Shown here: positions 1 to 64,000 of the stretch, piece after piece
Position numbering within the stretch: position 1 is the first letter of the stretch
Layout: every line of letters starts with the position of its first letter
Source of the DNA: Pegea sp. RAD2-039
Lineage: Eukaryota > Chordata > Thaliacea > Salpida > Salpidae
Reading direction: 5' to 3'
Assembly: GCA_034620365.1 (NCBI GenBank)
Contig: JAQGEQ010000244.1
Location: forward strand, 541,778-605,777
Length of the DNA: 64,000 nucleotides
Notes under the pieces: generated by a model
The model's database searches: none
What the model was told of the DNA's origin: nothing
Seen by the model: the letters and a program-made list of their open reading frames with translations, nothing else
Program-made: the position numbers and the translations under genes

Positions 1-1670
1 TTGGACTATTATTTGACTCTCAAATCTATCAGTGATTTACAAAAAAAGAATTTTGATAAAATCAAATAGAAAAACCTATTTGAAAAGTAAAGTTCCCAAC
101 TTGCTTTATCAATGTAAATACAGACAAATTAATATTTTTTAATAAAATTGTATACAGAAGATCTTTATTAAATGTAAATAAGGAAAACTTGCTAAATACA
201 TAACCATACTATGACAAAAAAAGATAGAAAAACTCGACTAAATAGAATAAATAATACACTACACTTCATTTGATTTGATTGAAATAAACTTTAAAATATA
301 TGAATAAAACTTCTTTTAATTTCTTTGCATTTAGTGTATCAAACACTTAATAAAACCGTTAAACAAAAATCAAACCATAGATAAATTTATCAGTAATTTT
401 TCATAAAGTTGTATAATCATATGATATGTAAATGGTTTTATCAAAATTTTTGCTAGAAGTTTACCAGTAAAAACCAGAACTACAATTATCATTTGATTCA
501 TTACTGAACCTATTTGATTTCTTCATTAGGTGGTTTTATCATGGATTTTTTGTTATGTTTGAAAATGAAGATTTTTATAAAAGTTTATTTGAATTTTATT
601 CATTATAAATCTTATTGAAATAAAAAGTTTATTTGATCGAATCTATAAAACTTATTACTTATGAAGTAATAACAAAATAAATAAAACATTAGGTAAATAT
701 TAGTAAAATACTTTTTATTGTCTAAATCTACAACATTCGACGACAATCTGAATCTAACTTCTTATAGCAAATTAGTAAACAATACTCTAATTTTAGAACT
801 TTTTCACTTCAAGCTTAGAACTAATCAATTTCATTTCTAAAAAAGTTTCAAACTCTGATTATAAATTCAAAAAAAATTTCTATAAAACATTTAGAAAAAA
901 ATTCATTTAAAATTGTTACAATCATTTTTACATAAAACATACTTTTATATTTATAGTAAAAATAAATCTTTTGAAAATAATTTTAGAAAAATTGATAAAT
1001 AGCAAATATTAAAAATATAATTTACAATGGTTGTCAAAATAAAAAAAAAGTTTTTGTTGTTTAAAATAAATCTAGCTTATAGAAAAAACTTAATTTTTGA
1101 AAATTAATTTTGTTAGGACAAATGCTAGATTGAAAGAAATTAAGTTTTTTTAATTATATATTTTAATTAAGTATAAGAACTTTCAGCGAAGATTTGATCA
1201 GTTACTTTTATGCAATTAACAATTTGAAATTGAAAACTTGTCGATAACTCAAAATGAAATAAGTAGCAACTGGTTAATAACCTTATTTCTGAAAATTTCA
1301 ACCAAATTAGAAGAGTCGTATTATCGCGATTTGTAAATAAAAATTAATAGTCGGTTACAAAAAATTGACTCAACTCAGTGCTTCAAACTTCAAAAACAAA
1401 TTTAAAATATTTTCCAGAAACAGTTTTGTTCAAAATTATAAAAATCTCATATAAAGTAATCATACTTACCAAAAGCAATTTGTTTTTATCTCCAATGTTA
1501 GTATAGCAAATCAATATTATGATTATGAATAAATCAAATTTAAAAAAAAATCATTTTCGAAAAATAACTTTATTCCGGACAAATACTAGATGAAAAGAAG
1601 TTATTATTATGAAGATGTTTATCCAAAAGATCATATATCTAATATTGCATTTATAAGTTCATAATTTTGA

Positions 1671-1689
1671 TATCGACCATGGGTCGATA
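1671..1689 (+). repeat. Hairpin palindrome, spacer CATGG
   Basis: TATCGACCATGGGTCGATA. Both arms are perfect, and the spacer extends the pairing to 8 bp with a 3-nt loop. Box 1 lies 76 nt to the left and the CRE-like palindrome 90 nt to the right. Confidence 0.85.
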
Positions 1690-1779
1690 AAATAATTCGA
1701 AAATCAAAACTAAGAAATATAAACAAACCTGCTTTTTAGTTGAAAGTTTCAATTAACAATTAGATGACGTAAATTGCAA

Positions 1780-1791
1780 TTTGACGTCAAA
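1780..1791. repeat. CRE-like palindrome TTTGACGTCAAA (box 3)
   Basis: Perfect 12-bp palindrome followed by TATTT, the intact form of box 3. It contains the TGACGTCA core known as a bZIP (CREB/ATF) site; binding here is only a possibility. Confidence 0.6.
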
Positions 1792-2227
1792 TATTTCTGT
1801 AAATTTTAGTATTGAAATTTTGTAGAGTTTGTTATTTGTCTTTGTAAACAACAGGATAGTGATTCGATTTACAGAAAACTTATGATGACTACTACTTAAA
1901 AATATTTTATTTGAACAGAATATGATTGATCTTAGTGATTAGCAAGATAGTCAATAAATAAATTCAGTATAAACTTTCAGTAGTAAGTTAGAAAATATAT
2001 TTTTTTCAATTTATACTTATAATTTTTCTTTTATTTTCAAATTCTCCAGCGATTTATGAAACATTTTTAGATTAATAGAAGTTAAATTTATCAGTTAATT
2101 TTTTTTCAGCCACAAGATGTCTTTATAATAGTTTTATTTTCATAATTTTAGAGATTATAATTATTCTACCTTTATTTCTACTTGACAAATAGTGCTGCTC
2201 AGTGACTTAAAGATTCCAGTTTTTATA

Positions 2228-2248
2228 CTTCCGCTGCGCCACTCTGCT
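2228..2248 (-). pseudogene. Initiator tRNA-Met 5' fragment (21 nt)
   Basis: The minus strand reads the first 21 nt of the intact tRNA at 58,255, through the D-arm, without mismatch, then breaks off into unrelated repeat. About 60 bases upstream of the tRNA are also shared. It cannot fold as a tRNA. Confidence 0.8.
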
Positions 2249-3890
2249 GAATGCAAAATTGTTATTAGCTAATTATAAAGCTAGAACTTTCTATTAAACT
2301 TCTTTACCTAAATTTATGTAGCTTCGGAACGAGAGACTTGAAACCATTATTATTATTCAATGAAAATTAAAAAAAAAAGTTTTATTTAACTACACTAAGC
2401 AGCAAACTTATGACTAATTAACACATGGCTTATAAATATTCAAAATTTAAATTTTAAACTAAAAAAAGTTTGAAAAAGTATTTGTAGATATTTTAGCAAA
2501 TGTACAAATTTACAAAATGCATTTGATGTTAGCTTAACTAACTGAATTGATTAAAAATTTACTTTTGAAACTAAAATATTTATTTAAGTAAATTCTGGTT
2601 TAAACAGTTTTCCACTAAGTGCCACTATTATTATCTATAAAAAGATAATCTTGAAAATAAAATCTAATAATAATAATATTACAAAGATAATCTTCAAAGA
2701 ACTTTGAGTTTGAATTGAAAATAAAACTACTTTACCAAGTAGCTTTTTGTAACAAACAAAACTGAAATTTTAATAACAAATTTTGTTTGATTTTTAGATT
2801 TAAAGTAGATTGAAACTTTGTAACATGCATTTTGGTGTAATAACAAACTATCAAACTACCTGCTATTTTTTATAGAGATGTTGCCGATTAGAAACGTTTT
2901 CAATTTTTATTCATTTCGTATTTATTTCAAAAAATTTAAGCTTCCTATTTTTTTACTGACAAACATGTTAATATATGAATAAATCTCCTTTCTTACTTTA
3001 ACAAACATAAATAAATCTGAAACTGAAATATATCAAAATGGTTTATTCTATCTTGAATTGTCATTAGCTTATGTAACAAGAATTTAATTTCATTTACTTT
3101 TTTGATACAGCTTAAGCTAAAAATCAAACTAAAAACAAAAGCAGAGTTCAAAGTTGTCTTGAGTTTTCAATTCAATAAAAAAAGTTACCAACTTAATTTA
3201 ACAGAGAAAAATAAAATACGCAAATTAATGATTTATATGTTAAATTATTTATATAAGTAAATTTACTGTTTGCAATTAAGCAAGTTTCAATAAAATTGTT
3301 GATTATACTGATTTTTTAGTTTTAAGCCACCATTTGTACCTTTTTAACTGATTAATTGAGAGGATTTTGGCGTTTTCATGTTTTGTCTTTGTAAAGCGTC
3401 TTTGCTTTGTTTTATGATTTCTAAGATGAATTTTAATAGCAGCATGTCTTTTATGATTTTATTTTTCAAATATTTACAATCAAGTTTTACCACCAGATTA
3501 GAAAAATCTTTAGCCTCTATAAAGATATTTTTACTTATTAAAAACAACAATAAAAAATACGATTTAAAGTTCTAATAGATTATCATTTCTTAATTTTTAT
3601 TGAAGCAATCTGCTGTTATCTACATAATAACATTTTTTATGTAGTGGAATGATGTTTATGTTGCGTTTAATTAAAACCAAATCGTTTTCAGTCTTGAAAA
3701 CTTATTTGAATCACCTGTTTTTATAACACTTAATTAAGTAAAAAAAACCATTAGTAAAAATATACAAAAAAGAATTTCAACCAAATTCTAACTTGAAAAT
3801 TTATTAAGAGTCTGCGTAAACATGTCTTAAACAAAATATTTGCCATTTGTCTCGCTCTTATTAAAGTTTTATACATTAAACTTCAGAAAT

Positions 3891-4484
3891 GTATACAAAA
3901 AAGCATTATTATTGGTAGTTTAAAGTGATTTGGTTAGTTAACACATGTTGGAAGAAAATTTATAAAGTTCAAATAGAAAGTTGAAGACAGTTTCATTCAA
4001 ATCATAACAAGTAGTATATCGACGCTATATTTAAAATAAAAGCAATTCTGAAAGACAAAATCAGTGAACCGGAACTTTTTCAGTCTGATATAAAGTATGA
4101 ATTGATGTGATAAATAAAATAAGAGATGAAAACAAAACATTTGGCTGAACTGGAAAAAATTTCAACGATAAAATTTTGATACTGTAATAAAGTATTTAGT
4201 TATTATCTAATATATGTTTCATTACGAATACAGAGGCTCGAGTAATTACTTTTTAAAAAAATTAGAAGCCAATTAGCTTTATTAATTAGTTCTCAATTCG
4301 TTGTTAGGTTTAGTTGGTGAGTAAAATACAATTAAAAAACTTGTCAAACAATAAAATTAAAATCTTATATTTTATTTAATCAAATCAAGATTTTGTATGA
4401 TTTTCAGTTTTAAGTTTTGTCCGTTTTTTAGAGTTTTTTCTGACTTTTGAATAGTAGTAGTTGTCAACTGGTCTTGTCAAATAG
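3891..4484 (+). repeat. W module fragment plus unassigned AT-rich sequence
   Basis: 3,940-4,150 is a W module copy: an imperfect palindrome AGTATATCGACGCTATATT at 4,013-4,031, then TCAGTGAACCGGAACTTTTT. Relatives are at 16,110-16,320 and 40,590-40,790, and inverted at 46,310-46,500. From 4,150 to 4,484 I see nothing I can name. Confidence 0.65.
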
Positions 4485-5160
4485 TTTTGTTTTAATATTT
4501 GATTTATAATCATATGATTTCTCTACTATAAATTCATTTGTAATTTATTTATTTATTTTCGTTAAATGTTGCGTCTTAGTGTCGGTTATCAAATTTTAAC
4601 TTAAATCAGTGACTTATAACTTCGAAAGTACGTTTTTAAAAATATGCAAAAATACTTTTGGTCAAAATTAGAAAAATCTCAACTAAGGTTGTCAAAATAA
4701 GCAAAAGCAATTTGTTTTTAAATTTTTTGTCAATATACTAAACTATTCTTATGATTATGAATAAGTCAAATTTGTGAGAAAGAGAATAATTTTCGAAAAA
4801 CAAGATTTTTCCGGACAAGCACTAGATTAAACAACGTTTTATATTAAAAAATATTCCTAGTTATCATTATAAAATACAATGTGCAATATAAATTTTTGTT
4901 ATCGACTACTCGTCGATAGATTAATCCGAAAATAAAAACTAACAACATTAAGTTTGCTTTCAAAGTTAAATCTGCTGGGATGTTTCAATTAATAGAATTA
5001 CATGGCGTGAATATCATTTTGACATCAAATATTTGTCAATTTTCTTGTTTCATTTTGTTTATTATTTGATTTATTTATTTTTTTTTTTAAGCTTTATCCT
5101 TTCACACTGACAACTATGTTAATATATAAACAAATCACTTTTTTCACTTAAGAATTATGA
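4485..5160 (+). repeat. H module, subfamily a
   Basis: The left flank (4,485-4,830) matches 36,935-37,290. Box 1 is at 4,811-4,830, the hairpin at 4,900-4,918 and a box 3 variant (TTTGACATCAAA) near 5,020. The part from 4,800 to 5,160 is repeated in inverted orientation at 43,985-44,330, including the AT-rich tail after box 3. Confidence 0.75.
4900..4918 (+). repeat. Hairpin palindrome, spacer TACTC
   Basis: TATCGACTACTCGTCGATA. Arms perfect; spacer unlike the common CATTT. Confidence 0.8.
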
Positions 5161-5329
5161 TTAAATTTGAAAATTCTTAATGTGTAAAATGTTTCACGCA
5201 AGTATATAATTTTTTTATAAATCGCTATTTAATATGAAAGAGTGAAAAAGATAATTTTAAGTTTAAAATTTTAAAAATAATAATTTGATAGCTCAATATT
5301 GCTAGTTTTTACTAAAACTTTTTATTGAT

Positions 5330-6240
5330 TCTTTTGCTACCCAATAAATTCCATCATAGATTTACTGGAACAATTGGAAATGTTTGCGATATTCTCCAAA
5401 AAATATAAATAAAATGTTTTTATGTAGTTATCGTTATAAATTTTTGTAAATCAAATAAATAAAAATTACAAATTACAAAAACTTTAATATTCACAAATAT
5501 TTGGAGTTAAATTGAAAATTTCCTCAAGTATTCTTAACAAACGAAATATTCAAGCAATTTTTAATTTGAAAGTTTGCTTGTTACTTGTATTTGTCGGATT
5601 ATTCTATCGACAAATGGTCGATATCAAAAATTGATTATCTAAACTAAACTATACCATTAAAGGCTGAGGAACATTTCTTTTTATAAAAAACCTTCTCATC
5701 TTGTATTTGTCCGGAAATTGAAGTTGAATTCTTTGTAATTTTTTATTATTTAAAAAGTCTGATTTACTGAAAATTTTGCAACGATTCTTAATTCTTTTAC
5801 TATCAATCTTATAGAGAGAGTATTTCCTTCTTCTTAGTAGATAATACATTTTAGTTGTAAACTGTTTAAAGATTTTTTCAAAGTAAGACTATTACTTATA
5901 CTACTTATATAAAGCTAATTGTATAAGTATGAACTAACCTTGTATGAATATTAATAAAGTATTTTTCGTAAGCTCAAAGTCACTGAGCAACACTATTCGT
6001 CTGACAGATAGGAAGGTACAATCTTTATAAGTTTATAAAATATAAACATACGACTAATATAGTGACATCTTGTGACTGAAAAATAAATAGTAAAATGTAA
6101 TTAAATTTTACAAAAGCTTGAATTTAAAGTTTAATCTACTAAACTTTAATAAAAGTGAGACAAATCGCAAATAGTTTGTTTAAGACAGGTTTAATCAGAA
6201 TCTTAATGAATTGACAAGGTAGAATTTGTTTAAATCAGGG
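5330..6240 (-). repeat. H module, subfamily b, inverted
   Basis: Read on the minus strand it has the full order: U near 5,970-6,010, S near 6,060-6,080 (these two precede the rest in module orientation), box 1 at about 5,701-5,714, hairpin at 5,605-5,623, then a decayed end. It stands tail to tail with the subfamily a module at 4,485-5,160. Together with its right flank (to about 6,520) it matches 47,100-48,200. The 66-residue open frame on the minus strand at 5,649-5,849 lies over box 1 and is not kept in other copies. Confidence 0.75.
5605..5623 (-). repeat. Hairpin palindrome, spacer AAATG (CATTT inverted)
   Basis: TATCGACAAATGGTCGATA. Arms perfect; the commonest spacer, in minus orientation. 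Confidence 0.85.
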
Positions 6241-7309
6241 CTATGCTGAATTATTAAATCGATAACTTACAATTTTTTTTTAACATTTTTTTTATAGTTT
6301 AGGTAATGTTTTCTTGTTAACCTATTTAATTATTATAAAAACAGTTGATTTAAATTAGTTTCTATGACTAATAGAGAATAGGTTTTAATTTAACGCAACA
6401 ACAACAACAACAATTTTTCACTATTTTTTTAAATGTTATTAAAATATAACAACGCATTGTTTCTATGATAAAACAGATAAAAACGTTCCCAAAAACAAAC
6501 TGTATTTTGTTGTTTTTTTTTATTAAACGCAAAACTTATACATATACACTCATATTTATATTAAACTGTAATAAAATATGAATATAAACATTTCAAAATT
6601 GATATCTTAAATGAGAAGTAGTTATTAAAATTCAAAGTGACAATCATAAAACAAAGCAACAAAAGCTTTAAAAAAATAAAACAGTACAACTAATAAGCTG
6701 AAAATTATTTGGTTAGGTTTTCCTAATTTTTCAGGGAATTTTTTGTAAACTGTAAATTTGACAATATCAAAATTAAAAAACTAAAAAGGAAAACATTGTT
6801 AAATTTGTTAAGTACCAAATATTAGAAATTTTTAACTAATTTAACATCATATTACTTATAGTTTTTTTTTTTCACTTTCAACAGAAAACCTTGATTATAA
6901 AAAAATATTTAATTATCATTGATTTGTTTCTTAAAAGATTTTTTGATGAAATTTGATTTGATTTAAAGTTGGTAAACATTATTCAGCAAACTTAAAAAAG
7001 AAATTTAATGTTAAATAAAATCTTATTTATCTATCCTACAAAGAATAGATTTTCTCTGAGTATCCAAAGGATTAGTGAATAAATGATAATAATTAACTAA
7101 ATATCAAAAGCTAGAAAATTATTCTTTTGTATTTAGCATTTTCAATCCTACAGAAAAATTGTTTTGTACTTCTTTGTGCATAAGGCATTTTAGATTTACA
7201 CTTTCCAAGAACTTCTTTAAACTAACATTAATAGAAAATACTTCTCATATAAAGCTAATATTATGACTTTTACTAAAACTGATATAAATAGTATATAAAT
7301 CTGATAATA
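6241..7309. other. AT-rich sequence with weak internal repetition
   Basis: 6,241-6,520 is the diverged partner of 47,950-48,200. About 6,590-6,700 resembles 7,310-7,420, suggesting an old tandem duplication of roughly 0.7 kb. No gene is supported. Confidence 0.5.
6396..6413 (+). repeat. (CAA)6 microsatellite
   Basis: Six perfect CAA units. The related sequence near 48,060 lacks the expansion. Confidence 0.9.
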
Positions 7310-8260
7310 AAAATTTCATTATCTTAAAAGCAAAGAAGTTATTAAAAATCATAGTGAAAATCATTAACAAAGCAAAAAATGATTTACAAAAAGAAAGCTG
7401 TAAAAACAATTGTCACAATTAAATAACATGAAAATTTCATTTGAAAATGCATTTACTCCGATAAATTCAATAAACTCCGATAAAAGCATTTTTAAATTTG
7501 AAAGTTTGTTCGAATAAATTCTTAATTTTGGATTAATCTATTGACATGATGTCAAAAATTAATATTTGATTGCCGTATTCTATGAAACCGAGGATTATTT
7601 TTCAATATAAAAATGTATTTTTATCTAGTATTTGTCCAGAAAAAAAATATTTTTCAAAAATTCATTTCATAAATATGAATTAATTATAATCATAGTAATA
7701 ATTTTGTATTTTGACAATAAAGATAAAAGCAAATTACTTTTACTAATTTTGATTACCTTATTTAATATTTTTCTAAATTTGATCAATTTGATCAATTTGA
7801 TAAATTATTCCTTCATATTTTTAAATAAACTCAAATACAATGAAAATTAAAAAAGTTCATAATCGGCAGCATCTGCCAAAGTAAAATAGTAGATAGTTTG
7901 ATAGATTTTTATTACATAAAAATGTATGTTAAAAAGTGTTAAGTTACTTTACATTTAAAATAAAAAAAATAATTTCCTATAAAAATTTTAATTTTGTTTG
8001 ATACGAAAAGTTACTTGTTAATTTAGTTTTGTTTTCAATTTAAACATAATTATTCATAATTTCAACAAAGTTTAAAAGTATTTCTTAAAATACAAGTTTT
8101 CAAATATCACTTATAAAAACATAGCTTGAAGCAATGCAAGGGTTTCAAAATTATTTATCTTCAGCGACGTCTAGCGTCAACTTTTTCTACTATAGAAACA
8201 TAAAACTCAAAAATCATAAATTAGATATTTATGATTTTTATAAAAACAATTTTACTTACC
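7310..8260 (+). repeat. 0.95-kb duplicated segment, copy 1 (subfamily a remnant plus G module)
   Basis: Close partner of 55,185-56,110. It contains a decayed hairpin at about 7,537-7,555 (the partner keeps it better at 55,406-55,424), an inverted box 1 ending near 7,639, and a G module at 7,985-8,215 with GACGTCTAGCGTC at 8,166-8,178. A 72-codon frame at 7,632-7,850 is kept in both copies, but it starts with TTG, overlaps box 1 and is low-complexity Ile/Leu/Asn/Lys, so I do not call it a gene. Confidence 0.8.
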
Positions 8261-8860
8261 CAAAATAATCAATTTTGCTTTATTTTAATATATTTTATGT
8301 TGTTTTCAATAATCTTTATTTAATTAGTTCTAATTACACAAGACGTTTAGGTTATTATTTTAACTCTTTTTAACTTCATCTGATTAGTTGAAGATTTTAA
8401 TTTAATGTTCAAACTCAACAATTTTTGCCATTTAATTGTTTTTAAACATAAGTAAAAACGTCAAAAGGATTTTGAAGAAAAAAAAACTGTGAAAGTTGTT
8501 CATTTACACTTCTTGAATATTTTCAGCATTTTGACGTTCACTTTTTATTTGTAATCTAAAAGAAAATATTTTTCAATTAAACGTGAATTTATATGTTTGT
8601 ATCAATAGTAATTTGGTAACACAAATTATAAGCATATATAAATTATGTTTCATTATAATTTTCTTTTTGTTTATTATTAATCTTCTTATCTCAAGTTTAA
8701 AGTTTACCAAAAATCTTTTTAATAAATATATGATTATATTTGGTCTAAACACTTATGGAAATCATTTTAGGCTCGTAACATATATATAAAATAAATATTT
8801 TTAAAATATATTTTAGAATTTAATGTTTAATTAAAAATTGTTTTAATGTAAATATTTGTA
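8261..8860 (+). repeat. G-module right flank
   Basis: Matches 44,960-45,227 and 45,572-45,800. The other copy carries two extra blocks (about 345 and 105 bp) that are absent here, so this copy shows the uninterrupted state. I see no gene. Confidence 0.65.
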
Positions 8861-8895
8861 TGTTTAATGATCATAGTTTTTACATTTTATATAAA

Positions 8896-8967
8896 CATCA
8901 ATGACTTTATCGACATCAATGAAGTCATCAACATCAATGACTTCATCAACATCAACGACTTAATCAA
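8896..8967 (+). repeat. Minisatellite, four 18-bp units
   Basis: Four tandem copies of CATCAATGACTTCATCAA with few changes. Since 18 is a multiple of three, one frame stays open from an ATG at 8,867 to a stop at 8,993-8,995 (42 residues with an Ile-Asn-Asp-Phe-Ile-Asn type repeat). Whether that frame is used is unknown. Confidence 0.85.
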
Positions 8968-8999
8968 TAATTGCTCATCAAATAATTGCTTATAATTAC

Positions 9000-9590
9000 T
9001 ACAACGACAAATAACAATATCTTCAAAGTTACAAAACTAAAAGATCGACAAATATTTTATGCCAAATTGAAATTCACGCCGTGTAATTTTATAAATTGAA
9101 ACATTCCAGCAGTTTTGAATTTGAAAGTTTGTTGGTATTTCTCTGTTTAATCTTTTTCATTAAGTTATCGACACATGGTCGATATCAAAAAAATTAAAAT
9201 TACGGAATCTATCACAGAGGATTGCGGATTGAGGAAATATCTTTATTATAATTATATCTTTTGATCTAGTATTTGTTGGGAGAAAATAAATTTTTTGAAA
9301 GTTATTATCTTATCATAAATTTGAATTATTCGTAATCATAATAATAGTTATGTTTGTTGACAAAAAAATTAGAAGCAAATTGCTTCTACTAATTTTGATT
9401 TTCTTATTGGAGGTTTTTCTAAATTTATTCGAAAATATTTCTGAACACTTTTAAAAAAAAGTTTTGGAAATTTCAAATCACTAATTTAAGTTAAAATTTT
9501 GTTAAATTTATAGTTAATAAATTTTATTTATTAACTTATTATTAATTAACTTATTAATTTATTATATTAATTAATTTTATAGGTTAAAAA
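9000..9590 (-). repeat. H module, subfamily a, inverted
   Basis: Box 3 variant near 9,050-9,070, hairpin 9,166-9,184, box 1 about 9,265-9,279, then the subfamily a flank with AGAAGCAAATTGCTTCTACT near 9,370. The last 150 bases are plain AT-rich sequence (TTAATTAA-type). Confidence 0.7.
9166..9184 (-). repeat. Hairpin palindrome, spacer ACATG
   Basis: TATCGACACATGGTCGATA. Arms perfect. Confidence 0.8.
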
Positions 9591-10224
9591 AAACATTACT
9601 CAAAATAAACTAAGAAAAAATTTTAATCAAATTCTACCTTGTCAACTCATTAAGATTCTGAGTAAACCTGACTTGAACAAATTATTTGCGATTTGTCTCA
9701 CTTTTATTAAAGTTTAGTACATTAAACTTTAAATTGAAACTTTTGTAAAATTTATTTGTATTTTACTATTTATTTTTCAGCCACAAGATGTCAGTATATT
9801 AGTCGTATGTTTATATTTCATAATTTTATAAACGTTGTATTCTCCTATCTTTCAGACAAAAAGTGTTATTCAGTGACTTTGAGCTTACCAAACATTGTGT
9901 ATTAAAATTTATACAAGTTTTATTTATAATCCTACAATAAGCTTTTCATAAATCGTATTTGTAAAAGTCTTAGTTTTATAAAATCATTAAACAGTTTAAA
10001 ACTAAAATGTTTTATGCACTAACAAGTACCTAATATGTTTTTAAAAGATTGATAACAAAAGAAATAACTATCGTCTCACAGTTTTACATAAATCAAACTT
10101 TTAAAGATAACTAAAAAATTTAAAAAGCACTTTTTCCTGACAAATACTAGATGAGAAGATTTTATTATATAAAGAAATGTTCTTTAACATTTAGTCAAAT
10201 TTTCTTGCCTTGATAATTTTTTGA

Positions 10225-10243
10225 TATCGACTATTTGTCGATA
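10225..10243 (+). repeat. Hairpin palindrome, spacer TATTT
   Basis: TATCGACTATTTGTCGATA. Arms perfect; box 1 is 70 nt to the left. Confidence 0.85.
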
Positions 10244-10328
10244 GAATAATTGCATAGTTAATATAAAATGTTACATGTAAAACTACTTGGATGTTTTATT
10301 TAATAATATCAATTGGTGGGATTTTCAA

Positions 10329-10340
10329 TTTGACGTCAAA
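10329..10340. repeat. CRE-like palindrome TTTGACGTCAAA (box 3)
   Basis: Second intact copy, 86 nt right of the hairpin. Confidence 0.6.
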
Positions 10341-11011
10341 TATTTGTCAAAATTCAAGTTTTTGAAATGTATAATCAACCGGATAATGATTTGAGTTACA
10401 AAAACATACTTAAGCAAAATATTAAATAAATAACTTTAATTTGTTTTGCAAATGTTTTTAATAAACTTTATGTAAATCTTTGTATGTTTATTTAAAGACA
10501 GAAATAAACTAGTTCAAAAACTTTGTCATTAAAGCCTAAAAGCTGTTAATTGGACAGTTAAGTTTTTAATAATAAATAGTTTGAAAATTGTGTTAAAAAA
10601 TGAAACGAATAATTGCATTTTGATATTTTAGACAATCAACACTTTGTAACGTTCACAATCTATACATTGTAATAATCTTAATTTTGGACTATTATTTGAC
10701 TCTCAAATTTATCAATGATTTACAAAAATTAATTTTGATAAAATCAAATAGAAAAACCTATTTGAAAAGAAAAATCTCAAACTTGCTCAATCAATGTAAA
10801 TACAAACAAATTAATGTTTTTTAATAAATCTGTATACAGAAGATCTTTATTAAATTTAAATAAGGAAAACTTGTTTAAAACATAACCGTACTATGACAAA
10901 AACAATATATAAATGCTCGTTTAAATAGAATTAATAATATACTACACTTAACTGATTTGATTGAAATAATTTTTAAAACATATGAATAAAACTTCTTTAC
11001 CAAAAGTTATC

Positions 11012-11413
11012 ATTTTACTAGCATGCAGTAACAACCACTACCAGCCAGCAACAACCATTATAAACCAGCGACAACCATTACCAACCAGCTGCAACCACTA
11101 CCAAACAGCAGCAACCACTAGCAACCAGTAACAACCATTAGCAGCCATCAACAACCACTACCAACCAGCAACAATCACTTCAAAATATCAACAACCACTT
11201 GCAGCCAGTAACAACCACTAGTAGCCAGAAAAAACCACTAGCAACCAGAAACAACTACGGGCAACCAGCAACAACTTCTACCAACCAGCAACAACTTTTA
11301 TCAACCAGCAACAGCTATTTACAACCATCAACAACCACTAGCAACAACCATTAACAACCAGCAACATCCAATAGTAGCTAGCAACAACAGTAGCAGTCAG
11401 TAACAGCCATTAG
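11012..11413 (+). repeat. Minisatellite, about 19 units of 20 bp
   Basis: The unit is close to CAACCACTACCAACCAGCAA. Clear units run from 11,032; a worn unit precedes them and one unit near 11,337 is longer. It is far richer in C and poorer in T on the plus strand than anything around it. Units vary at 1-8 positions, so it is not freshly expanded. Stops occur in each frame I followed, and 20 is not a multiple of three, so it is not a coding repeat. Confidence 0.9.
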
Positions 11414-11690
11414 AAAGATTAAATGCACAAAATAATGAAAACCATATAAAGACTATATTTTATCTGTTAAATTAATTATAAAGAAAAATTTCTGTTACCA
11501 ATTAAGCAAATTTCAATAAAATTGTTGAATGTACTGAGTATTTAGTTTTTAGCCACCATTAGTACCTATTTAACTGATTAAATGAGTGGATTTTGGCGTT
11601 TTTTGGTTTTCTCTTTGTAAAGTGTCTTTTGATTTGTTTTATGATTTCTAAGATGAGTTTTAAATTGTTTTAAATTTCTATTTATGATAC

Positions 11691-12770
11691 AATATCTACA
11701 AAACACGAACAATTTTTTGAATTTTTACAGCTGGTTAGTAAGGTTTATAAAATTCTTCTTTTTATTTTTTAACTATAATTTTTTTTCTTTGTGATAAATT
11801 CGAAAGACAAAAATAATTTAAAATTGAGAACAATAGTATGATATAAGTTATTTATAAAAAAAGGTTATTAAAAAAATTTAAAATCAATTTTTAAAATAAA
11901 TCTGACAACAATCATCTAAATAATTGATTACTTTAGTAAAATGAAATATTTTGTTTATAATCCTACATTTGTTTTTATCAAAAGTTCACAAAATATTTAG
12001 ATTATGAAATCTTGGGAATGAGAAAGTTGCAGTTAGATGTTTTTTGCTTAAATTGACAACATAAAAATTTATTTTCTTAGAAATTGTTCATCATTACTAC
12101 TTCAACCTTCTTGCTGTGCGAGTCATCTAACAACAACAGTAAGAAGTTATGATAGTTTTATCCACGTCAACCTGTTCGATTGCCTCATTATAAAATGGAG
12201 TGCTGTTGAGTGATGAAATAAATTTCATCTAAATTTGAATTTTAAAAGTCTGCTTATAATTCAATTGTCATTATCACATTTTAAAAAGACGTAAGAGATA
12301 CAATATTCTTATCCAGGCCAAAGAAGAAAAAACCAACCTTATAAATTCGCCTTTCTAAGACTCATAGATTTGGGTTCAATAAAGAACAAAGTAAAGTTCT
12401 TAAGACCAAAGCACAATTTAGTAAAAATTTTAATTTCAAATTGGGTATAAGTTGATTATCACAATGTTTAACCAGAAAAAAGTTTTTGAATTATTCATTA
12501 TATAGCTTACAGCTTCAAACTGTCAACTTAACATTTAGATTTTTGACTAATGTCATTAACAAAATGTTACAATGATACTTAGCTTAAGATATTTGTATAA
12601 TATCCACACATATTATTAGATTATTTTTCAGCCAAAGTAAATAATTAAACAAAATCATTATATTTTAGACACTTACTTCAAAAACCATTATTAATTTTAT
12701 GGTCTTGCAAATTTAGCTAAAAATAAAAGTTACCAGAAATAGGTTTTCAACTTGTTGAATTCTGTTAAAT
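11691..12770 (+). repeat. T module, copy 1
   Basis: Follows 19,050-20,140 and 51,780-52,850 closely, and 35,990-36,850 in inverted orientation. Landmarks are CTTGCTGTGCGAGTCATCTA near 12,111 and AACAACAGTAAGAAGTTATG just after it, then a CAGCCAAAGTAAATAATTAA block near 12,630. It is slightly richer in G+C than its surroundings in the middle. No frame stays open. Confidence 0.75.
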
Positions 12771-13259
12771 TCTAAAGACAAAAATAATTTAAAATTAAGA
12801 ACATTAAAGTTGTTGTTAACATGAAAATTGAAAACGTGGCCTTAGTCTTCTGAGTAAAAATATTTCTAAATTAAAATATCAATACCAAGTTCAAGACTAA
12901 GACCAAGTGTTTCAATGATGCATATTTTCATAATGAATATATTTAAGTGTTAAATATACTTTAATATTCATCTTGACAAGATTGGGACTCTATAATCAAA
13001 CTTATGACTAATGATGATTACTACTTAAAAACATTTTAATTATTTTTCTTTGAGAATATCGCAAACATTTCCAATTGTTCCAGTAAATCCATGATAGAAT
13101 TCAGTGGGTAGCAAAAGAATCAATAGAAATTTGTAGCAAATATTGTTACTAGCAATATTTTTTACGACTTTTAATAATTAATTAATTGACAATTTTTTTT
13201 TTCCTACAATCTTATAAGTAACTAGATTCTACTGCTTCGTTCATAAAACATTTTAGTTT
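12771..13259. other. Unique AT-rich stretch ending in an H-module edge
   Basis: 12,771-12,810 repeats a piece of the T module start. 12,811-13,030 is not seen elsewhere; it contains a short inverted repeat (CTTAGTCT near 12,841, AGACTAAG near 12,894). 13,045-13,110 is an H-module edge whose relatives, inverted, are at 5,335-5,395 and 59,495-59,560. No gene seen. Confidence 0.45.
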
Positions 13260-14030
13260 TAAGCTTTATAAGTTTACAAAATATAAACATAAAACTGTTA
13301 TAGTGACATCCTGAGACTGAAAAATAAATAGTAAATTGTAATTAGATTTTTAAAAAATTTTAAATGAAAGTTTAATGTACTAAAAAGCTGTTACATATAA
13401 ACAACTTGAAACTTTATTATAAAATCAATCAATAGCTCTGAAATTTTCATCATCACTATAATTTCAACAAATTTATTATTATGACTTTCGGCGTTGTAAA
13501 ATGCTCAAAAGCTTCTATCGAAAAAGGTAAACAAACATCAACAGAAATTATTCTTCTTATGACAATTTTATTAATAAAAGTTTACGCCAAGAAGCAAACC
13601 GCCAATGTTTAAGAATTAAAAAAATATAAAAAATATTACAAAAAAGTGGAAAATATTTCCAAAGAGTTGTAACAAAGTTCATGAAAGATATTTACAACAT
13701 TACTAAATTCCAAGAAAAGCTTCTAGTCTTCAATAGCTTGGTGATTCCAATAATACCGTTGACTTTAAATATCGTTAACTAGAGATGAAATGAAAACGTT
13801 AGAAAGGATAATTAGAAAAAGTTAACAAAGAGTTAAAAAACTATGTACTTCTGCAAAATATTTTAGGTAAAACAAAGCAAAACGAAAGATTAAGCAGCAG
13901 TTAAATAAAGATCCTTACAAGATTATTTTTAATTTTTATTTGAGATACATTGTTTAACTGAAACTCCTTTAGTCAAAATTCCAAAATACAATTAACCATA
14001 TCTATAACTATCTATAACTATCTATAACTA
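13260..14030 (+). repeat. 0.75-kb duplicated segment with degenerate coding-like stretch, copy 1
   Basis: Partner of 50,465-51,225; the first 150 bases are S-box material in inverted orientation (S near 13,303-13,323). It ends with three perfect copies of TCTATAACTA at 14,001-14,030, absent from the partner. Confidence 0.7.
13482..13920 (+). pseudogene. Degenerate coding-like relic, unrecognised
   Basis: An ATG at 13,482 opens a reading that begins Met-Thr-Phe-Gly-Val-Val-Lys-Cys-Ser and is closed after 43 codons. In the partner at 50,681 the same start is kept with conservative changes, but a stop comes after 19 codons. Continuing in shifted frames, both copies give Lys/Asn/Glu-rich, helix-like sequence and Cys/His pairs, and the nucleotide text is less A/T-homopolymeric than its flanks. 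A third, inverted piece lies at 41,535-41,680. This would fit a decayed transposon gene, perhaps with a zinc-binding N-terminus, but I cannot assign a family. Confidence 0.3.
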
Positions 14031-14949
14031 AACTGTGAAATTAAAAGTTTATAGACTTTAATGATAACTTTTTTAAACCAGTTTATTTCTATCAATAAAT
14101 AAACTTAAGTAGATTTACATAAAGTTAAATGAAAATACTTGCAAAACAAATTAAATTGTTTTTTTTAATTTTTTTGCTAAAGTAAGTTTTTGTAACTCAA
14201 GTCACTATCCTATTGATTAAAAATTTCAAAAACATGAATTTTGACAAATATTTGAGATCAAATTGAAAATCATGCGAAATAATATTTTAAAATAAAACAT
14301 CCAAGTAGTTGTTCAATTAAAACTTTATGTTATTTATTATTTAAATTTGTCCGATATTTTTACCGACAAATAGTCGATATCAAAAAATAAATTTAATGGT
14401 GATTATTAATGTTGAAGTTCATAGAACATTTCTTTATACAAAAAATCTTCTCATCTAGTATTTGTCAGGAAAAAAATAATTTTTAAAATTTTTTATCTAT
14501 TTTAAAAGTTTGATTTATGTAAAACTGTGAGACAATATTTATTTCTTTTGCTATCAATCGTATAAAAGCATATTAAGTACTTGTTAGTGTATAAAACATT
14601 TTAGTTTTAAACTGTTTAATGATTTTTTGAAACTGAAACTTTTACAAATACGATTTATGAAAAGCTAATCGTATGAGTATGAATAAACAATGGCTGGTGA
14701 GCTTATAGTCACTGAGTAACACTATTTGTCTGACAGATAAGAGGAAACAACGTTTATAAAATTATAAAATATAAACTTACAACTTTTATAGTGACATCTT
14801 GTGACTGAAAAATAAATAGTAAAATGCAATTAAATTTTAGAAAATGTTGTAAATGTTTAATTTAATAAATTTTAATAAAAGTGAGACAAATCGCAAATAT
14901 TTTGTTTAAGACAGGTTTACACTGAATCTTAATGAATTGACAAGATAGA
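14031..14949 (-). repeat. H module, subfamily b, inverted (left arm of an inverted pair)
   Basis: Complete minus-strand order: S near 14,791-14,810, U near 14,700-14,745, box 1 near 14,453-14,470, hairpin 14,361-14,379 with one changed arm base (TACCGAC), box 3 near 14,245-14,265. It faces the plus-strand copy that begins at 14,950. Confidence 0.75.
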
Positions 14950-15690
14950 ATTTAATATCCTATCTGTTAGACAAATAGTGTTGTTTGGTGACTTTGAGCT
15001 TCGAAAACATTCTTTATTTATATTCATACAAGGTTTATTCATACTCATACAATTAACTTTATATAAGTAGTATTTGTAATAATCTTAGTTTTAAAAAATC
15101 ATTAAACAGTTTAGAACTAAAATGTATTATGTACTTTGAAGTAAGAAATAGTTTCTCTATAAGCTTGATAGCAAATTAAAAAAGAATTTGTATCACAGTT
15201 TTAAATAACTCAAACTTTTAAAGATAAATCAAATTTAACAAATTCACTTTCTCCAGGCTAATACTTAATGAAAAGATATTTTTTTCACGAAATGCTCCTT
15301 AACCTGTAGATATAAATATAAAACTTCAATATAATATTTGATGTCGACCATTTGTCGATAAAATAATCTGATAAGTACAACTAACAAGTAACAGCAAACT
15401 ATTAAATTTAAAACTGCTAAAGTGTTTTATTTAATAATATTAATTAGGGTGATTATTAATTTGGCATCAAATGTTTGTCGTTCATATAGTTTTTGAATTT
15501 TAAAAAATTTTTTGTTTGTCCTTTTATTCAATGGGATAGTGATTTTATTTACAAAAAATTACGATGACTACTAGCTAAACAATTTTCTTTAAAGAATATC
15601 AATTAATTTATTGGGTAGCAAAATAATTCAGAAAAAATTTACTATAAACTAGCGATAGTAAGTTAACATTATTGTCAGTGATGTAATTAG
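14950..15690 (+). repeat. H module, subfamily b (right arm of an inverted pair)
   Basis: Starts directly inside the U box (about 14,955-15,000), so the S box is missing. It then has worn box 1 near 15,253, hairpin 15,342-15,360 (first arm base changed), box 3 near 15,460-15,480 and box 4-like CAATGGGATAGTGATTTTAT near 15,530. Confidence 0.75.
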
Positions 15691-16420
15691 AAAGTATTAA
15701 TTTGGTTATAGTAACTAACCAGTATAAAATCAAACTTTTTCCTATTTTTGATTAGTGCCATTAAAGAAAGTTTAATTTCAATTTGTTATTCTTTTCATTA
15801 GTTATTAGTAATAATTTTATTTGAATAGAGTTATTTGGTTATTTCCATTCTTTGTTTTTTTTAACTTCTCTCAATGAAATGTATGAAAAATACTTTATCT
15901 TAGAAAATTTACACAACAAACGAAGAAGAAAATATCTTGACAAAATTATTGCAAATTTTAACTGTAAATCAAAAAATAATGTAAAGTGAAATTTGCGTTT
16001 GTAAAGCAAAATAAAAAGCTTTTTTGTTGTAATATTACTGTTTTTAACTGAAAAATAATAATTTGTTTTGCTTCATTTGCAAATGTGAAATTTTGTGAAA
16101 CGCAAAAATACGTCGGATGAAAATTTATAAGGTTCAAATAGAAAGTTGAAAACAGTTTCAATCAAATCATAACAAGTAGTATATCGACGCTATACTTAAA
16201 ATAAAAACAAGTCTAAAAAACAAAATCAGTGAACCGGAACTTTTTCAGTTTGATATGAAGTTTGATTCGATTTTATAAAAAAATATGAGATGAAAACAAA
16301 ACAGTTGGCTAAAGTTATTAAATCTAAAATTTATTACTTTCTTCAAAAAATGTTAAAATCTTAAAAGTTATTTAATACAAACTATAAAATCAATAATTGC
16401 AATAATTTAATACAAAATAA
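15691..16420 (+). repeat. W module with left extension
   Basis: Relatives: 40,240-40,800 and 60,980-61,490 on plus; 46,310-46,970, 49,340-49,910 and 56,200-56,570 on minus. AGTATATCGACGCTATACT is at 16,178-16,196 and the GTGAACCGGAACTTTTTCAG box near 16,229. A 67-codon frame on the minus strand at 15,958-16,161 has an ATG but is not preserved in the sister copies. Confidence 0.75.
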
Positions 16421-17044
16421 AAACATTAAGAAATTTATGAAATTTTTCTCGAAACATAATTATTCAAATATTTTGGAATTGAAAAATGTTCAATATTAGA
16501 TTCAACTCAGTCATTTTCGAACTTCCAAAACATATTTTGAAAAATATCCAGTAAAAGTTTCGGCAAAAATTAGAAAAAATCTCAAATATGCTAATCAAAA
16601 TTAGCAAAAGCAATTTGATTTTAATTTTTTTTGTTAACACACAAATCTATTCTTATGATTATGAATAAGCAAACTTACGAAATGAGGAAAATCATTTACG
16701 AAAAATATCTTTTCTCCGGACAAACACTAGATATAAAGTAGTTTTTATTATGAATAATATTCCTCAGTACACAAGTTTATATTAAAAAAAAATTATAATA
16801 TTTTTGATATCGACCATTTGTCGATAGAATTATCCGAATAAATCTTAACTTAAACTTCGAACTTGAAAAACACATTTCTACAATTATTCAGAAATAGTTT
16901 CGATCAAAATAAGAAAAATCTCGAATAAGGTAATTAAATTTACTGAAAACATTCCTTATTTCGTTTAATTGTTGTATTTTAGGGTCGTTTACAAAATTTT
17001 AACTTAAATTAGTGATTTGAAACTTCCAAAACTCGTTTTCAAAA
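16421..17044 (+). repeat. H module, subfamily a, followed by a partial second copy
   Basis: Box 1 16,716-16,732, hairpin 16,808-16,826. From 16,860 the left flank of subfamily a starts again, up to 17,044, without its own hairpin. The same order occurs at 40,880-41,500, so this truncated tandem predates the duplication. Confidence 0.7.
16808..16826 (+). repeat. Hairpin palindrome, spacer CATTT
   Basis: TATCGACCATTTGTCGATA, the consensus form. Confidence 0.9.
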
Positions 17045-18295
17045 GTGTGAAAACATTATAAAAATGTTAATTTTGTTTGATACGAAAAGCTACTTGTTAA
17101 GTTAGTATTGTTTTCAATTTAAGCATAATTATCATAATTTCATCAAAGTTTAAAAGTATTTCTTAAAATTCAAGTTATCAAATATCACTAACAAAAACAT
17201 AGCCTAAAGCAATGCAAGGTGTTCAAAATTATCTATCTTCAGCGACTTCTAGCGTCAACTTTTTCTACTATAGAAACATAAAACTGAAAAATCTTTAATT
17301 AAATTTTTATTATTTTTATCAAAACATTTTTACTTACACAAAACAATCAATCTTGCTTAAGTTGTATGAAGTAAATTTTAGTATTTTCTAAAAACTACTT
17401 AGGTTAAAAAGTAAACTATAAATGTTATCCGAAAGACGAATTTATTGTTATTTTAATCGTTACAGTAAAAGAAAAGTTATATAACCAGAAAGAAAAAATT
17501 TCAAATGATTTGTTTCTTTAATCATTATAAGTCAAGATTTAAAGTTTGAAATTTTTCTACAAAAGCTGCAACTTATTCGCAATTTTGTTGTAAAAAATTT
17601 CTACATTAAAAGCATTTTTATCGTTTTTATTAAATATGGTGAGTTTAAATGTTTAATAAGTTCTTAAGTGATTTATATACAGTAAGTTCAGTACTACTTT
17701 TTTTGTAAAGCGTTTACCCACCTGGTATTTTTTCTAATAGTTTACATAATAAAATGCAGAAGAGTAGTGGTGAGACTCAGTTATCTTTGACAAGTCGTTG
17801 ATTGATATTAAGTCTTAGTGATTCTTCGATCTTGTAATTTGACTTACTAATAATTTTAAATTTGTTTTTCATGAATTACAGGATAGTTTGAATGGATATA
17901 AAAATATAAAAAGTAATTTTAAAGTAGAAATTAAGTTTTGTTTAATTCACTATTTACAGTTTCTTTGTTTTTTGACTAATTTGCTACCAACTAACTTTAT
18001 TGATCTTCTCTAAAAAATAAATAGAAAAAATAGTTTTAAGTAGTATTTCTCGTAACTTTTATTAATTCAAATCACAATCCTGTTGATTACAATGACAAAT
18101 AACAATTTCTTCAAAATTTTTAAAATCGACAAACATTTGATGTCAAATTTCAATTCACGGAGTTTAATTTTATTAATTGAAACATTCAAGCTGTTTTAAC
18201 TGTTAATTAATTAATGTCTGTTGGTACTTCTCCGTATAAACCTTCACATTAATTTATCGACAAATGGTCGATATCAAAAATAGAGAACTTTCATT
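17045..18295 (-). repeat. 1.3-kb duplicated segment, inverted copy (G module to hairpin)
   Basis: Reverse complement of 37,255-38,590 and of 61,840-62,945. On the minus strand it runs: hairpin 18,255-18,273, box 3 near 18,125-18,150, a stretch with CTCACCACTACTCTTCTGCA near 17,770, and a G module at 17,050-17,300. No frame is shared by the three copies. Confidence 0.8.
18255..18273 (-). repeat. Hairpin palindrome, spacer AAATG
   Basis: TATCGACAAATGGTCGATA. Arms perfect. Box 1, expected to its right, has been lost to the insertion that follows. Confidence 0.85.
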
Positions 18296-18319
18296 GTGTA
18301 ATTATATTAGACTAATACA

Positions 18320-18705
18320 TTCTACATAATAATTCTTTTTTAATAATCTCGTCAAAAACAGATTTAATATCCACAAGATCTCACTGTGAAGTGGAACACG
18401 ATCTTTGACAAAAATGAATAAGCCAGAAGTTGATGAGTTCAAAATAACATCTGGTGTCGATTAAAGGTGACGTTATCAGCATGTGACGTCATCAGTGATT
18501 GATTTGTTTGGTTTTTAGTTTGAAAGAAAAGTTTTTGAAAAAAGAAGATGATTATCAAATGCAGATATTGGTAAGATTTTGATCTTAATGATAATGATTT
18601 TAATGATGAGTCCTTATAAATTTATCCATTAAAAAAATACAATTATTCCTTAAAACCAAAGTTATTTTTTTAATAATCTCTTAGAAAACAGATTTAATAG
18701 AATTC
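18320..18705 (-). mobile_element. Probable inserted element, about 0.23-0.38 kb
   Basis: 18,330-18,555 recurs as an inverted copy at 61,612-61,828 and is absent from the third sister segment at 37,255. It holds GTGACGTCATCAGTGATTG near 18,481. A 37-bp stretch (TTTTTTAATAATCTCGTCAA at its start, 18,333) is repeated directly with a few changes at 18,664-18,702, so the block is flanked by direct repeats on this copy. A MITE or solo-LTR-like element would fit; no terminal inverted repeat is obvious. Confidence 0.45.
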
Positions 18706-18859
18706 AATATGATAGCTAACTCACGAATAGTTTTTAAATTATTTTTTTTTCTTTTTTGTTTACTTTTAATTCAACAAAAGTAGAACAATTTTATCTGTTA
18801 GTAAAAAGTTTTTGTTAAAAATAAAAATATTAATTACTTTTAATTCATTTTAATTCAAA

Positions 18860-21640
18860 CCACGAATTCATAGTTATTTTAATTATCACAAACAAAGTAA
18901 AAACATTCTGCTGTCATATGAGAGTGGCTTCAGTGGAAAACTGTTTGAACTGATTTTTTATTTAAATAAATATTTAAGTTTCAAAATTCTATTTTTAAAC
19001 AATTGAGCTTCTTTAGTAATCAATGCTCAAATTATTTAGTTTTAAATTCGTATTTATGCTACAATATCAAAAAAACAAAGAAAAAACATTTTTGAATTAT
19101 TACAGCTGGTTAGTAAGGTTTAGAAAATTCTTCTTTTTATTTTAAACTAAAATTCTGTTTCTTTGTGATAAATTCGAAAGACAAAAATATTTTAAAATTG
19201 AGAACGATAGTATGATATGAGTTATTTATACAAAATGTTATTAAAAAAAGTCTAAAGCCAACTTTTAAAATATATCTGACAATAGCCATCCAAATAATTG
19301 ATAACTTCAGTAAAATGAAATCTTTTGTTTGTAATCCTACATTTGTTTTTATCTAAGTTTCACAAAATATAATGATTTTAAAATTTTAGGAATGAGAAAG
19401 TTGCAGTTAGATGTTTTTTGCTTAAATTGACTACACAAAAATTTATTTTCTTAGAAATTGCACATCATTTTTGCTTCAACCTTCTTGCTGTGCAATTCAT
19501 CTAACAACAACAGTAAGAAGTTATGATATTTTTGTATCAACATCAACTTGTTCGATTACGTCATTATGAAATGGAGTTTTGTTGAGTAATGCAAAAAATT
19601 TCACCTAAATTTGAATTTCAAAATTCTGCTTATAATTCAATTAACATTTTCAGACTTTTAAAATGACGTAAGAGATACAATTTTCTTATCCAAGCCAATG
19701 TAGAAAAAACCAACCTTCTAAATTAGCCTTTCCAAGACTTACAGTTTTGGCTTCAATATAGAACAAAGAAAAATTCTTAAAACCAAAGCAGATATTTATA
19801 ACAACTTTATTTTGACATCGGTTATATGTTGATTATCAGAATGTTTAAGCAGAAAAAAGTTTTTAATTTTCTCATTATATAGCTTACAGCTTCAAAATAT
19901 CAACTTAACATTTAGAGTTTTGACTAATGTCATTAACAAAAATATTACTATGATACTTAGCTTAAGATATTTTTATAATATCCACACATATTATTTTGTT
20001 TATTTTTCAGCCAAAGTAAATAATTAAACAAAATAATAATATTTTAGACACTTACTTCTAAACCATTACTAAGTTTATGGTCTTGCAAATTTAGCTAAAA
20101 ATAAAAGTTACCAGAAATAGCTTTTCAACTTGTATAATTCCTTTTATTTATAATATTAAGAAACATTCTTAGTATTCAAGTTTTAATTGTTTGTTGCAAT
20201 ATTGTTTGAACTTATTAAAAAATCCTAAACTATCCTATCGACAAAAGTACATGTTTTTAGCAGTTATACAACTATTCTGAATTTCATGAAGATTTCAGAG
20301 ACAAGTTTACTAACCAACTTCAACTAATTTGTTTTAAGGACATCGACACGTTTGTCGATTTCAAAAAATTTGACGCTACAACTATTGCAGAAAAGATTGC
20401 TAAAATTTCTCTATTTCATGTTTAGATTTATTAATTTCATTCGATCTAGTATTTGCCCGGACAAAACTTACTTTCCAGAATTCAATTATCTGTATAAGCT
20501 TAATCTATTTTAAACAGCAAAAACATGTTTTCTATTAAAAAAAACGTAAATTATGTTTTTACTATTTGCTATTAATCAACTTTTCTAAAATCAGTTTCAA
20601 AAGGTTTCTTTTTACTATAAATATAAAATTATGTTTTGTGTAAATATGACCGTAATAATTTTGAATTATTTTTTTTCTAATTTTTTGATAGAAATTCTTT
20701 TTAAATTTCTAATAAGAGTTTAGTTTAAATTATAAAAAAGTTTAATCTCAAGTTTTAATGTTGTCAAAATTACAGCTTACAAAAAAGATCTTGTAAAAGT
20801 GAATAAAAAATTATCTCGTTTGCTCAAATATTGATTAAATTATAGAACAGTTATTGTTGAGTCAAAAAAAAAAGTTTTCATGTTTTTCAGATTATTTTAT
20901 GTACAATAAAAAAAGCTATACAAACTGCAGCTAAATATAGATCTACATATAGATCTTACAAGATTATTTTCCCTTTTTTCTAGAGATGCATTGTTAAACT
21001 GTTGCTTTATCAGTCAAAATTCCACAATGTAATTAATGATATGTAAAATAATAACTTTTGGTTTAAACTATCTAAGTCAGCATTAGAATTAATGTTTACA
21101 AGATCATTCATAAAAAAAGGCTTTGCTTATTAAGATAGATTTCAACCATTTCAAGTCCAACTTAAGAAAGCACGATAATTAAAATGTAATTCTTAGCTTC
21201 AAACATTTAGTTTTTTGGAGCTTTTATTTATCTAATTAGTTAAATAAGTAACAGTAATGGCTTAAAAATGAGTACTCAATACTATCAACAATTTCATTGA
21301 AATAGCCTAATTACTAACAGTAGTTTTTTTTTATATCTATTAAATACCATAGAAGTTATAAACGTTATAAGGCATTAATTAATTTGTGTATTTTGTCTTT
21401 TTCCGTTAAATTAGTTAACATTTTATTTATTCAATTGAAAACTCAGGACAACTTGGAATTAGAATTGGATTTTTAGCCAAAACTATATTGCAAAAGTAAA
21501 TGAAAATTCTTATAAAATATTTTTATAACAATTCAATTAACATAAAATTTTGTATATATTTCAGTTTCAGATTTATTAAAATTTGTTTAACTAAAAAAAG
21601 TTAGAATAAAGAATTTTGAAATTTCAGTTTTAGATTTATA
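18860..21640 (+). repeat. 2.8-kb duplicated segment, copy 1
   Basis: Partner of 51,585-54,375, close throughout. It carries a T module (19,050-20,140), then a subfamily c module in inverted orientation: palindrome ATCGACACGTTTGTCGAT at 20,342-20,359, box 1 near 20,447-20,464. From 20,640 to 21,640 both copies share further text that I cannot name, including a TATAGATCTACATATAGATC stretch near 20,940. Both copies have many frame breaks; no protein is supported. Confidence 0.8.
20342..20359 (-). repeat. Subfamily c palindrome, worn
   Basis: ATCGACACGTTTGTCGAT; 7-bp arms ATCGACA/TGTCGAT around CGTT. Confidence 0.65.
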
Positions 21641-21660
21641 GTTCACTATAAGTGATTTTT

Positions 21661-22020
21661 AGTCTGCTATGTGCACTGTAATTATTTAATGACATTTACC
21701 TAGTGTTGTAATCCCGGCAGCCTACGTTCAAATCCTGGCTAAATCATTATATTTTTAATGTTTGATTTATTCGTTTTCTTAAAATTCGTTCATATACTGT
21801 ACTCCAATCTGTTTATATCCAAAAAGTTTGAGCTTATCTTACAATATTGTTGTATTTAACTCTGAATGGTTGTCTAAGCATAAAATAAATTTCAGTTTTA
21901 ACATAAGTGAATACAAAAACTTACAAAAAAGTGATTAGTGATTTAAGCAACTGTTATAAATTATCTTTACTTATTTCTATTTTATTTGATTCAAATTTAA
22001 ATCAAAGTTTATTAGTTTAT
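21661..22020 (+). repeat. Copy of the initiator tRNA downstream flank
   Basis: Starts with the last 7 bases of the tRNA gene (TCTGCTA) and follows 58,320-58,680 for about 360 bases. It keeps a tRNA-like half with a good B-box match (GTTCAAATCC near 21,730) and a T-run after it. The tRNA body itself is missing. Confidence 0.75.
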
Positions 22021-24173
22021 TTATCAATATTTTTTTATAAGCTATGTTGAGTTTGTATGTAAAATACAATTGCTATCTGAAAACTCATTAAATATAAAAT
22101 AAAAACTAAATAATTTTAATTGAATTAAAACAGATACTAAATCAACCTGAGATTAAATAGCTCATGAAAATCAATTTCAATGAAATCTAAGGTTTGAACA
22201 TTATTGTGACGTACAGAATACTAAAAAAAAACTACAAAAAAACTTGTTTGCTTGTAAACACTTAACTTTTTTCAAAATTAGGTTTGAAATTTAAATTTAA
22301 AAAAAATCTTTCTTAATTGCATCATCTACTGGTTGGCTGTTTTCAAATTTCTTTAAATGATTTAAATCTGATTTATAAAAGCTTGTCATTTGAAACCCTA
22401 AATATTCACTTCGTTCCAAAATACAAAATAATAGTTATGTTCTTTTACTAGATCATAAGAAACTATATTCATATTTGTAGCTATTTATTCATTTTTTATA
22501 GTTTTCCTGATTAAAGAATTCCTTATCTCAACTTTTCAATAATATCATTCTACTAAAAGGTTTGAGAATTCAAGATGACTTTTTTCATCGATAATAAAAT
22601 TTATAATTTTTTCACCATTATCTTCTTTGGTACTTTAAGCTTTTTGTGTTTTGAAATTGGTAGTTAATAAACCTAATTTTAAATAAAACAATATTCATTT
22701 GCTTAACGAAGAAAAACAAACTAAAATCATGTACTTCCACAAATATTAAGATGAAATTGTTTAAGATGGATGTAATATCAAATTTAAAGTTTTCTACTAA
22801 CATTTTTTAACTAACATTTTTACTTACTTATTAAGCTAATTAATTAAAAATTAATTTATTAAAAAGAATTAAAGTCTTAGTAATTCAAACAAAGCTTACT
22901 TGTTTAAAATACTTACGTTGAAAGTCTTATACTTTTAAAAGTTATATAATTAAAGATAAATTGTCAAGTCTAACGGTAAACACAAAGTTGGACTTAGCAC
23001 AGGAAGACAAAACTTGTATTCTCTAACTTAATATTAGGAATGACTTCAAGTAATTTTAAAACAACAACAATAATGAATGAAAATCAACCATTATTATGAA
23101 TAGCTCTGTAACAAAAAAGTCAAAATTTTGATGAAAACTCTAAATTCAAAGTTGAAATAATTATTTTAAAAAACAAATCTAGGAAATGTTCTATTTTAAT
23201 GAATATGAGATTGTTTACAAATTACATAGAAATTTAGATGTTGAAGATTTGTCATTTGAAACCATAAACACTCACTTAGTTCTTCCATACAGATTTGCAA
23301 TTATGTTTTTTCTTCGAAATTCTTTTGAACAATTCTCATTCTAGCATTATGTGTAGCTTATTCTTTTTTATATCATTTCCGATCAAAAGTTTGTTCTTAT
23401 TATTTTTTATTTTCTGATCAAACATTTCACAATCACACCAGCTACTTGTTGATTTATTTTATACTTATTCAAAAGACTTAAAAATTAAAAATCACATTTT
23501 TCGGAAAAACTTACAAATAGAATTATAAATTCTTAATTGATTTCTCAATACGCAATCAGCTATTAATATATCTAATATCTCCAAACTAACTGCTGTCATC
23601 GTCATTCTAAACATTTACTATTAGAAATTTTATTTATTTAGTTAATTATTATTTAAAACAATCCTAAGACTATTATGACGACCTCTGGAAATGTCAAATA
23701 ACTGAAGATGAATAAAAACATCATTTAACTTTTCCTATGTTTTCTTTTACTATATATTATCTTATTTTCATTGATGGTTTATATTTTAACTATGCCTCTA
23801 CAATGTTCCAAACATTTATACATTGATTTTAAAATGTTGTACTCAAAACATTTCTATTATCGTTTTGATTTTCATTAAAACATAATTTTAACCTTTTACC
23901 TGATCATTTCAACAAATTTTTATAACTACTTAAAGTAAGCAATATTATTTTCTTTTATTTTTCAGTACATTTTGTTTTATTATGTGGCAAATGGCAGGTC
24001 ACTTACAGAAAACTAAAACTGAAACACAAATCAATCAAACGTTGGAAAAGAACTATTACATTCATACATGTTATACTTATGTTACGCTATAAGCATATAC
24101 TACTAAAACACTTTACGAAAAATAGATAACAAAGTTTTATAATGATAAACATTAAAAGAGACACAAATCAATT
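22021..24173. other. Single-copy AT-rich region downstream of the FANCA-like gene
   Basis: No module of the repeat set is found here. Two stretches about 860 bases apart resemble each other (22,386-22,520 and 23,246-23,400, both with TGTCATTTGAAACC and a later GTAGCT), an old local duplication. A 61-codon frame at 22,618-22,803 (minus, ATG) is rich in Phe/Ile and unsupported; if the upstream gene has further exons they should lie here, but I could not find any. Confidence 0.5.
23954..23981 (-). terminator. Candidate poly(A) signals of the FANCA-like gene
   Basis: AATAAA on the minus strand at 23,976-23,981 and again at 23,954-23,959, about 190-220 nt after the stop codon. Between the stop and the signals lies TTTGTGTTTCAG (acceptor-like) followed 12 nt later by GTAAGTG (donor-like) near 24,000-24,025, so a 3' UTR intron or a skipped exon boundary is possible. 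Confidence 0.4.
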
Positions 24174-26510
24174 TTAGAAAAATAAAAATGGCGTTGTAGG
24201 TAGATCGTTGAGGTTACTTAAAATATTTTTAAAGGTAATTTTGTTTCTATTTATTTTAGAGATATTTCCTAAGATTGATAAGTATTCATTAAACAAATTG
24301 GTCTTCAAATTGAGAAAACAGCTTTCATTAAAATTTCTGCATACTTTTGCAACAGTTACTTGAATGCAGGTAATTAATTTAAAAAAACATTTTTCATTAG
24401 ATTGAGTATTTCTATCATCCAACAAGCTAGGCAAACTCTTCAAAAAAAAGAAGAAAGTTTGTAAAATTTGTATTATTAAGTCAGCAGAATTTGAAATGTT
24501 TCTCATCAAACTTCTTATCATTGTCAGCCATCCTTCAAAATTTATTATACTTAAATTATTCCATCCAATACAAGAAGGGAAATTTTTTCCGTTAAAAAAA
24601 AATTCTTCCATTAGTATAACAGCTCTTTCAGGTTCTTTTGTATAATCGATAAACTTAGGAACTAGCAAAGTAAACAACCAAACTTTTCGTTTTAGTAAAA
24701 ATATTGATTTAAAAATTGGCTCAACTTCTTCCTTCTGAATTCGTGAATGCTGGTGAAATTTCAGGATTATATCCTTTTTCAAATCATCTATTTTTTTTGA
24801 TTCTGTAGTAATAAAATCTACAGGCAATCTTAAGAAACCATTCTTTAAGATAGAACTTATAAGACCAATTACACGATGTTTTTCTTTATCAAAGTATAAA
24901 AAAAAGTCTAAATAGTTTTGTGATGATTCTGGCTTTTCAATTTGAAAATTTGTGTATTCAAACGGAAATTCTACAAAAGCAAAAAACTCTAGTGTACTTT
25001 TAGATGGTGATAAAAGCAATTGATGCAATAAACAATCAAAAAACGTTTTAAGCATCACGTCTTTTATAAACAAGTTGTCATATTTCTTTGTTCTATCAAG
25101 AATTATATAAAACATTTTATCTAAAAGTTGACATTTTTCACCACTTGAGTACTCCTTTGTATTTTTTCTATTTAAAAAGCAATCTTGCGACTTTTTCCTA
25201 GCATTATTATTCAGCAATTTTACTAAACAAATATTCAGTTGTTTCTTTAGAGCAAAAGCTAAAGTAACTAACAACAATATAATCCTCAGACATATAGTAA
25301 TAGGCCGGTATGTGTTTTGTTCTCTCAAGCATTTTAAAATCGTTGAGTTTAATACTGAAAATAGGAAAATGTTATTTATAAGAGAAATCAAACGTTCATT
25401 GCTAAGAAAAACTTGTTTTTGTTTTCCTTCAAGACTTTCTCCCAGTTTGTAATCATAATGACTAAAGTGTAAGCTCTTATAGATACTTCTGTTTACATAT
25501 AAACCATTTGCAATCTTCTTCAATTCATTAGATTTAAAGCCTACAAATTTGTAAGAACAAACTAACTGTATTAACCAATCAAAACAAACTAAAGCTGACG
25601 AAAGCGTAATAATCGATGATATTTCAGTCTCAATTACATGCTTGGTAAACTCAGATTTACATAATTTGTGAATCTCTTTTGAGCAAAAAGTTTGTCTAAG
25701 AACATACATTTGATTTGCATTTGATAAATGGACAAATAAAAGCAAGTCACAATACATTATAAGTTCTCTTATAAATGTTGCTGTTTTCTCATCAGCTGAA
25801 GAGTAACAAATTTGGCACTGATGAAAACAGATAGTTTTGTGAGCATACCCATCTAAAAATGACAGATATGTTTGCAATTTATTTAACCCAGATTGAAAAT
25901 ATGATCTTTTTGTCGGGAATGAAGAGAAAGAAAAGTATTTTATTATCTCAGCAAATCTCTCATTAGTTTGTTTAAAGTTTGTGTTTGAAGTTGTTATAAA
26001 CACGTTTAGAATTTGTGACAAAAAACATGAAAAAGCAATTGTCTTAAAGTTCTGCAAAATGTTAGATGAATCCAAACCTTCAGCAATTATCAAACAATGT
26101 TTCAAAAGTTCTAAACCAACAAAATGTTCTTTCACTGATTTATTTTTCTTTAAAGAATATCCCACTCCAAAGTAAAAAAAAAGTTTTACTAAAACCATTT
26201 CATATGAAAAGTTACTAAAATCAAAATCTTGTAGCTTATATACTTTAACAAAATTATCATCTTGAGATATCCAATAAACGCATCCAGGTAAAGCAATTTT
26301 GTTTCTCAGAAAAAGATGAGACATGCAATCAAGTATATCGGTATCAAAATTATCACGAATGTATTTATGTTGAAATTCTAAATTATTTTTGAAAACTTCA
26401 TTTGTAAAAATAAATTGAAACATTCTACCTTGCAAAATGTAGAACTTGTTTTCTTTTATCTTGTACTGTTTTACAAACTCAGAAAACTTATCAGCTTTTA
26501 AACTAGACAT
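24174..26510 (-). CDS. FANCA-like protein, N-terminal and central half (778 aa)
   Basis: One uninterrupted frame of 778 codons, the only long one in the window. In animals FANCA is part of the nuclear Fanconi core complex that monoubiquitinates FANCD2/FANCI in DNA crosslink repair. I compare with human FANCA from memory: residues 59-76 (ILDC..HLFLRNKIALPG) resemble its LLEAVWHLHVQG region; 160-168 (FSCFLSQIL) its FFSHTLTQIL; 304-310 (SSALVCF) its SALVVCF; 510-545 its PFESPRY region; 602-646 (SIF, P618, EPERAV 626-631, GK 641, FPS 644) its SIFRR...PDSRVAF...KIPPSL block, in the same order. Human FANCA is about 1,455 residues; this ends near its residue 760-800, and lacks the first 120 or so. 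Residues 404-421 are strongly hydrophobic, probably a buried helix. An in-frame TAA lies 9 nt upstream of the ATG, and A at -3 supports this start. The stop follows naturally, but a donor-like GTAACC at codons 764-765 could lead to more exons. A truncated or split FANCA is likelier than an unrelated helical-repeat protein. Confidence 0.7.
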   Translation of the reverse strand: MSSLKADKFSEFVKQYKIKENKFYILQGRMFQFIFTNEVFKNNLEFQHKYIRDNFDTDILDCMSHLFLRNKIALPGCVYWISQDDNFVKVYKLQDFDFSNFSYEMVLVKLFFYFGVGYSLKKNKSVKEHFVGLELLKHCLIIAEGLDSSNILQNFKTIAFSCFLSQILNVFITTSNTNFKQTNERFAEIIKYFSFSSFPTKRSYFQSGLNKLQTYLSFLDGYAHKTICFHQCQICYSSADEKTATFIRELIMYCDLLLFVHLSNANQMYVLRQTFCSKEIHKLCKSEFTKHVIETEISSIITLSSALVCFDWLIQLVCSYKFVGFKSNELKKIANGLYVNRSIYKSLHFSHYDYKLGESLEGKQKQVFLSNERLISLINNIFLFSVLNSTILKCLREQNTYRPITICLRIILLLVTLAFALKKQLNICLVKLLNNNARKKSQDCFLNRKNTKEYSSGEKCQLLDKMFYIILDRTKKYDNLFIKDVMLKTFFDCLLHQLLLSPSKSTLEFFAFVEFPFEYTNFQIEKPESSQNYLDFFLYFDKEKHRVIGLISSILKNGFLRLPVDFITTESKKIDDLKKDIILKFHQHSRIQKEEVEPIFKSIFLLKRKVWLFTLLVPKFIDYTKEPERAVILMEEFFFNGKNFPSCIGWNNLSIINFEGWLTMIRSLMRNISNSADLIIQILQTFFFFLKSLPSLLDDRNTQSNEKCFFKLITCIQVTVAKVCRNFNESCFLNLKTNLFNEYLSILGNISKINRNKITFKNILSNLNDLPTTPFLFF

Positions 26511-26529
26511 TATTATGGATTATCAGTCT
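26511..26529 (-). promoter_or_regulatory. 3' splice site or trans-splice acceptor before the start codon
   Basis: On the minus strand the text is ATTTTTACAG, with AG at 26,529-26,528, then 17 nt to the ATG. A pyrimidine tract plus CAG so close to the start fits either a 5' UTR intron or the acceptor for spliced-leader trans-splicing, which many invertebrates use. No matching 5' donor was identified. Confidence 0.45.
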
Positions 26530-28234
26530 GTAAAAATGATTTGTACATCTTTAACATATGCAAAAGTATGTAAAGAAACTATAAGGAAAATATAAAAATC
26601 AGTATCTTATACTGATTTGTTTAGCTTTACCCAAAGCATGAATAATTCAAATTAGTTAAATCTTAAATAATAGAGAATGTGAGAACTTTTCAAAATACAT
26701 CTATGCACTTCTCTTTTATTACTTCTTAGACTTAAAATTAACAATAACTACAAAAAGGACATCAAAGTCGTGGATGTGTAAACAGATAATAGTAAATAAA
26801 ACATTAAAACTTCTACAAACACTTGAAAATATTTTTAAGTTAGTGCTAAAAGGTATTTATTTATAAAAACTTGTAAACAATTTTCAAAGTTTAGTTTTAA
26901 ACTAACATCTAAACTTATTATAATATTGTTTTTTAGTTTACCACAGATTGTTGAAAAAATATACAAAATATGAGAACAAAATGTTGCTAAATAGAAATTA
27001 GAAAAAAATAAAATCCTACTGTAAAATCCGACATATAAGTGTTTGTAAATATCTCCAAAGTCTTATAGTACTTTTATATAAAACCGTTGATTATTTTCAT
27101 GTACAGTAAAAATAAACTATCAAAGGTTGTAGAAATTGATAGATTTATTAAAATTATTCCCTGTTATCGGTTTCTACAATGATTTTTCAGTTTTTTCTAA
27201 ATGATTTGTTAACTCAAAAGTGTATTTTTAATTTAAAAATACATTTTAAAACTTACTGTTTCTAAACTGGGTTTTAAAATAACATTTTCCTCTATTAACA
27301 TTAAAGTAGTATATATTTAAAGCTTTTCCGTAGTGAACTTTTACTTATTTCTTCAATTTTTATAGCAGTTGAGCAATTAATAAACACTTTAGAAACAAAA
27401 GTTTATTTATTTAATAAAAACTTTACTATTAGCACAAAACAAGAGAAAGCTGCTGATAAGATAACAACAAACACTAAAATTTAGCAAAATTATTTTATTA
27501 AAAAACAAAATCTCTGTCAAACAGGATTTGTTTGTTAAAATCTAAATGTTACGCTCCTTGTAACTATTTCAATTTTCAACCAGCTTTAAAAATGAATAAC
27601 TCACAGCATACACCAACTCTTTTTTTATTTTATCTTCTTTTGGATACAGCATGTTATTACTAAAAAACACAAATATTTCAGTGAATAATAATCAAAAAAT
27701 TGCACTGAAAACATAAACTAGCAAACAATTTTGAAACAGTAGATAAGAAAACAATAATTTTGTTTAATTAATTAGTTAAGTATAAATAATATTTTCATAA
27801 CTTGTACACCAAATAAGGATTTTTATTTGATTTTCAAACCAATAAAACAAAATTGCATATTGGTAAATAAATAAAAAATAAAATAAAGTAGAAAAGAATA
27901 TTTCATATTCTTACTTCCTACTCTTTAGCTATGGTATATTTAAAAAGAATAAAATTAAAAAAAAACTTTATCAAAAACTAGAACAAATAATATATTTCAA
28001 AGTAAACTTACTAAAGTATGAATTAATTAGTTTGATTGACTTTTTTATGCTTATTATTTAATATTAATTACAATAATACAATTATGAGATAAATTATCAC
28101 CAATTTATATCTTGAATGGTCTTTTTAAGTTATAGCAAACTTTTCAAGGTAAATAATAAAACTACAGTTAAGATAAAGCAAAAGGATTAATAAAATGGTA
28201 AGTACTCTATGTAGATAGATTTCTACAAAATTAA
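26530..28234. other. Single-copy AT-rich region upstream of the FANCA-like gene
   Basis: I find no repeat module, RNA gene or coding-like stretch here. It presumably holds the promoter and any 5' UTR exon of the FANCA-like gene, but no core-promoter element stands out against the AT background. Confidence 0.5.
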
Positions 28235-29040
28235 TTTACTATCGTTAGTTTATAGCAGCTTTTATTTTTAATCATTTTACTACCAATTAAATAAATTAAT
28301 ATTACTAATAAAAATTCATTTAGCTAGTAACCATCGAACGTTTTTGTAAATCAAATCACTATCTCATTGAATACAACGATAAAACATAATTTCTTCAAGA
28401 TTTAAAAACTATAATATCGACAAATATTTGATGCCAAATTAAAATTCATGCCAATTATTATTATTAAACGAAATAATCAAGCAGTTTTTAATTTAAGTGT
28501 TTGCCGTTACTTGTTAGTTCTATCTTTCGAATTATTCTATCGACAAATGGTCGATATCAAAATTAAATATATTATCATAAATGATAAAAACCAAAATGTA
28601 AGTCAACGAACATTTCTTTATATAAAAAATCTTCTCATCTAATATTTGTCAGGAAAAATTGATTTTTTAAAATTTTTTATCTATCTTTAAAAGTTTGATT
28701 TATGTAAAACTGTGAGACGATATTTATTTCTTTTACTATCAATCTTATAGAAAAATAATTCCTACTTTTAGTGATAAAATATTTTAGTTTTACACTGTTT
28801 AGTGATTTGTTAAAACTAAAATTATTACAAATACTACTTATATAAAGCTAATTGTATAAATAAGAATTAACCTTGTAAGAACATTAATAAAGAATGTTTT
28901 GTAAGCTCAAAGTCACTGAGTAACACTATTTGTCTCACAGATAGGAGGATACAACGTTTGTAAGTTTAAAAAAATAAACATACAACTGTTATAGTGACAT
29001 CTTGTGACCGAAAAAAATAGTAAATTAAATGCAATTAAAA
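28235..29040 (-). repeat. H module, subfamily b, inverted (left arm of an inverted pair)
   Basis: Partner of 46,980-47,835. Minus-strand order: S near 28,990-29,010, U near 28,905-28,950, box 1 28,635-28,653, hairpin 28,538-28,556, box 3 variant near 28,416-28,440 (TTTGGCATCAAATATTTGTC). It is followed after about 200 bases by a plus-strand copy, making a large inverted pair. Confidence 0.8.
28538..28556 (-). repeat. Hairpin palindrome, spacer AAATG
   Basis: TATCGACAAATGGTCGATA. Arms perfect. Confidence 0.85.
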
Positions 29041-29726
29041 TTTAAATCAACTGTTTTTATGATACTTAAATAAGTTATAAGAAAAAACTTTACTTAAAAT
29101 ATACTAAGAAAAAATTTCAATCAAATTCTATCTTGTCAATTCATTACCATTCAGAGTAAACCTGACTTAAACAAAATATTTGCGATTTGTCTCACTTTTA
29201 TTAAAGTTCCGTAAAATTAAACTTTAAATTGAAACTTTTTTAAATTTTAATTGCATTTTACTATTTAGTTTTCAGTCACAAATTGTCACTATAACATTTT
29301 TAGATTTATTTCTTAGAAACTAAAAACATTGTAATTTCCTATTTGACAGACAGATAGTGTTGCTCAGTGACTTTGAGCTTACAAAACATTGTTTATCAAT
29401 TGTCATAGGAAGTTTATTCATACTCTTACAATTAACTTTTTATAAATAGAATTGGTAAAAGTCTCAGTTTCAAAATATCATTAAAAATGTTTAAAACAGA
29501 AATGTTTTATACACTAAGAACTACCAAATATATTTCTATAAGATTGATAGCAAAAGAAATAAAACTCGTCTCACAGTTTTACATTAATCAAACTTTTAAA
29601 GATAGATAAAAAATTTTTTTTTAATTCACTTTTTACCGACAAATACTAGATGAGAAGATTTTTTTATATATAGAAATATTTCTTAACCTCTAGCCCGATA
29701 CATGCGAATATTACATTAATTTTTGA

Positions 29727-29745
29727 TATCGACCATTTGTCGATA
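29727..29745 (+). repeat. Hairpin palindrome, spacer CATTT
   Basis: TATCGACCATTTGTCGATA, consensus form. Confidence 0.9.
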
Positions 29746-29843
29746 GAATAATCGGACAAATTTAACTAACAAATAATATAGAGATTTAATTGTAAAACTA
29801 CTTGGATGTTTTATTTTATTATATTAATTAGCGGGATTTTCTA

Positions 29844-29855
29844 TTTGACGTCAAA
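29844..29855. repeat. CRE-like palindrome TTTGACGTCAAA (box 3)
   Basis: Third intact copy, 99 nt right of the hairpin. Confidence 0.6.
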
Positions 29856-31433
29856 TATTTGTCAAATTTTATGTTTTTGAAATTTATAATCAACAGGATA
29901 CAGATTTGAGTTACAAAAATATACTTAATGCAAAAAAAAAACAATTTAATTTGTTTTGCAAATGTTTTTATTTAACTTTTTGTAAATCTTTATGTGTTTA
30001 TTTATAGATAAAAACAAACTAGTTTAAAAAAGTTATCTTTAAAGTCTAAAAACAGTTTATTCCACAGTTAAGTTTTTAATAATTTTTATTTATAAATAGT
30101 TTGAAAATTGTGTTAAATATGTGAAACGAATAATTGCATTTTGATTTTTTAGACAATCAACACTTTGTAACGTTCACAATATATACATTTTACTAATGTT
30201 GAGCTTAGACTATTATTTGACTCTCAAATTTACAAATAAGGAATTTTGATAAAATCAAATAGAAAAACTTATTTGAAAATGAAAGTCCCAAACTTGCTTA
30301 ATCAATGTAAATACAGACAAATTAATATTTTTTGATATAATTGTATACAGAAGATCTTTATTAAATGTAAATAAGGAAAACTTGTTTAATACATAACCAT
30401 ACTAAGACCATACAAAAGAGAGAAATACTCGTTTAAATAGAATAAATAATACACTACACTCCATTTTATTTGATTGAAATAAACTTTAAAATTTATGAAT
30501 TAAACTTCTTTTAATTTGTTTGCATTTAGTGTATCAAACACTTAATAAAACCGTTAAAGAAAAATTAAACCATAGACAAATTTATCAGTAAATTTTCATA
30601 AAGTTCTATAATCATATGATATGTAAATGATTTCATCACAATTTTTGCTAGAAGTGTACCAGTAAAAACCAGAACTACAATTACCATTTGATTCATTGTT
30701 GAACCTATTTGATTTCTTCATTAAGTGGTTTTATCATGGATTTTTTGTTATGTTTGAAAATGAAGATTTTTATAAAAGTTTTTTTGAATTTTATTCATTA
30801 TAAATCTTATTGAAATAAAAAGTTTATTTGATCGAATCTATAAAACTTATTACTTATGAAGTAATAACAAAATAAAAAAAACATTAGGTAAATATTAGGT
30901 AAATATCAGTAAAATACTATTTATTATATAAATCTACAACATTCGACGACAATCTGAATCTAACTTTTTATAGCAAATTAGTAAACAATACTCTAATTTT
31001 AGAACTTTTTCACTTCAAGCTTGGAACTAATCAATTTCATTTCTAAAAAAGTTTCAAACCCTGATTATAAATTCAAAAAAAATTTCTTTAAAACATTTAG
31101 AAAAAAATTCATTTAAAATTGTTACAATCATTTTTACATAAAACATACTTTTATATTTATAGTAAAAATAAATCTTTTGAAAATGATTTTAGAAAAATTG
31201 ATAAATAGCAAATATTAAAAACATAATTTACAATGGTTGTCAAAATAAAAGAAAGTTTTTGTTGTTTAAAATAAATCTAGCTTATTGAAAAAACTTAATT
31301 TTTGAAAATTAGTTTTGTTCGGACAAATGCTAGATTGAAAGAAGTTAAGTTTTTCTAATTATATATTTTAATTAAGTATAAGAACTTTCAGCGAAGATTT
31401 GCTCAGTTACTTTTATGCAATTAACAATTTGAA

Positions 31434-31450
31434 ATCGACAACTTGTCGAT
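31434..31450 (+). repeat. Subfamily c palindrome, intact
   Basis: ATCGACAACTTGTCGAT: two 8-nt arms around a single C. The orthologous position near 1,230 has decayed on the left arm (ATTGAAAACTTGTCGAT). Confidence 0.8.
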
Positions 31451-31875
31451 AACTCAAAATGAAATAAGTAGCAACTGGTTAATAACCTTATTTCTGAAAA
31501 TTTCAACCAGATTAGAAGAGTCGTATTATCGCGATTTGTAAATAAAAATTAATAGTCGGTTACAAGAAATTGACTTAACTCATTGACTTCAAACTTCGAA
31601 AACAAACTTAAAAAATTTTCCAGAAACAGTTTCGTTCAAAATTAGAAAAATCTCATATAAAGTAATCATACTTACCAAAAGCAATTTGTTTTTATCTCCA
31701 ATGTTAGTATACCAAATCAATATTATGATTATGAATAAATCAAATTTAAAAAAAATCATTTTCGAAAAATAACTTTATTCCGGACAAATACTAGATGTAA
31801 AGAAGTTATTATTATGAAGATGTTTATCTAAAAGATCATATATCTAATATTGCATTTATAAGTGCATAATTTTGA

Positions 31876-31894
31876 TATCGACCATGTGTCGATA
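31876..31894 (+). repeat. Hairpin palindrome, spacer CATGT
   Basis: TATCGACCATGTGTCGATA. Arms perfect; the sister copy at 1,671 has CATGG. Confidence 0.85.
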
Positions 31895-31984
31895 AAATAA
31901 TCAGAAAATCAAAACTAAGAAATATAAACAAACCTGCTTTGTAGTTAAATGTTTCAATTAACAATTAGATGACGTAAATTGCAA

Positions 31985-31996
31985 TTTGACGTCAAA
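31985..31996. repeat. CRE-like palindrome TTTGACGTCAAA (box 3)
   Basis: Fourth intact copy, 90 nt right of the hairpin, as in the sister at 1,780. Confidence 0.6.
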
Positions 31997-32429
31997 TATT
32001 TCTGTAAATTTTAGTATTGAAATTTTGTAGAGTTTGTTATTTGTCTTTGTAAACAACCGGATAGTGAATCGATTTACAGAAAACTTAAGATGATTACTAC
32101 CTAAAAATATTTTATTTGAACAGAATATGATTGATCTTAGTGAGTAGCAAGATAGTCAATAAATAAATTCAGTATAAATTAGCAGTAGTAAGTTAGAAAA
32201 TATATTTTTTTCAATTTATACTTATAGTTTTCTTTTCTTTTCAAATTATCCATGGATTTATGAAACAATTTTAGATTAATAGAAGTTAAATTTATTAGTT
32301 TATTTTTTCAGCCACAAGATGTCTCTCTAATAGTTTTATTTTCATAATTTTAGATATTATAATTATTCTACCTTTATTTCTACTTGACAAATAGTGCTGC
32401 TCAGTGGCTTAAAGATTCCAGTTTTTATA

Positions 32430-32450
32430 CTTCCGCTGCACCACTCTGCT
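32430..32450 (-). pseudogene. Initiator tRNA-Met 5' fragment (21 nt)
   Basis: Sister of the fragment at 2,228-2,248 with one change (GCGCAG to GTGCAG on the tRNA strand), so both derive from one event before the 5-kb duplication. Confidence 0.8.
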
Positions 32451-34140
32451 GAATGCAAAATTATTATTAGCTAATTATAAAGCTAGAACTTTCTATTAAA
32501 CTTCTTTACCTAAATTTATGTTGCTTCGGAACGAGAGACTTGAAACCATTATCATTACTCAATGAAATTAAAAAAAAAAGTTTTATTTAACTACACTAAG
32601 CAGCAAACCTATGACTAATTAGCAAACATTGCTTATTAATATTCAACGTTTAAACTTTAAACTGAAAAAAATTTACAAAGTATTTGTAGATATTTTAGCA
32701 AAAGTACAAATTTACAAAATGCATTTGATGTTAGCTAAACAAACTCAATTGATTAAAAAGTTACTTTTGAAACTGAAATATGTATTTAAATAAAATCAGG
32801 TTTAAACAGTTTTCCACTGAATGCCACTTTTATTATCTATAAAAAGATAATCTTGAAAATAATATCTTTTAATAATAACAATATTATAAAGATAATCTTC
32901 AAAGAACTTAGAGTTTAAATTGAAAATAAAACTATTTTAACAAGTAGCTTTTTGTATCAGACAAAACTAAAATTTAATAACAAATTTTGTTTTGATTTTT
33001 AGATTTAAAGTAAATTATAACTTTTTAACATGCATTTTGATGTAATAACAAACTATCAAACTACCTGCTATTTTACTATGGATATGCTACCGATTAAAAA
33101 TGTTTTTTATTTTCCTTAATTTCGTATTTATTTCAAAAAATTTGAGCTTCCTATTTTTGTACTGACAAACATGGTAATAGATAAATATATCACTTTTCTT
33201 ACTTTAACAAACATTAATAAATCTGAAACTGAAATATATCAAAACGGTTTATTCTATCTTTAATTGTCATTAGCTTATGTAACAAGAATTTAATTTCATT
33301 TACTTTTGTGATAAAGCTTAAGCTAAAAATCAAACTAAAAACAAAAGCAGAGTTCAAAGTTGTCTTGAGTTTTCCATTCAATAAAAAATTTATCTACTTT
33401 AATTAACAGAGAAAGATAAAATACACAAATTAATGAAAACCCTATTAAGACTAAATTTTATGTGTTAAATTATTTATATAAGTAAATTTATTGTTTGCAC
33501 TTAAGCAAGTTTCAATCAAATTTTTGATTATACTGAGTATTTAGTTTTAAGCCACCATTAGTACCTATTTAACTGATTAAATGAGGGGATTTTGGCGTTT
33601 TCAAGTTTTCTCTTTGTAAAGCGTCTTTTGCTTTGTTTTATGATTTCTAAGATGAATTTAAATAACAGCATGTCCTTTAGGAATTTATTTTTAAAATATT
33701 TACATTCAGGTTTTACCAACAGTTTAGAAAAATTTCTAGTGTATATAAAAAATATTTATGCTTTGTAAAAAAAAAACAATAAAAAATTCGATTTAAAGTT
33801 TAAATAGATTATCATTTCTGAATTTTGATTAAAGCAATGCGCTGTTATCTACTTAATAACATTTATTATGTAGTGGAATGATGTTTATGTTGCGTTAATT
33901 TAGAACCAAATCTTTTTCAGTCTTGAAAACTAATTTGAATCAACTGTTTTTATGATACTTAAATAAGTTAAGAGAACAACATTACTTAATATATACTAAG
34001 AAAAAATTTCAATCAAATTCTACCTTGTCAATTCATTCAGATTCTGAGTAAACCTGACTTGAACAAATTATTTGCGATTTGTCTCACTTTTATTAAAGTT
34101 TAGTACATTGAACTATAAATTGAAACTTTTGTGAAATTCT

Positions 34141-34750
34141 GCTGCATTTTACTATTTAATTTTCAGTCACAAGATGTCACTATAATAGTTTTATGTTTTG
34201 TATTTTGTAAACTTAAAAAGTTTAAAACTAAATTGTTTTATGAACGAAAAAGTAGAAAATAATATTTATAAGATTGATAGCAAAAGAAAAAAATCGTTGC
34301 ACAGTTTTAAATAAATCGAAAATTTAAAGATAAATAAAATTCTAAGAAATTCACTTGTTCCTGACGAGTACTAGATGAGAAGATTTTTTTATGTCAATAA
34401 ATGTTCCTTAATGTTTATATAAATTATGCCAATATCAGTTTAAGTTTTGATATCGAAGATTTGTTGATAAAATGATCTGACAAGTAACAGTACACTTTTA
34501 AATTTAAAACTGCTTGAATATTTCATCTAATGATATTAATTGGCGTGATGTTATATTTGAAAACAAATATTTGTCTAAATTCATGTTTTTGATATTTATA
34601 ATCAACAGGATAGTAATTTGATGTTCAAAAACTTTCGATGATTTTCCTTTAATATTTTTTTTGTGGAAATCAATGAATTTATTGGGTGACAAAGTAGACA
34701 AAAAACAATGTTACTACAAACTAGCAATAAGAAATTAAATCAATTTTACT
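34141..34750 (+). repeat. H module, subfamily b, decayed
   Basis: S near 34,165, a direct jump past U to the flank, box 1 near 34,361-34,380 (CCTGACGAGTACTAGATGAG), hairpin remnant TATCGAAGATTTGTTGATA at 34,451-34,469, box 3 remnant near 34,555. The minus-strand frame at 34,504-34,701 overlaps these boxes and is not a gene. Confidence 0.7.
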
Positions 34751-35870
34751 TTGTTTTACAATTACTATTTATTTTTTTTATCCTTTCAAACTATTTTGCA
34801 GTTCATGAAAAATAATTTAAAACTTTAATTAGTTAAATTACAAGACCAAAGAATCACTAAAAATAAGCATTAATCAAGGAATCTTCAAAGAAAACTGATT
34901 CTCTTCACTACTCCTCTACATTTCATTAAGTAAACTAATAGAAAGAATACCAGACGGATTACAAGCATTACAAGAAAACTAGTTGCCCACTTGCTGTGTA
35001 TAAATTGGTTAAAATTCTATGGAACGTTTAAATTTACTACATTAAAAAAAGATTAAGTAAAACTGAATTTAACAAATGACTTGTAGTTTGTCCAAAATTT
35101 TGAATATTTTTAGCAAACATTATTATTTACTATTTTATTTTTATGCAAATTAAGTATCAGTAATGTTGTTTTACAAAATTCTTTATAAGTATTAAATATA
35201 CTATTATATGTCAGTGAAATATATAAAAACCTTTTATTCACTACTTTTTTTCAGTCACAAGATGTCACTGTTTCATCATCACAATCAATTTTTTTATCTT
35301 ATAGAATTAGCGTTTTGCGTTGAGATCTGTAGACATTTAGTTTTTCACACTAACTTTGAGCTTACAAGAAACCGTATTTAAATTTTAAGAAACAGTTTTA
35401 TCTAAAATCATTTTATTTTTTTCACATTGAAAATACTTTTAACTCATTTTAGTGATAAGAAATCTCTTAAAACTTAGTTTTGAAACTGATTTTAGAGAAA
35501 TTAAGAATTACCAAATAGTAAAAAGATAATTAACATTTTTTTAGAATACAAAACATGTTTTCGTTGTCCCAAAAAAACAAGCTTATACAGAAAATTGAAT
35601 TTTGAAAAGTCAGTTTTGTCCGAACAAATACTAGATGGAACTAAATTAATATATATATAAAGAAATATCATTCAGCGACTAGTTGGACGTGTCACTAATC
35701 CAAAATCACATATTTGAAATCGACAAACTTGTCCATGTCCTTAAAACAATTTAGTTCTAATTATTTAGTAACCTTGTCTCTGAAAACTTCATGAAATTCA
35801 GAATAGTTGTATAACCGCTGAAAACATGTATTTTGTCAATAGGATAGCTTAGGATTTTTTATAAGTTTAA
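34751..35870 (+). repeat. Fragment of the 1.3-kb segment, then H module subfamily c
   Basis: 34,760-35,030 resembles 37,730-37,970. From 35,120 a subfamily c module runs: S near 35,253-35,272, a U-like block near 35,305-35,370 (GCGTTGAGATCTGTAGACAT), box 1 near 35,619-35,635, palindrome remnant ATCGACAAACTTGTCCAT at 35,719-35,736, then the block shared with 20,250 and 52,990 in inverted form. It shows that subfamily c has the same box order as b. Confidence 0.65.
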
Positions 35871-36934
35871 ACAATAAATCAACAAACAATGAAAACTTTG
35901 AATGTTTGAATGAAGGAATGTTGTTAATATTATAGATAAAAGGAATTAAACAATTTGAATAGCTAGTTTTTGTAACTTTTATTTATTGGTAATTTTGTTA
36001 GCCAATAAATTTAAAAGTATTTTAGAAAGAATTGTTCAAAACAAAATTATTGTGTTTAGTTAGTTACTTTGGGTGAAAATTGAAAAATATTATTTTTGGA
36101 TATTATAAATTATCTTAAACTAAGTATCATTATAATATTTTTGTTAATGATATTTGCCAAAGATCTAAACTTTAAGATGATATTTTAAAGCTGTAAGCTA
36201 TATGATGAGTGAATTAGAAACTTTTTAAAGTTAAACTTTCTGATAATCATTATATAACAAATTTCAAAAAAACTTCTTATACAAATTATGTTTTGCTTTT
36301 TATATTTTTACTTTGTTTTGTTTTTTAACCCAAAACTGTAAGTTTTAGAAAGGCTAATTTATAAGGTTGGTTTTTTCTACGTTGGCCTGAATAAGAAACT
36401 TGTATCTCTTACGTCATTTTAAAATCTTACAATCTCAATTGAATTATAAGCATAATTTTGAAATCTGAATTTAGCTAAAGACTATTACATTACTCAACAA
36501 TGTCTTAATTTATAGTGACGTAATCGAACAAGTTAATTTTGATCAAAAATTAAAACGTTTTACTGTTATCGTGAGATGACCAACACAGTAAGAAAATTAA
36601 AACTAAAATGGTTTTTTGTGTTACTAATATAAGCAAAAACATCTAACTACAACTTTCTCATTCCCAAATTTTTAAACTCAAATTATTTTTTTAAATTTGA
36701 TGTAACAAATTGTAGCATTTTAAAGAAAAGATTTCATTTTACTGAAGTTATCAATTATTTGGATATTTTTTATCAGGTATATTTTGAAGGTTTATTTTAT
36801 ATGTTTTCTATTGATATGAAGTATTCTAGAATTAAACTTCAAACTATATGAAACTAAAAAAATATTTGTAATTTGTTTTAATTTTTATTGAAATTAGTTT
36901 AATTAACCTTTGAATTTAGAACAATTAAGAAAAT
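35871..36934 (-). repeat. T module, inverted and diverged
   Basis: 36,000-36,800 is the reverse complement of the T module, more diverged than the copies at 19 and 52 kb; the CTTGCTGTG landmark itself is changed near 36,580. The remainder is AT-rich with nothing recognisable. Confidence 0.65.
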
Positions 36935-38590
36935 GGTTTTGTTTTAATATTTAATTTATAATCATATGATTTCTCTACTATAAATTCATTCTTAAATTAT
37001 TTATTTATTTTCGTTAAATGTTGCGTCTTAGTGTTGGTTATCAAATTTTAACTTAAATCAGTGATTTCGAATTTCCAAAAAACGTTTTTAAAAATATTCA
37101 AAAATACTTTCGGTTAAAATTAGAAAATCTCAAATAAGGTGATCAAAATTAACAAAAGCAATTTGTTTTTATTTTTTTGTTAACATACAAAACTATTCCT
37201 ACGATTATGAATAAGACAAATTTTTGAAAAAGAGAATAATTTTCAAAAAATAATTTTTCTCCGGACAAACACAAGATTAAAAGAAGTTTTTATTTTGAAG
37301 AATGTTTTTCAGTCTTAGTTTGTATTTACTATATTGTTCTGAATATTTTTGATATCGACCATTTGTCGATAATTTAATACGAAGGTTTATACGAAGAAGT
37401 ACAAACAAACACTCAAAGTTTAAACAGCTTGAATGTTTCAATTAATAAAATTAAACTCCGTGAATTGCAATTTGACATCAAATGTTTGTTGATTTTATAC
37501 TTTTGAAACTTTAAAGAAATTGTTATTAGTTGTTTTATTCAACGGGATAATAATTTGAATTAATAAAAGTTACGAGAATAACTACCTGAAAATATTTGTT
37601 CTATTTGTGTTTTAGAGAAGATCAATAAAGTTAGTTGGTAGCAAAGTAGTCAATAAACAATGTTACTGTAAATAGTGAATTAAACAAAACTTAATTTCTA
37701 CTTTAAATTTACTTTTTATATTTTTATATCCATTCAAACTATCCTGCAATCCATGAAAAACAAATTTAAAATTATTATTTAGTTAAATTGCAAGATCGAA
37801 GAATCAATAAAACTTAATATCAATCAACGACTTGTCAAAGATAACTGAGTCTCACCACTACTCTTCTGCATTTTATTCTGTATACTATTAAAAAAATACC
37901 AGGTGGGTAAAAGCTTTACAAAAAAAGTAGTACTGAACTTACTGTATATAAATCACTTAAGAACTTATTAAACATTTATGCTCACCATATTTAATATAAA
38001 AATTAAAATATAATATTAAAAAAATGCTTTTAAAGTAGAAATTGTTCACAACAAGATTGCGAATAAGTTGCAGCTTTTATAGAAAAATTTCAAACTTTAG
38101 ATCTTGACTTATAATGATTAAAGAAACAAATCATTTGAGATTTTTTCTTTCTGGCTTTTTTCTGCTTTTCTCTTACTGTAATGATTAAAATAACAATAAG
38201 TTCGTTTTTGGATAACATTTATAGTTTACTTTTTAACCTAAGTAGTTTTTAAAAAATTCTAAAGTTTACTTAACAAACTTTATTAAACATAAGCAAAATT
38301 GATTGTTTTATGTGAGTACAATGTTTTGTTAAAAATAATAAATAGCTAATTAAAGATTTTTGAGTTTTATGTTTCTATAGTAGAACAAGTTTACGCTAGA
38401 CGTCGCTGAAGATAAATAATTTTGAAACCTTGCATTGCTTCAGGCTATGTTTTTGTAAGTGATATTTGATAAAATGAATTTTAAGGCTTACTTTCAAACT
38501 TTGTTGAAATTACGAATAATTACGTTTAAATTGAAAACAAAACTATCTTAACAAGTAGCTTTTCGTATCAAACAAAATTAAAATTTTTAT
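36935..38590 (+). repeat. H module subfamily a continuing into the 1.3-kb segment
   Basis: Box 1 37,261-37,277, hairpin 37,353-37,371, box 3 variant 37,471-37,490 (TTTGACATCAAATGTTTGTT), then CAACGGGATAATAATTTGAA near 37,542, CTCACCACTACTCTTCTGCA near 37,851, and an inverted G module at 38,360-38,580. This copy lacks the insert seen next to its relatives at 18.3 and 61.6 kb. Confidence 0.8.
37353..37371 (+). repeat. Hairpin palindrome, spacer CATTT
   Basis: TATCGACCATTTGTCGATA, consensus form; box 1 is 75 nt to the left. Confidence 0.9.
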
Positions 38591-39740
38591 AGGAAATTAT
38601 TTTTTTGTTTTAAATATAAAGTACTTTAAAACTTTTTAACATACATTTTATGTAATAAAAAACTATCAAAATATCTACTATTTTACTTTGGTAGATGCTG
38701 CTGATTAAAAACATTTTTAATTTTCATTGTATTTGAGTTTATTTAAAAATATAAAGGAATAATTTCGAATTCAAACCCTTTGCTAATCAATAATAACTTT
38801 TTGATATCGACCATATGTCGATAGATTAATCTAAAAATACGAATTAATTCGAACAAACTTTCAAATTTAAAACTGCTTGGATGTTTCAATTAAAAAATTA
38901 TATTTCCTGAATTACAATTTGACATCAAAGATTTGTTTGTAGAAATTATTGTAATGAAATTTTGAAGAAAATTGTTTTTTGTCGTTTTATTCAACAAGAG
39001 AGCGGTTTGATTCACATAAATACTGTTTGTAATAATTATACTTTTAAAAAATTCTTGGAAAGTTTAAAACTAATTTTGATTATGCACTAAGTAGTAGAAA
39101 ATAGTTTATAAATAATGTAGAAAAGTATTTATGTATATAAATCAATTAATCATTTAAATTCCATAAAGTAAATGAAAACGTTAATTTTGTGTAAATTCAA
39201 TCCATGTAAATTTTGTGTAAAATTCTGTAATTTCTATTTAGAAATTTGTTTTTATTGAGCGTACAAAACATCTTTTTCTAAAATTCATACAAGGTTTTTG
39301 ATACTCATACAATTAATTCAATATAAAAAGGTATTTGTAATAGTGTTAGTTTTAAATCATTTTAAATTTTAAAACAGAAATCTATTATGTAATAAGAAGT
39401 CAAAAATAATTTTTTTATAATATTGATATCAAAAGAAAAAAAAATGTCACACATTTGTTAAAAAACTAACTTTCAAATATAAGTCTAGATTTTAAATCTT
39501 TTCTTGACAAATACAAGATAAAAATCTATTTTTATATCAAGAAGTGTTTCCTAACTTTCATGGCAAGATGTGATATAGATTTCAATCTTTTATATCAACT
39601 ATGTGTCGATAAATTAATTCGTTATTTGAATCTACAAAATAGCTGCATACTTTCAATTTTAAAACTGCTTTGAATATTTCATTGATAATATTACTTGACT
39701 TGATTTTCAATTTTCATTTGATTTTTTCATCATAAAATCT
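38591..39740 (+). repeat. Two worn H-module pieces
   Basis: 38,591-38,760 is the inverted companion of the 7,861-7,980 block. A hairpin at 38,805-38,823 without box 1 is followed by box 3 (TTTGACATCAAAGATTTGTT) near 38,921. A second, decayed subfamily b piece has a U remnant near 39,255, box 1 remnant near 39,503 and hairpin TATCAACTATGTGTCGATA at 39,593-39,611. Confidence 0.65.
38805..38823 (+). repeat. Hairpin palindrome, spacer CATAT
   Basis: TATCGACCATATGTCGATA. Arms perfect although the rest of the module is worn. Confidence 0.85.
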
Positions 39741-40239
39741 GTGTTCGCATTATGCTATTGTGTGTCAGTGAACCATAACAAATCTTTTATTTGCTGCTTT
39801 TTTCAGTCCCAAGATCTCTCTGTTTCGTTTTTGAGTTTGATTTTTCTATTTTACAGAACCAATGTTTCGTGTTAAGATCTGTTAGACCTGTACTTTTTCT
39901 TTTTGAACTTGAGCGTACAACAAACACTTATTAAATGTTCAGAAATATTAACGAGTATAGTAATTTAAATTTTTTTTACATAAAAAACATTTTTAACTAT
40001 AAGAGACTAAACTCTCGTTGTTTAAAATAAATTAAGTGTACATGGAGAATTGAATTTTGAAAAGTGAGTTTTATCCAGACAAATATTATATTAAAGGAAA
40101 TTAATAAACGTTAACAAGTTTTGATAGGCAATTAATTCAGTTAAAGCAATTTGAAATCGACATCTTGTCGATGGACAAAAATCAAATTAGTTGTAAATAG
40201 TTAATAACCTGATTTTTAAAAATATTTTGATAATATTTT
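39741..40239 (+). repeat. H module, subfamily c
   Basis: S remnant near 39,805, U-like block with GTTAAGATCTGTTAGACCTG near 39,870, box 1 remnant near 40,075, palindrome ATCGACATCTTGTCGAT at 40,156-40,172 (one non-pairing position). Confidence 0.65.
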
Positions 40240-41534
40240 TGATTAGTGCCATTGAAAAAGGTTTCATTTTAATTTGTTATTCTTATCATTAGTCATTAGC
40301 AATAATTTTATTTGAATTGAGTTATTTGGTTATCTTCATTCTTTGTTATTTTAACTTCTTTCAACGCAATAAACCAAAAACGCTTTATATTAGAAAATAT
40401 ATACAACAAACGAAAAATAAACTACCTTTATAAAATTATTGCAAACATAACTGTAAATCTAAAAATATTCTAAAGTAAAATTTGTGATTGTAAAGCAAAT
40501 TAAAAAGCATTTTTTGTTAAATTACTGTTTTTAACTGAAAAACAGTTGAGTTGCTTCATTTGCCAATGTTAAATTTTATGAAACAAAACCATTTCGGAAG
40601 AAAATTTATAAAGTTCAAATAGAAAGTTGAAGACAGTTTCATTCAAATCATAACAAGTAGTACATCGACGCTATACTTTAAATAAAAATAAGTCTAAAAA
40701 GCAAAATCAGTGAACCGGAACTTTTAGTCTGGTATGAAGTTTGATTTGATTTCATAAAGAAAGTATGAGTTGAAAATAAAACAGTTGCCTGAACTTATTA
40801 AATCTAAAATCTACTACTTTCTTTAAACAATGTTAAACTTTAAAAATAATGATTGCAATAATTAAAAATAAAATAAAACATTAAGAAAGTCAGAAATTTT
40901 ACTCGAAACATAATTTTGGAATTGAAAAATGTTCAATATTAGACTCAACTCAGTGACTTTGAAAAACATTTTTTGAAAAATATCCAGTAAAAGTTTCGGC
41001 AAAAATTAGAAAAAATCTCAAATAAGCTAATCATATTTAGCAATTGAAATTTGTTTTTAATTTTTTTGGGAGCATACAAATTTATTCTTACGATTATGAA
41101 TAAGCAAATTTACGAAATGAGGAAAAATTATTTACGAAATATATCTTTTCTCCGGACAAACACTAGATGAAAGAAAGTTTTTATTATGAAGAATATTTCA
41201 CAGTATTCAGGTGTATTTGATAAAGATGTAACTATTTTTGATATCGACCATTTGTCGATAGATTAATCCGAAAAATCATTATTTAAACTTCGAACTTTAA
41301 AAACAAATTTTTATAAATATTCAGAAATAGTTTCTATCAAAATTAGAAAAATCTCGAATAAGGTAATTAAAATTACTAAAAACATTCCTTTTTTCGTTTA
41401 ACTGTTGTATTTTAGGGTCGCTTACAAGATTGTAACTTAAATTAGTGATTTGAAACTTCCAAAACATATTGTGTTTCTTTAATTGAAAAATAATAGTAAT
41501 TTGCTTGTAGTCGTAAATCATTGACTGAGAGAAT
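40240..41534 (+). repeat. W module, H module subfamily a, and partial second flank
   Basis: Same order as 15,770-17,044. AGTACATCGACGCTATACT is at 40,659-40,677, box 1 41,152-41,168, hairpin 41,242-41,260, and a truncated second subfamily a flank follows to about 41,480. The minus-strand frame at 41,321-41,521 lies over that flank and is not a gene. Confidence 0.75.
41242..41260 (+). repeat. Hairpin palindrome, spacer CATTT
   Basis: TATCGACCATTTGTCGATA, consensus form. Confidence 0.9.
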
Positions 41535-41680
41535 TTTCAAAAAAAGAAGAATTTCCGTTGATGTTTGTTTTCCTATTTACTGGAAGCTTTTACGCAATTT
41601 TTAACGCCGTAATTATAATAAGTTCGTTGAAACTATAGTGAACATAAAATTTCATAGCTATTGCTTGTTTGTGTCATAAG
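41535..41680 (-). pseudogene. Inverted fragment of the 13.48-kb coding-like relic
   Basis: On the minus strand it follows 13,450-13,560 (the region around the ATG and the first 25 codons), with several changes. It breaks off after the start region. Confidence 0.4.
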
Positions 41681-42239
41681 GTTTCAAGTTATTTAAATTT
41701 AAAAGTTATTTTATTGTTTTCTTTTTGTAAACTTTTTTTTGTTTTTTTTTATGATGTTTAAGGAGAGTTTTGTAATCGTTTCTGCTTCAAGTATTTAATT
41801 TCTAAATTTATAATTTCAAATATTTTGACAAATTTAGAAAAAAGTTTAATGTGTATATACAATTTCTATGATATGTAATAAAAAAAGAATTGATTGATAA
41901 TTTTATAATCTTTTTGTTAATCTATTGTAATGGTTACAATTCATTATTATATTCTTGATAATTTATTTAATTAATATAATTAATCTAATTTGTGAGAATG
42001 TGTGTTAGCGAGAGCTGCTCTTTTTAGGCACCCTCCTTCATATTTATTGTAATAAAAAAAAATAAACAAAAAATAGAACAACGTTTAATTTGCGTTACTT
42101 TAAAAGCTAATCTGTAAAAATGTTTTAGAAACCAATTGTAATCAACTGTTTTTAGAACATTAATTTATGTTTAGAAAAACAATGGTAAAATTAAAGAAAA
42201 TTTTTTTCAAACAGTTTTTATCTTGTAAATTTGTTTTGA
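41681..42239. other. Unique stretch, possible retroposon 3' tail
   Basis: 41,990-42,045 is noticeably richer in G+C (GTTAGCGAGAGCTGCTC, then GGCACCCTCCTTC) and runs into TATTGTAATAAAAAAAAATA at 42,035-42,065. That order, a GC-richer end followed by an A-rich tail, is typical of LINE or processed-RNA 3' ends. No other copy lies in the window, and I cannot identify the family. Confidence 0.3.
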
Positions 42240-42850
42240 GTCAGAATAAAACTGAATTTAACTAATTATTTGTATTTTTTCCAATATTTGTTTGAATATT
42301 TTTTGTTAAAATGTAAATTGAAAAAGATTTTAAAATATGATTGCAATTTTACTATTTATTTTTCAACCACAAGATGTCACTATACTTGTTGTATTTTCAT
42401 TTTTTTTTTAAATTATAAAGGTTGTATCTTAAGATATGTTCGAGAAATACTGTTGCTCAATGACTTTTAGATTACAAACATTATTTTTCAAGATTTAAAT
42501 CAGTTTTTTTTCAATCTCATAAGTATACGTAGTCGTTTTAGTTTTGAAAAATACTTTTAAAATGTTAATACTAAAACGTGTTATGCACTTAAAAGTAGGA
42601 AATAATTTCTATAGAAGGCTGATAGTAAAAGAAAGATAATTTGTATCAAAGTTTTAAATAAATCAAATTTTTAACGAATTTTTTAGAAACTAACTTTTCT
42701 CCTGACAAATACTAGATGAAAAGATATCTTTATAATAAGAAATGTTTTCTAGCTTTCACCTATTGCATGATCCATATAAATATAAAAATTTTTGATATCG
42801 ACCACATGTCGATAAATGAATCTGATAATAAGAACTAAAAATTAACAGCA
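42240..42850 (+). repeat. H module, subfamily b
   Basis: S about 42,365-42,384, U remnant near 42,440-42,470, box 1 42,701-42,720, hairpin 42,796-42,814. Box 3 is missing, and the module ends in unrelated sequence. The plus-strand frame at 42,270-42,470 runs across S and U and is not a gene. Confidence 0.75.
42796..42814 (+). repeat. Hairpin palindrome, spacer CACAT
   Basis: TATCGACCACATGTCGATA. Arms perfect. Confidence 0.85.
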
Positions 42851-43589
42851 TTCTTTAAATTTCTCATATTTGAAATAAAATGAATTTATAATTACTTAAA
42901 AAAATATATTTTTTCTTTGTTCGTGAACAACTAGTAATTTTCAAATTGAAAAACTGACCGAAAACAAAAAATGTATAAATTGTAGTTTTTAAAAACTGAT
43001 TTGTCAAAAAGATCAAATTACATTTCTTCATTTTAACTATTGAAAAGCTGTCAGGTTAAATTATAAAAACAAATTATATTAATTTATTTGAGAATATAAA
43101 TATTTTAGAGGTAAAAACAAATATTTAATTGTAACTAGAAAATCGTTGATTTTTATTTGTAAAGCTACAAATAAAATAGTTTTTTTTAAAGAAACTGCTT
43201 TGGCATATTATTAAGCTTCTTTGTCATTTTAAGGCTTTGAAATTATTTAAAAGAATGTTACTAACCCTAAAAAAGTAAAAGTAAGATCTAATTTGTTTGT
43301 AAGATGTTCTTAAAGTTTTTGATTAAAAATTACTTTTTGAGTATATATATAATATATAAACTCTTTTCATCACATTCTTAAGATAGTCTAATATTACTTT
43401 TTATAAAAAATATTCTTGATAATTAAATTGCAAGAAATTAAAAGCTAGTAAAAAAACTTCGAATGAGTTAAATCCACTTTTTTCACTACAAAATTAAGTT
43501 TGAAATAAAATTATTTTTACTAAAAATCATTCAAATCTTCTCACTGAATTCATTCATATAATTCATACTAAAATAAAAAACATTTATAT
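42851..43589. other. Unique AT-rich stretch
   Basis: No module recognised. Contains a short AT palindrome-like run (GAGTATATATATAATATATA at 43,339) and nothing coding-like. Confidence 0.45.
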
Positions 43590-43870
43590 GGAATACATAT
43601 ACTTCTTTATGCTCAAAGTCACTCAGTAACAATTTTTTACTGACAGATAGGAGGATACAACGTTTATTAGTTTATAAAATAAAAATAAAAAACTATCATA
43701 AATAAATCTTGTGACTGAAAACTAAATAGTAAAATGCAATTATATTTTTCAAAAGTTATAATTTATATTTTAATGTAATAAACTTTAATAAAAGTGAGAC
43801 AAAATGAAAATAGTTTGTTTAAGTCAGGTTTACACCGAATCTTAATGAATTGACAAGAAAAATTAAATAA
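43590..43870 (-). repeat. S and U boxes only, inverted
   Basis: U near 43,612-43,655 and S near 43,708-43,726 in minus orientation, ending at the module edge (GAATTGACAAGA near 43,846). The box 1/hairpin half is absent. Confidence 0.65.
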
Positions 43871-44734
43871 AAATTTGAAAAAAAGATAATTATACAAAAG
43901 TTATCAATGAGATAAAAAAATTATATACTTGCATGAAACATTTTACACATAATGAAATTTCAAATTTATTAATAATTTTTAATTGAAAAAAGTGATTTGT
44001 TTATATATTAACATGGTTGTCAGTATGAAAAGATAAAGCTTAAATAATAAATAAATAAATCAAATAATAAACAAAATGAAACAAGAAAATTGACAAATAT
44101 TTGATGTCAAAATGATATTCACGCCATGTAATTATATTAATTGAAACATCCAAGCAGATTTAACTTTGAAAGTAAACTTAATTTTGTTAGTTTTTATTTT
44201 CGATTAATCTATCGACAAGTAGTCGATATCAAAAATTTACATTGGTTAGTTAGGTTCTGAATGATAACTAAGAATATTTCTTAATATAAAAACGTTGTTT
44301 CATCTAGTATTTGTCCGGAGAAAAATTATTTTTGAAAATTATTAGTCATTTAAAAAAATTAAATTATTTAGAATCATAATAATAGTTTTATACGTTGACA
44401 ATAAAAACAAAATAAGTTACTTTTGCTAATTTTATTTAACTTATTTGAGATTTTTCTAATAAGGGTCGTATTTTTTCATGATATTTTTTTAAATTTATGC
44501 TTTGGAAATTCATAGTCGCTAAGTTGAATCAAATTTTTGTAACCGTCCATTAGTTTTTATTTACAGATTTCAATACAAGGGTTATTGAGAAAAGTGTTTG
44601 AATGTTTTGTAAGGTCTGAGTCATTGAGAAAAATTATTTGTCTGACAGATAAGAGGAAGAAAGTATGTTAAAAAGTTTAAATTTACTTTTAAATTCAAAG
44701 CTAAATAAATAATTTGCTTTTAAAATTGTATTTT
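43871..44734 (-). repeat. H module, subfamily a, inverted
   Basis: 43,985-44,330 is the reverse complement of 4,800-5,160: box 3 variant near 44,094-44,114, hairpin 44,210-44,228, box 1 44,301-44,318. To 44,560 the subfamily a flank follows. 44,580-44,680 is a U-box remnant. Confidence 0.7.
44210..44228 (-). repeat. Hairpin palindrome, spacer AAGTA
   Basis: TATCGACAAGTAGTCGATA. Arms perfect; inverted sister at 4,900 reads TACTC where this reads TACTT. Confidence 0.8.
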
Positions 44735-45227
44735 TTTATTGATACGAAAAGTGACTAGTTAAAATAATTTTATTTTCAATTTAAACTTAATTATTCATAA
44801 TTTAAACAAAGTTTAAAAGTAAGTCTTAAAATTCAAGTTATGAAATATCACTTACAAAAACATAGCCTGAGGCAATGCAAGGATTTCAAAATTATTTAAC
44901 TTCAGCGACGTCTAGCGTCAATTTTTCTACTATAGAAACATAAAACTGAAAAATATTTAGTTAGATTTTTATGATTTTTACAAAAACATGATTACTTACA
45001 CTAAAGAATCAATTGTGCTTTAATTAATTATATTTTATGTGGTTCTCAATAATCTTTGTCTAATTAGTTCTAATTACACAAGATGTTTGGGTTATTATTT
45101 TAACTCTTTTTAACTTCATCTGATTATCTGAAGATTTTTTTCTAATTGTCAAACTCAACAATTTTGGTCATTTAATTATTTTTAAACATAAGTAAAAACG
45201 TAAAAAAATTTTTGAAGAAAAAAAATG
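44735..45227 (+). repeat. G module with right flank
   Basis: GACGTCTAGCGTC at 44,907-44,919. The flank matches 8,216-8,484 and is then broken by a block absent from that copy. Confidence 0.7.
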
Positions 45228-45572
45228 AATGTATGATTCCATAAATATTTAGTAATATCAAAATAATTGGCTATTTAACAAAACCATAATATTTCAAGAA
45301 TAAAATTTTATAGAAAAATCAGAGCATTTAAGACCTTAAGATAAATTTTTTCAGTTATCTACGCTATATTATACGGATATAATCTATTTGATCAATAATT
45401 GAACTTTTCTACAAGTTAAACAATCTTTTTTATTTTAGAAATAGGTAAAAACAACAACCATTTTTGTTGTCTTTTCACGAAATCGATGGGCGAATCGTAA
45501 TATTTCAATATTTTGTTAAATTTCAAACATGTGATTGACTCTTAATGTCGAATGGAACTTTAAACAAATACC
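45228..45572 (-). pseudogene. Inserted block with broken coding-like text
   Basis: About 345 bases interrupt a repeat that is continuous at 8,485. On the minus strand between 45,580 and 45,425 each frame is open for a while and changes over at stops (for example a reading with Arg-Tyr-Leu-Phe-Lys-Val-Pro-Phe-Asp-Ile, then another with Asp-Ser-Pro-Ile-Asp-Phe-Val). This looks like decayed coding sequence. I do not recognise the family. Confidence 0.3.
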
Positions 45573-45602
45573 TCGTGAAAGTTGTTCATTTACATTTCTC
45601 GA

Positions 45603-45734
45603 ATGTTTTCAGTGTTTTTACGTTCACTTTTTATTTCTAATCTAATAGAGATTATTCAACAAAAATTAGTCTATGATGGTGACGTAATTACTGATGAACA
45701 ATTTGATGATGCTAGTTTTTATGAAAGAATGTGA
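45603..45734 (+). CDS. Small open frame (43 aa), possibly a gene fragment
   Basis: ATG at 45,603, stop TGA at 45,732-45,734. The first 15 codons are repeat sequence shared with 8,525-8,570. The remaining 28 (Glu-Ile-Ile-Gln-Gln-Lys-Leu ... Asp-Glu-Gln-Phe-Asp-Asp-Ala) come from a roughly 105-base block missing at 8.57 kb, have balanced acidic/basic composition and look like real protein. TTCTAATCTAATAG before the block would serve as a splice acceptor. More likely a captured exon than an independent gene. Confidence 0.25.
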   Translation: MFSVFLRSLFISNLIEIIQQKLVYDGDVITDEQFDDASFYERM

Positions 45735-46309
45735 TTACTAATGAAAGTATTTTTGTCATTTAACGTGAATATATATGTTTAGTATCAATAGTAATTTGGT
45801 TGAGTTATCATCTGTTGTCTTAGAGAAGAATTGTTTAAACTGTTTAAATAATAATTATTTAATTATAAAAATATGCATCAGATATGTAAGGATGTTAACC
45901 AAATATTAAAAAGTACATTACAAACTTGAAGGTTTTATTTTCAATCTTGCCTTGTTTACAATAGCTGAGATTTGTTTCATCAAATTACTACAGCAAATAA
46001 AAAGCACAAATTTAAATTAGGGAATTGTTTTAGAGTATTTTTTGTTTAGTAAATTGCAGCAAGGTCAAAGTCATATCGACTAACTCGTTCCAAATGACTG
46101 CATCCGACTTACGTGATGCAAGAAAGTTAACTAAACGGGAAATCCCCTCTTCAATTGAGATAGTTGGTTTGTGAATAAAATGACTAATAAAATTATAAAT
46201 ATAAAAAAATATATTTTTGAAGTAGCTACCAGACAAGATTATACAAACATGATTCGATTAACAAACTTTATTTTTGTACAAACTAAAACTTATATCTAAT
46301 ATTTTTCTC
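45735..46309 (-). pseudogene. Coding-like fragment, unrecognised
   Basis: The minus-strand frame at 46,030-46,236 has no ATG (it opens at TTG). From about codon 24 it reads like a genuine protein (Ile-Glu-Glu-Gly-Ile-Ser-Arg-Leu-Val-Asn-Phe-Leu, later Ser-Asp-Ala-Val-Ile-Trp-Asn-Glu-Leu-Val-Asp), and its DNA is richer in G+C than any neighbour. TTTTATTAG near 46,187 could be its acceptor. Further down the minus strand, after TTTGCTGTAG near 45,990, a frame with ATG reads Met-Lys-Gln-Ile-Ser-Ala-Ile-Val-Asn-Lys. The two might be exons of one gene or scraps of one. Confidence 0.35.
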
Positions 46310-46979
46310 ATTTTTTGTTTTTTTTATCAAATCGAATCAAACTTCATATCAGACTTAAAGGTTCCGGTTCAATGATTCTATTTTTCAGACTTGTTTTTAT
46401 TTTAAGTATAGCGTCGATATACTACTTGTTATAATTTGAATGAAGCTGTTTTCAAATTTCTATTTGAACCTTATAAATTTTCATCCGACATATTTTTCGT
46501 TTCACAAAATTTCACATTAGCAAATAAAGCAACTCAAATTATTATTTCTCACTTAAAAACAGTAATTTAACAAAATAAAAAGCTTTTAAATTTGTTTGAT
46601 ATTTGCAAGTTTCACGTTAGAATATTTTTAAAATTACAGTTTAAATTTGAAATAATTTTGTAAAGATAGTTTCTTCTTCGTTTGTTGTGTAAATTTTCTA
46701 GTATGAAGCATTTTTGATTTATTTCATTGAAAGAAGAACAATAACATAAGTTATAACAATAACAAAGAATGGAAATAACCAAATAACTCTATCCAATAAA
46801 ATTATTACTAATAACTAATTATTAGAAGGAGAAATTAAGATTAAACTTTCTCTAATGGCACTAATCAAAAATTGGAGAAAGTTAAATTTTAAACTGGTTA
46901 ATTACTACAACCAAATTACAACTTTCTTAATTACATCACCGACAAGTTATCTGTACAATTGTTATTGAAAGTTGAGAAA
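46310..46979 (-). repeat. W module with extension, inverted
   Basis: Reverse complement of 15,700-16,320. AGTATAGCGTCGATATACT is at 46,405-46,423 and the AAAGGTTCCGGTTCAATGAT box near 46,357. Confidence 0.75.
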
Positions 46980-48200
46980 AAAATTAATTTACTATCGTTA
47001 GTTTATAGTAGCTTTAGTTTTTAATCATCCTACAACCAAAGAAATTAATTCATATTACTAATAAAAATTCATTTACCTAATAAATTATTAAAGAAAATTG
47101 TTTAGCTAGTAACCATCGAACGTTTTTGTAAATCAAATCACATTCCCATTGAATACAACAATAAACCATAATTTCTTCGAGATTTAAAAACTATAATATC
47201 GACAAATATTTGATGCCAAATTAAAATTCATGCCAATTAATATTATTAAACGAAATAATAAAGCAGTTTTTAATTTAAAAGTTTGCTGTTACTTGTTAGT
47301 TGTATCTGTCGAATTATTCTATCGACAACTGGTCGATATCTAAAATTAAAAATCTTATCATAAATGATAAAAACCATAATGGAAGTCAACGAATATTTCT
47401 TTGTATAAAAAATCTTCTCATCTAGTATTTGTGAGGAAAAAGTGATTTTGTAAAATTTTTAGCTATCTCTGAAAGTTTGATTTATGTAAAACTCTGAGAC
47501 GATTTTTAATTTTTTTTGCTATCAATTATATAGAAAAATAATTCCTACTTTTAGTGCATAAAATATTTTAGTTTTACACTGTTTAGTGATTTGTTAAAAC
47601 TAAAATTATTACAAATACTACTTATATAAAGCTAATTGCATGAATATGAATAAACCTTGTAAGAATATTAATAAAACATGTTTTGTAAGCTCAAAGTCAC
47701 TGAGTAACACTATTTCTCTCACAGATAGGAGGAGACAACGTTTGTAAGTTTAAAAAAATAAACATAAATCTGTTATAGTGACATCTTGTGACCGAAAAAT
47801 AAATAGTAAAATGCAATTAAATTTTACAAAAGTTTCAGTTTAAAGTTCAATTTACTAAACTTTAATAAAAGTGAAAAAATGCAAATAGTTTTTTCAAGTC
47901 AGGTTTACACTGAATCTTAATGATTTGACAAAGTAGAATTTTTTTGAACTTTTTTTATATAATTTATGTAATGTTTTTTTTAAAAATCATTTAAGTGTTA
48001 TAAACACATTTGATTAAAATTAGTTTCTAAGACTAATGAAGATATAAGTTTAATTAAACGCACCATAAACATTATTTCACATCTTTTTAAAATTATAAAC
48101 AAAATGATAACAATATATTGTTTCTATAATAATAAAGAGATAAAAATATTTTACAACTACACATTGCATTTTTATTGTTTTTATAATTTTTTATTAGAGA
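46980..48200 (-). repeat. H module, subfamily b, inverted
   Basis: Partner of 28,235-29,040 and, with right flank, of 5,330-6,520. Box 3 variant near 47,196-47,220, hairpin 47,320-47,338, box 1 47,420-47,436, U near 47,690-47,735, S near 47,777-47,797. A 47-base stretch near 47,080 is absent from the 28-kb copy. Confidence 0.8.
47320..47338 (-). repeat. Hairpin palindrome, spacer AACTG
   Basis: TATCGACAACTGGTCGATA. Arms perfect; the sister at 28,538 has AAATG. Confidence 0.85.
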
Positions 48201-48880
48201 TACATATCTAAACTGAAACTCTTTTAGTCAAAATTCCAAAATACAATTGTTAATATCTAAAAGAATAACTACTTCTAAAATAAAATCTTAAAAGATATTT
48301 TTTGTATTTTATCTTTTTCTGTTAAATTAAGTTAATATTATTTTTTTATTGAATTGAAAACTCAGAACAACTTTGAATATAGCTTTTATTATTAATTTGA
48401 TTTGTAGCCAAAATTTTATCACAAAAGTAAATGAAATTTCTTATTACATATTTTAATGACAAATCAAGTTAGAATAAAGAAGTTTAATGTATTTCAGTTT
48501 TGGATTTATTTATGTTTGCTTCAGATAAAAAAGTGATTTGTTTATATACTAACATATTTGTCAGTAGAAAATGAGAAAGTTTAGTTTTCTTAAAATAATA
48601 AAAATGAATAAAAATTGAAAACGTACGTCGTAAAGTAAAATCGGTAAAGTAAATTGTAAAGTAAAATCGGCAACATCTGCCAAAGTTGAATAGTAAATAG
48701 TTTGAAAATAAATATTGAACATTTTTCAACTCCAAAAAATTAAATTGCAAAAAATTATATCCTTAGAAAAATGTTCAACTTTCTACATGTTTTTATTGTT
48801 TACGTTGAAAAATAACTTTGTCAAGTTTAACATTGTTTTAAGAAAGTAATAAAATTTTAAATTTAATAAGTTCACCCAAC
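48201..48880. repeat. Mixed fragments of the 2.8-kb segment and G-module flank
   Basis: 48,310-48,480 resembles 21,400-21,560 and 54,120-54,270. 48,520-48,570 has the ATATACTAACATATTTGTCA block seen near 54,400 and, inverted, near 2,960. 48,666-48,690 has CGGCAACATCTGCCAAAG, part of the G-module left flank. The 88-codon minus frame at 48,484-48,750 runs through all of these and is not a gene. Confidence 0.55.
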
Positions 48881-49339
48881 TGTTCTATTTTCATCTCATA
48901 TTTTATTTATCAAATCAAATCAAACTTTATATCAAACTGAAAAAGTTCCGGTTCACTGATGTTGCTTTTCAGATTTATTTTTATTTTAGGTATAGCATTT
49001 TTATTTGAAATTTCTTTCTATCAAGTATTTGTCTGGACAAAACTCACATTTCTAAAATTAATTTTTCTTACAAGTGTAATTTCTTTAGAAGGAGAAATTG
49101 TTTCTTGCTACTTTTTGAATTTTTTTTGCTACTTATTACATTCAATAATAAAATTTTTAAAGATTTCCTTAAAGTAAAGTTGATTTTAAAGATTTTTAAT
49201 GTAAAAAAATTTGATCAAATTAGAATTTTGAAGTTTCTAAAAATTTAAAAAGAATTTGTTCTAATCTAAAAGTAATAAAAGATGTTAATAAAATCATAAA
49301 TTCTTTTATATATTAATTTTTATATAATTATAATTATTT
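48881..49339 (-). repeat. W-module piece and box 1 remnant
   Basis: AAAAAGTTCCGGTTCACTGA near 48,940 (minus W box), then a junction into an inverted box 1 (CAAGTATTTGTCTGGACAAA near 49,021). A plus-strand frame with a true ATG at 48,959-49,177 encodes 72 mostly Phe/Leu/Ile residues across this junction; I regard it as chance in AT-rich DNA. Confidence 0.55.
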
Positions 49340-49919
49340 AAGTATATCGTCGATATACTACTAGTTATAATTTGAATGAAACTGTCTTCAACTTTCTATT
49401 TAAAACTTATAAATTTTCATCCGACATGTTTTTCATTTCACAAAATTTCACATTAGCAAATGAAGCAACTCAACGATTATTTTTCAGTTAAAAATAGTAA
49501 ATTAACAAGAAAAAAGCTTTTTAATTTGTTTTAAAATCACAAATTTCACATTAGTATTGTAATTTAAGTCGGCAATAATTTTGTAAAGGTAGTTTCTTCT
49601 TCGTTTGTTGTGTAAATTTTCTAAGATAAAGTATTTTTGATTTATTTCATTGAAAGAAGTTAAAATAACAAAGAATGGAAATAACCAAATAACTCTATTC
49701 AAATAAAATTATTACTAATAACTAATGATAAGAATAACAAGTTAAAATTAAACTTTCTTTAATGGCACTAATCAAAAATAAGAGAAAGTTACATCTTAAA
49801 CTGGTTAACTACGATAACCAAATTACAAGTTTCTAATTACATCACTGACAAGTTATCAGGACAATTGTTATTGAAAGTTGAAAACAAATTAATTTTCTAT
49901 CGTTATAATATTTACTAAT
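49340..49919 (-). repeat. W module with extension, inverted
   Basis: Its central palindrome, AGTATATCGTCGATATACT at 49,341-49,359, is perfect (9-nt arms around T), unlike its relatives. The minus frame at 49,502-49,702 is repeat-derived. Confidence 0.7.
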
Positions 49920-50464
49920 AAAATTCTAAAATTATAATTTCGACAAATATTTGATGTCTAATATAAAATTAGTATTTTCAAATGAAATAATCAAGCAGTT
50001 TTTCATTTAAAAGTTTGCTGTTACTTGTTAGTTGTATCTGTCGAATTATTCTATCGACAAATGGTCGATATCAAAAATTAATGTAATATTTGCATGTATC
50101 GGGCTAGAGGTTAAGAAATATTTCTATATATAAAAAAATCTTCTCATCTAGTATTTGTTGGTAAAAAGTGAATTAAAAAAAAAATTTTTATCTTTAAAAG
50201 TTTGATTTTTGTAAAACTGTGAGACGATTTCTATTTTTTTTGCTATCAATCTTATAGAAAAGTATTTCCTTTTATTAGGTGCATAAAGTATTTTAATTAT
50301 AAGCTGTTTTATGATTTTTTAAAACTAAAACTATTACAAATACTTTTTATTGAAAGCTAATTGTATAAGTATGAATAAAACTTGTATGAATATTGATAAA
50401 CAATGTTTTGTAAGCTGAAAGTCACTGAGTAACACTATTTGTTTGACAGTTAGGAGGTTACAAC
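49920..50464 (-). repeat. H module, subfamily b, inverted
   Basis: Box 3 remnant near 49,940-49,960, hairpin 50,052-50,070, box 1 about 50,145-50,160, U near 50,410-50,455. The variable region between hairpin and box 1 matches, inverted, that of the copy at 29,660-29,725. Confidence 0.75.
50052..50070 (-). repeat. Hairpin palindrome, spacer AAATG
   Basis: TATCGACAAATGGTCGATA. Arms perfect. Confidence 0.85.
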
Positions 50465-51584
50465 TTTTATTAATTTATAAATATAAACATAAAACTATTA
50501 TAGTGACATCTTGTGACTGAAAACTAAATAGTAAAATGTAATTAAATTTAAAAAAAAGTTTCAAATTAAAGTGTAATGTACAATACAGTTGTTGCAAATA
50601 AATAACATGAAACGCTATGTTAAAATCTATGAATAGCTATGAATTCTCATGATCACTTTAATTTCAAGAAATTTATTATAATGACTTTAGGCGTTGTAAA
50701 ATGTTCAAATGCTTCTGTCGAAAGAGGTAAACAAAAATAAACAGAAATTGTTCTTCTTGTCAAAACTTTATTAATCAAAGTTTATGTCACGAAGCAAACC
50801 ACCAACGCTTAAGAATTAAAAAAAATACAAAAAATATTACATAAAATTGGGGAAAGATTTTCAAAGAGTTGTAACAAATTTTAGGAAAGAATTTTTACAT
50901 CAGAACTAAATTCCAAGAAGAAGGTTCTAGTCTTAAATAGCTTGGTGATTCCAATAATACCATTGACCTTAAAGATCGCTAGCTAGAGATTAAATGAAAA
51001 GGTTAACAAGGATAATTAGAAAAAGTTAACATAGAGTTCAAAAACTATATACTTGCACAAAATATTTTACGTACAACAAAGCAAAACAAAAGCTTAAGCA
51101 GCAGTTAAATAAAGATCCTTACAAGATTATTTTCAATTTTTATTTCAGATACATTGTTAAACTGAAACTCTTTTAGTCAAATTTCCAAAATACAATTAAC
51201 GATATCTAAATTAAAACCATACCTTTAACAATCTAGACTAGTATTGAAATTCTAATTTTACTAGCTTTTGTTAAAAACAAAGTTTAAAAGTAAGCCTTGA
51301 AATTCGAGTTATTCAATATCACTTACGAAAACATAGCCTGAAGCAATACAAAGGTTTCAAAATTATATATCATCATCGACATCTAGCGACATCTAGCGTT
51401 AACTTGTTCAACTATAAATACAAAAATCAAAAAAGTTTGATTAGCGTTTAATAATTTTTTAAAGAAAATATGGTTACTTGCACAAAACATTCAATTTTTC
51501 TTAAGTTTAATATGGTAAAGGATGTAAAATTTAATATTTTCTTTAAACTACATAGTTTTAAAAGTAAACAATCAATGTTTTCGA
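50465..51584 (+). repeat. 0.75-kb segment, copy 2, then a G module
   Basis: 50,465-51,225 partners 13,260-14,000 and includes the coding-like relic from 50,681. A G module follows (51,265-51,430) with its core changed and partly doubled: CGACATCTAGCGACATCTAG from 51,377. Confidence 0.7.
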
Positions 51585-54375
51585 AAACCACGAATTTATA
51601 GTTATTTTAATTATCACAAAAAAAGGAAAAACATTCTGCTTTCATATGAGAGTGGCCTCAGTGGAAAACTGTTTGAACTGATTTTTTATTTAAATAAATA
51701 ATTTATTTTCAATATTGAATTTTTAAACAATTGACCTTCTATAGCTATCAATACTCAAATTATTTAGTTTTAAATTTGCATTTATGCGACAATATCTACA
51801 AAACAAAGAAAAAAAATTTGAAATTTGCAGCTGGTTACTAAGCTTTAAAACATTTTTATTTTTATTTTTCAACTATAATTTTGTTTCTTTGTGATAAATT
51901 CGAAAGACAAAAATAATTTAAAATTGAGAAGGATAGTATGATATGGGTTATTCATAAAAAAGGTTATTAGAAAAAATTTTAACCGAATTTTTAAAATATA
52001 TATGACAATAATCATCCAAATAATTGATAACTTCAGTAAAATGAAATCTTTTGTTTATAATTTCACATTTGTTTTTATCAGAATTTCACAAAATTTTTTG
52101 ATTTTAAAATTATAGGAATAAGAAAGTTGTAGTTAGATCTTTTTGCTTAAACTGACGACACAAAAGTTTATTTTCTTAGAAATTGTTCATCATTTCTGCT
52201 TCAACATTCTTGCTGTGCGAGTCATCTAACAACAACAGTAAGAAGTTATGATATTTTTATCAACGTCAACCTGTTCGATTACGTCATTATGAAATGAAGT
52301 GTTGTTGAGTGATGAAATAAATTACACCTAAATTTGAATTTCAAAATTCTGTTTATAATTCAATTGTCATTATCACATTTTAAAAAGACATAAGAGATAC
52401 AATATTCTTATCCAGGCCAACGAAGAAAAAACCAACTTTATAACTTCGCCTTTCTAAGACTCATAGTTTTGGGTTCAATAAAGAACAAAGTAAAGTTCTT
52501 AAGACCAAAGCACAATTTTGTAAAAACTTTAATTTCAAATTGGGTATATGTTTATGATCACAATGTTTAAGCAGAAAAAAGTTTTTAAATTATTCATTAT
52601 TTAGCTTACAGCTTCAAAATATCAACTTATCATTTAGAGTTTTGACTAATGTCATTAACAAAAATATTACTATGATACTTAACTTAAGAAATTTTTATAA
52701 TATCCACACATATTATTTTGTTTATTTTTCAGCCAAAGTAAATAATTAAACAAAATAATTATATTTTAGACATTTACTTCAAAAACCATTATTAAGTTTA
52801 TGGTCTTGCAAATTTAGCTAAAAATAAAAGTTACCAGAAATAGCTTTTCAACTTGTTTAATTCCTTTTATGTATAATCTTAAAACACATTCTTCTTATTC
52901 AAGTTTTCATTGTTTGTTGAAATATTGTTTGAACTTATTAAAAAATCCTAAGCTATCCTATCGACAAAATACATGTTTTCAGCGGTTATACAACTATTCT
53001 GAATTTCATGAAGTTTTCAGAGACAAGGTTACTAACCAATTTCAGCTAATTTGTTTTAAGGATATGGCAATTTTGTCGATTTCATAAATTCAGATTCCTT
53101 GAACGACTGTAGAAATGATTGCTAAAGTTTCTTTACTTTATTATTAGGTTTAATAATTTCTTTCGATCTAGTATTTGTCCGGAAAAAACTGATTTCCAAA
53201 GATCAATTTTCCGTATAAGTTTGATCTATTTTAAACAACAAAAACAGTTTTCTATAAAAAATAGGTAAATTATGTTTTTTTTATTTGCTATTAATCAATT
53301 TTCCTAAAATCAGTTTCAAAAGATTTCTTTTTACTATAAATATAAAATTATGTTTTGTGTAAATATGACCGTAAGAATTTTTAATTAATTTTTTTCTAAG
53401 TGTTTGATAGAAATTCTTTTTAAATTTCTAGTAAGAGTTTAGTTTAAATTATAAAAAAGTTTAATCTCAAGTTTTAATGTTGTCAAAATTACAGTTTACA
53501 AAAAAGATCTTGTAAAAGTGAGTATAAAATAAACAATCATCTCGTTGGCTTAAATATTGATTATATTATAGAACAGTTATGTTGAGTCAAAAAAAAGTTT
53601 TCATGTTTTTTTAAATTATTTTTCGTAAAATAAAAAAAAGTTCTACAAACTGCAACTAAATATAGATCTACATATAGATCTTACAAGATTATTTTCCCTT
53701 TTTACTTGAGATGCATTGTTAAACTGTTGCTTTTTGAGTCAAAATTCCACAATGTAATTAATGATATGTAAAATAATAACCTTTCATTTAAACTATCTAA
53801 GTCAGCATTAGAATTAGTGTTTACAAGATCATTCATAAAAAATGCTTTGCTTATTAAGATAGAATTCAACCATTTCAAGTCCAACTTAAGAAAGCATGAT
53901 AATTAAAATGTAATTCCTAGCTTCAAACATTTAGTTTTTTGGAGCTTTTTTTATTTAATTAGTTAAATAACTACAGGTAATGGCTTAAAAATAAGTACTC
54001 AATACTATCAATAATTTTATTGAAATTGCTTAATTACTAACAGTAAATAGTATTTATATCTATTAATTACCATAAAAGTTATAAACGTTATAAAGCATTA
54101 ATTATTTTGTGTATTTTATCTTTTTCCGATAAGAAAAGTTTATATTTTATTTATTGAATTGAAAACTCAGGACAACTTTGAATTCTGCTTTTGTTTTTAT
54201 TTGATTTTTAGCCAAACTATATCACACAAGTAGATGAAAGTTCTTAATAAATATTTTTATAACAATTCATGTTATCATAAAATTTTTTTATATATTTTAG
54301 TTTCAGATTTATTGAAATTTGTTTAAGTAAAAATAGTTAGAATAAGGAATTTTGAAATTTCAGTTTTAGAATTAT
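51585..54375 (+). repeat. 2.8-kb duplicated segment, copy 2
   Basis: Partner of 18,860-21,640. T module 51,780-52,850 with CTTGCTGTGCGAGTCATCTA at 52,210; the subfamily c palindrome near 53,063-53,080 is almost lost, while box 1 at about 53,166-53,183 (GATCTAGTATTTGTCCGG) is intact. Frames at 52,869-53,087 and 53,702-53,884 are repeat-derived. Confidence 0.8.
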
Positions 54376-55184
54376 TGTTTAAGTAAAAAAGGTGATTTAT
54401 TTCTATATTAACATGTTTGTTGGTACAAAAGTAGAAAGCTTATTTTTTTGAAATATATTTGATTACAATGAAATTTAAAAGCACTTGTAATCAGCAACAT
54501 CTGCTAAAGTTGTATAGTAGAAAGTTTGATACTTTTTTATTACATAAAAATATATGTTAGAAAGTTTCAATTTAATTAATTTTAAAAATGAAAAATATAA
54601 TTTTCATTATTAATTTTTATTTTGTTTGATACGAAAAGCTACTTGTTAAGATACTTTTGTTTTAATATAAACATAATTATTTGTAATTTCCACAAAGTTT
54701 AAAAGTAAGTCTTAGAATTCAAGTTATCAAATGTCACTTACAAAAACATAGCCTGAAGCAATGCAAGGATTTCAAAATTATTTATCTTCAGCGACGTCTA
54801 GCGTCGACTTTTTCTACTATAAAAACGTAAAATTGAAAAATCTTTAATTAGTTTTGTTGATTTGTATAAAAACATTTTTATTTACACGAAACAATCAATT
54901 TCGCTTAATTTTAATATATTTTTTGAAGTAGAATTCATTATTTTCGTAAAACTACTAAATTTAGAAAATAATTAATGAATGTTTTTGAAAAGATGAATTT
55001 ATAGTTATATTTTTGAAGACGTTAAAATTTTGATATTTTGACTTTTGCTAAAATATCTAAAAATCGTTGTAGACTGTTTTGACTGTTTGAAAATGAACAG
55101 TAAAGTTTCCAACAAATTTTCATTAGATTTTAAAATACAATTTTGTTTTGTTGTTAAAAAGTCAGAATCTGATGATAAATATTT
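54376..55184 (+). repeat. G module and an unassigned stretch
   Basis: 54,480-54,640 carries the left flank (CAGCAACATCTGCTAAAG near 54,492) and 54,640-54,840 the G module, with GACGTCTAGCGTC at 54,793-54,805. 54,960-55,184 is unassigned. Confidence 0.65.
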
Positions 55185-56110
55185 GAAAATCTTAAAAGCA
55201 AAAAGTTATTAAAAATCATAGTGAAAATCATTAACAAAGCAAAAAATGATTTACAAAAAGAAAGCTGTTAAAACAATTGTCACAATTAAATAACTTGAAA
55301 ATTTCATTTGATAATGCATTTATTCCGATAAATTCAATAAACTCCGATAAAAGCACTTTTAAAATTGAAAGTTTGTTCGATTAAATTCTTAATTTTGGAT
55401 TAATCTATCGACATATAGTCGATGTCAAAAATGTTTACTTGATTGTAGTATTGTCTTAAACCGAGGATTATTTTTCAATATAAAAATGTTTTTTTATCTA
55501 GTATTTGTCTGGAAAAAAAATATTTTTCAAAAATTCATTTCATAAATTTGAATTAATTATAATCATAGTAATAATTTTGTATGTTGACAATAAAGATAAA
55601 AGCAAATTGCTTTTACTAATTTTGATTATCTTATTTAATATTTTTCTAAATTTGATCAATTTGATTAATTTGATAAATTATTCCTTCATATTTTTAAATA
55701 AACTCAAATACAATGAAAATTAAAAAAGTTCTTAATCGGCACCATCTGCCAAAGTAAAATAGTAGATAGTTTGATAGATTTTTATTACATAAAAATGTAT
55801 GTTACAAAGTTTAAAGTTATTTTGCATTTAAAATAAAAAAATAATTTCCTATAAAAATTTTAATTTTGTTTGATACGAAAAGTTACTTGTTAATTTAGTT
55901 TTGTTTGCAATTTAAATATAATTATCATAATTTCATCAAAGTTTGAAAGTAAGCCTTAAAATTCAAGCTATCAAATATCACTAACAAAAACATAGACTGA
56001 AGCAATGCAAGGATTTCAAAATTATCTATCTGTAGCGACGTCTAGCGTCAACTTTTTCTAATATAGAAACATAAAACTCAAAAATCATTAATTAAATTTT
56101 TATCATTTTT
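55185..56110 (+). repeat. 0.95-kb duplicated segment, copy 2
   Basis: Partner of 7,310-8,260. The hairpin here is TATCGACATATAGTCGATG at 55,406-55,424 (one arm base changed), better kept than in the partner. The G-module core GACGTCTAGCGTC is at 56,037-56,049. The 72-codon TTG-start frame recurs at 55,505-55,723. Confidence 0.8.
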
Positions 56111-56569
56111 ATCAAAACTAAGTTTTTACTTTAAACTTAAGTTATCAACTTCTGTTGTTTACAAAACAGTTTAACAAATAACGTCTCAGTTTAACTCAAG
56201 TTAACATTAAAATAACGCTTTTTAATTTGCTGTACAATCACAAATTTGACGGTACAATATTTTTAGATTTACAGTTTAATTTTGCAATAATTTTGTAAAA
56301 GTAGTTTCATCTTCATTTGTTTTGGAAATTTTCTAATATAAAGCATTTTTGATTTGTTTCATTGAAAGAAGATTAATTAACAAAGAATGGAGATAAGGAA
56401 ATAACTCTATTCCAATAAAATTATTACTAATAACAAATGATAAGAATAACAAATTAAAATTAAACTTCCTTTAATGACACTAATTAAATATAGAAGAAAG
56501 TTAGATTTTAAAATGGTTAATTACTATAATCAAATTACAACTTTCTAATTACATCACCGATAATAATGT
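56111..56569 (-). repeat. W-module extension, inverted
   Basis: 56,200-56,570 matches the left part of 15,770-16,050 inverted; the palindrome and GAACCGGAAC box are missing. Confidence 0.6.
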
Positions 56570-57429
56570 TGATTTACTTTCGCTAGTTTATAGTAATTTT
56601 GCTTTTAAATCATTTTGCTACCCAATAAATTAATTAAATTGTTTAAAAAATTAGATTAGCATGTAATCATCGTAAGTTTTTGTATCAAATCAGGATTTTA
56701 ATTGAATACAACGACAAACCACATTTTTTTCAAAAATCAAAAATTATATTATTGACAAACATTTGATGTCAAATTAATACTCACAACAATTAGTTTTATT
56801 AATTAAACTATTCAAGCAGTTTTAAATTTAAAAGTTTGCTGTTATTTGTACTTGTTAGATAATTTTATCGACAAATGGTCGATAACAAAAATTGTATCTC
56901 ATGTGATTCAGTATCATAAAGGTTAAAGAATATTTCTTAATATAAAATTATCTTTTCATCTAGTATTTGTCAGGAGAAAAGTTAGTTTCGATTTTTTTTT
57001 TAAGTTTGATTTATTTAAAACATTGAGACAATTTTGATTTCTTTTGTAAATAATCTTCTAAATAGATGAGTTCCTACTTCTTGGTGCGTTTTAAATTTTA
57101 GTTTTAAAGTTTTAAATTATTTTTCAAAATTAAAACTATTACATTTACTTTTTTCTAAAGGTAATTGTATGAACTAAAAAAAAAACTTATTTGTATGTTA
57201 AAAAATAATTTTTTGTAAGCTCAAAGTCATTGAGTAACACCATCTGCCTGAAATATAGGAAGATACAACGTTTATAAGTTTTTAAAAAATAAACATAATA
57301 CTGTTATAGTGACATCTTGTGACTGAAAATTAAATAATAAAATAAATTAAATAATTATTAAAACTCAATTAAACTTTACAAAAGTTTAAATTTAAAGTCT
57401 TACCTAGTAAACTTTAATAAAAGTGATAT
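56570..57429 (-). repeat. H module, subfamily b, inverted
   Basis: Box 3 variant near 56,753-56,775, hairpin 56,866-56,884, box 1 56,957-56,974, U near 57,219-57,262, S near 57,308-57,328. Confidence 0.75.
56866..56884 (-). repeat. Hairpin palindrome, spacer AAATG
   Basis: TATCGACAAATGGTCGATA. Arms perfect; the usual ATATC continuation is changed to ATAAC. Confidence 0.85.
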
Positions 57430-58149
57430 GTCATTTTTTTAACAATTTTTACTTACACGAAACAAACACTTTTTTTAAATTTAATAAATTTAATATTTTT
57501 TAAAACAAACTTAGATAAGAAAATAAACAATGAAAATATTTAAAAGAATATGAATATTTTTATAGTTATATGTTTAATGACTGTACATTAAAAAAATGTT
57601 GTCAAGCGAGAGTAATAATGTGTGAAAAAATATTTAAACTGATTTCTTATTTATAGAATTATTTCAGTTTTAAGATGGTGTTTTTACCAACTGAATTTCT
57701 TTAGCTAACAAAACTCAAATTTACTTTTTTAATTTTATACTTTTACTACAATATCCTCAAAATAAAGTATATATATTTAATATTTTTGAAGTTGGAAAGT
57801 AAAATTTCAAATATTTTTCCTTCACATTTTAAACTATAATTTTGTTTGATTTTGAATTATTTAATTTTTTAAACAAAATTACTTTGACATCGGCTATCAG
57901 TTGAATATCTAGAAGTTTTACTCAAGAAAAAATTTTAATTATCTCATTTTATAATTTACAGTTTTCACTAATCACTTTATTGTTTTGACTACAAATATTT
58001 TTGACTGCTATCATTAACCCAAACATTATTATGATAATTATTTTAATATATTTGTTTAATATCTATAAAATTATTTGTTTTCGTTTCAATCAGACTGAAT
58101 ATTTCTATATAGTTAATGTATTTTTATCTTCCTTCTAAATCATTTTTAA
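57430..58149 (+). repeat. Worn T-module remains
   Basis: 57,620-57,800 and 57,870-58,080 resemble parts of the T module and its left flank, strongly diverged. Nothing else is recognisable. Confidence 0.45.
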
Positions 58150-58254
58150 TTTTAAGGGCTAACAAAATTAGAAATATATAAAGTTAGTACAAAATTTGTA
58201 TTAGTATATTAGAAAATACTAGCTTTATAATCAGCTAATATTAGTTTTGCCTTC

Positions 58255-58326
58255 AGCAGAGTGGCGCAGCGGAAGCGTGCTGGGCTCATAACCCAGAAGT
58301 CGATGGATCGAAACCATCCTCTGCTA
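58255..58326 (+). tRNA. Initiator tRNA-Met (CAU)
   Basis: The 72-nt gene folds fully: acceptor AGCAGAG/CTCTGCT plus A73, anticodon stem CTGGG/CCCAG with loop CTCATAA (CAU at 58,287-58,289), T-arm GATGG/CCATC. Marks of the eukaryotic initiator are present: A1-U72 as the first pair, three G-C pairs closing the anticodon stem, and AUCG in place of TPsiCG in the T-loop. U33 rather than the vertebrate C33 points away from vertebrates. A-box and B-box are intact, so it should be transcribed by Pol III. No intron. Confidence 0.97.
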
Positions 58327-58406
58327 TGTGCACTGTAATCATTTAATGACAGTTACCTAGTTTAGTTGTCATGGTAGACTATGTTCGATTCCTAGCTACA
58401 GTATTA
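58327..58406 (+). other. tRNA-like 3' half downstream of the initiator tRNA
   Basis: No Pol III stop follows the tRNA directly. TAGTTTAGTTG at 58,359 resembles an A-box and TGTTCGATTCC at 58,382 is a good B-box; a T-arm-like stem (CTATG/CCTAG, four of five pairs) surrounds it. The spacing between boxes is too short for a whole tRNA, so this is a deleted or degraded tRNA, or the tail of a tRNA-derived SINE. The copy at 21,700-21,745 keeps the same parts. Confidence 0.4.
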
Positions 58407-58414
58407 TTTTTTTT
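58407..58414 (+). terminator. Pol III terminator (T8)
   Basis: First T-run of four or more after the tRNA, 80 nt downstream. A T-run stands at the same place in the copy near 21,750. Confidence 0.6.
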
Positions 58415-58689
58415 AATGTTTAATTTTTTCTTCTTCTCACCATTCTTTCATATACTATACTCAAATTTGTTTATACCTATTAAAGCTTGAGCTTATCTTA
58501 CAATATTTTTTTATTCACTTCTAAATGGTGTTTTCAAAAAACTAAATTTGAGTTTAAACCTAAATAAATTCAAAGACTTATAAATAATTTATTAGTGATT
58601 TAAACAACTTTTTTTAATTATCTTTAATTATTTATATATTTTTTTTTTCCATTCAAATTTAAATTAAAGTTTATTTGAAAACAAAATTC

Positions 58690-59470
58690 AACAGCTACAG
58701 TTTGTAGGTCTATATATGTCATAACGATTTAATACTCAGAATTATAAATTTTAATTTAAAGTGAAATTTTTCATAAAAATTAGTTTGATAAATGCAACAA
58801 CAAGTATATAACCTAATATTAAAAATATTCTCAAATATTTTAACTAAGAAAAGTTTTCTGTTTTACATAAGACACATCAATTTTACCAAAAAGTCCCCAA
58901 AATACTTAACAATTACGCAAACATTTAGAATGTTATCATGAAATGATTTTTAGCACACATTAGCGTACTGCAAGAAAAGGCTTTATAGATGGAAAAGTCA
59001 AATAAAAATTATAAAATTGTATTTAGAATTCAACTTCTAGTGAAAAGACAAAAATTATAATTGCTTTCTTAATTTCTAAAAATTTGGTTTTAATTTTGAA
59101 TAAGTTTTATTTATGTTTAGTTCTCTTCTCAAAAATGTTATTTTTATATCATTAGTAAATTCAAGTAAACTTAGTCATTATATAATATTTTTGAAGTATC
59201 ACTTATAAACATTATATCAAATATTACTCTAACTGATTAGTAGAAATTTTGTTAGGTTCTAACTACTTTTCTAAAATATTAAAGTAAAAACTCTGTAGTG
59301 ACATCTCCTGTTTGAAACTTGTATAGTAAAACACAACTACTTCTTTTTCCTCTTTTCAATTAACTAAAAGTATTCTGTTAATATCAGGTTTTTCATGAAT
59401 TGCCACATAATTGGAAAGAGTGAAAAAAAAAATTATAAGATTATACATTTAAAAAAATCACTATCGCTAC
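58690..59470. other. Unique AT-rich stretch
   Basis: No module apart from a faint S remnant near 59,300 (GTGACATCTCCTGTTTGAAA). No gene seen. Confidence 0.45.
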
Positions 59471-59960
59471 TTTGAATAAATTTATTTATTGATTTTTTGA
59501 TAACCAATAAATTCCATCATAGGTTTACCTGATCAATTGGAAATGTTTGCGATATTCTCAAATAAAAAAAATAAAAGGTTTTTAAGTTGTAATTATCGTA
59601 AGTATTTGTAAATCAAATTAATATCCCGTTCATTACAACAATATATAACAATTTTTTCAAAATTTTAAGATTATAATATAGACAACTATTTGATGTCAAA
59701 TTACAAATCATGCCAAGTAATTTGATCAAATGAAACTTTTTTAGCAAATTTAAATTCAAAAGTTTACTTCGAGTTTTTATTTGTAAATATTGGATTTAAT
59801 TATAAACAAATGGTTGATTTCAAAAATATCAAGCTGATCGAAGCTATCATACCAAGAGTTAAGAACATTTATTCTTATAAAGATATCTTTTCATCTAATA
59901 TTTCTCAGGAGAAAAACTTGCCTTTAAAATTTTTATTTTTCTTCAAAACTTTGATCAAAA
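59471..59960 (-). repeat. H module, subfamily b, inverted, decayed
   Basis: Box 3 near 59,683-59,705, hairpin remnant TATAAACAAATGGTTGATT at 59,801-59,819, box 1 remnant TCATCTAATATTTCTCAGGA near 59,892. Confidence 0.65.
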
Positions 59961-60599
59961 TTAGAAAATATCAAATAAAGTAATCAAAATTAGCAAAAGC
60001 AATTTGCTTTTATGTTCTTTGTCATTATACAAAACTATTCTTATGAATATTTGTGAAAATTTGTGAAAAAGAGAAAAATTTTGGAAAAATTAGTTTTTTC
60101 CGGACAAACACTAGATGAAAAGAAGTTTTTAATATGAAGAATATTCTTCAGTATCAGATTAGATCTTCTACTAGATATACTAGTCGGTTATTTTTCATAT
60201 CCACCATTTGTCGATCAATTAATGGGAAGGCTTAAACGGAGAAGTACAAACAAGACAAAGTTAAAACAACTTGAATGTTTCAATTAATAAAATTAAACTC
60301 CGTGAATTGCAATTTGACATCAAATGTTTGTCGATTTTATACTTTTGAAACTTTAAAGAAATTGTTATTTGTTGTTGAATTCAACGGGATAGTAATTTGA
60401 ATTTATAAAAAATTATATGCTTGAATTATAGAATTATGTTTTTATATTTTTATATCCATTCAAACTATCTTGCAATTAAAAAAAAAAGAATTTAAAAATA
60501 TTAGTGAGTTAAATTACAAGATCGAAGAATCACTAAAAATAAGCATCAAACATTAACTTGTCAAAGATAACTAAAAATTTCTTAAGAATCTATTAAACA
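59961..60599 (+). repeat. H module, subfamily a, and a piece of the 1.3-kb segment
   Basis: Box 1 is intact at 60,100-60,119 while the hairpin is worn (TATCCACCATTTGTCGATC at 60,198-60,216). Box 3 TTTGACATCAAATGTTTGTC is near 60,314. 60,440-60,570 is a shortened piece of the 37,730 block. Confidence 0.7.
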
Positions 60600-60930
60600 T
60601 TGAAAGTCACATAAAAAAAATTAACCTTTATTATGGAAGAATTTAAAAGAGACCTAATTTTTAATATCGACCATTTGTCGATAAAATAATCCAACAAATA
60701 CAACTAACAAATAACAGCGAACTTTAAAATTTAAAACTATTTGAATGTTTTAATTGAAATAATTAATTGACGTGATGATCAATTTGACATCAAATATTTG
60801 TCGATATTATAGTTTTTGAATTTTGAAAAAGTTGTGGTTTATCGTTGTATTCAATGGGATAGTGATTTTATTTTAAAAAATTACGATGGTTACTAGCTAA
60901 ACGATTTTCTTTTAAAAATATCAATTAATT
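60600..60930 (+). repeat. H module right half, subfamily b
   Basis: Hairpin 60,665-60,683, box 3 TTTGACATCAAATATTTGTC near 60,782, CAATGGGATAGTGATTTTAT near 60,852. Box 1 is missing. Confidence 0.7.
60665..60683 (+). repeat. Hairpin palindrome, spacer CATTT
   Basis: TATCGACCATTTGTCGATA, consensus form. Confidence 0.9.
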
Positions 60931-61490
60931 TATTTGGTAGCAAAATGATATAAAAGCGAAATTACTATAAGCTAGCGATAGTAAATCAACATTATTGTCG
61001 GTGATGTAATTAGAAAGTTGTACTTTGTTTATCGTAGTTAACGAGTTTAAAATCTAACTTTCTGCAATTTTTGATTAGTGCCATTAAATAAGTTTCCTTT
61101 TGTTTTGTTATTGTACTTATTAGTTATTAGTAATGATTTTATTTGAATTGAGTTATTTGGTTATTTCCATTCTTTGTTATTTTAAATTTTTTCAATGAAA
61201 TAAATCATAAATACTTTATATTAGAAAATTTACACAACAAACGAAGATGAAACTATCTTTACAAAATTATTGCAAACTTAAACTGTAAATTTAAAAATGC
61301 TCTATCTTGAAATTTACGATTGTAAAGCAAATTAAAAAGCTTTGTATTTTGTTAAATTACTGTTTTTAACTAAAAGGTAATAATTTGAGTTGCTTCATTT
61401 ACTAATGTGAAGTTTTGTAAAATGAAAAATAAGTTGGAAAAAAATTTATAAATTTCAAATAAAAAGTTGAAGACAGTTTCATTCAAATCA
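60931..61490 (+). repeat. W-module extension, truncated
   Basis: Follows 15,620-16,170, then ends at TTCATTCAAATCATAAC, just before the W palindrome would begin. Confidence 0.7.
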
Positions 61491-61609
61491 TAACTTTTAT
61501 TAAAATAATAATATTAACAATTTTAAATTTCACTTCTGTATGTAATAGAGATTAATTTTTGAAATATTTAAAAGGATGCAATTGTAATGAAGTTTAAAAA
61601 TTTGGTGCT

Positions 61610-61830
61610 CATCTTCTTTTTTCAAAAACTCTTCTTTCAAACTAAAAACTAAACAAATCAATCACTAATAAGGTCACATTATAATGACGTCACCTTGGAT
61701 CGACAACAGATGTTATTTTGATCTCATCAACTTCTGGCTTATTTATCTTTGTCAAAGATCGTTCGCAGTGAGATCATGTGGATATTAAATCTGTTTTTGA
61801 AGAGATTATTAAAAAAAGAATTACAATGTC
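61610..61830 (+). mobile_element. Probable inserted element, second copy
   Basis: Reverse complement of 18,330-18,555, with ATGACGTCACC near 61,684. It sits at the same edge of the 1.3-kb segment as the first copy, so the two were probably copied together. 61,491-61,609 before it is unassigned. Confidence 0.45.
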
Positions 61831-62945
61831 AAGTTAAAACGGCTTGATTGTTTCAATTACTAAAATTACATGGTGTGTAATTTCAATTTGACATCAAACG
61901 TTTGTCGGTTTAAAAATTTTTGAAGAAACTGTTATTTGTCATTGTAATCAACAGGATAGTGATTTGAATTAATAAACTTTATGAGAATTGCTACTTAAAA
62001 CTATTTTTTCTATTTATTTTTCAGAGAAGATCAATAAAGTTAGTTTGTAGCAAAGTAGTCAATAAACAATGTTACAGCAAATATTGAACTAAACAAAATT
62101 TAATTTCTACTTTAAAATTACTTTTTATATTTTTATATCCATTCAAACTATCCTGCAATTCATGAAAAATGAATTAAAAATTATTAGTTAAATCAATTGC
62201 AAGATCGAAGAATCACTAAAACTTAATATCATTCGACGACTTGTCAAAGATAACTGAGTCTCACCACTACCCCTCTGCATTTTTTTATGTAAACTATTAG
62301 AAAATATACCAGGCGGGTAAAAGCGTTACAGAAAAAGTAGTACTGAACTTACTGTATAAAAACCACTTAAGAACTTATTAAACATTTAGACTCACTATAT
62401 TTAATAAAAATTTTAAAAATGCTTTTTATGTAGAAATTTTTCAACAAGATTGCGAATAAGTTGCAGCTTTTGTAGAAAAATTTCAAACTTTAAATCTTGA
62501 CTTATAATGATTAAAGAAACAAATCATTTGAGATTTTTTCTTTCTGTTTTTTTTGCTTTTCTTTTACTGTAATGTTTAATATAACTATAAATTCCTTTTT
62601 TGAATAATATTTATTGTTTACTTTTTAACCTAAGTAGTTTTCAGAAATTTTTAAAGTTTACTTCATAAAACTTAAGCAAAATTGATTGTTTTGTGTAAGC
62701 AAAGTGTTTTAATAAAAATAATAAAAATTTAATTAAAGATTTTTGAGTTTTATTTTTATATAATAGAAAAATTTGACGCTAGACGTTGCTGAAGATAAAT
62801 AATTTTGAAATCCTTGCATTGCTTCAGGCTATGTTTTTGTAAGTGATATTTGAAAACTTGAATTTCAAGGCTTACTTTCAAACTTTGTTGAAATTATGAA
62901 TATTTAGGTTTATATTGAAAACAAAACTATTTTAACTAGTAACTT
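61831..62945 (+). repeat. 1.3-kb duplicated segment, third copy
   Basis: Partner of 37,440-38,590, and inverted partner of 17,045-18,190. Box 3 TTTGACATCAAACGTTTGTC near 61,888, CTCACCACTACCCCTCTGCA near 62,260, inverted G module 62,750-62,945. The hairpin is missing, replaced by the insert to the left. Confidence 0.8.
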
Positions 62946-63270
62946 TCAAACTTTGTATAAATAAACTCGTATAATAGCAAATTTAAACTTTTAATACAAC
63001 TTTATTTTTACATCTGCTATATTTTAACTATCGGAATGATTAACTCACATAAGTTTCTATTTCACTCATTATATAGCTTGCAGCTTCAAAATAGCAACTT
63101 AACACTTAAATTTTTGACTGATGTCATTAACAAAATGTTATAATGATATTTAATTTAAGATATTTTTATAATATCTATACAAAATAGTGTTTTAGTTTTC
63201 AGCCAAAGTAAATAAGTAAATACAATAACATTTTAAACAATTCTTTCTAAAACACTATGAAAATTATTGG
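62946..63270 (+). repeat. T module, 3' part
   Basis: 62,990-63,215 follows 52,560-52,750, including CAGCCAAAGTAAATAAG near 63,201. Confidence 0.65.
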
Positions 63271-64000
63271 CTAACAAATTTATCTTAAAATAAAAAGATT
63301 TTTTTCTTTATTTTAAAAATAAAAACTACAATAATTAACTATTCACATTTTTTAATTGTTTTTATTTAGTTTGAAGTCCTTTAAAAAAACATTTTTTTAA
63401 TCAAGTTTTCATTGTTATTTGATTTATTTTTATAACTAATTACAAAATCCTAATCTATCCTTTTGGCAAAATATATGTTTCTAGCGATTATACAACTATT
63501 CTGAATTGTACACATTTTTCAAATATAAGTTTATTAACCAGATACATTTAAATAATTTTGTTGGTCATCGACAAGTTGTCAATTTCAAATATGAGATTTT
63601 GGATCAGCATGCAAGCATACAAATATCAAATTATAATTCTTTATGTTTATTAATTTCTTTCGATCTAGCATTTGTCCGGAAAAAACTGACTTTCTAAAAT
63701 TCAATGTTTTGTATTAGCTTGAAATATTTTGAACAACAAAGACATGTTTTCGATTGAAAACCATTTTAAATTATGATTTTACTATTTAGTATTTATAAAT
63801 TTTTCTAAAACTATTTTCAAAACTAAATTTTAATATATTTCTTATAACTAAAATTAATTAAAAATATTTTCAATGTGAAAAAATGTAATGATTTTAAATG
63901 AAACTGTTTCTTTAAATATAAATAGGGTTTTTTTGAGCTCAAAGTTCATGACAAAAACTATATGTCTACAGATCTTAGCACAAAACATTAAATCTATAAG
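63271..64000 (-). repeat. H module, subfamily c, inverted (cut by window end)
   Basis: Palindrome remnant ATCGACAAGTTGTCAAT at 63,567-63,583, box 1 near 63,661-63,679 (GATCTAGCATTTGTCCGG), and at 63,935-64,000 the inverse of the U-like block at 35,300-35,370. The plus frame at 63,506-63,697 crosses these boxes and is not a gene. Confidence 0.65.

Follow-up and report, generated by a model that had tools for sequence, protein, structure and literature searches.

A protein dimer can bind upstream of a TATA-type RNA polymerase II promoter. Baculovirus hr palindromes are repeated near-palindromes that serve as dimer-bound enhancers, and among the CGATA sites of the fly DRE/BEAF type, the DRE is a contiguous TATCGATA. 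Short motifs can also be gathered in one part of a genome: the meiotic pairing centres of C. elegans are bound by the HIM-8/ZIM zinc-finger proteins (PMC8455136), and for the dosage-compensation recruitment motifs of Caenorhabditis, enrichments on the C. briggsae X of up to 12-fold for MEX and up to 30-fold for MEX II are given (PMC10076027).

The modules described here recur through a 64-kb stretch of DNA (the window). Like a TATA-type promoter, they combine an upstream palindrome with, beyond a stretch of free sequence, a TATA-like run and then an initiator-like block, at a spacing that hardly varies, but a module here is a candidate recognized from its sequence, and modules far outnumber the intact genes seen. 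The TATCGA half-site is shared with the fly DRE/BEAF sites, whereas, unlike in the DRE, the halves of the palindrome lie 7 bases apart, are polar and are tied to a second block. Repeated near-palindromes are also the likeness with baculovirus hr, although the copies studied here are chromosomal, noncoding and diverged. As in the pairing centres of C. elegans, many copies of a short motif lie in one chromosomal region; however, the module is two-part and promoter-like, a sister core exists outside the region, and a pattern of one motif per chromosome is not in evidence. MEX and MEX II are likewise short motifs that cluster in a restricted portion of the genome, whereas here all the exact sites among those listed lie in a single block and a link to a sex chromosome is not in evidence.

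Occurrence and polarity of the palindrome

The palindrome TATCGAC-N5-GTCGATA was found with both arms exact at 19 sites in the window, against 0 expected (none in 100 dinucleotide shuffles), and every one of the 19 starts reported in a preliminary description of this DNA proved to be exact. When up to three arm mismatches were allowed, 33 palindromes were counted versus 0.92 expected, the largest shuffle giving three. Eight of the 14 additional palindromes had one or two mismatches, in agreement with the at least seven worn copies claimed before. A genome-wide count, which the same description had proposed, yielded 226 exact palindromes (control 0); with up to three mismatches allowed, 474 palindrome places were counted.

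Each palindrome was oriented by the side that bears TCAAA and the second block. The spacer had been described as free, with about ten forms of which CATTT was the commonest. Its variation was borne out (11 forms as written and nine once oriented), but CATTT and AAATG, each present in five of the 19 sites as written, are one spacer on opposite strands. AAATG so oriented occupies 10 of the 19 exact sites, at 5605..5623, 18255..18273, 28538..28556, 50052..50070 and 56866..56884 on the plus strand and at 16808..16826, 29727..29745, 37353..37371, 41242..41260 and 60665..60683 on the minus strand. The other exact sites carry ACATG (9166..9184, plus; 31876..31894, minus), CCATG (1671..1689, minus), GAGTA (4900..4918, minus), AAATA (10225..10243, minus), ATATG (38805..38823, minus), ATGTG (42796..42814, minus), AAGTA (44210..44228, plus) and AACTG (47320..47338, plus). 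Single mismatches were found at 14361..14379 (plus, AAATA), 15342..15360 (minus, AAATG), 39593..39611 (minus), 55406..55424 (plus, ATATA) and, in a second family called M2, 31433..31451 (minus); two mismatches were found at 34451..34469 and 60198..60216 (both minus) and in the M2 copy at 40155..40173 (minus). Among the aligned copies with up to two arm mismatches (n = 71), AAATG occurred 32 times, and the spacer is not free because its position 4 is T in 69 of the 71 copies and its position 3 is A in 57.

The flanks of the modules are polar too, one side starting with TCAAAAA in most copies and the other ending near ATTA(A/T)T(T/C). Pairwise identity was about 65% to 92% in the listed pairs, so the earlier statement that the flanks have diverged stands, but they are alignable rather than hard to align. 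The modules at 18255 and 60665 have the palindrome without the usual right side, their right sides differing from those of other modules, whereas the right side of the module at 29727, but not its left, is nearly identical to that of the module at 50052.

Conservation of the arms

Substitution rates were compared across the 278 seven-column windows of a 284-column module alignment, on a tree from whose construction the palindrome was left out. The two arms were the two slowest windows of the 278, with 1.1 and 1.4 changes per column, against 5.2 in the left flank and 12.4 in the right spacer. The claim of constant arms had been made to depend on their being more conserved than the flanks on a tree, and they are. 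In 21 sister pairs, differences were found at 5 of 294 positions in the arms, 74 of 1210 in the left flank, 57 of 1684 in the far-left flank and 144 of 1077 in the variable stretch; the gap between the arms (1.7%) and the far-left flank (3.4%) is modest, and as a test of selection in place the comparison depends on the reference chosen.

Ascertainment through the palindrome itself was considered and rejected as the source of this conservation, since profiles made from the flanks alone still recovered intact arms, even if the copies used for training had originally been found via the palindrome. The left-flank profile gave 66 matches, of which 59 reached the palindrome, 39 with exact arms and 53 with up to two mismatches; for the right-flank profile, the corresponding numbers were 82, 75, 45 and 62.

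A second block downstream of the palindrome

Beyond what was first described, the palindrome proved to belong to an element of two parts, of which it is one. The other half, block 2, has the consensus ATCTAGTATTTGTCNGG, and 90 sites with up to two mismatches to it were found in the block loci examined. Within a search range of roughly 33–123 bp upstream of block 2, the palindrome core (up to two mismatches) was present at 72 of these 90 sites and missing at 18. In 68 of the 72 core-bearing sites the distance was 72–82 bp, that is, the near-fixed spacing of a TATA/initiator-like block looked for in a promoter. The stretch between the two parts comprises the most variable columns of all (heterozygosity 0.557), and its length is held far better than its sequence.

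Both parts are common to three families, H, M2 and Z, for which we obtained no alignment elsewhere. In an aligned H module (5466..5741, plus strand), the palindrome lies near the centre and block 2, read as ATCTTGTATTTGTCCGG at 5698..5714 (plus), is one base off the consensus and follows a TATAAAA run. A TATA-like run ahead of block 2 is clear in H and merely TATTAAT-like in M2 and Z; an M2 module with its palindrome and a block-2-like stretch lies at 31298..31455 (minus).

Distribution of the modules and zinc-finger arrays

The exact sites among those listed were all on five contigs (C91, C95, C254, C266 and C103), which together make up about 1.36 Mb. This block has two edges, module cover falling from nearly full to none on both C254 and C103. 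The motif is thus concentrated in one region, as in a meiotic pairing centre, though a sister core is found elsewhere. Within the block, the modules seem to be oriented at random (47 forward and 44 reverse for the AAATG form). They have in common a core that fades at about −150 and +150 around a central palindrome, with differing flanks, and many copies lie inside kilobase-scale duplications. TTAGGG repeats were found only on C125, C139 and C342; the contigs are unplaced on chromosomes.

Related modules were also detected on contigs outside the block. Block 2 together with a sister palindrome is present in arrays of C2H2 zinc-finger genes (15 of 16 places), and the sister palindromes, on C60, C89 and C93, have a different outer base. 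C254, which carries one end of the block, bears another such array, with C2H2 matches from 326 kb onward. At two of the 16 block-2 places listed on C60 (370304, plus; 539138, minus), a zinc-finger match of the same direction follows after about 1.9 kb, and by inspection the remaining ones do not fit this arrangement. No obvious exon was seen by eye in the 1.6 kb after one of the two fitting places, and the sequence downstream of the modules yielded no consistent gene start.

A candidate promoter-like element and its alternatives

A conserved two-part signal amid decayed surroundings suggests a protein-bound, promoter-like element, and the palindrome and block 2 may well form a two-part, dimer-bound cis-regulatory module carried by repeats, a reading that we favour tentatively. 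We infer protein binding, promoter activity and the transcripts that would be driven. A protein dimer would bind TATCGAC-N5-GTCGATA (core ATCGAC-N5-GTCGAT), at a site that takes its polarity from the spacer and from the TCAAA next to it. The second part would act about 75 bp further on, in H as a TATA-like run and then ATCTAGTATTTGTCNGG, so that upstream dimer site, free spacer stretch and TATA/initiator-like block would be laid out as in a promoter. Its carriers are old dispersed repeats (H and M2), which fill the block of about 1.36 Mb, and family Z has the sister form in the zinc-finger arrays on other contigs. Against a promoter stands the number of modules, 474 places with up to three mismatches, which far exceeds that of the intact genes seen in the block.

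The modules might instead be non-autonomous mobile elements whose palindrome and block 2 are needed by a mobilising machinery (a transposase or a retroelement promoter), so that only intact copies spread. Their dispersal in hundreds of copies and both orientations, the shared core with differing flanks and the relatives on other contigs all agree with mobility, which is possible, although we lean against it: the arms remain conserved along terminal branches and between sister copies, whereas decay in dead copies should be even, albeit with a modest margin relative to the far-left flank; the palindrome is central rather than terminal; and many copies lie within the kilobase-scale duplications. 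Even sites that serve mobility alone would mark out a superfamily of repeats whose recognition element is clear. An improbable further reading is that a chromosomal protein, perhaps of the C2H2 type, would read the palindrome and so mark the 1.36-Mb block, as happens at nematode pairing centres or dosage-compensation sites. The confinement of the listed exact sites to five contigs, the edges on C254 and C103 and the C2H2 matches on C254 would suit such a mark of domain identity, but the core also exists outside the block, in the sister palindromes on C60, C89 and C93, and the palindrome has a promoter-like partner.

The layout had also been read as a site bound by a dimer, such as the crossover site of a tyrosine recombinase. 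Inverted arms around a short spacer are indeed present and the dimer layout holds, whereas the recombinase version is weak, even though some copies look chimeric at the palindrome. Eight of nine non-overlapping mosaic pairs break best at −20 to +30, against 28.5% of 2429 detected simulated breakpoints. In longer alignments, eight breakpoints, which are not independent, fall at 0 to +25 from the centre versus 1.9 expected (0 versus 1.5 in the preceding bin), and homology at ≥80% identity ends just right of the centre 25 times versus 6.5. This last excess shrinks to 7 versus 3.6 at 85% and 6 versus 1.9 at 88%, other bins being as high; breakpoints are drawn towards the palindrome by the variable stretch next to it; and correlations of between-block distances show no drop at the palindrome. 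A whole-genome search with the Phage_integrase profile (PF00589) gave 0 matches, with 14 of 14 controls recovered, a result that Crypton or DIRS types or split exons could escape. Recombination at the palindrome, site-specific or as a break hotspot, is accordingly very unlikely. It is highly improbable that the arms act in a transcript as a folded hairpin (stem of 7 bp, loop of 5 bases): RNAalifold predicts exactly this hairpin, and nothing more, from 24 copies, but at none of the seven pairs is a change on one side matched by one on the other (covariation term 0.18), and almost every arm change among 75 copies affects one side alone, the sole double change that leaves a standard pair being common to two near-identical copies. 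The tree, the sister pairs, the flank profiles and this lack of covariation uphold the earlier view that something keeps the arms constant, and they are conserved as sequence rather than as pairing, as at a dimer-bound site.

An unlikely but more far-reaching reading is that one bipartite cis-code ties the C2H2 arrays to the gene-poor megabase block: at hundreds of sites carried by repeats, a protein of the arrays, or their controller, would read the polar palindrome together with its partner about 75 bp from it, and the domain would thereby be marked and co-regulated. Repeats that are old and diverged tend to be regarded as inert, yet in these, two constrained short blocks are readable and the stretch between them keeps mainly its length. 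Live sites would allow one to test the spread of a regulatory code by repeats across a megabase region, and likewise the control of large zinc-finger arrays. A literature search found no paper on the motif by title among the 10 listed of 43 matches, which does not establish the motif as unpublished.

Neighbouring sequences and other origins

A coding origin of the modules was rejected; one spacer frame looked promising, but the arms leave no room for synonymous change and no periodicity was found. None of 421 segments showed three-base periodicity at P < 1e-3, a test of limited power, as the known open reading frame (ORF) was also absent from the 25 lowest P values. Outside the ORF, 2490 of 19629 indel cells came in threes. 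At gathering score, a search for RNA families found no known family except one tRNA. A viral origin was likewise discarded, as no relative of the ORF was confirmed and the pattern of palindrome plus TCAAAAA had no match in viral contigs.

This single-exon ORF of 778 aa (24174..26510, minus strand) is a neighbour that lies outside the element and is multi-copy in the same block. A ciliate code was rejected for it, as it is open under the standard code. A Pfam search on the 778-aa protein gave nothing informative, and its predicted structure was poor (pLDDT 38, four sequences). Relatives of the ORF were found in ENA contigs, and those of a transporter-like ORF in ENA contigs and in one distant fish entry.

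Distribution of the palindrome and extent of the block

The 19 sites reading TATCGAC-N5-GTCGATA that the preliminary description had listed in the window were each exact, with 0 expected by chance, and at up to 3 mismatches the window, which is the final 64 kb of contig C266 (605,777 bases), contained 33 sites versus 0.92 expected. The genome-wide count proposed there was carried out on 105.7 Mb in 387 contigs, yielding 226 exact palindromes and 0 for a reversed control. Two spacer classes were listed completely, AAATG with 91 exact sites and a second one with 54, and every one of these 145 of the 226 exact sites was located on contigs C91, C95, C254 or C266. A wider pattern with up to 3 mismatches was found at 474 places versus 5 in the control, the first 100 of which added C103 to the palindrome-bearing contigs. 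Among the matches listed, the last palindrome of C254 (626,489 bases) was at 209 kb, and a single one was present in C103 (334,154 bases), at 4.3 kb.

In the stretches sampled there, nearly complete module cover gave way to none near 215.2 kb of C254 and 7.2 kb of C103, and the G+C content rose from approximately 0.22–0.25 inside the block to 0.31–0.37 past both edges. If C91, C95 and C266, which were only sampled, are wholly of the module type, the block spans approximately 1.36 Mb with two edges. Insertion ends were not obvious when the edges on C254 and C103 were inspected, and that of C103 may adjoin a transposable element. Nine 4-kb stretches of other contigs gave no matches to the window at E ≤ 1e-6.

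Palindromes paired back to back about 701–705 bp apart were also observed (4900 and 5605 in the window, and again on C91, C254 and C266), apparently as part of a duplicated unit, while on C91 (222–228 kb and 260–271 kb) palindromes with an ACATG or GCATG spacer recurred every 5.2 kb or so, which suggests a larger tandem unit.

Architecture of the modules and the second conserved block

Once oriented, copies of the main module family, H, read ...CGGATTATT-TATCGAC-AAATG-GTCGATA-TCAAAAATT-(variable)-...TATAAAA...TTTTCATCTAGTATTTGTCNGGA, so that the palindrome is polar. When 253,057 bases of the block were searched with a profile built from 26 window copies, 77 matches were obtained, and none in the outside stretches that were searched alongside. 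The common core of the modules faded by about −150 and +150 from the palindrome. By eye, two extra sites at about −120 and +102, TCGACAAATATTTGATGTCAAATT and, reversed, CGGACAAATACTAGATGAAAA, share the GACAAAT of the palindrome, as if one protein were bound three times.

The second family of the window, M2, carries the same palindrome core plus TTCAAA, followed by non-alignable sequence and a block similar to ATCTAGTATTTGTC (block 2). In the sampled loci of the block, 90 block-2 sites were detected at up to 2 mismatches; when approximately 33–123 bp upstream were searched, a palindrome core (≤ 2 mismatches) preceded 72 of them, at a distance of 72–82 bp in 68 of the 72, and was absent from 18. 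Genome-wide, block 2 occurred 298 times, with contigs C60, C89 and C93 among the first 100. At 15 of 16 block-2 places sampled on these three contigs a sister palindrome, (A/T/C)ATCGAC-AGATT-(G/A)TCGATT, was followed by TCAA or CCAA; the remaining place had a CAACAA repeat instead.

Dense C2H2 zinc-finger matches, many in stop-free frames, were found on C60, C89, C255 and C254 past 326 kb, and one on C93 among the matches listed; in total, at least 252 matches came from the 150 scored of 1014 candidates. Therefore, the block and a zinc-finger array lie on one contig, C254, approximately 110 kb apart. The block itself contains zinc-finger copies, some of them broken. The arrays (C254:326–612 kb, C255, C60 and C89) are very large, with matches several kilobases apart and many intact frames. 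Next to C2H2-like sequence, a partial SSU rRNA match was seen at C125:282825–285900 (locus L033), on a contig that starts with telomere repeats.

Conservation of the arms

Among the 75 copies covering the palindrome, all 14 arm bases were intact in 50, and 66 had at most one change. The two arms had a mean heterozygosity of 0.062 and 0.076, compared to 0.283 for the spacer and 0.342 for the 60 columns on the left; between +10 and +60 it reached 0.557. A tree was built with the palindrome columns excluded from 60 of the 77 module copies, the other 17 being left out for gaps. On this tree, the arms required 1.14 and 1.43 Fitch steps per column, compared to 5.23 for the left flank, 12.4 for the variable stretch and 3.44 for the TATA/block-2 stretch; the expected constancy of the arms relative to their flanks was borne out, as, of 278 seven-column windows, the two with the fewest steps were the arms. 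For G/C columns, the values were 1.67 in the arms versus 7.55 elsewhere. The spacer columns took 6, 7, 2, 2 and 7 steps, and therefore the described pattern of conserved arms and varying spacer held for the arms, the slowest part, but only partly for the spacer, two of whose five columns were nearly as slow.

A left-flank-only profile gave 66 hits, 59 reaching the palindrome (exact in 39), and a right-flank-only profile 82, of which 75 reached it (exact in 45), although some bias may remain, as the training copies were first found through the palindrome.

Possible origin and role of the element

As for a coding origin, 3-base periodicity at P < 1e-3 was detected in 0 of 421 segments, with limited power, the known ORF itself falling outside the 25 lowest P values; outside that ORF, 2490 of 19629 indel cells were in multiples of three. 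For RNA structure, RNAalifold with 24 copies returned a 7-bp hairpin with 0 pairs changed on both sides. The coding origin was rejected, and the RNA hairpin is considered very unlikely. The suggested tyrosine-recombinase crossover site is also unlikely, as the genome gave no Phage_integrase match. Some copies nevertheless resemble chimeras with a switch at the palindrome: among 59 copies, 8 of 9 non-overlapping pairs had this appearance, and of 58 mosaic alignments 8 switched within the bin immediately to its right (1.9 expected) versus 0 within that immediately to its left (1.5 expected). Homology ended at the palindrome 25 times versus 6.5 expected at 80% identity, 7 versus 3.6 at 85% and 6 versus 1.9 at 88%; the correlation of left with right distances across it was no lower than elsewhere.

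The main rival explanation is that the arms and block 2 were selected through the mobility of the repeats. In 21 sister pairs, differing cells numbered 5/294 in the arms, 74/1210 in the left flank, 57/1684 in the far left and 144/1077 in the variable stretch, a margin that is wide relative to the near flank and the variable stretch and modest relative to the far left; judged from these counts, the copies seem to be constrained where they sit. The boldest alternative would have the palindromes mark a chromosomal domain, a role likened to that of nematode pairing centres (PMC8455136) or dosage-compensation motifs (PMC10076027). The reading preferred here is that of a promoter-like bipartite element, composed of a putative dimer site and a TATA/initiator-like block with a stretch of nearly constant length between them. 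It is carried by old repeats, apparently maintained in situ by selection, and occurs in sister form in zinc-finger arrays. Protein binding, transcription and the target of such an element are inferred.

Other contents of the block

The genome carries a full eukaryotic SSU rRNA gene, TTAGGG telomere repeats and C2H2 fingers with TGEKPY linkers, from which its source is read as an animal. Reverse-transcriptase-like ORF fragments were seen by eye near contig ends of the block, at the start of C95 (locus L034) and on C103 (locus L043, 1–750), and a long repetitive open frame of 1027 codons at 281 kb of C91 (locus L021, 1099–4179). The window also holds a short array of an 18-base unit (8894–8967) and, amid the repeat block, a single tRNA-Met gene (58255–58326).

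A single-exon ORF of 778 aa without Pfam match occupies 24174–26510 of the window on the minus strand. With fragments counted separately, the genome contained 62 matches to it; 10 of the 34 on the contigs of the block were full-length without internal stops. Intact paralogs at 47–51% were present on C67 and C75, and further paralogs at 30–36% had frames of 426–478 aa; the family extends over C67, C75, C87, C26 and others. Beyond this genome, only four ENA proteins matched. No C2H2 ORF was found beside the window copy; in three sampled loci (L011, L013 and L018), the ORF was head to head with one, whole or broken. This orphan family is amplified in the block, as both intact and broken copies.
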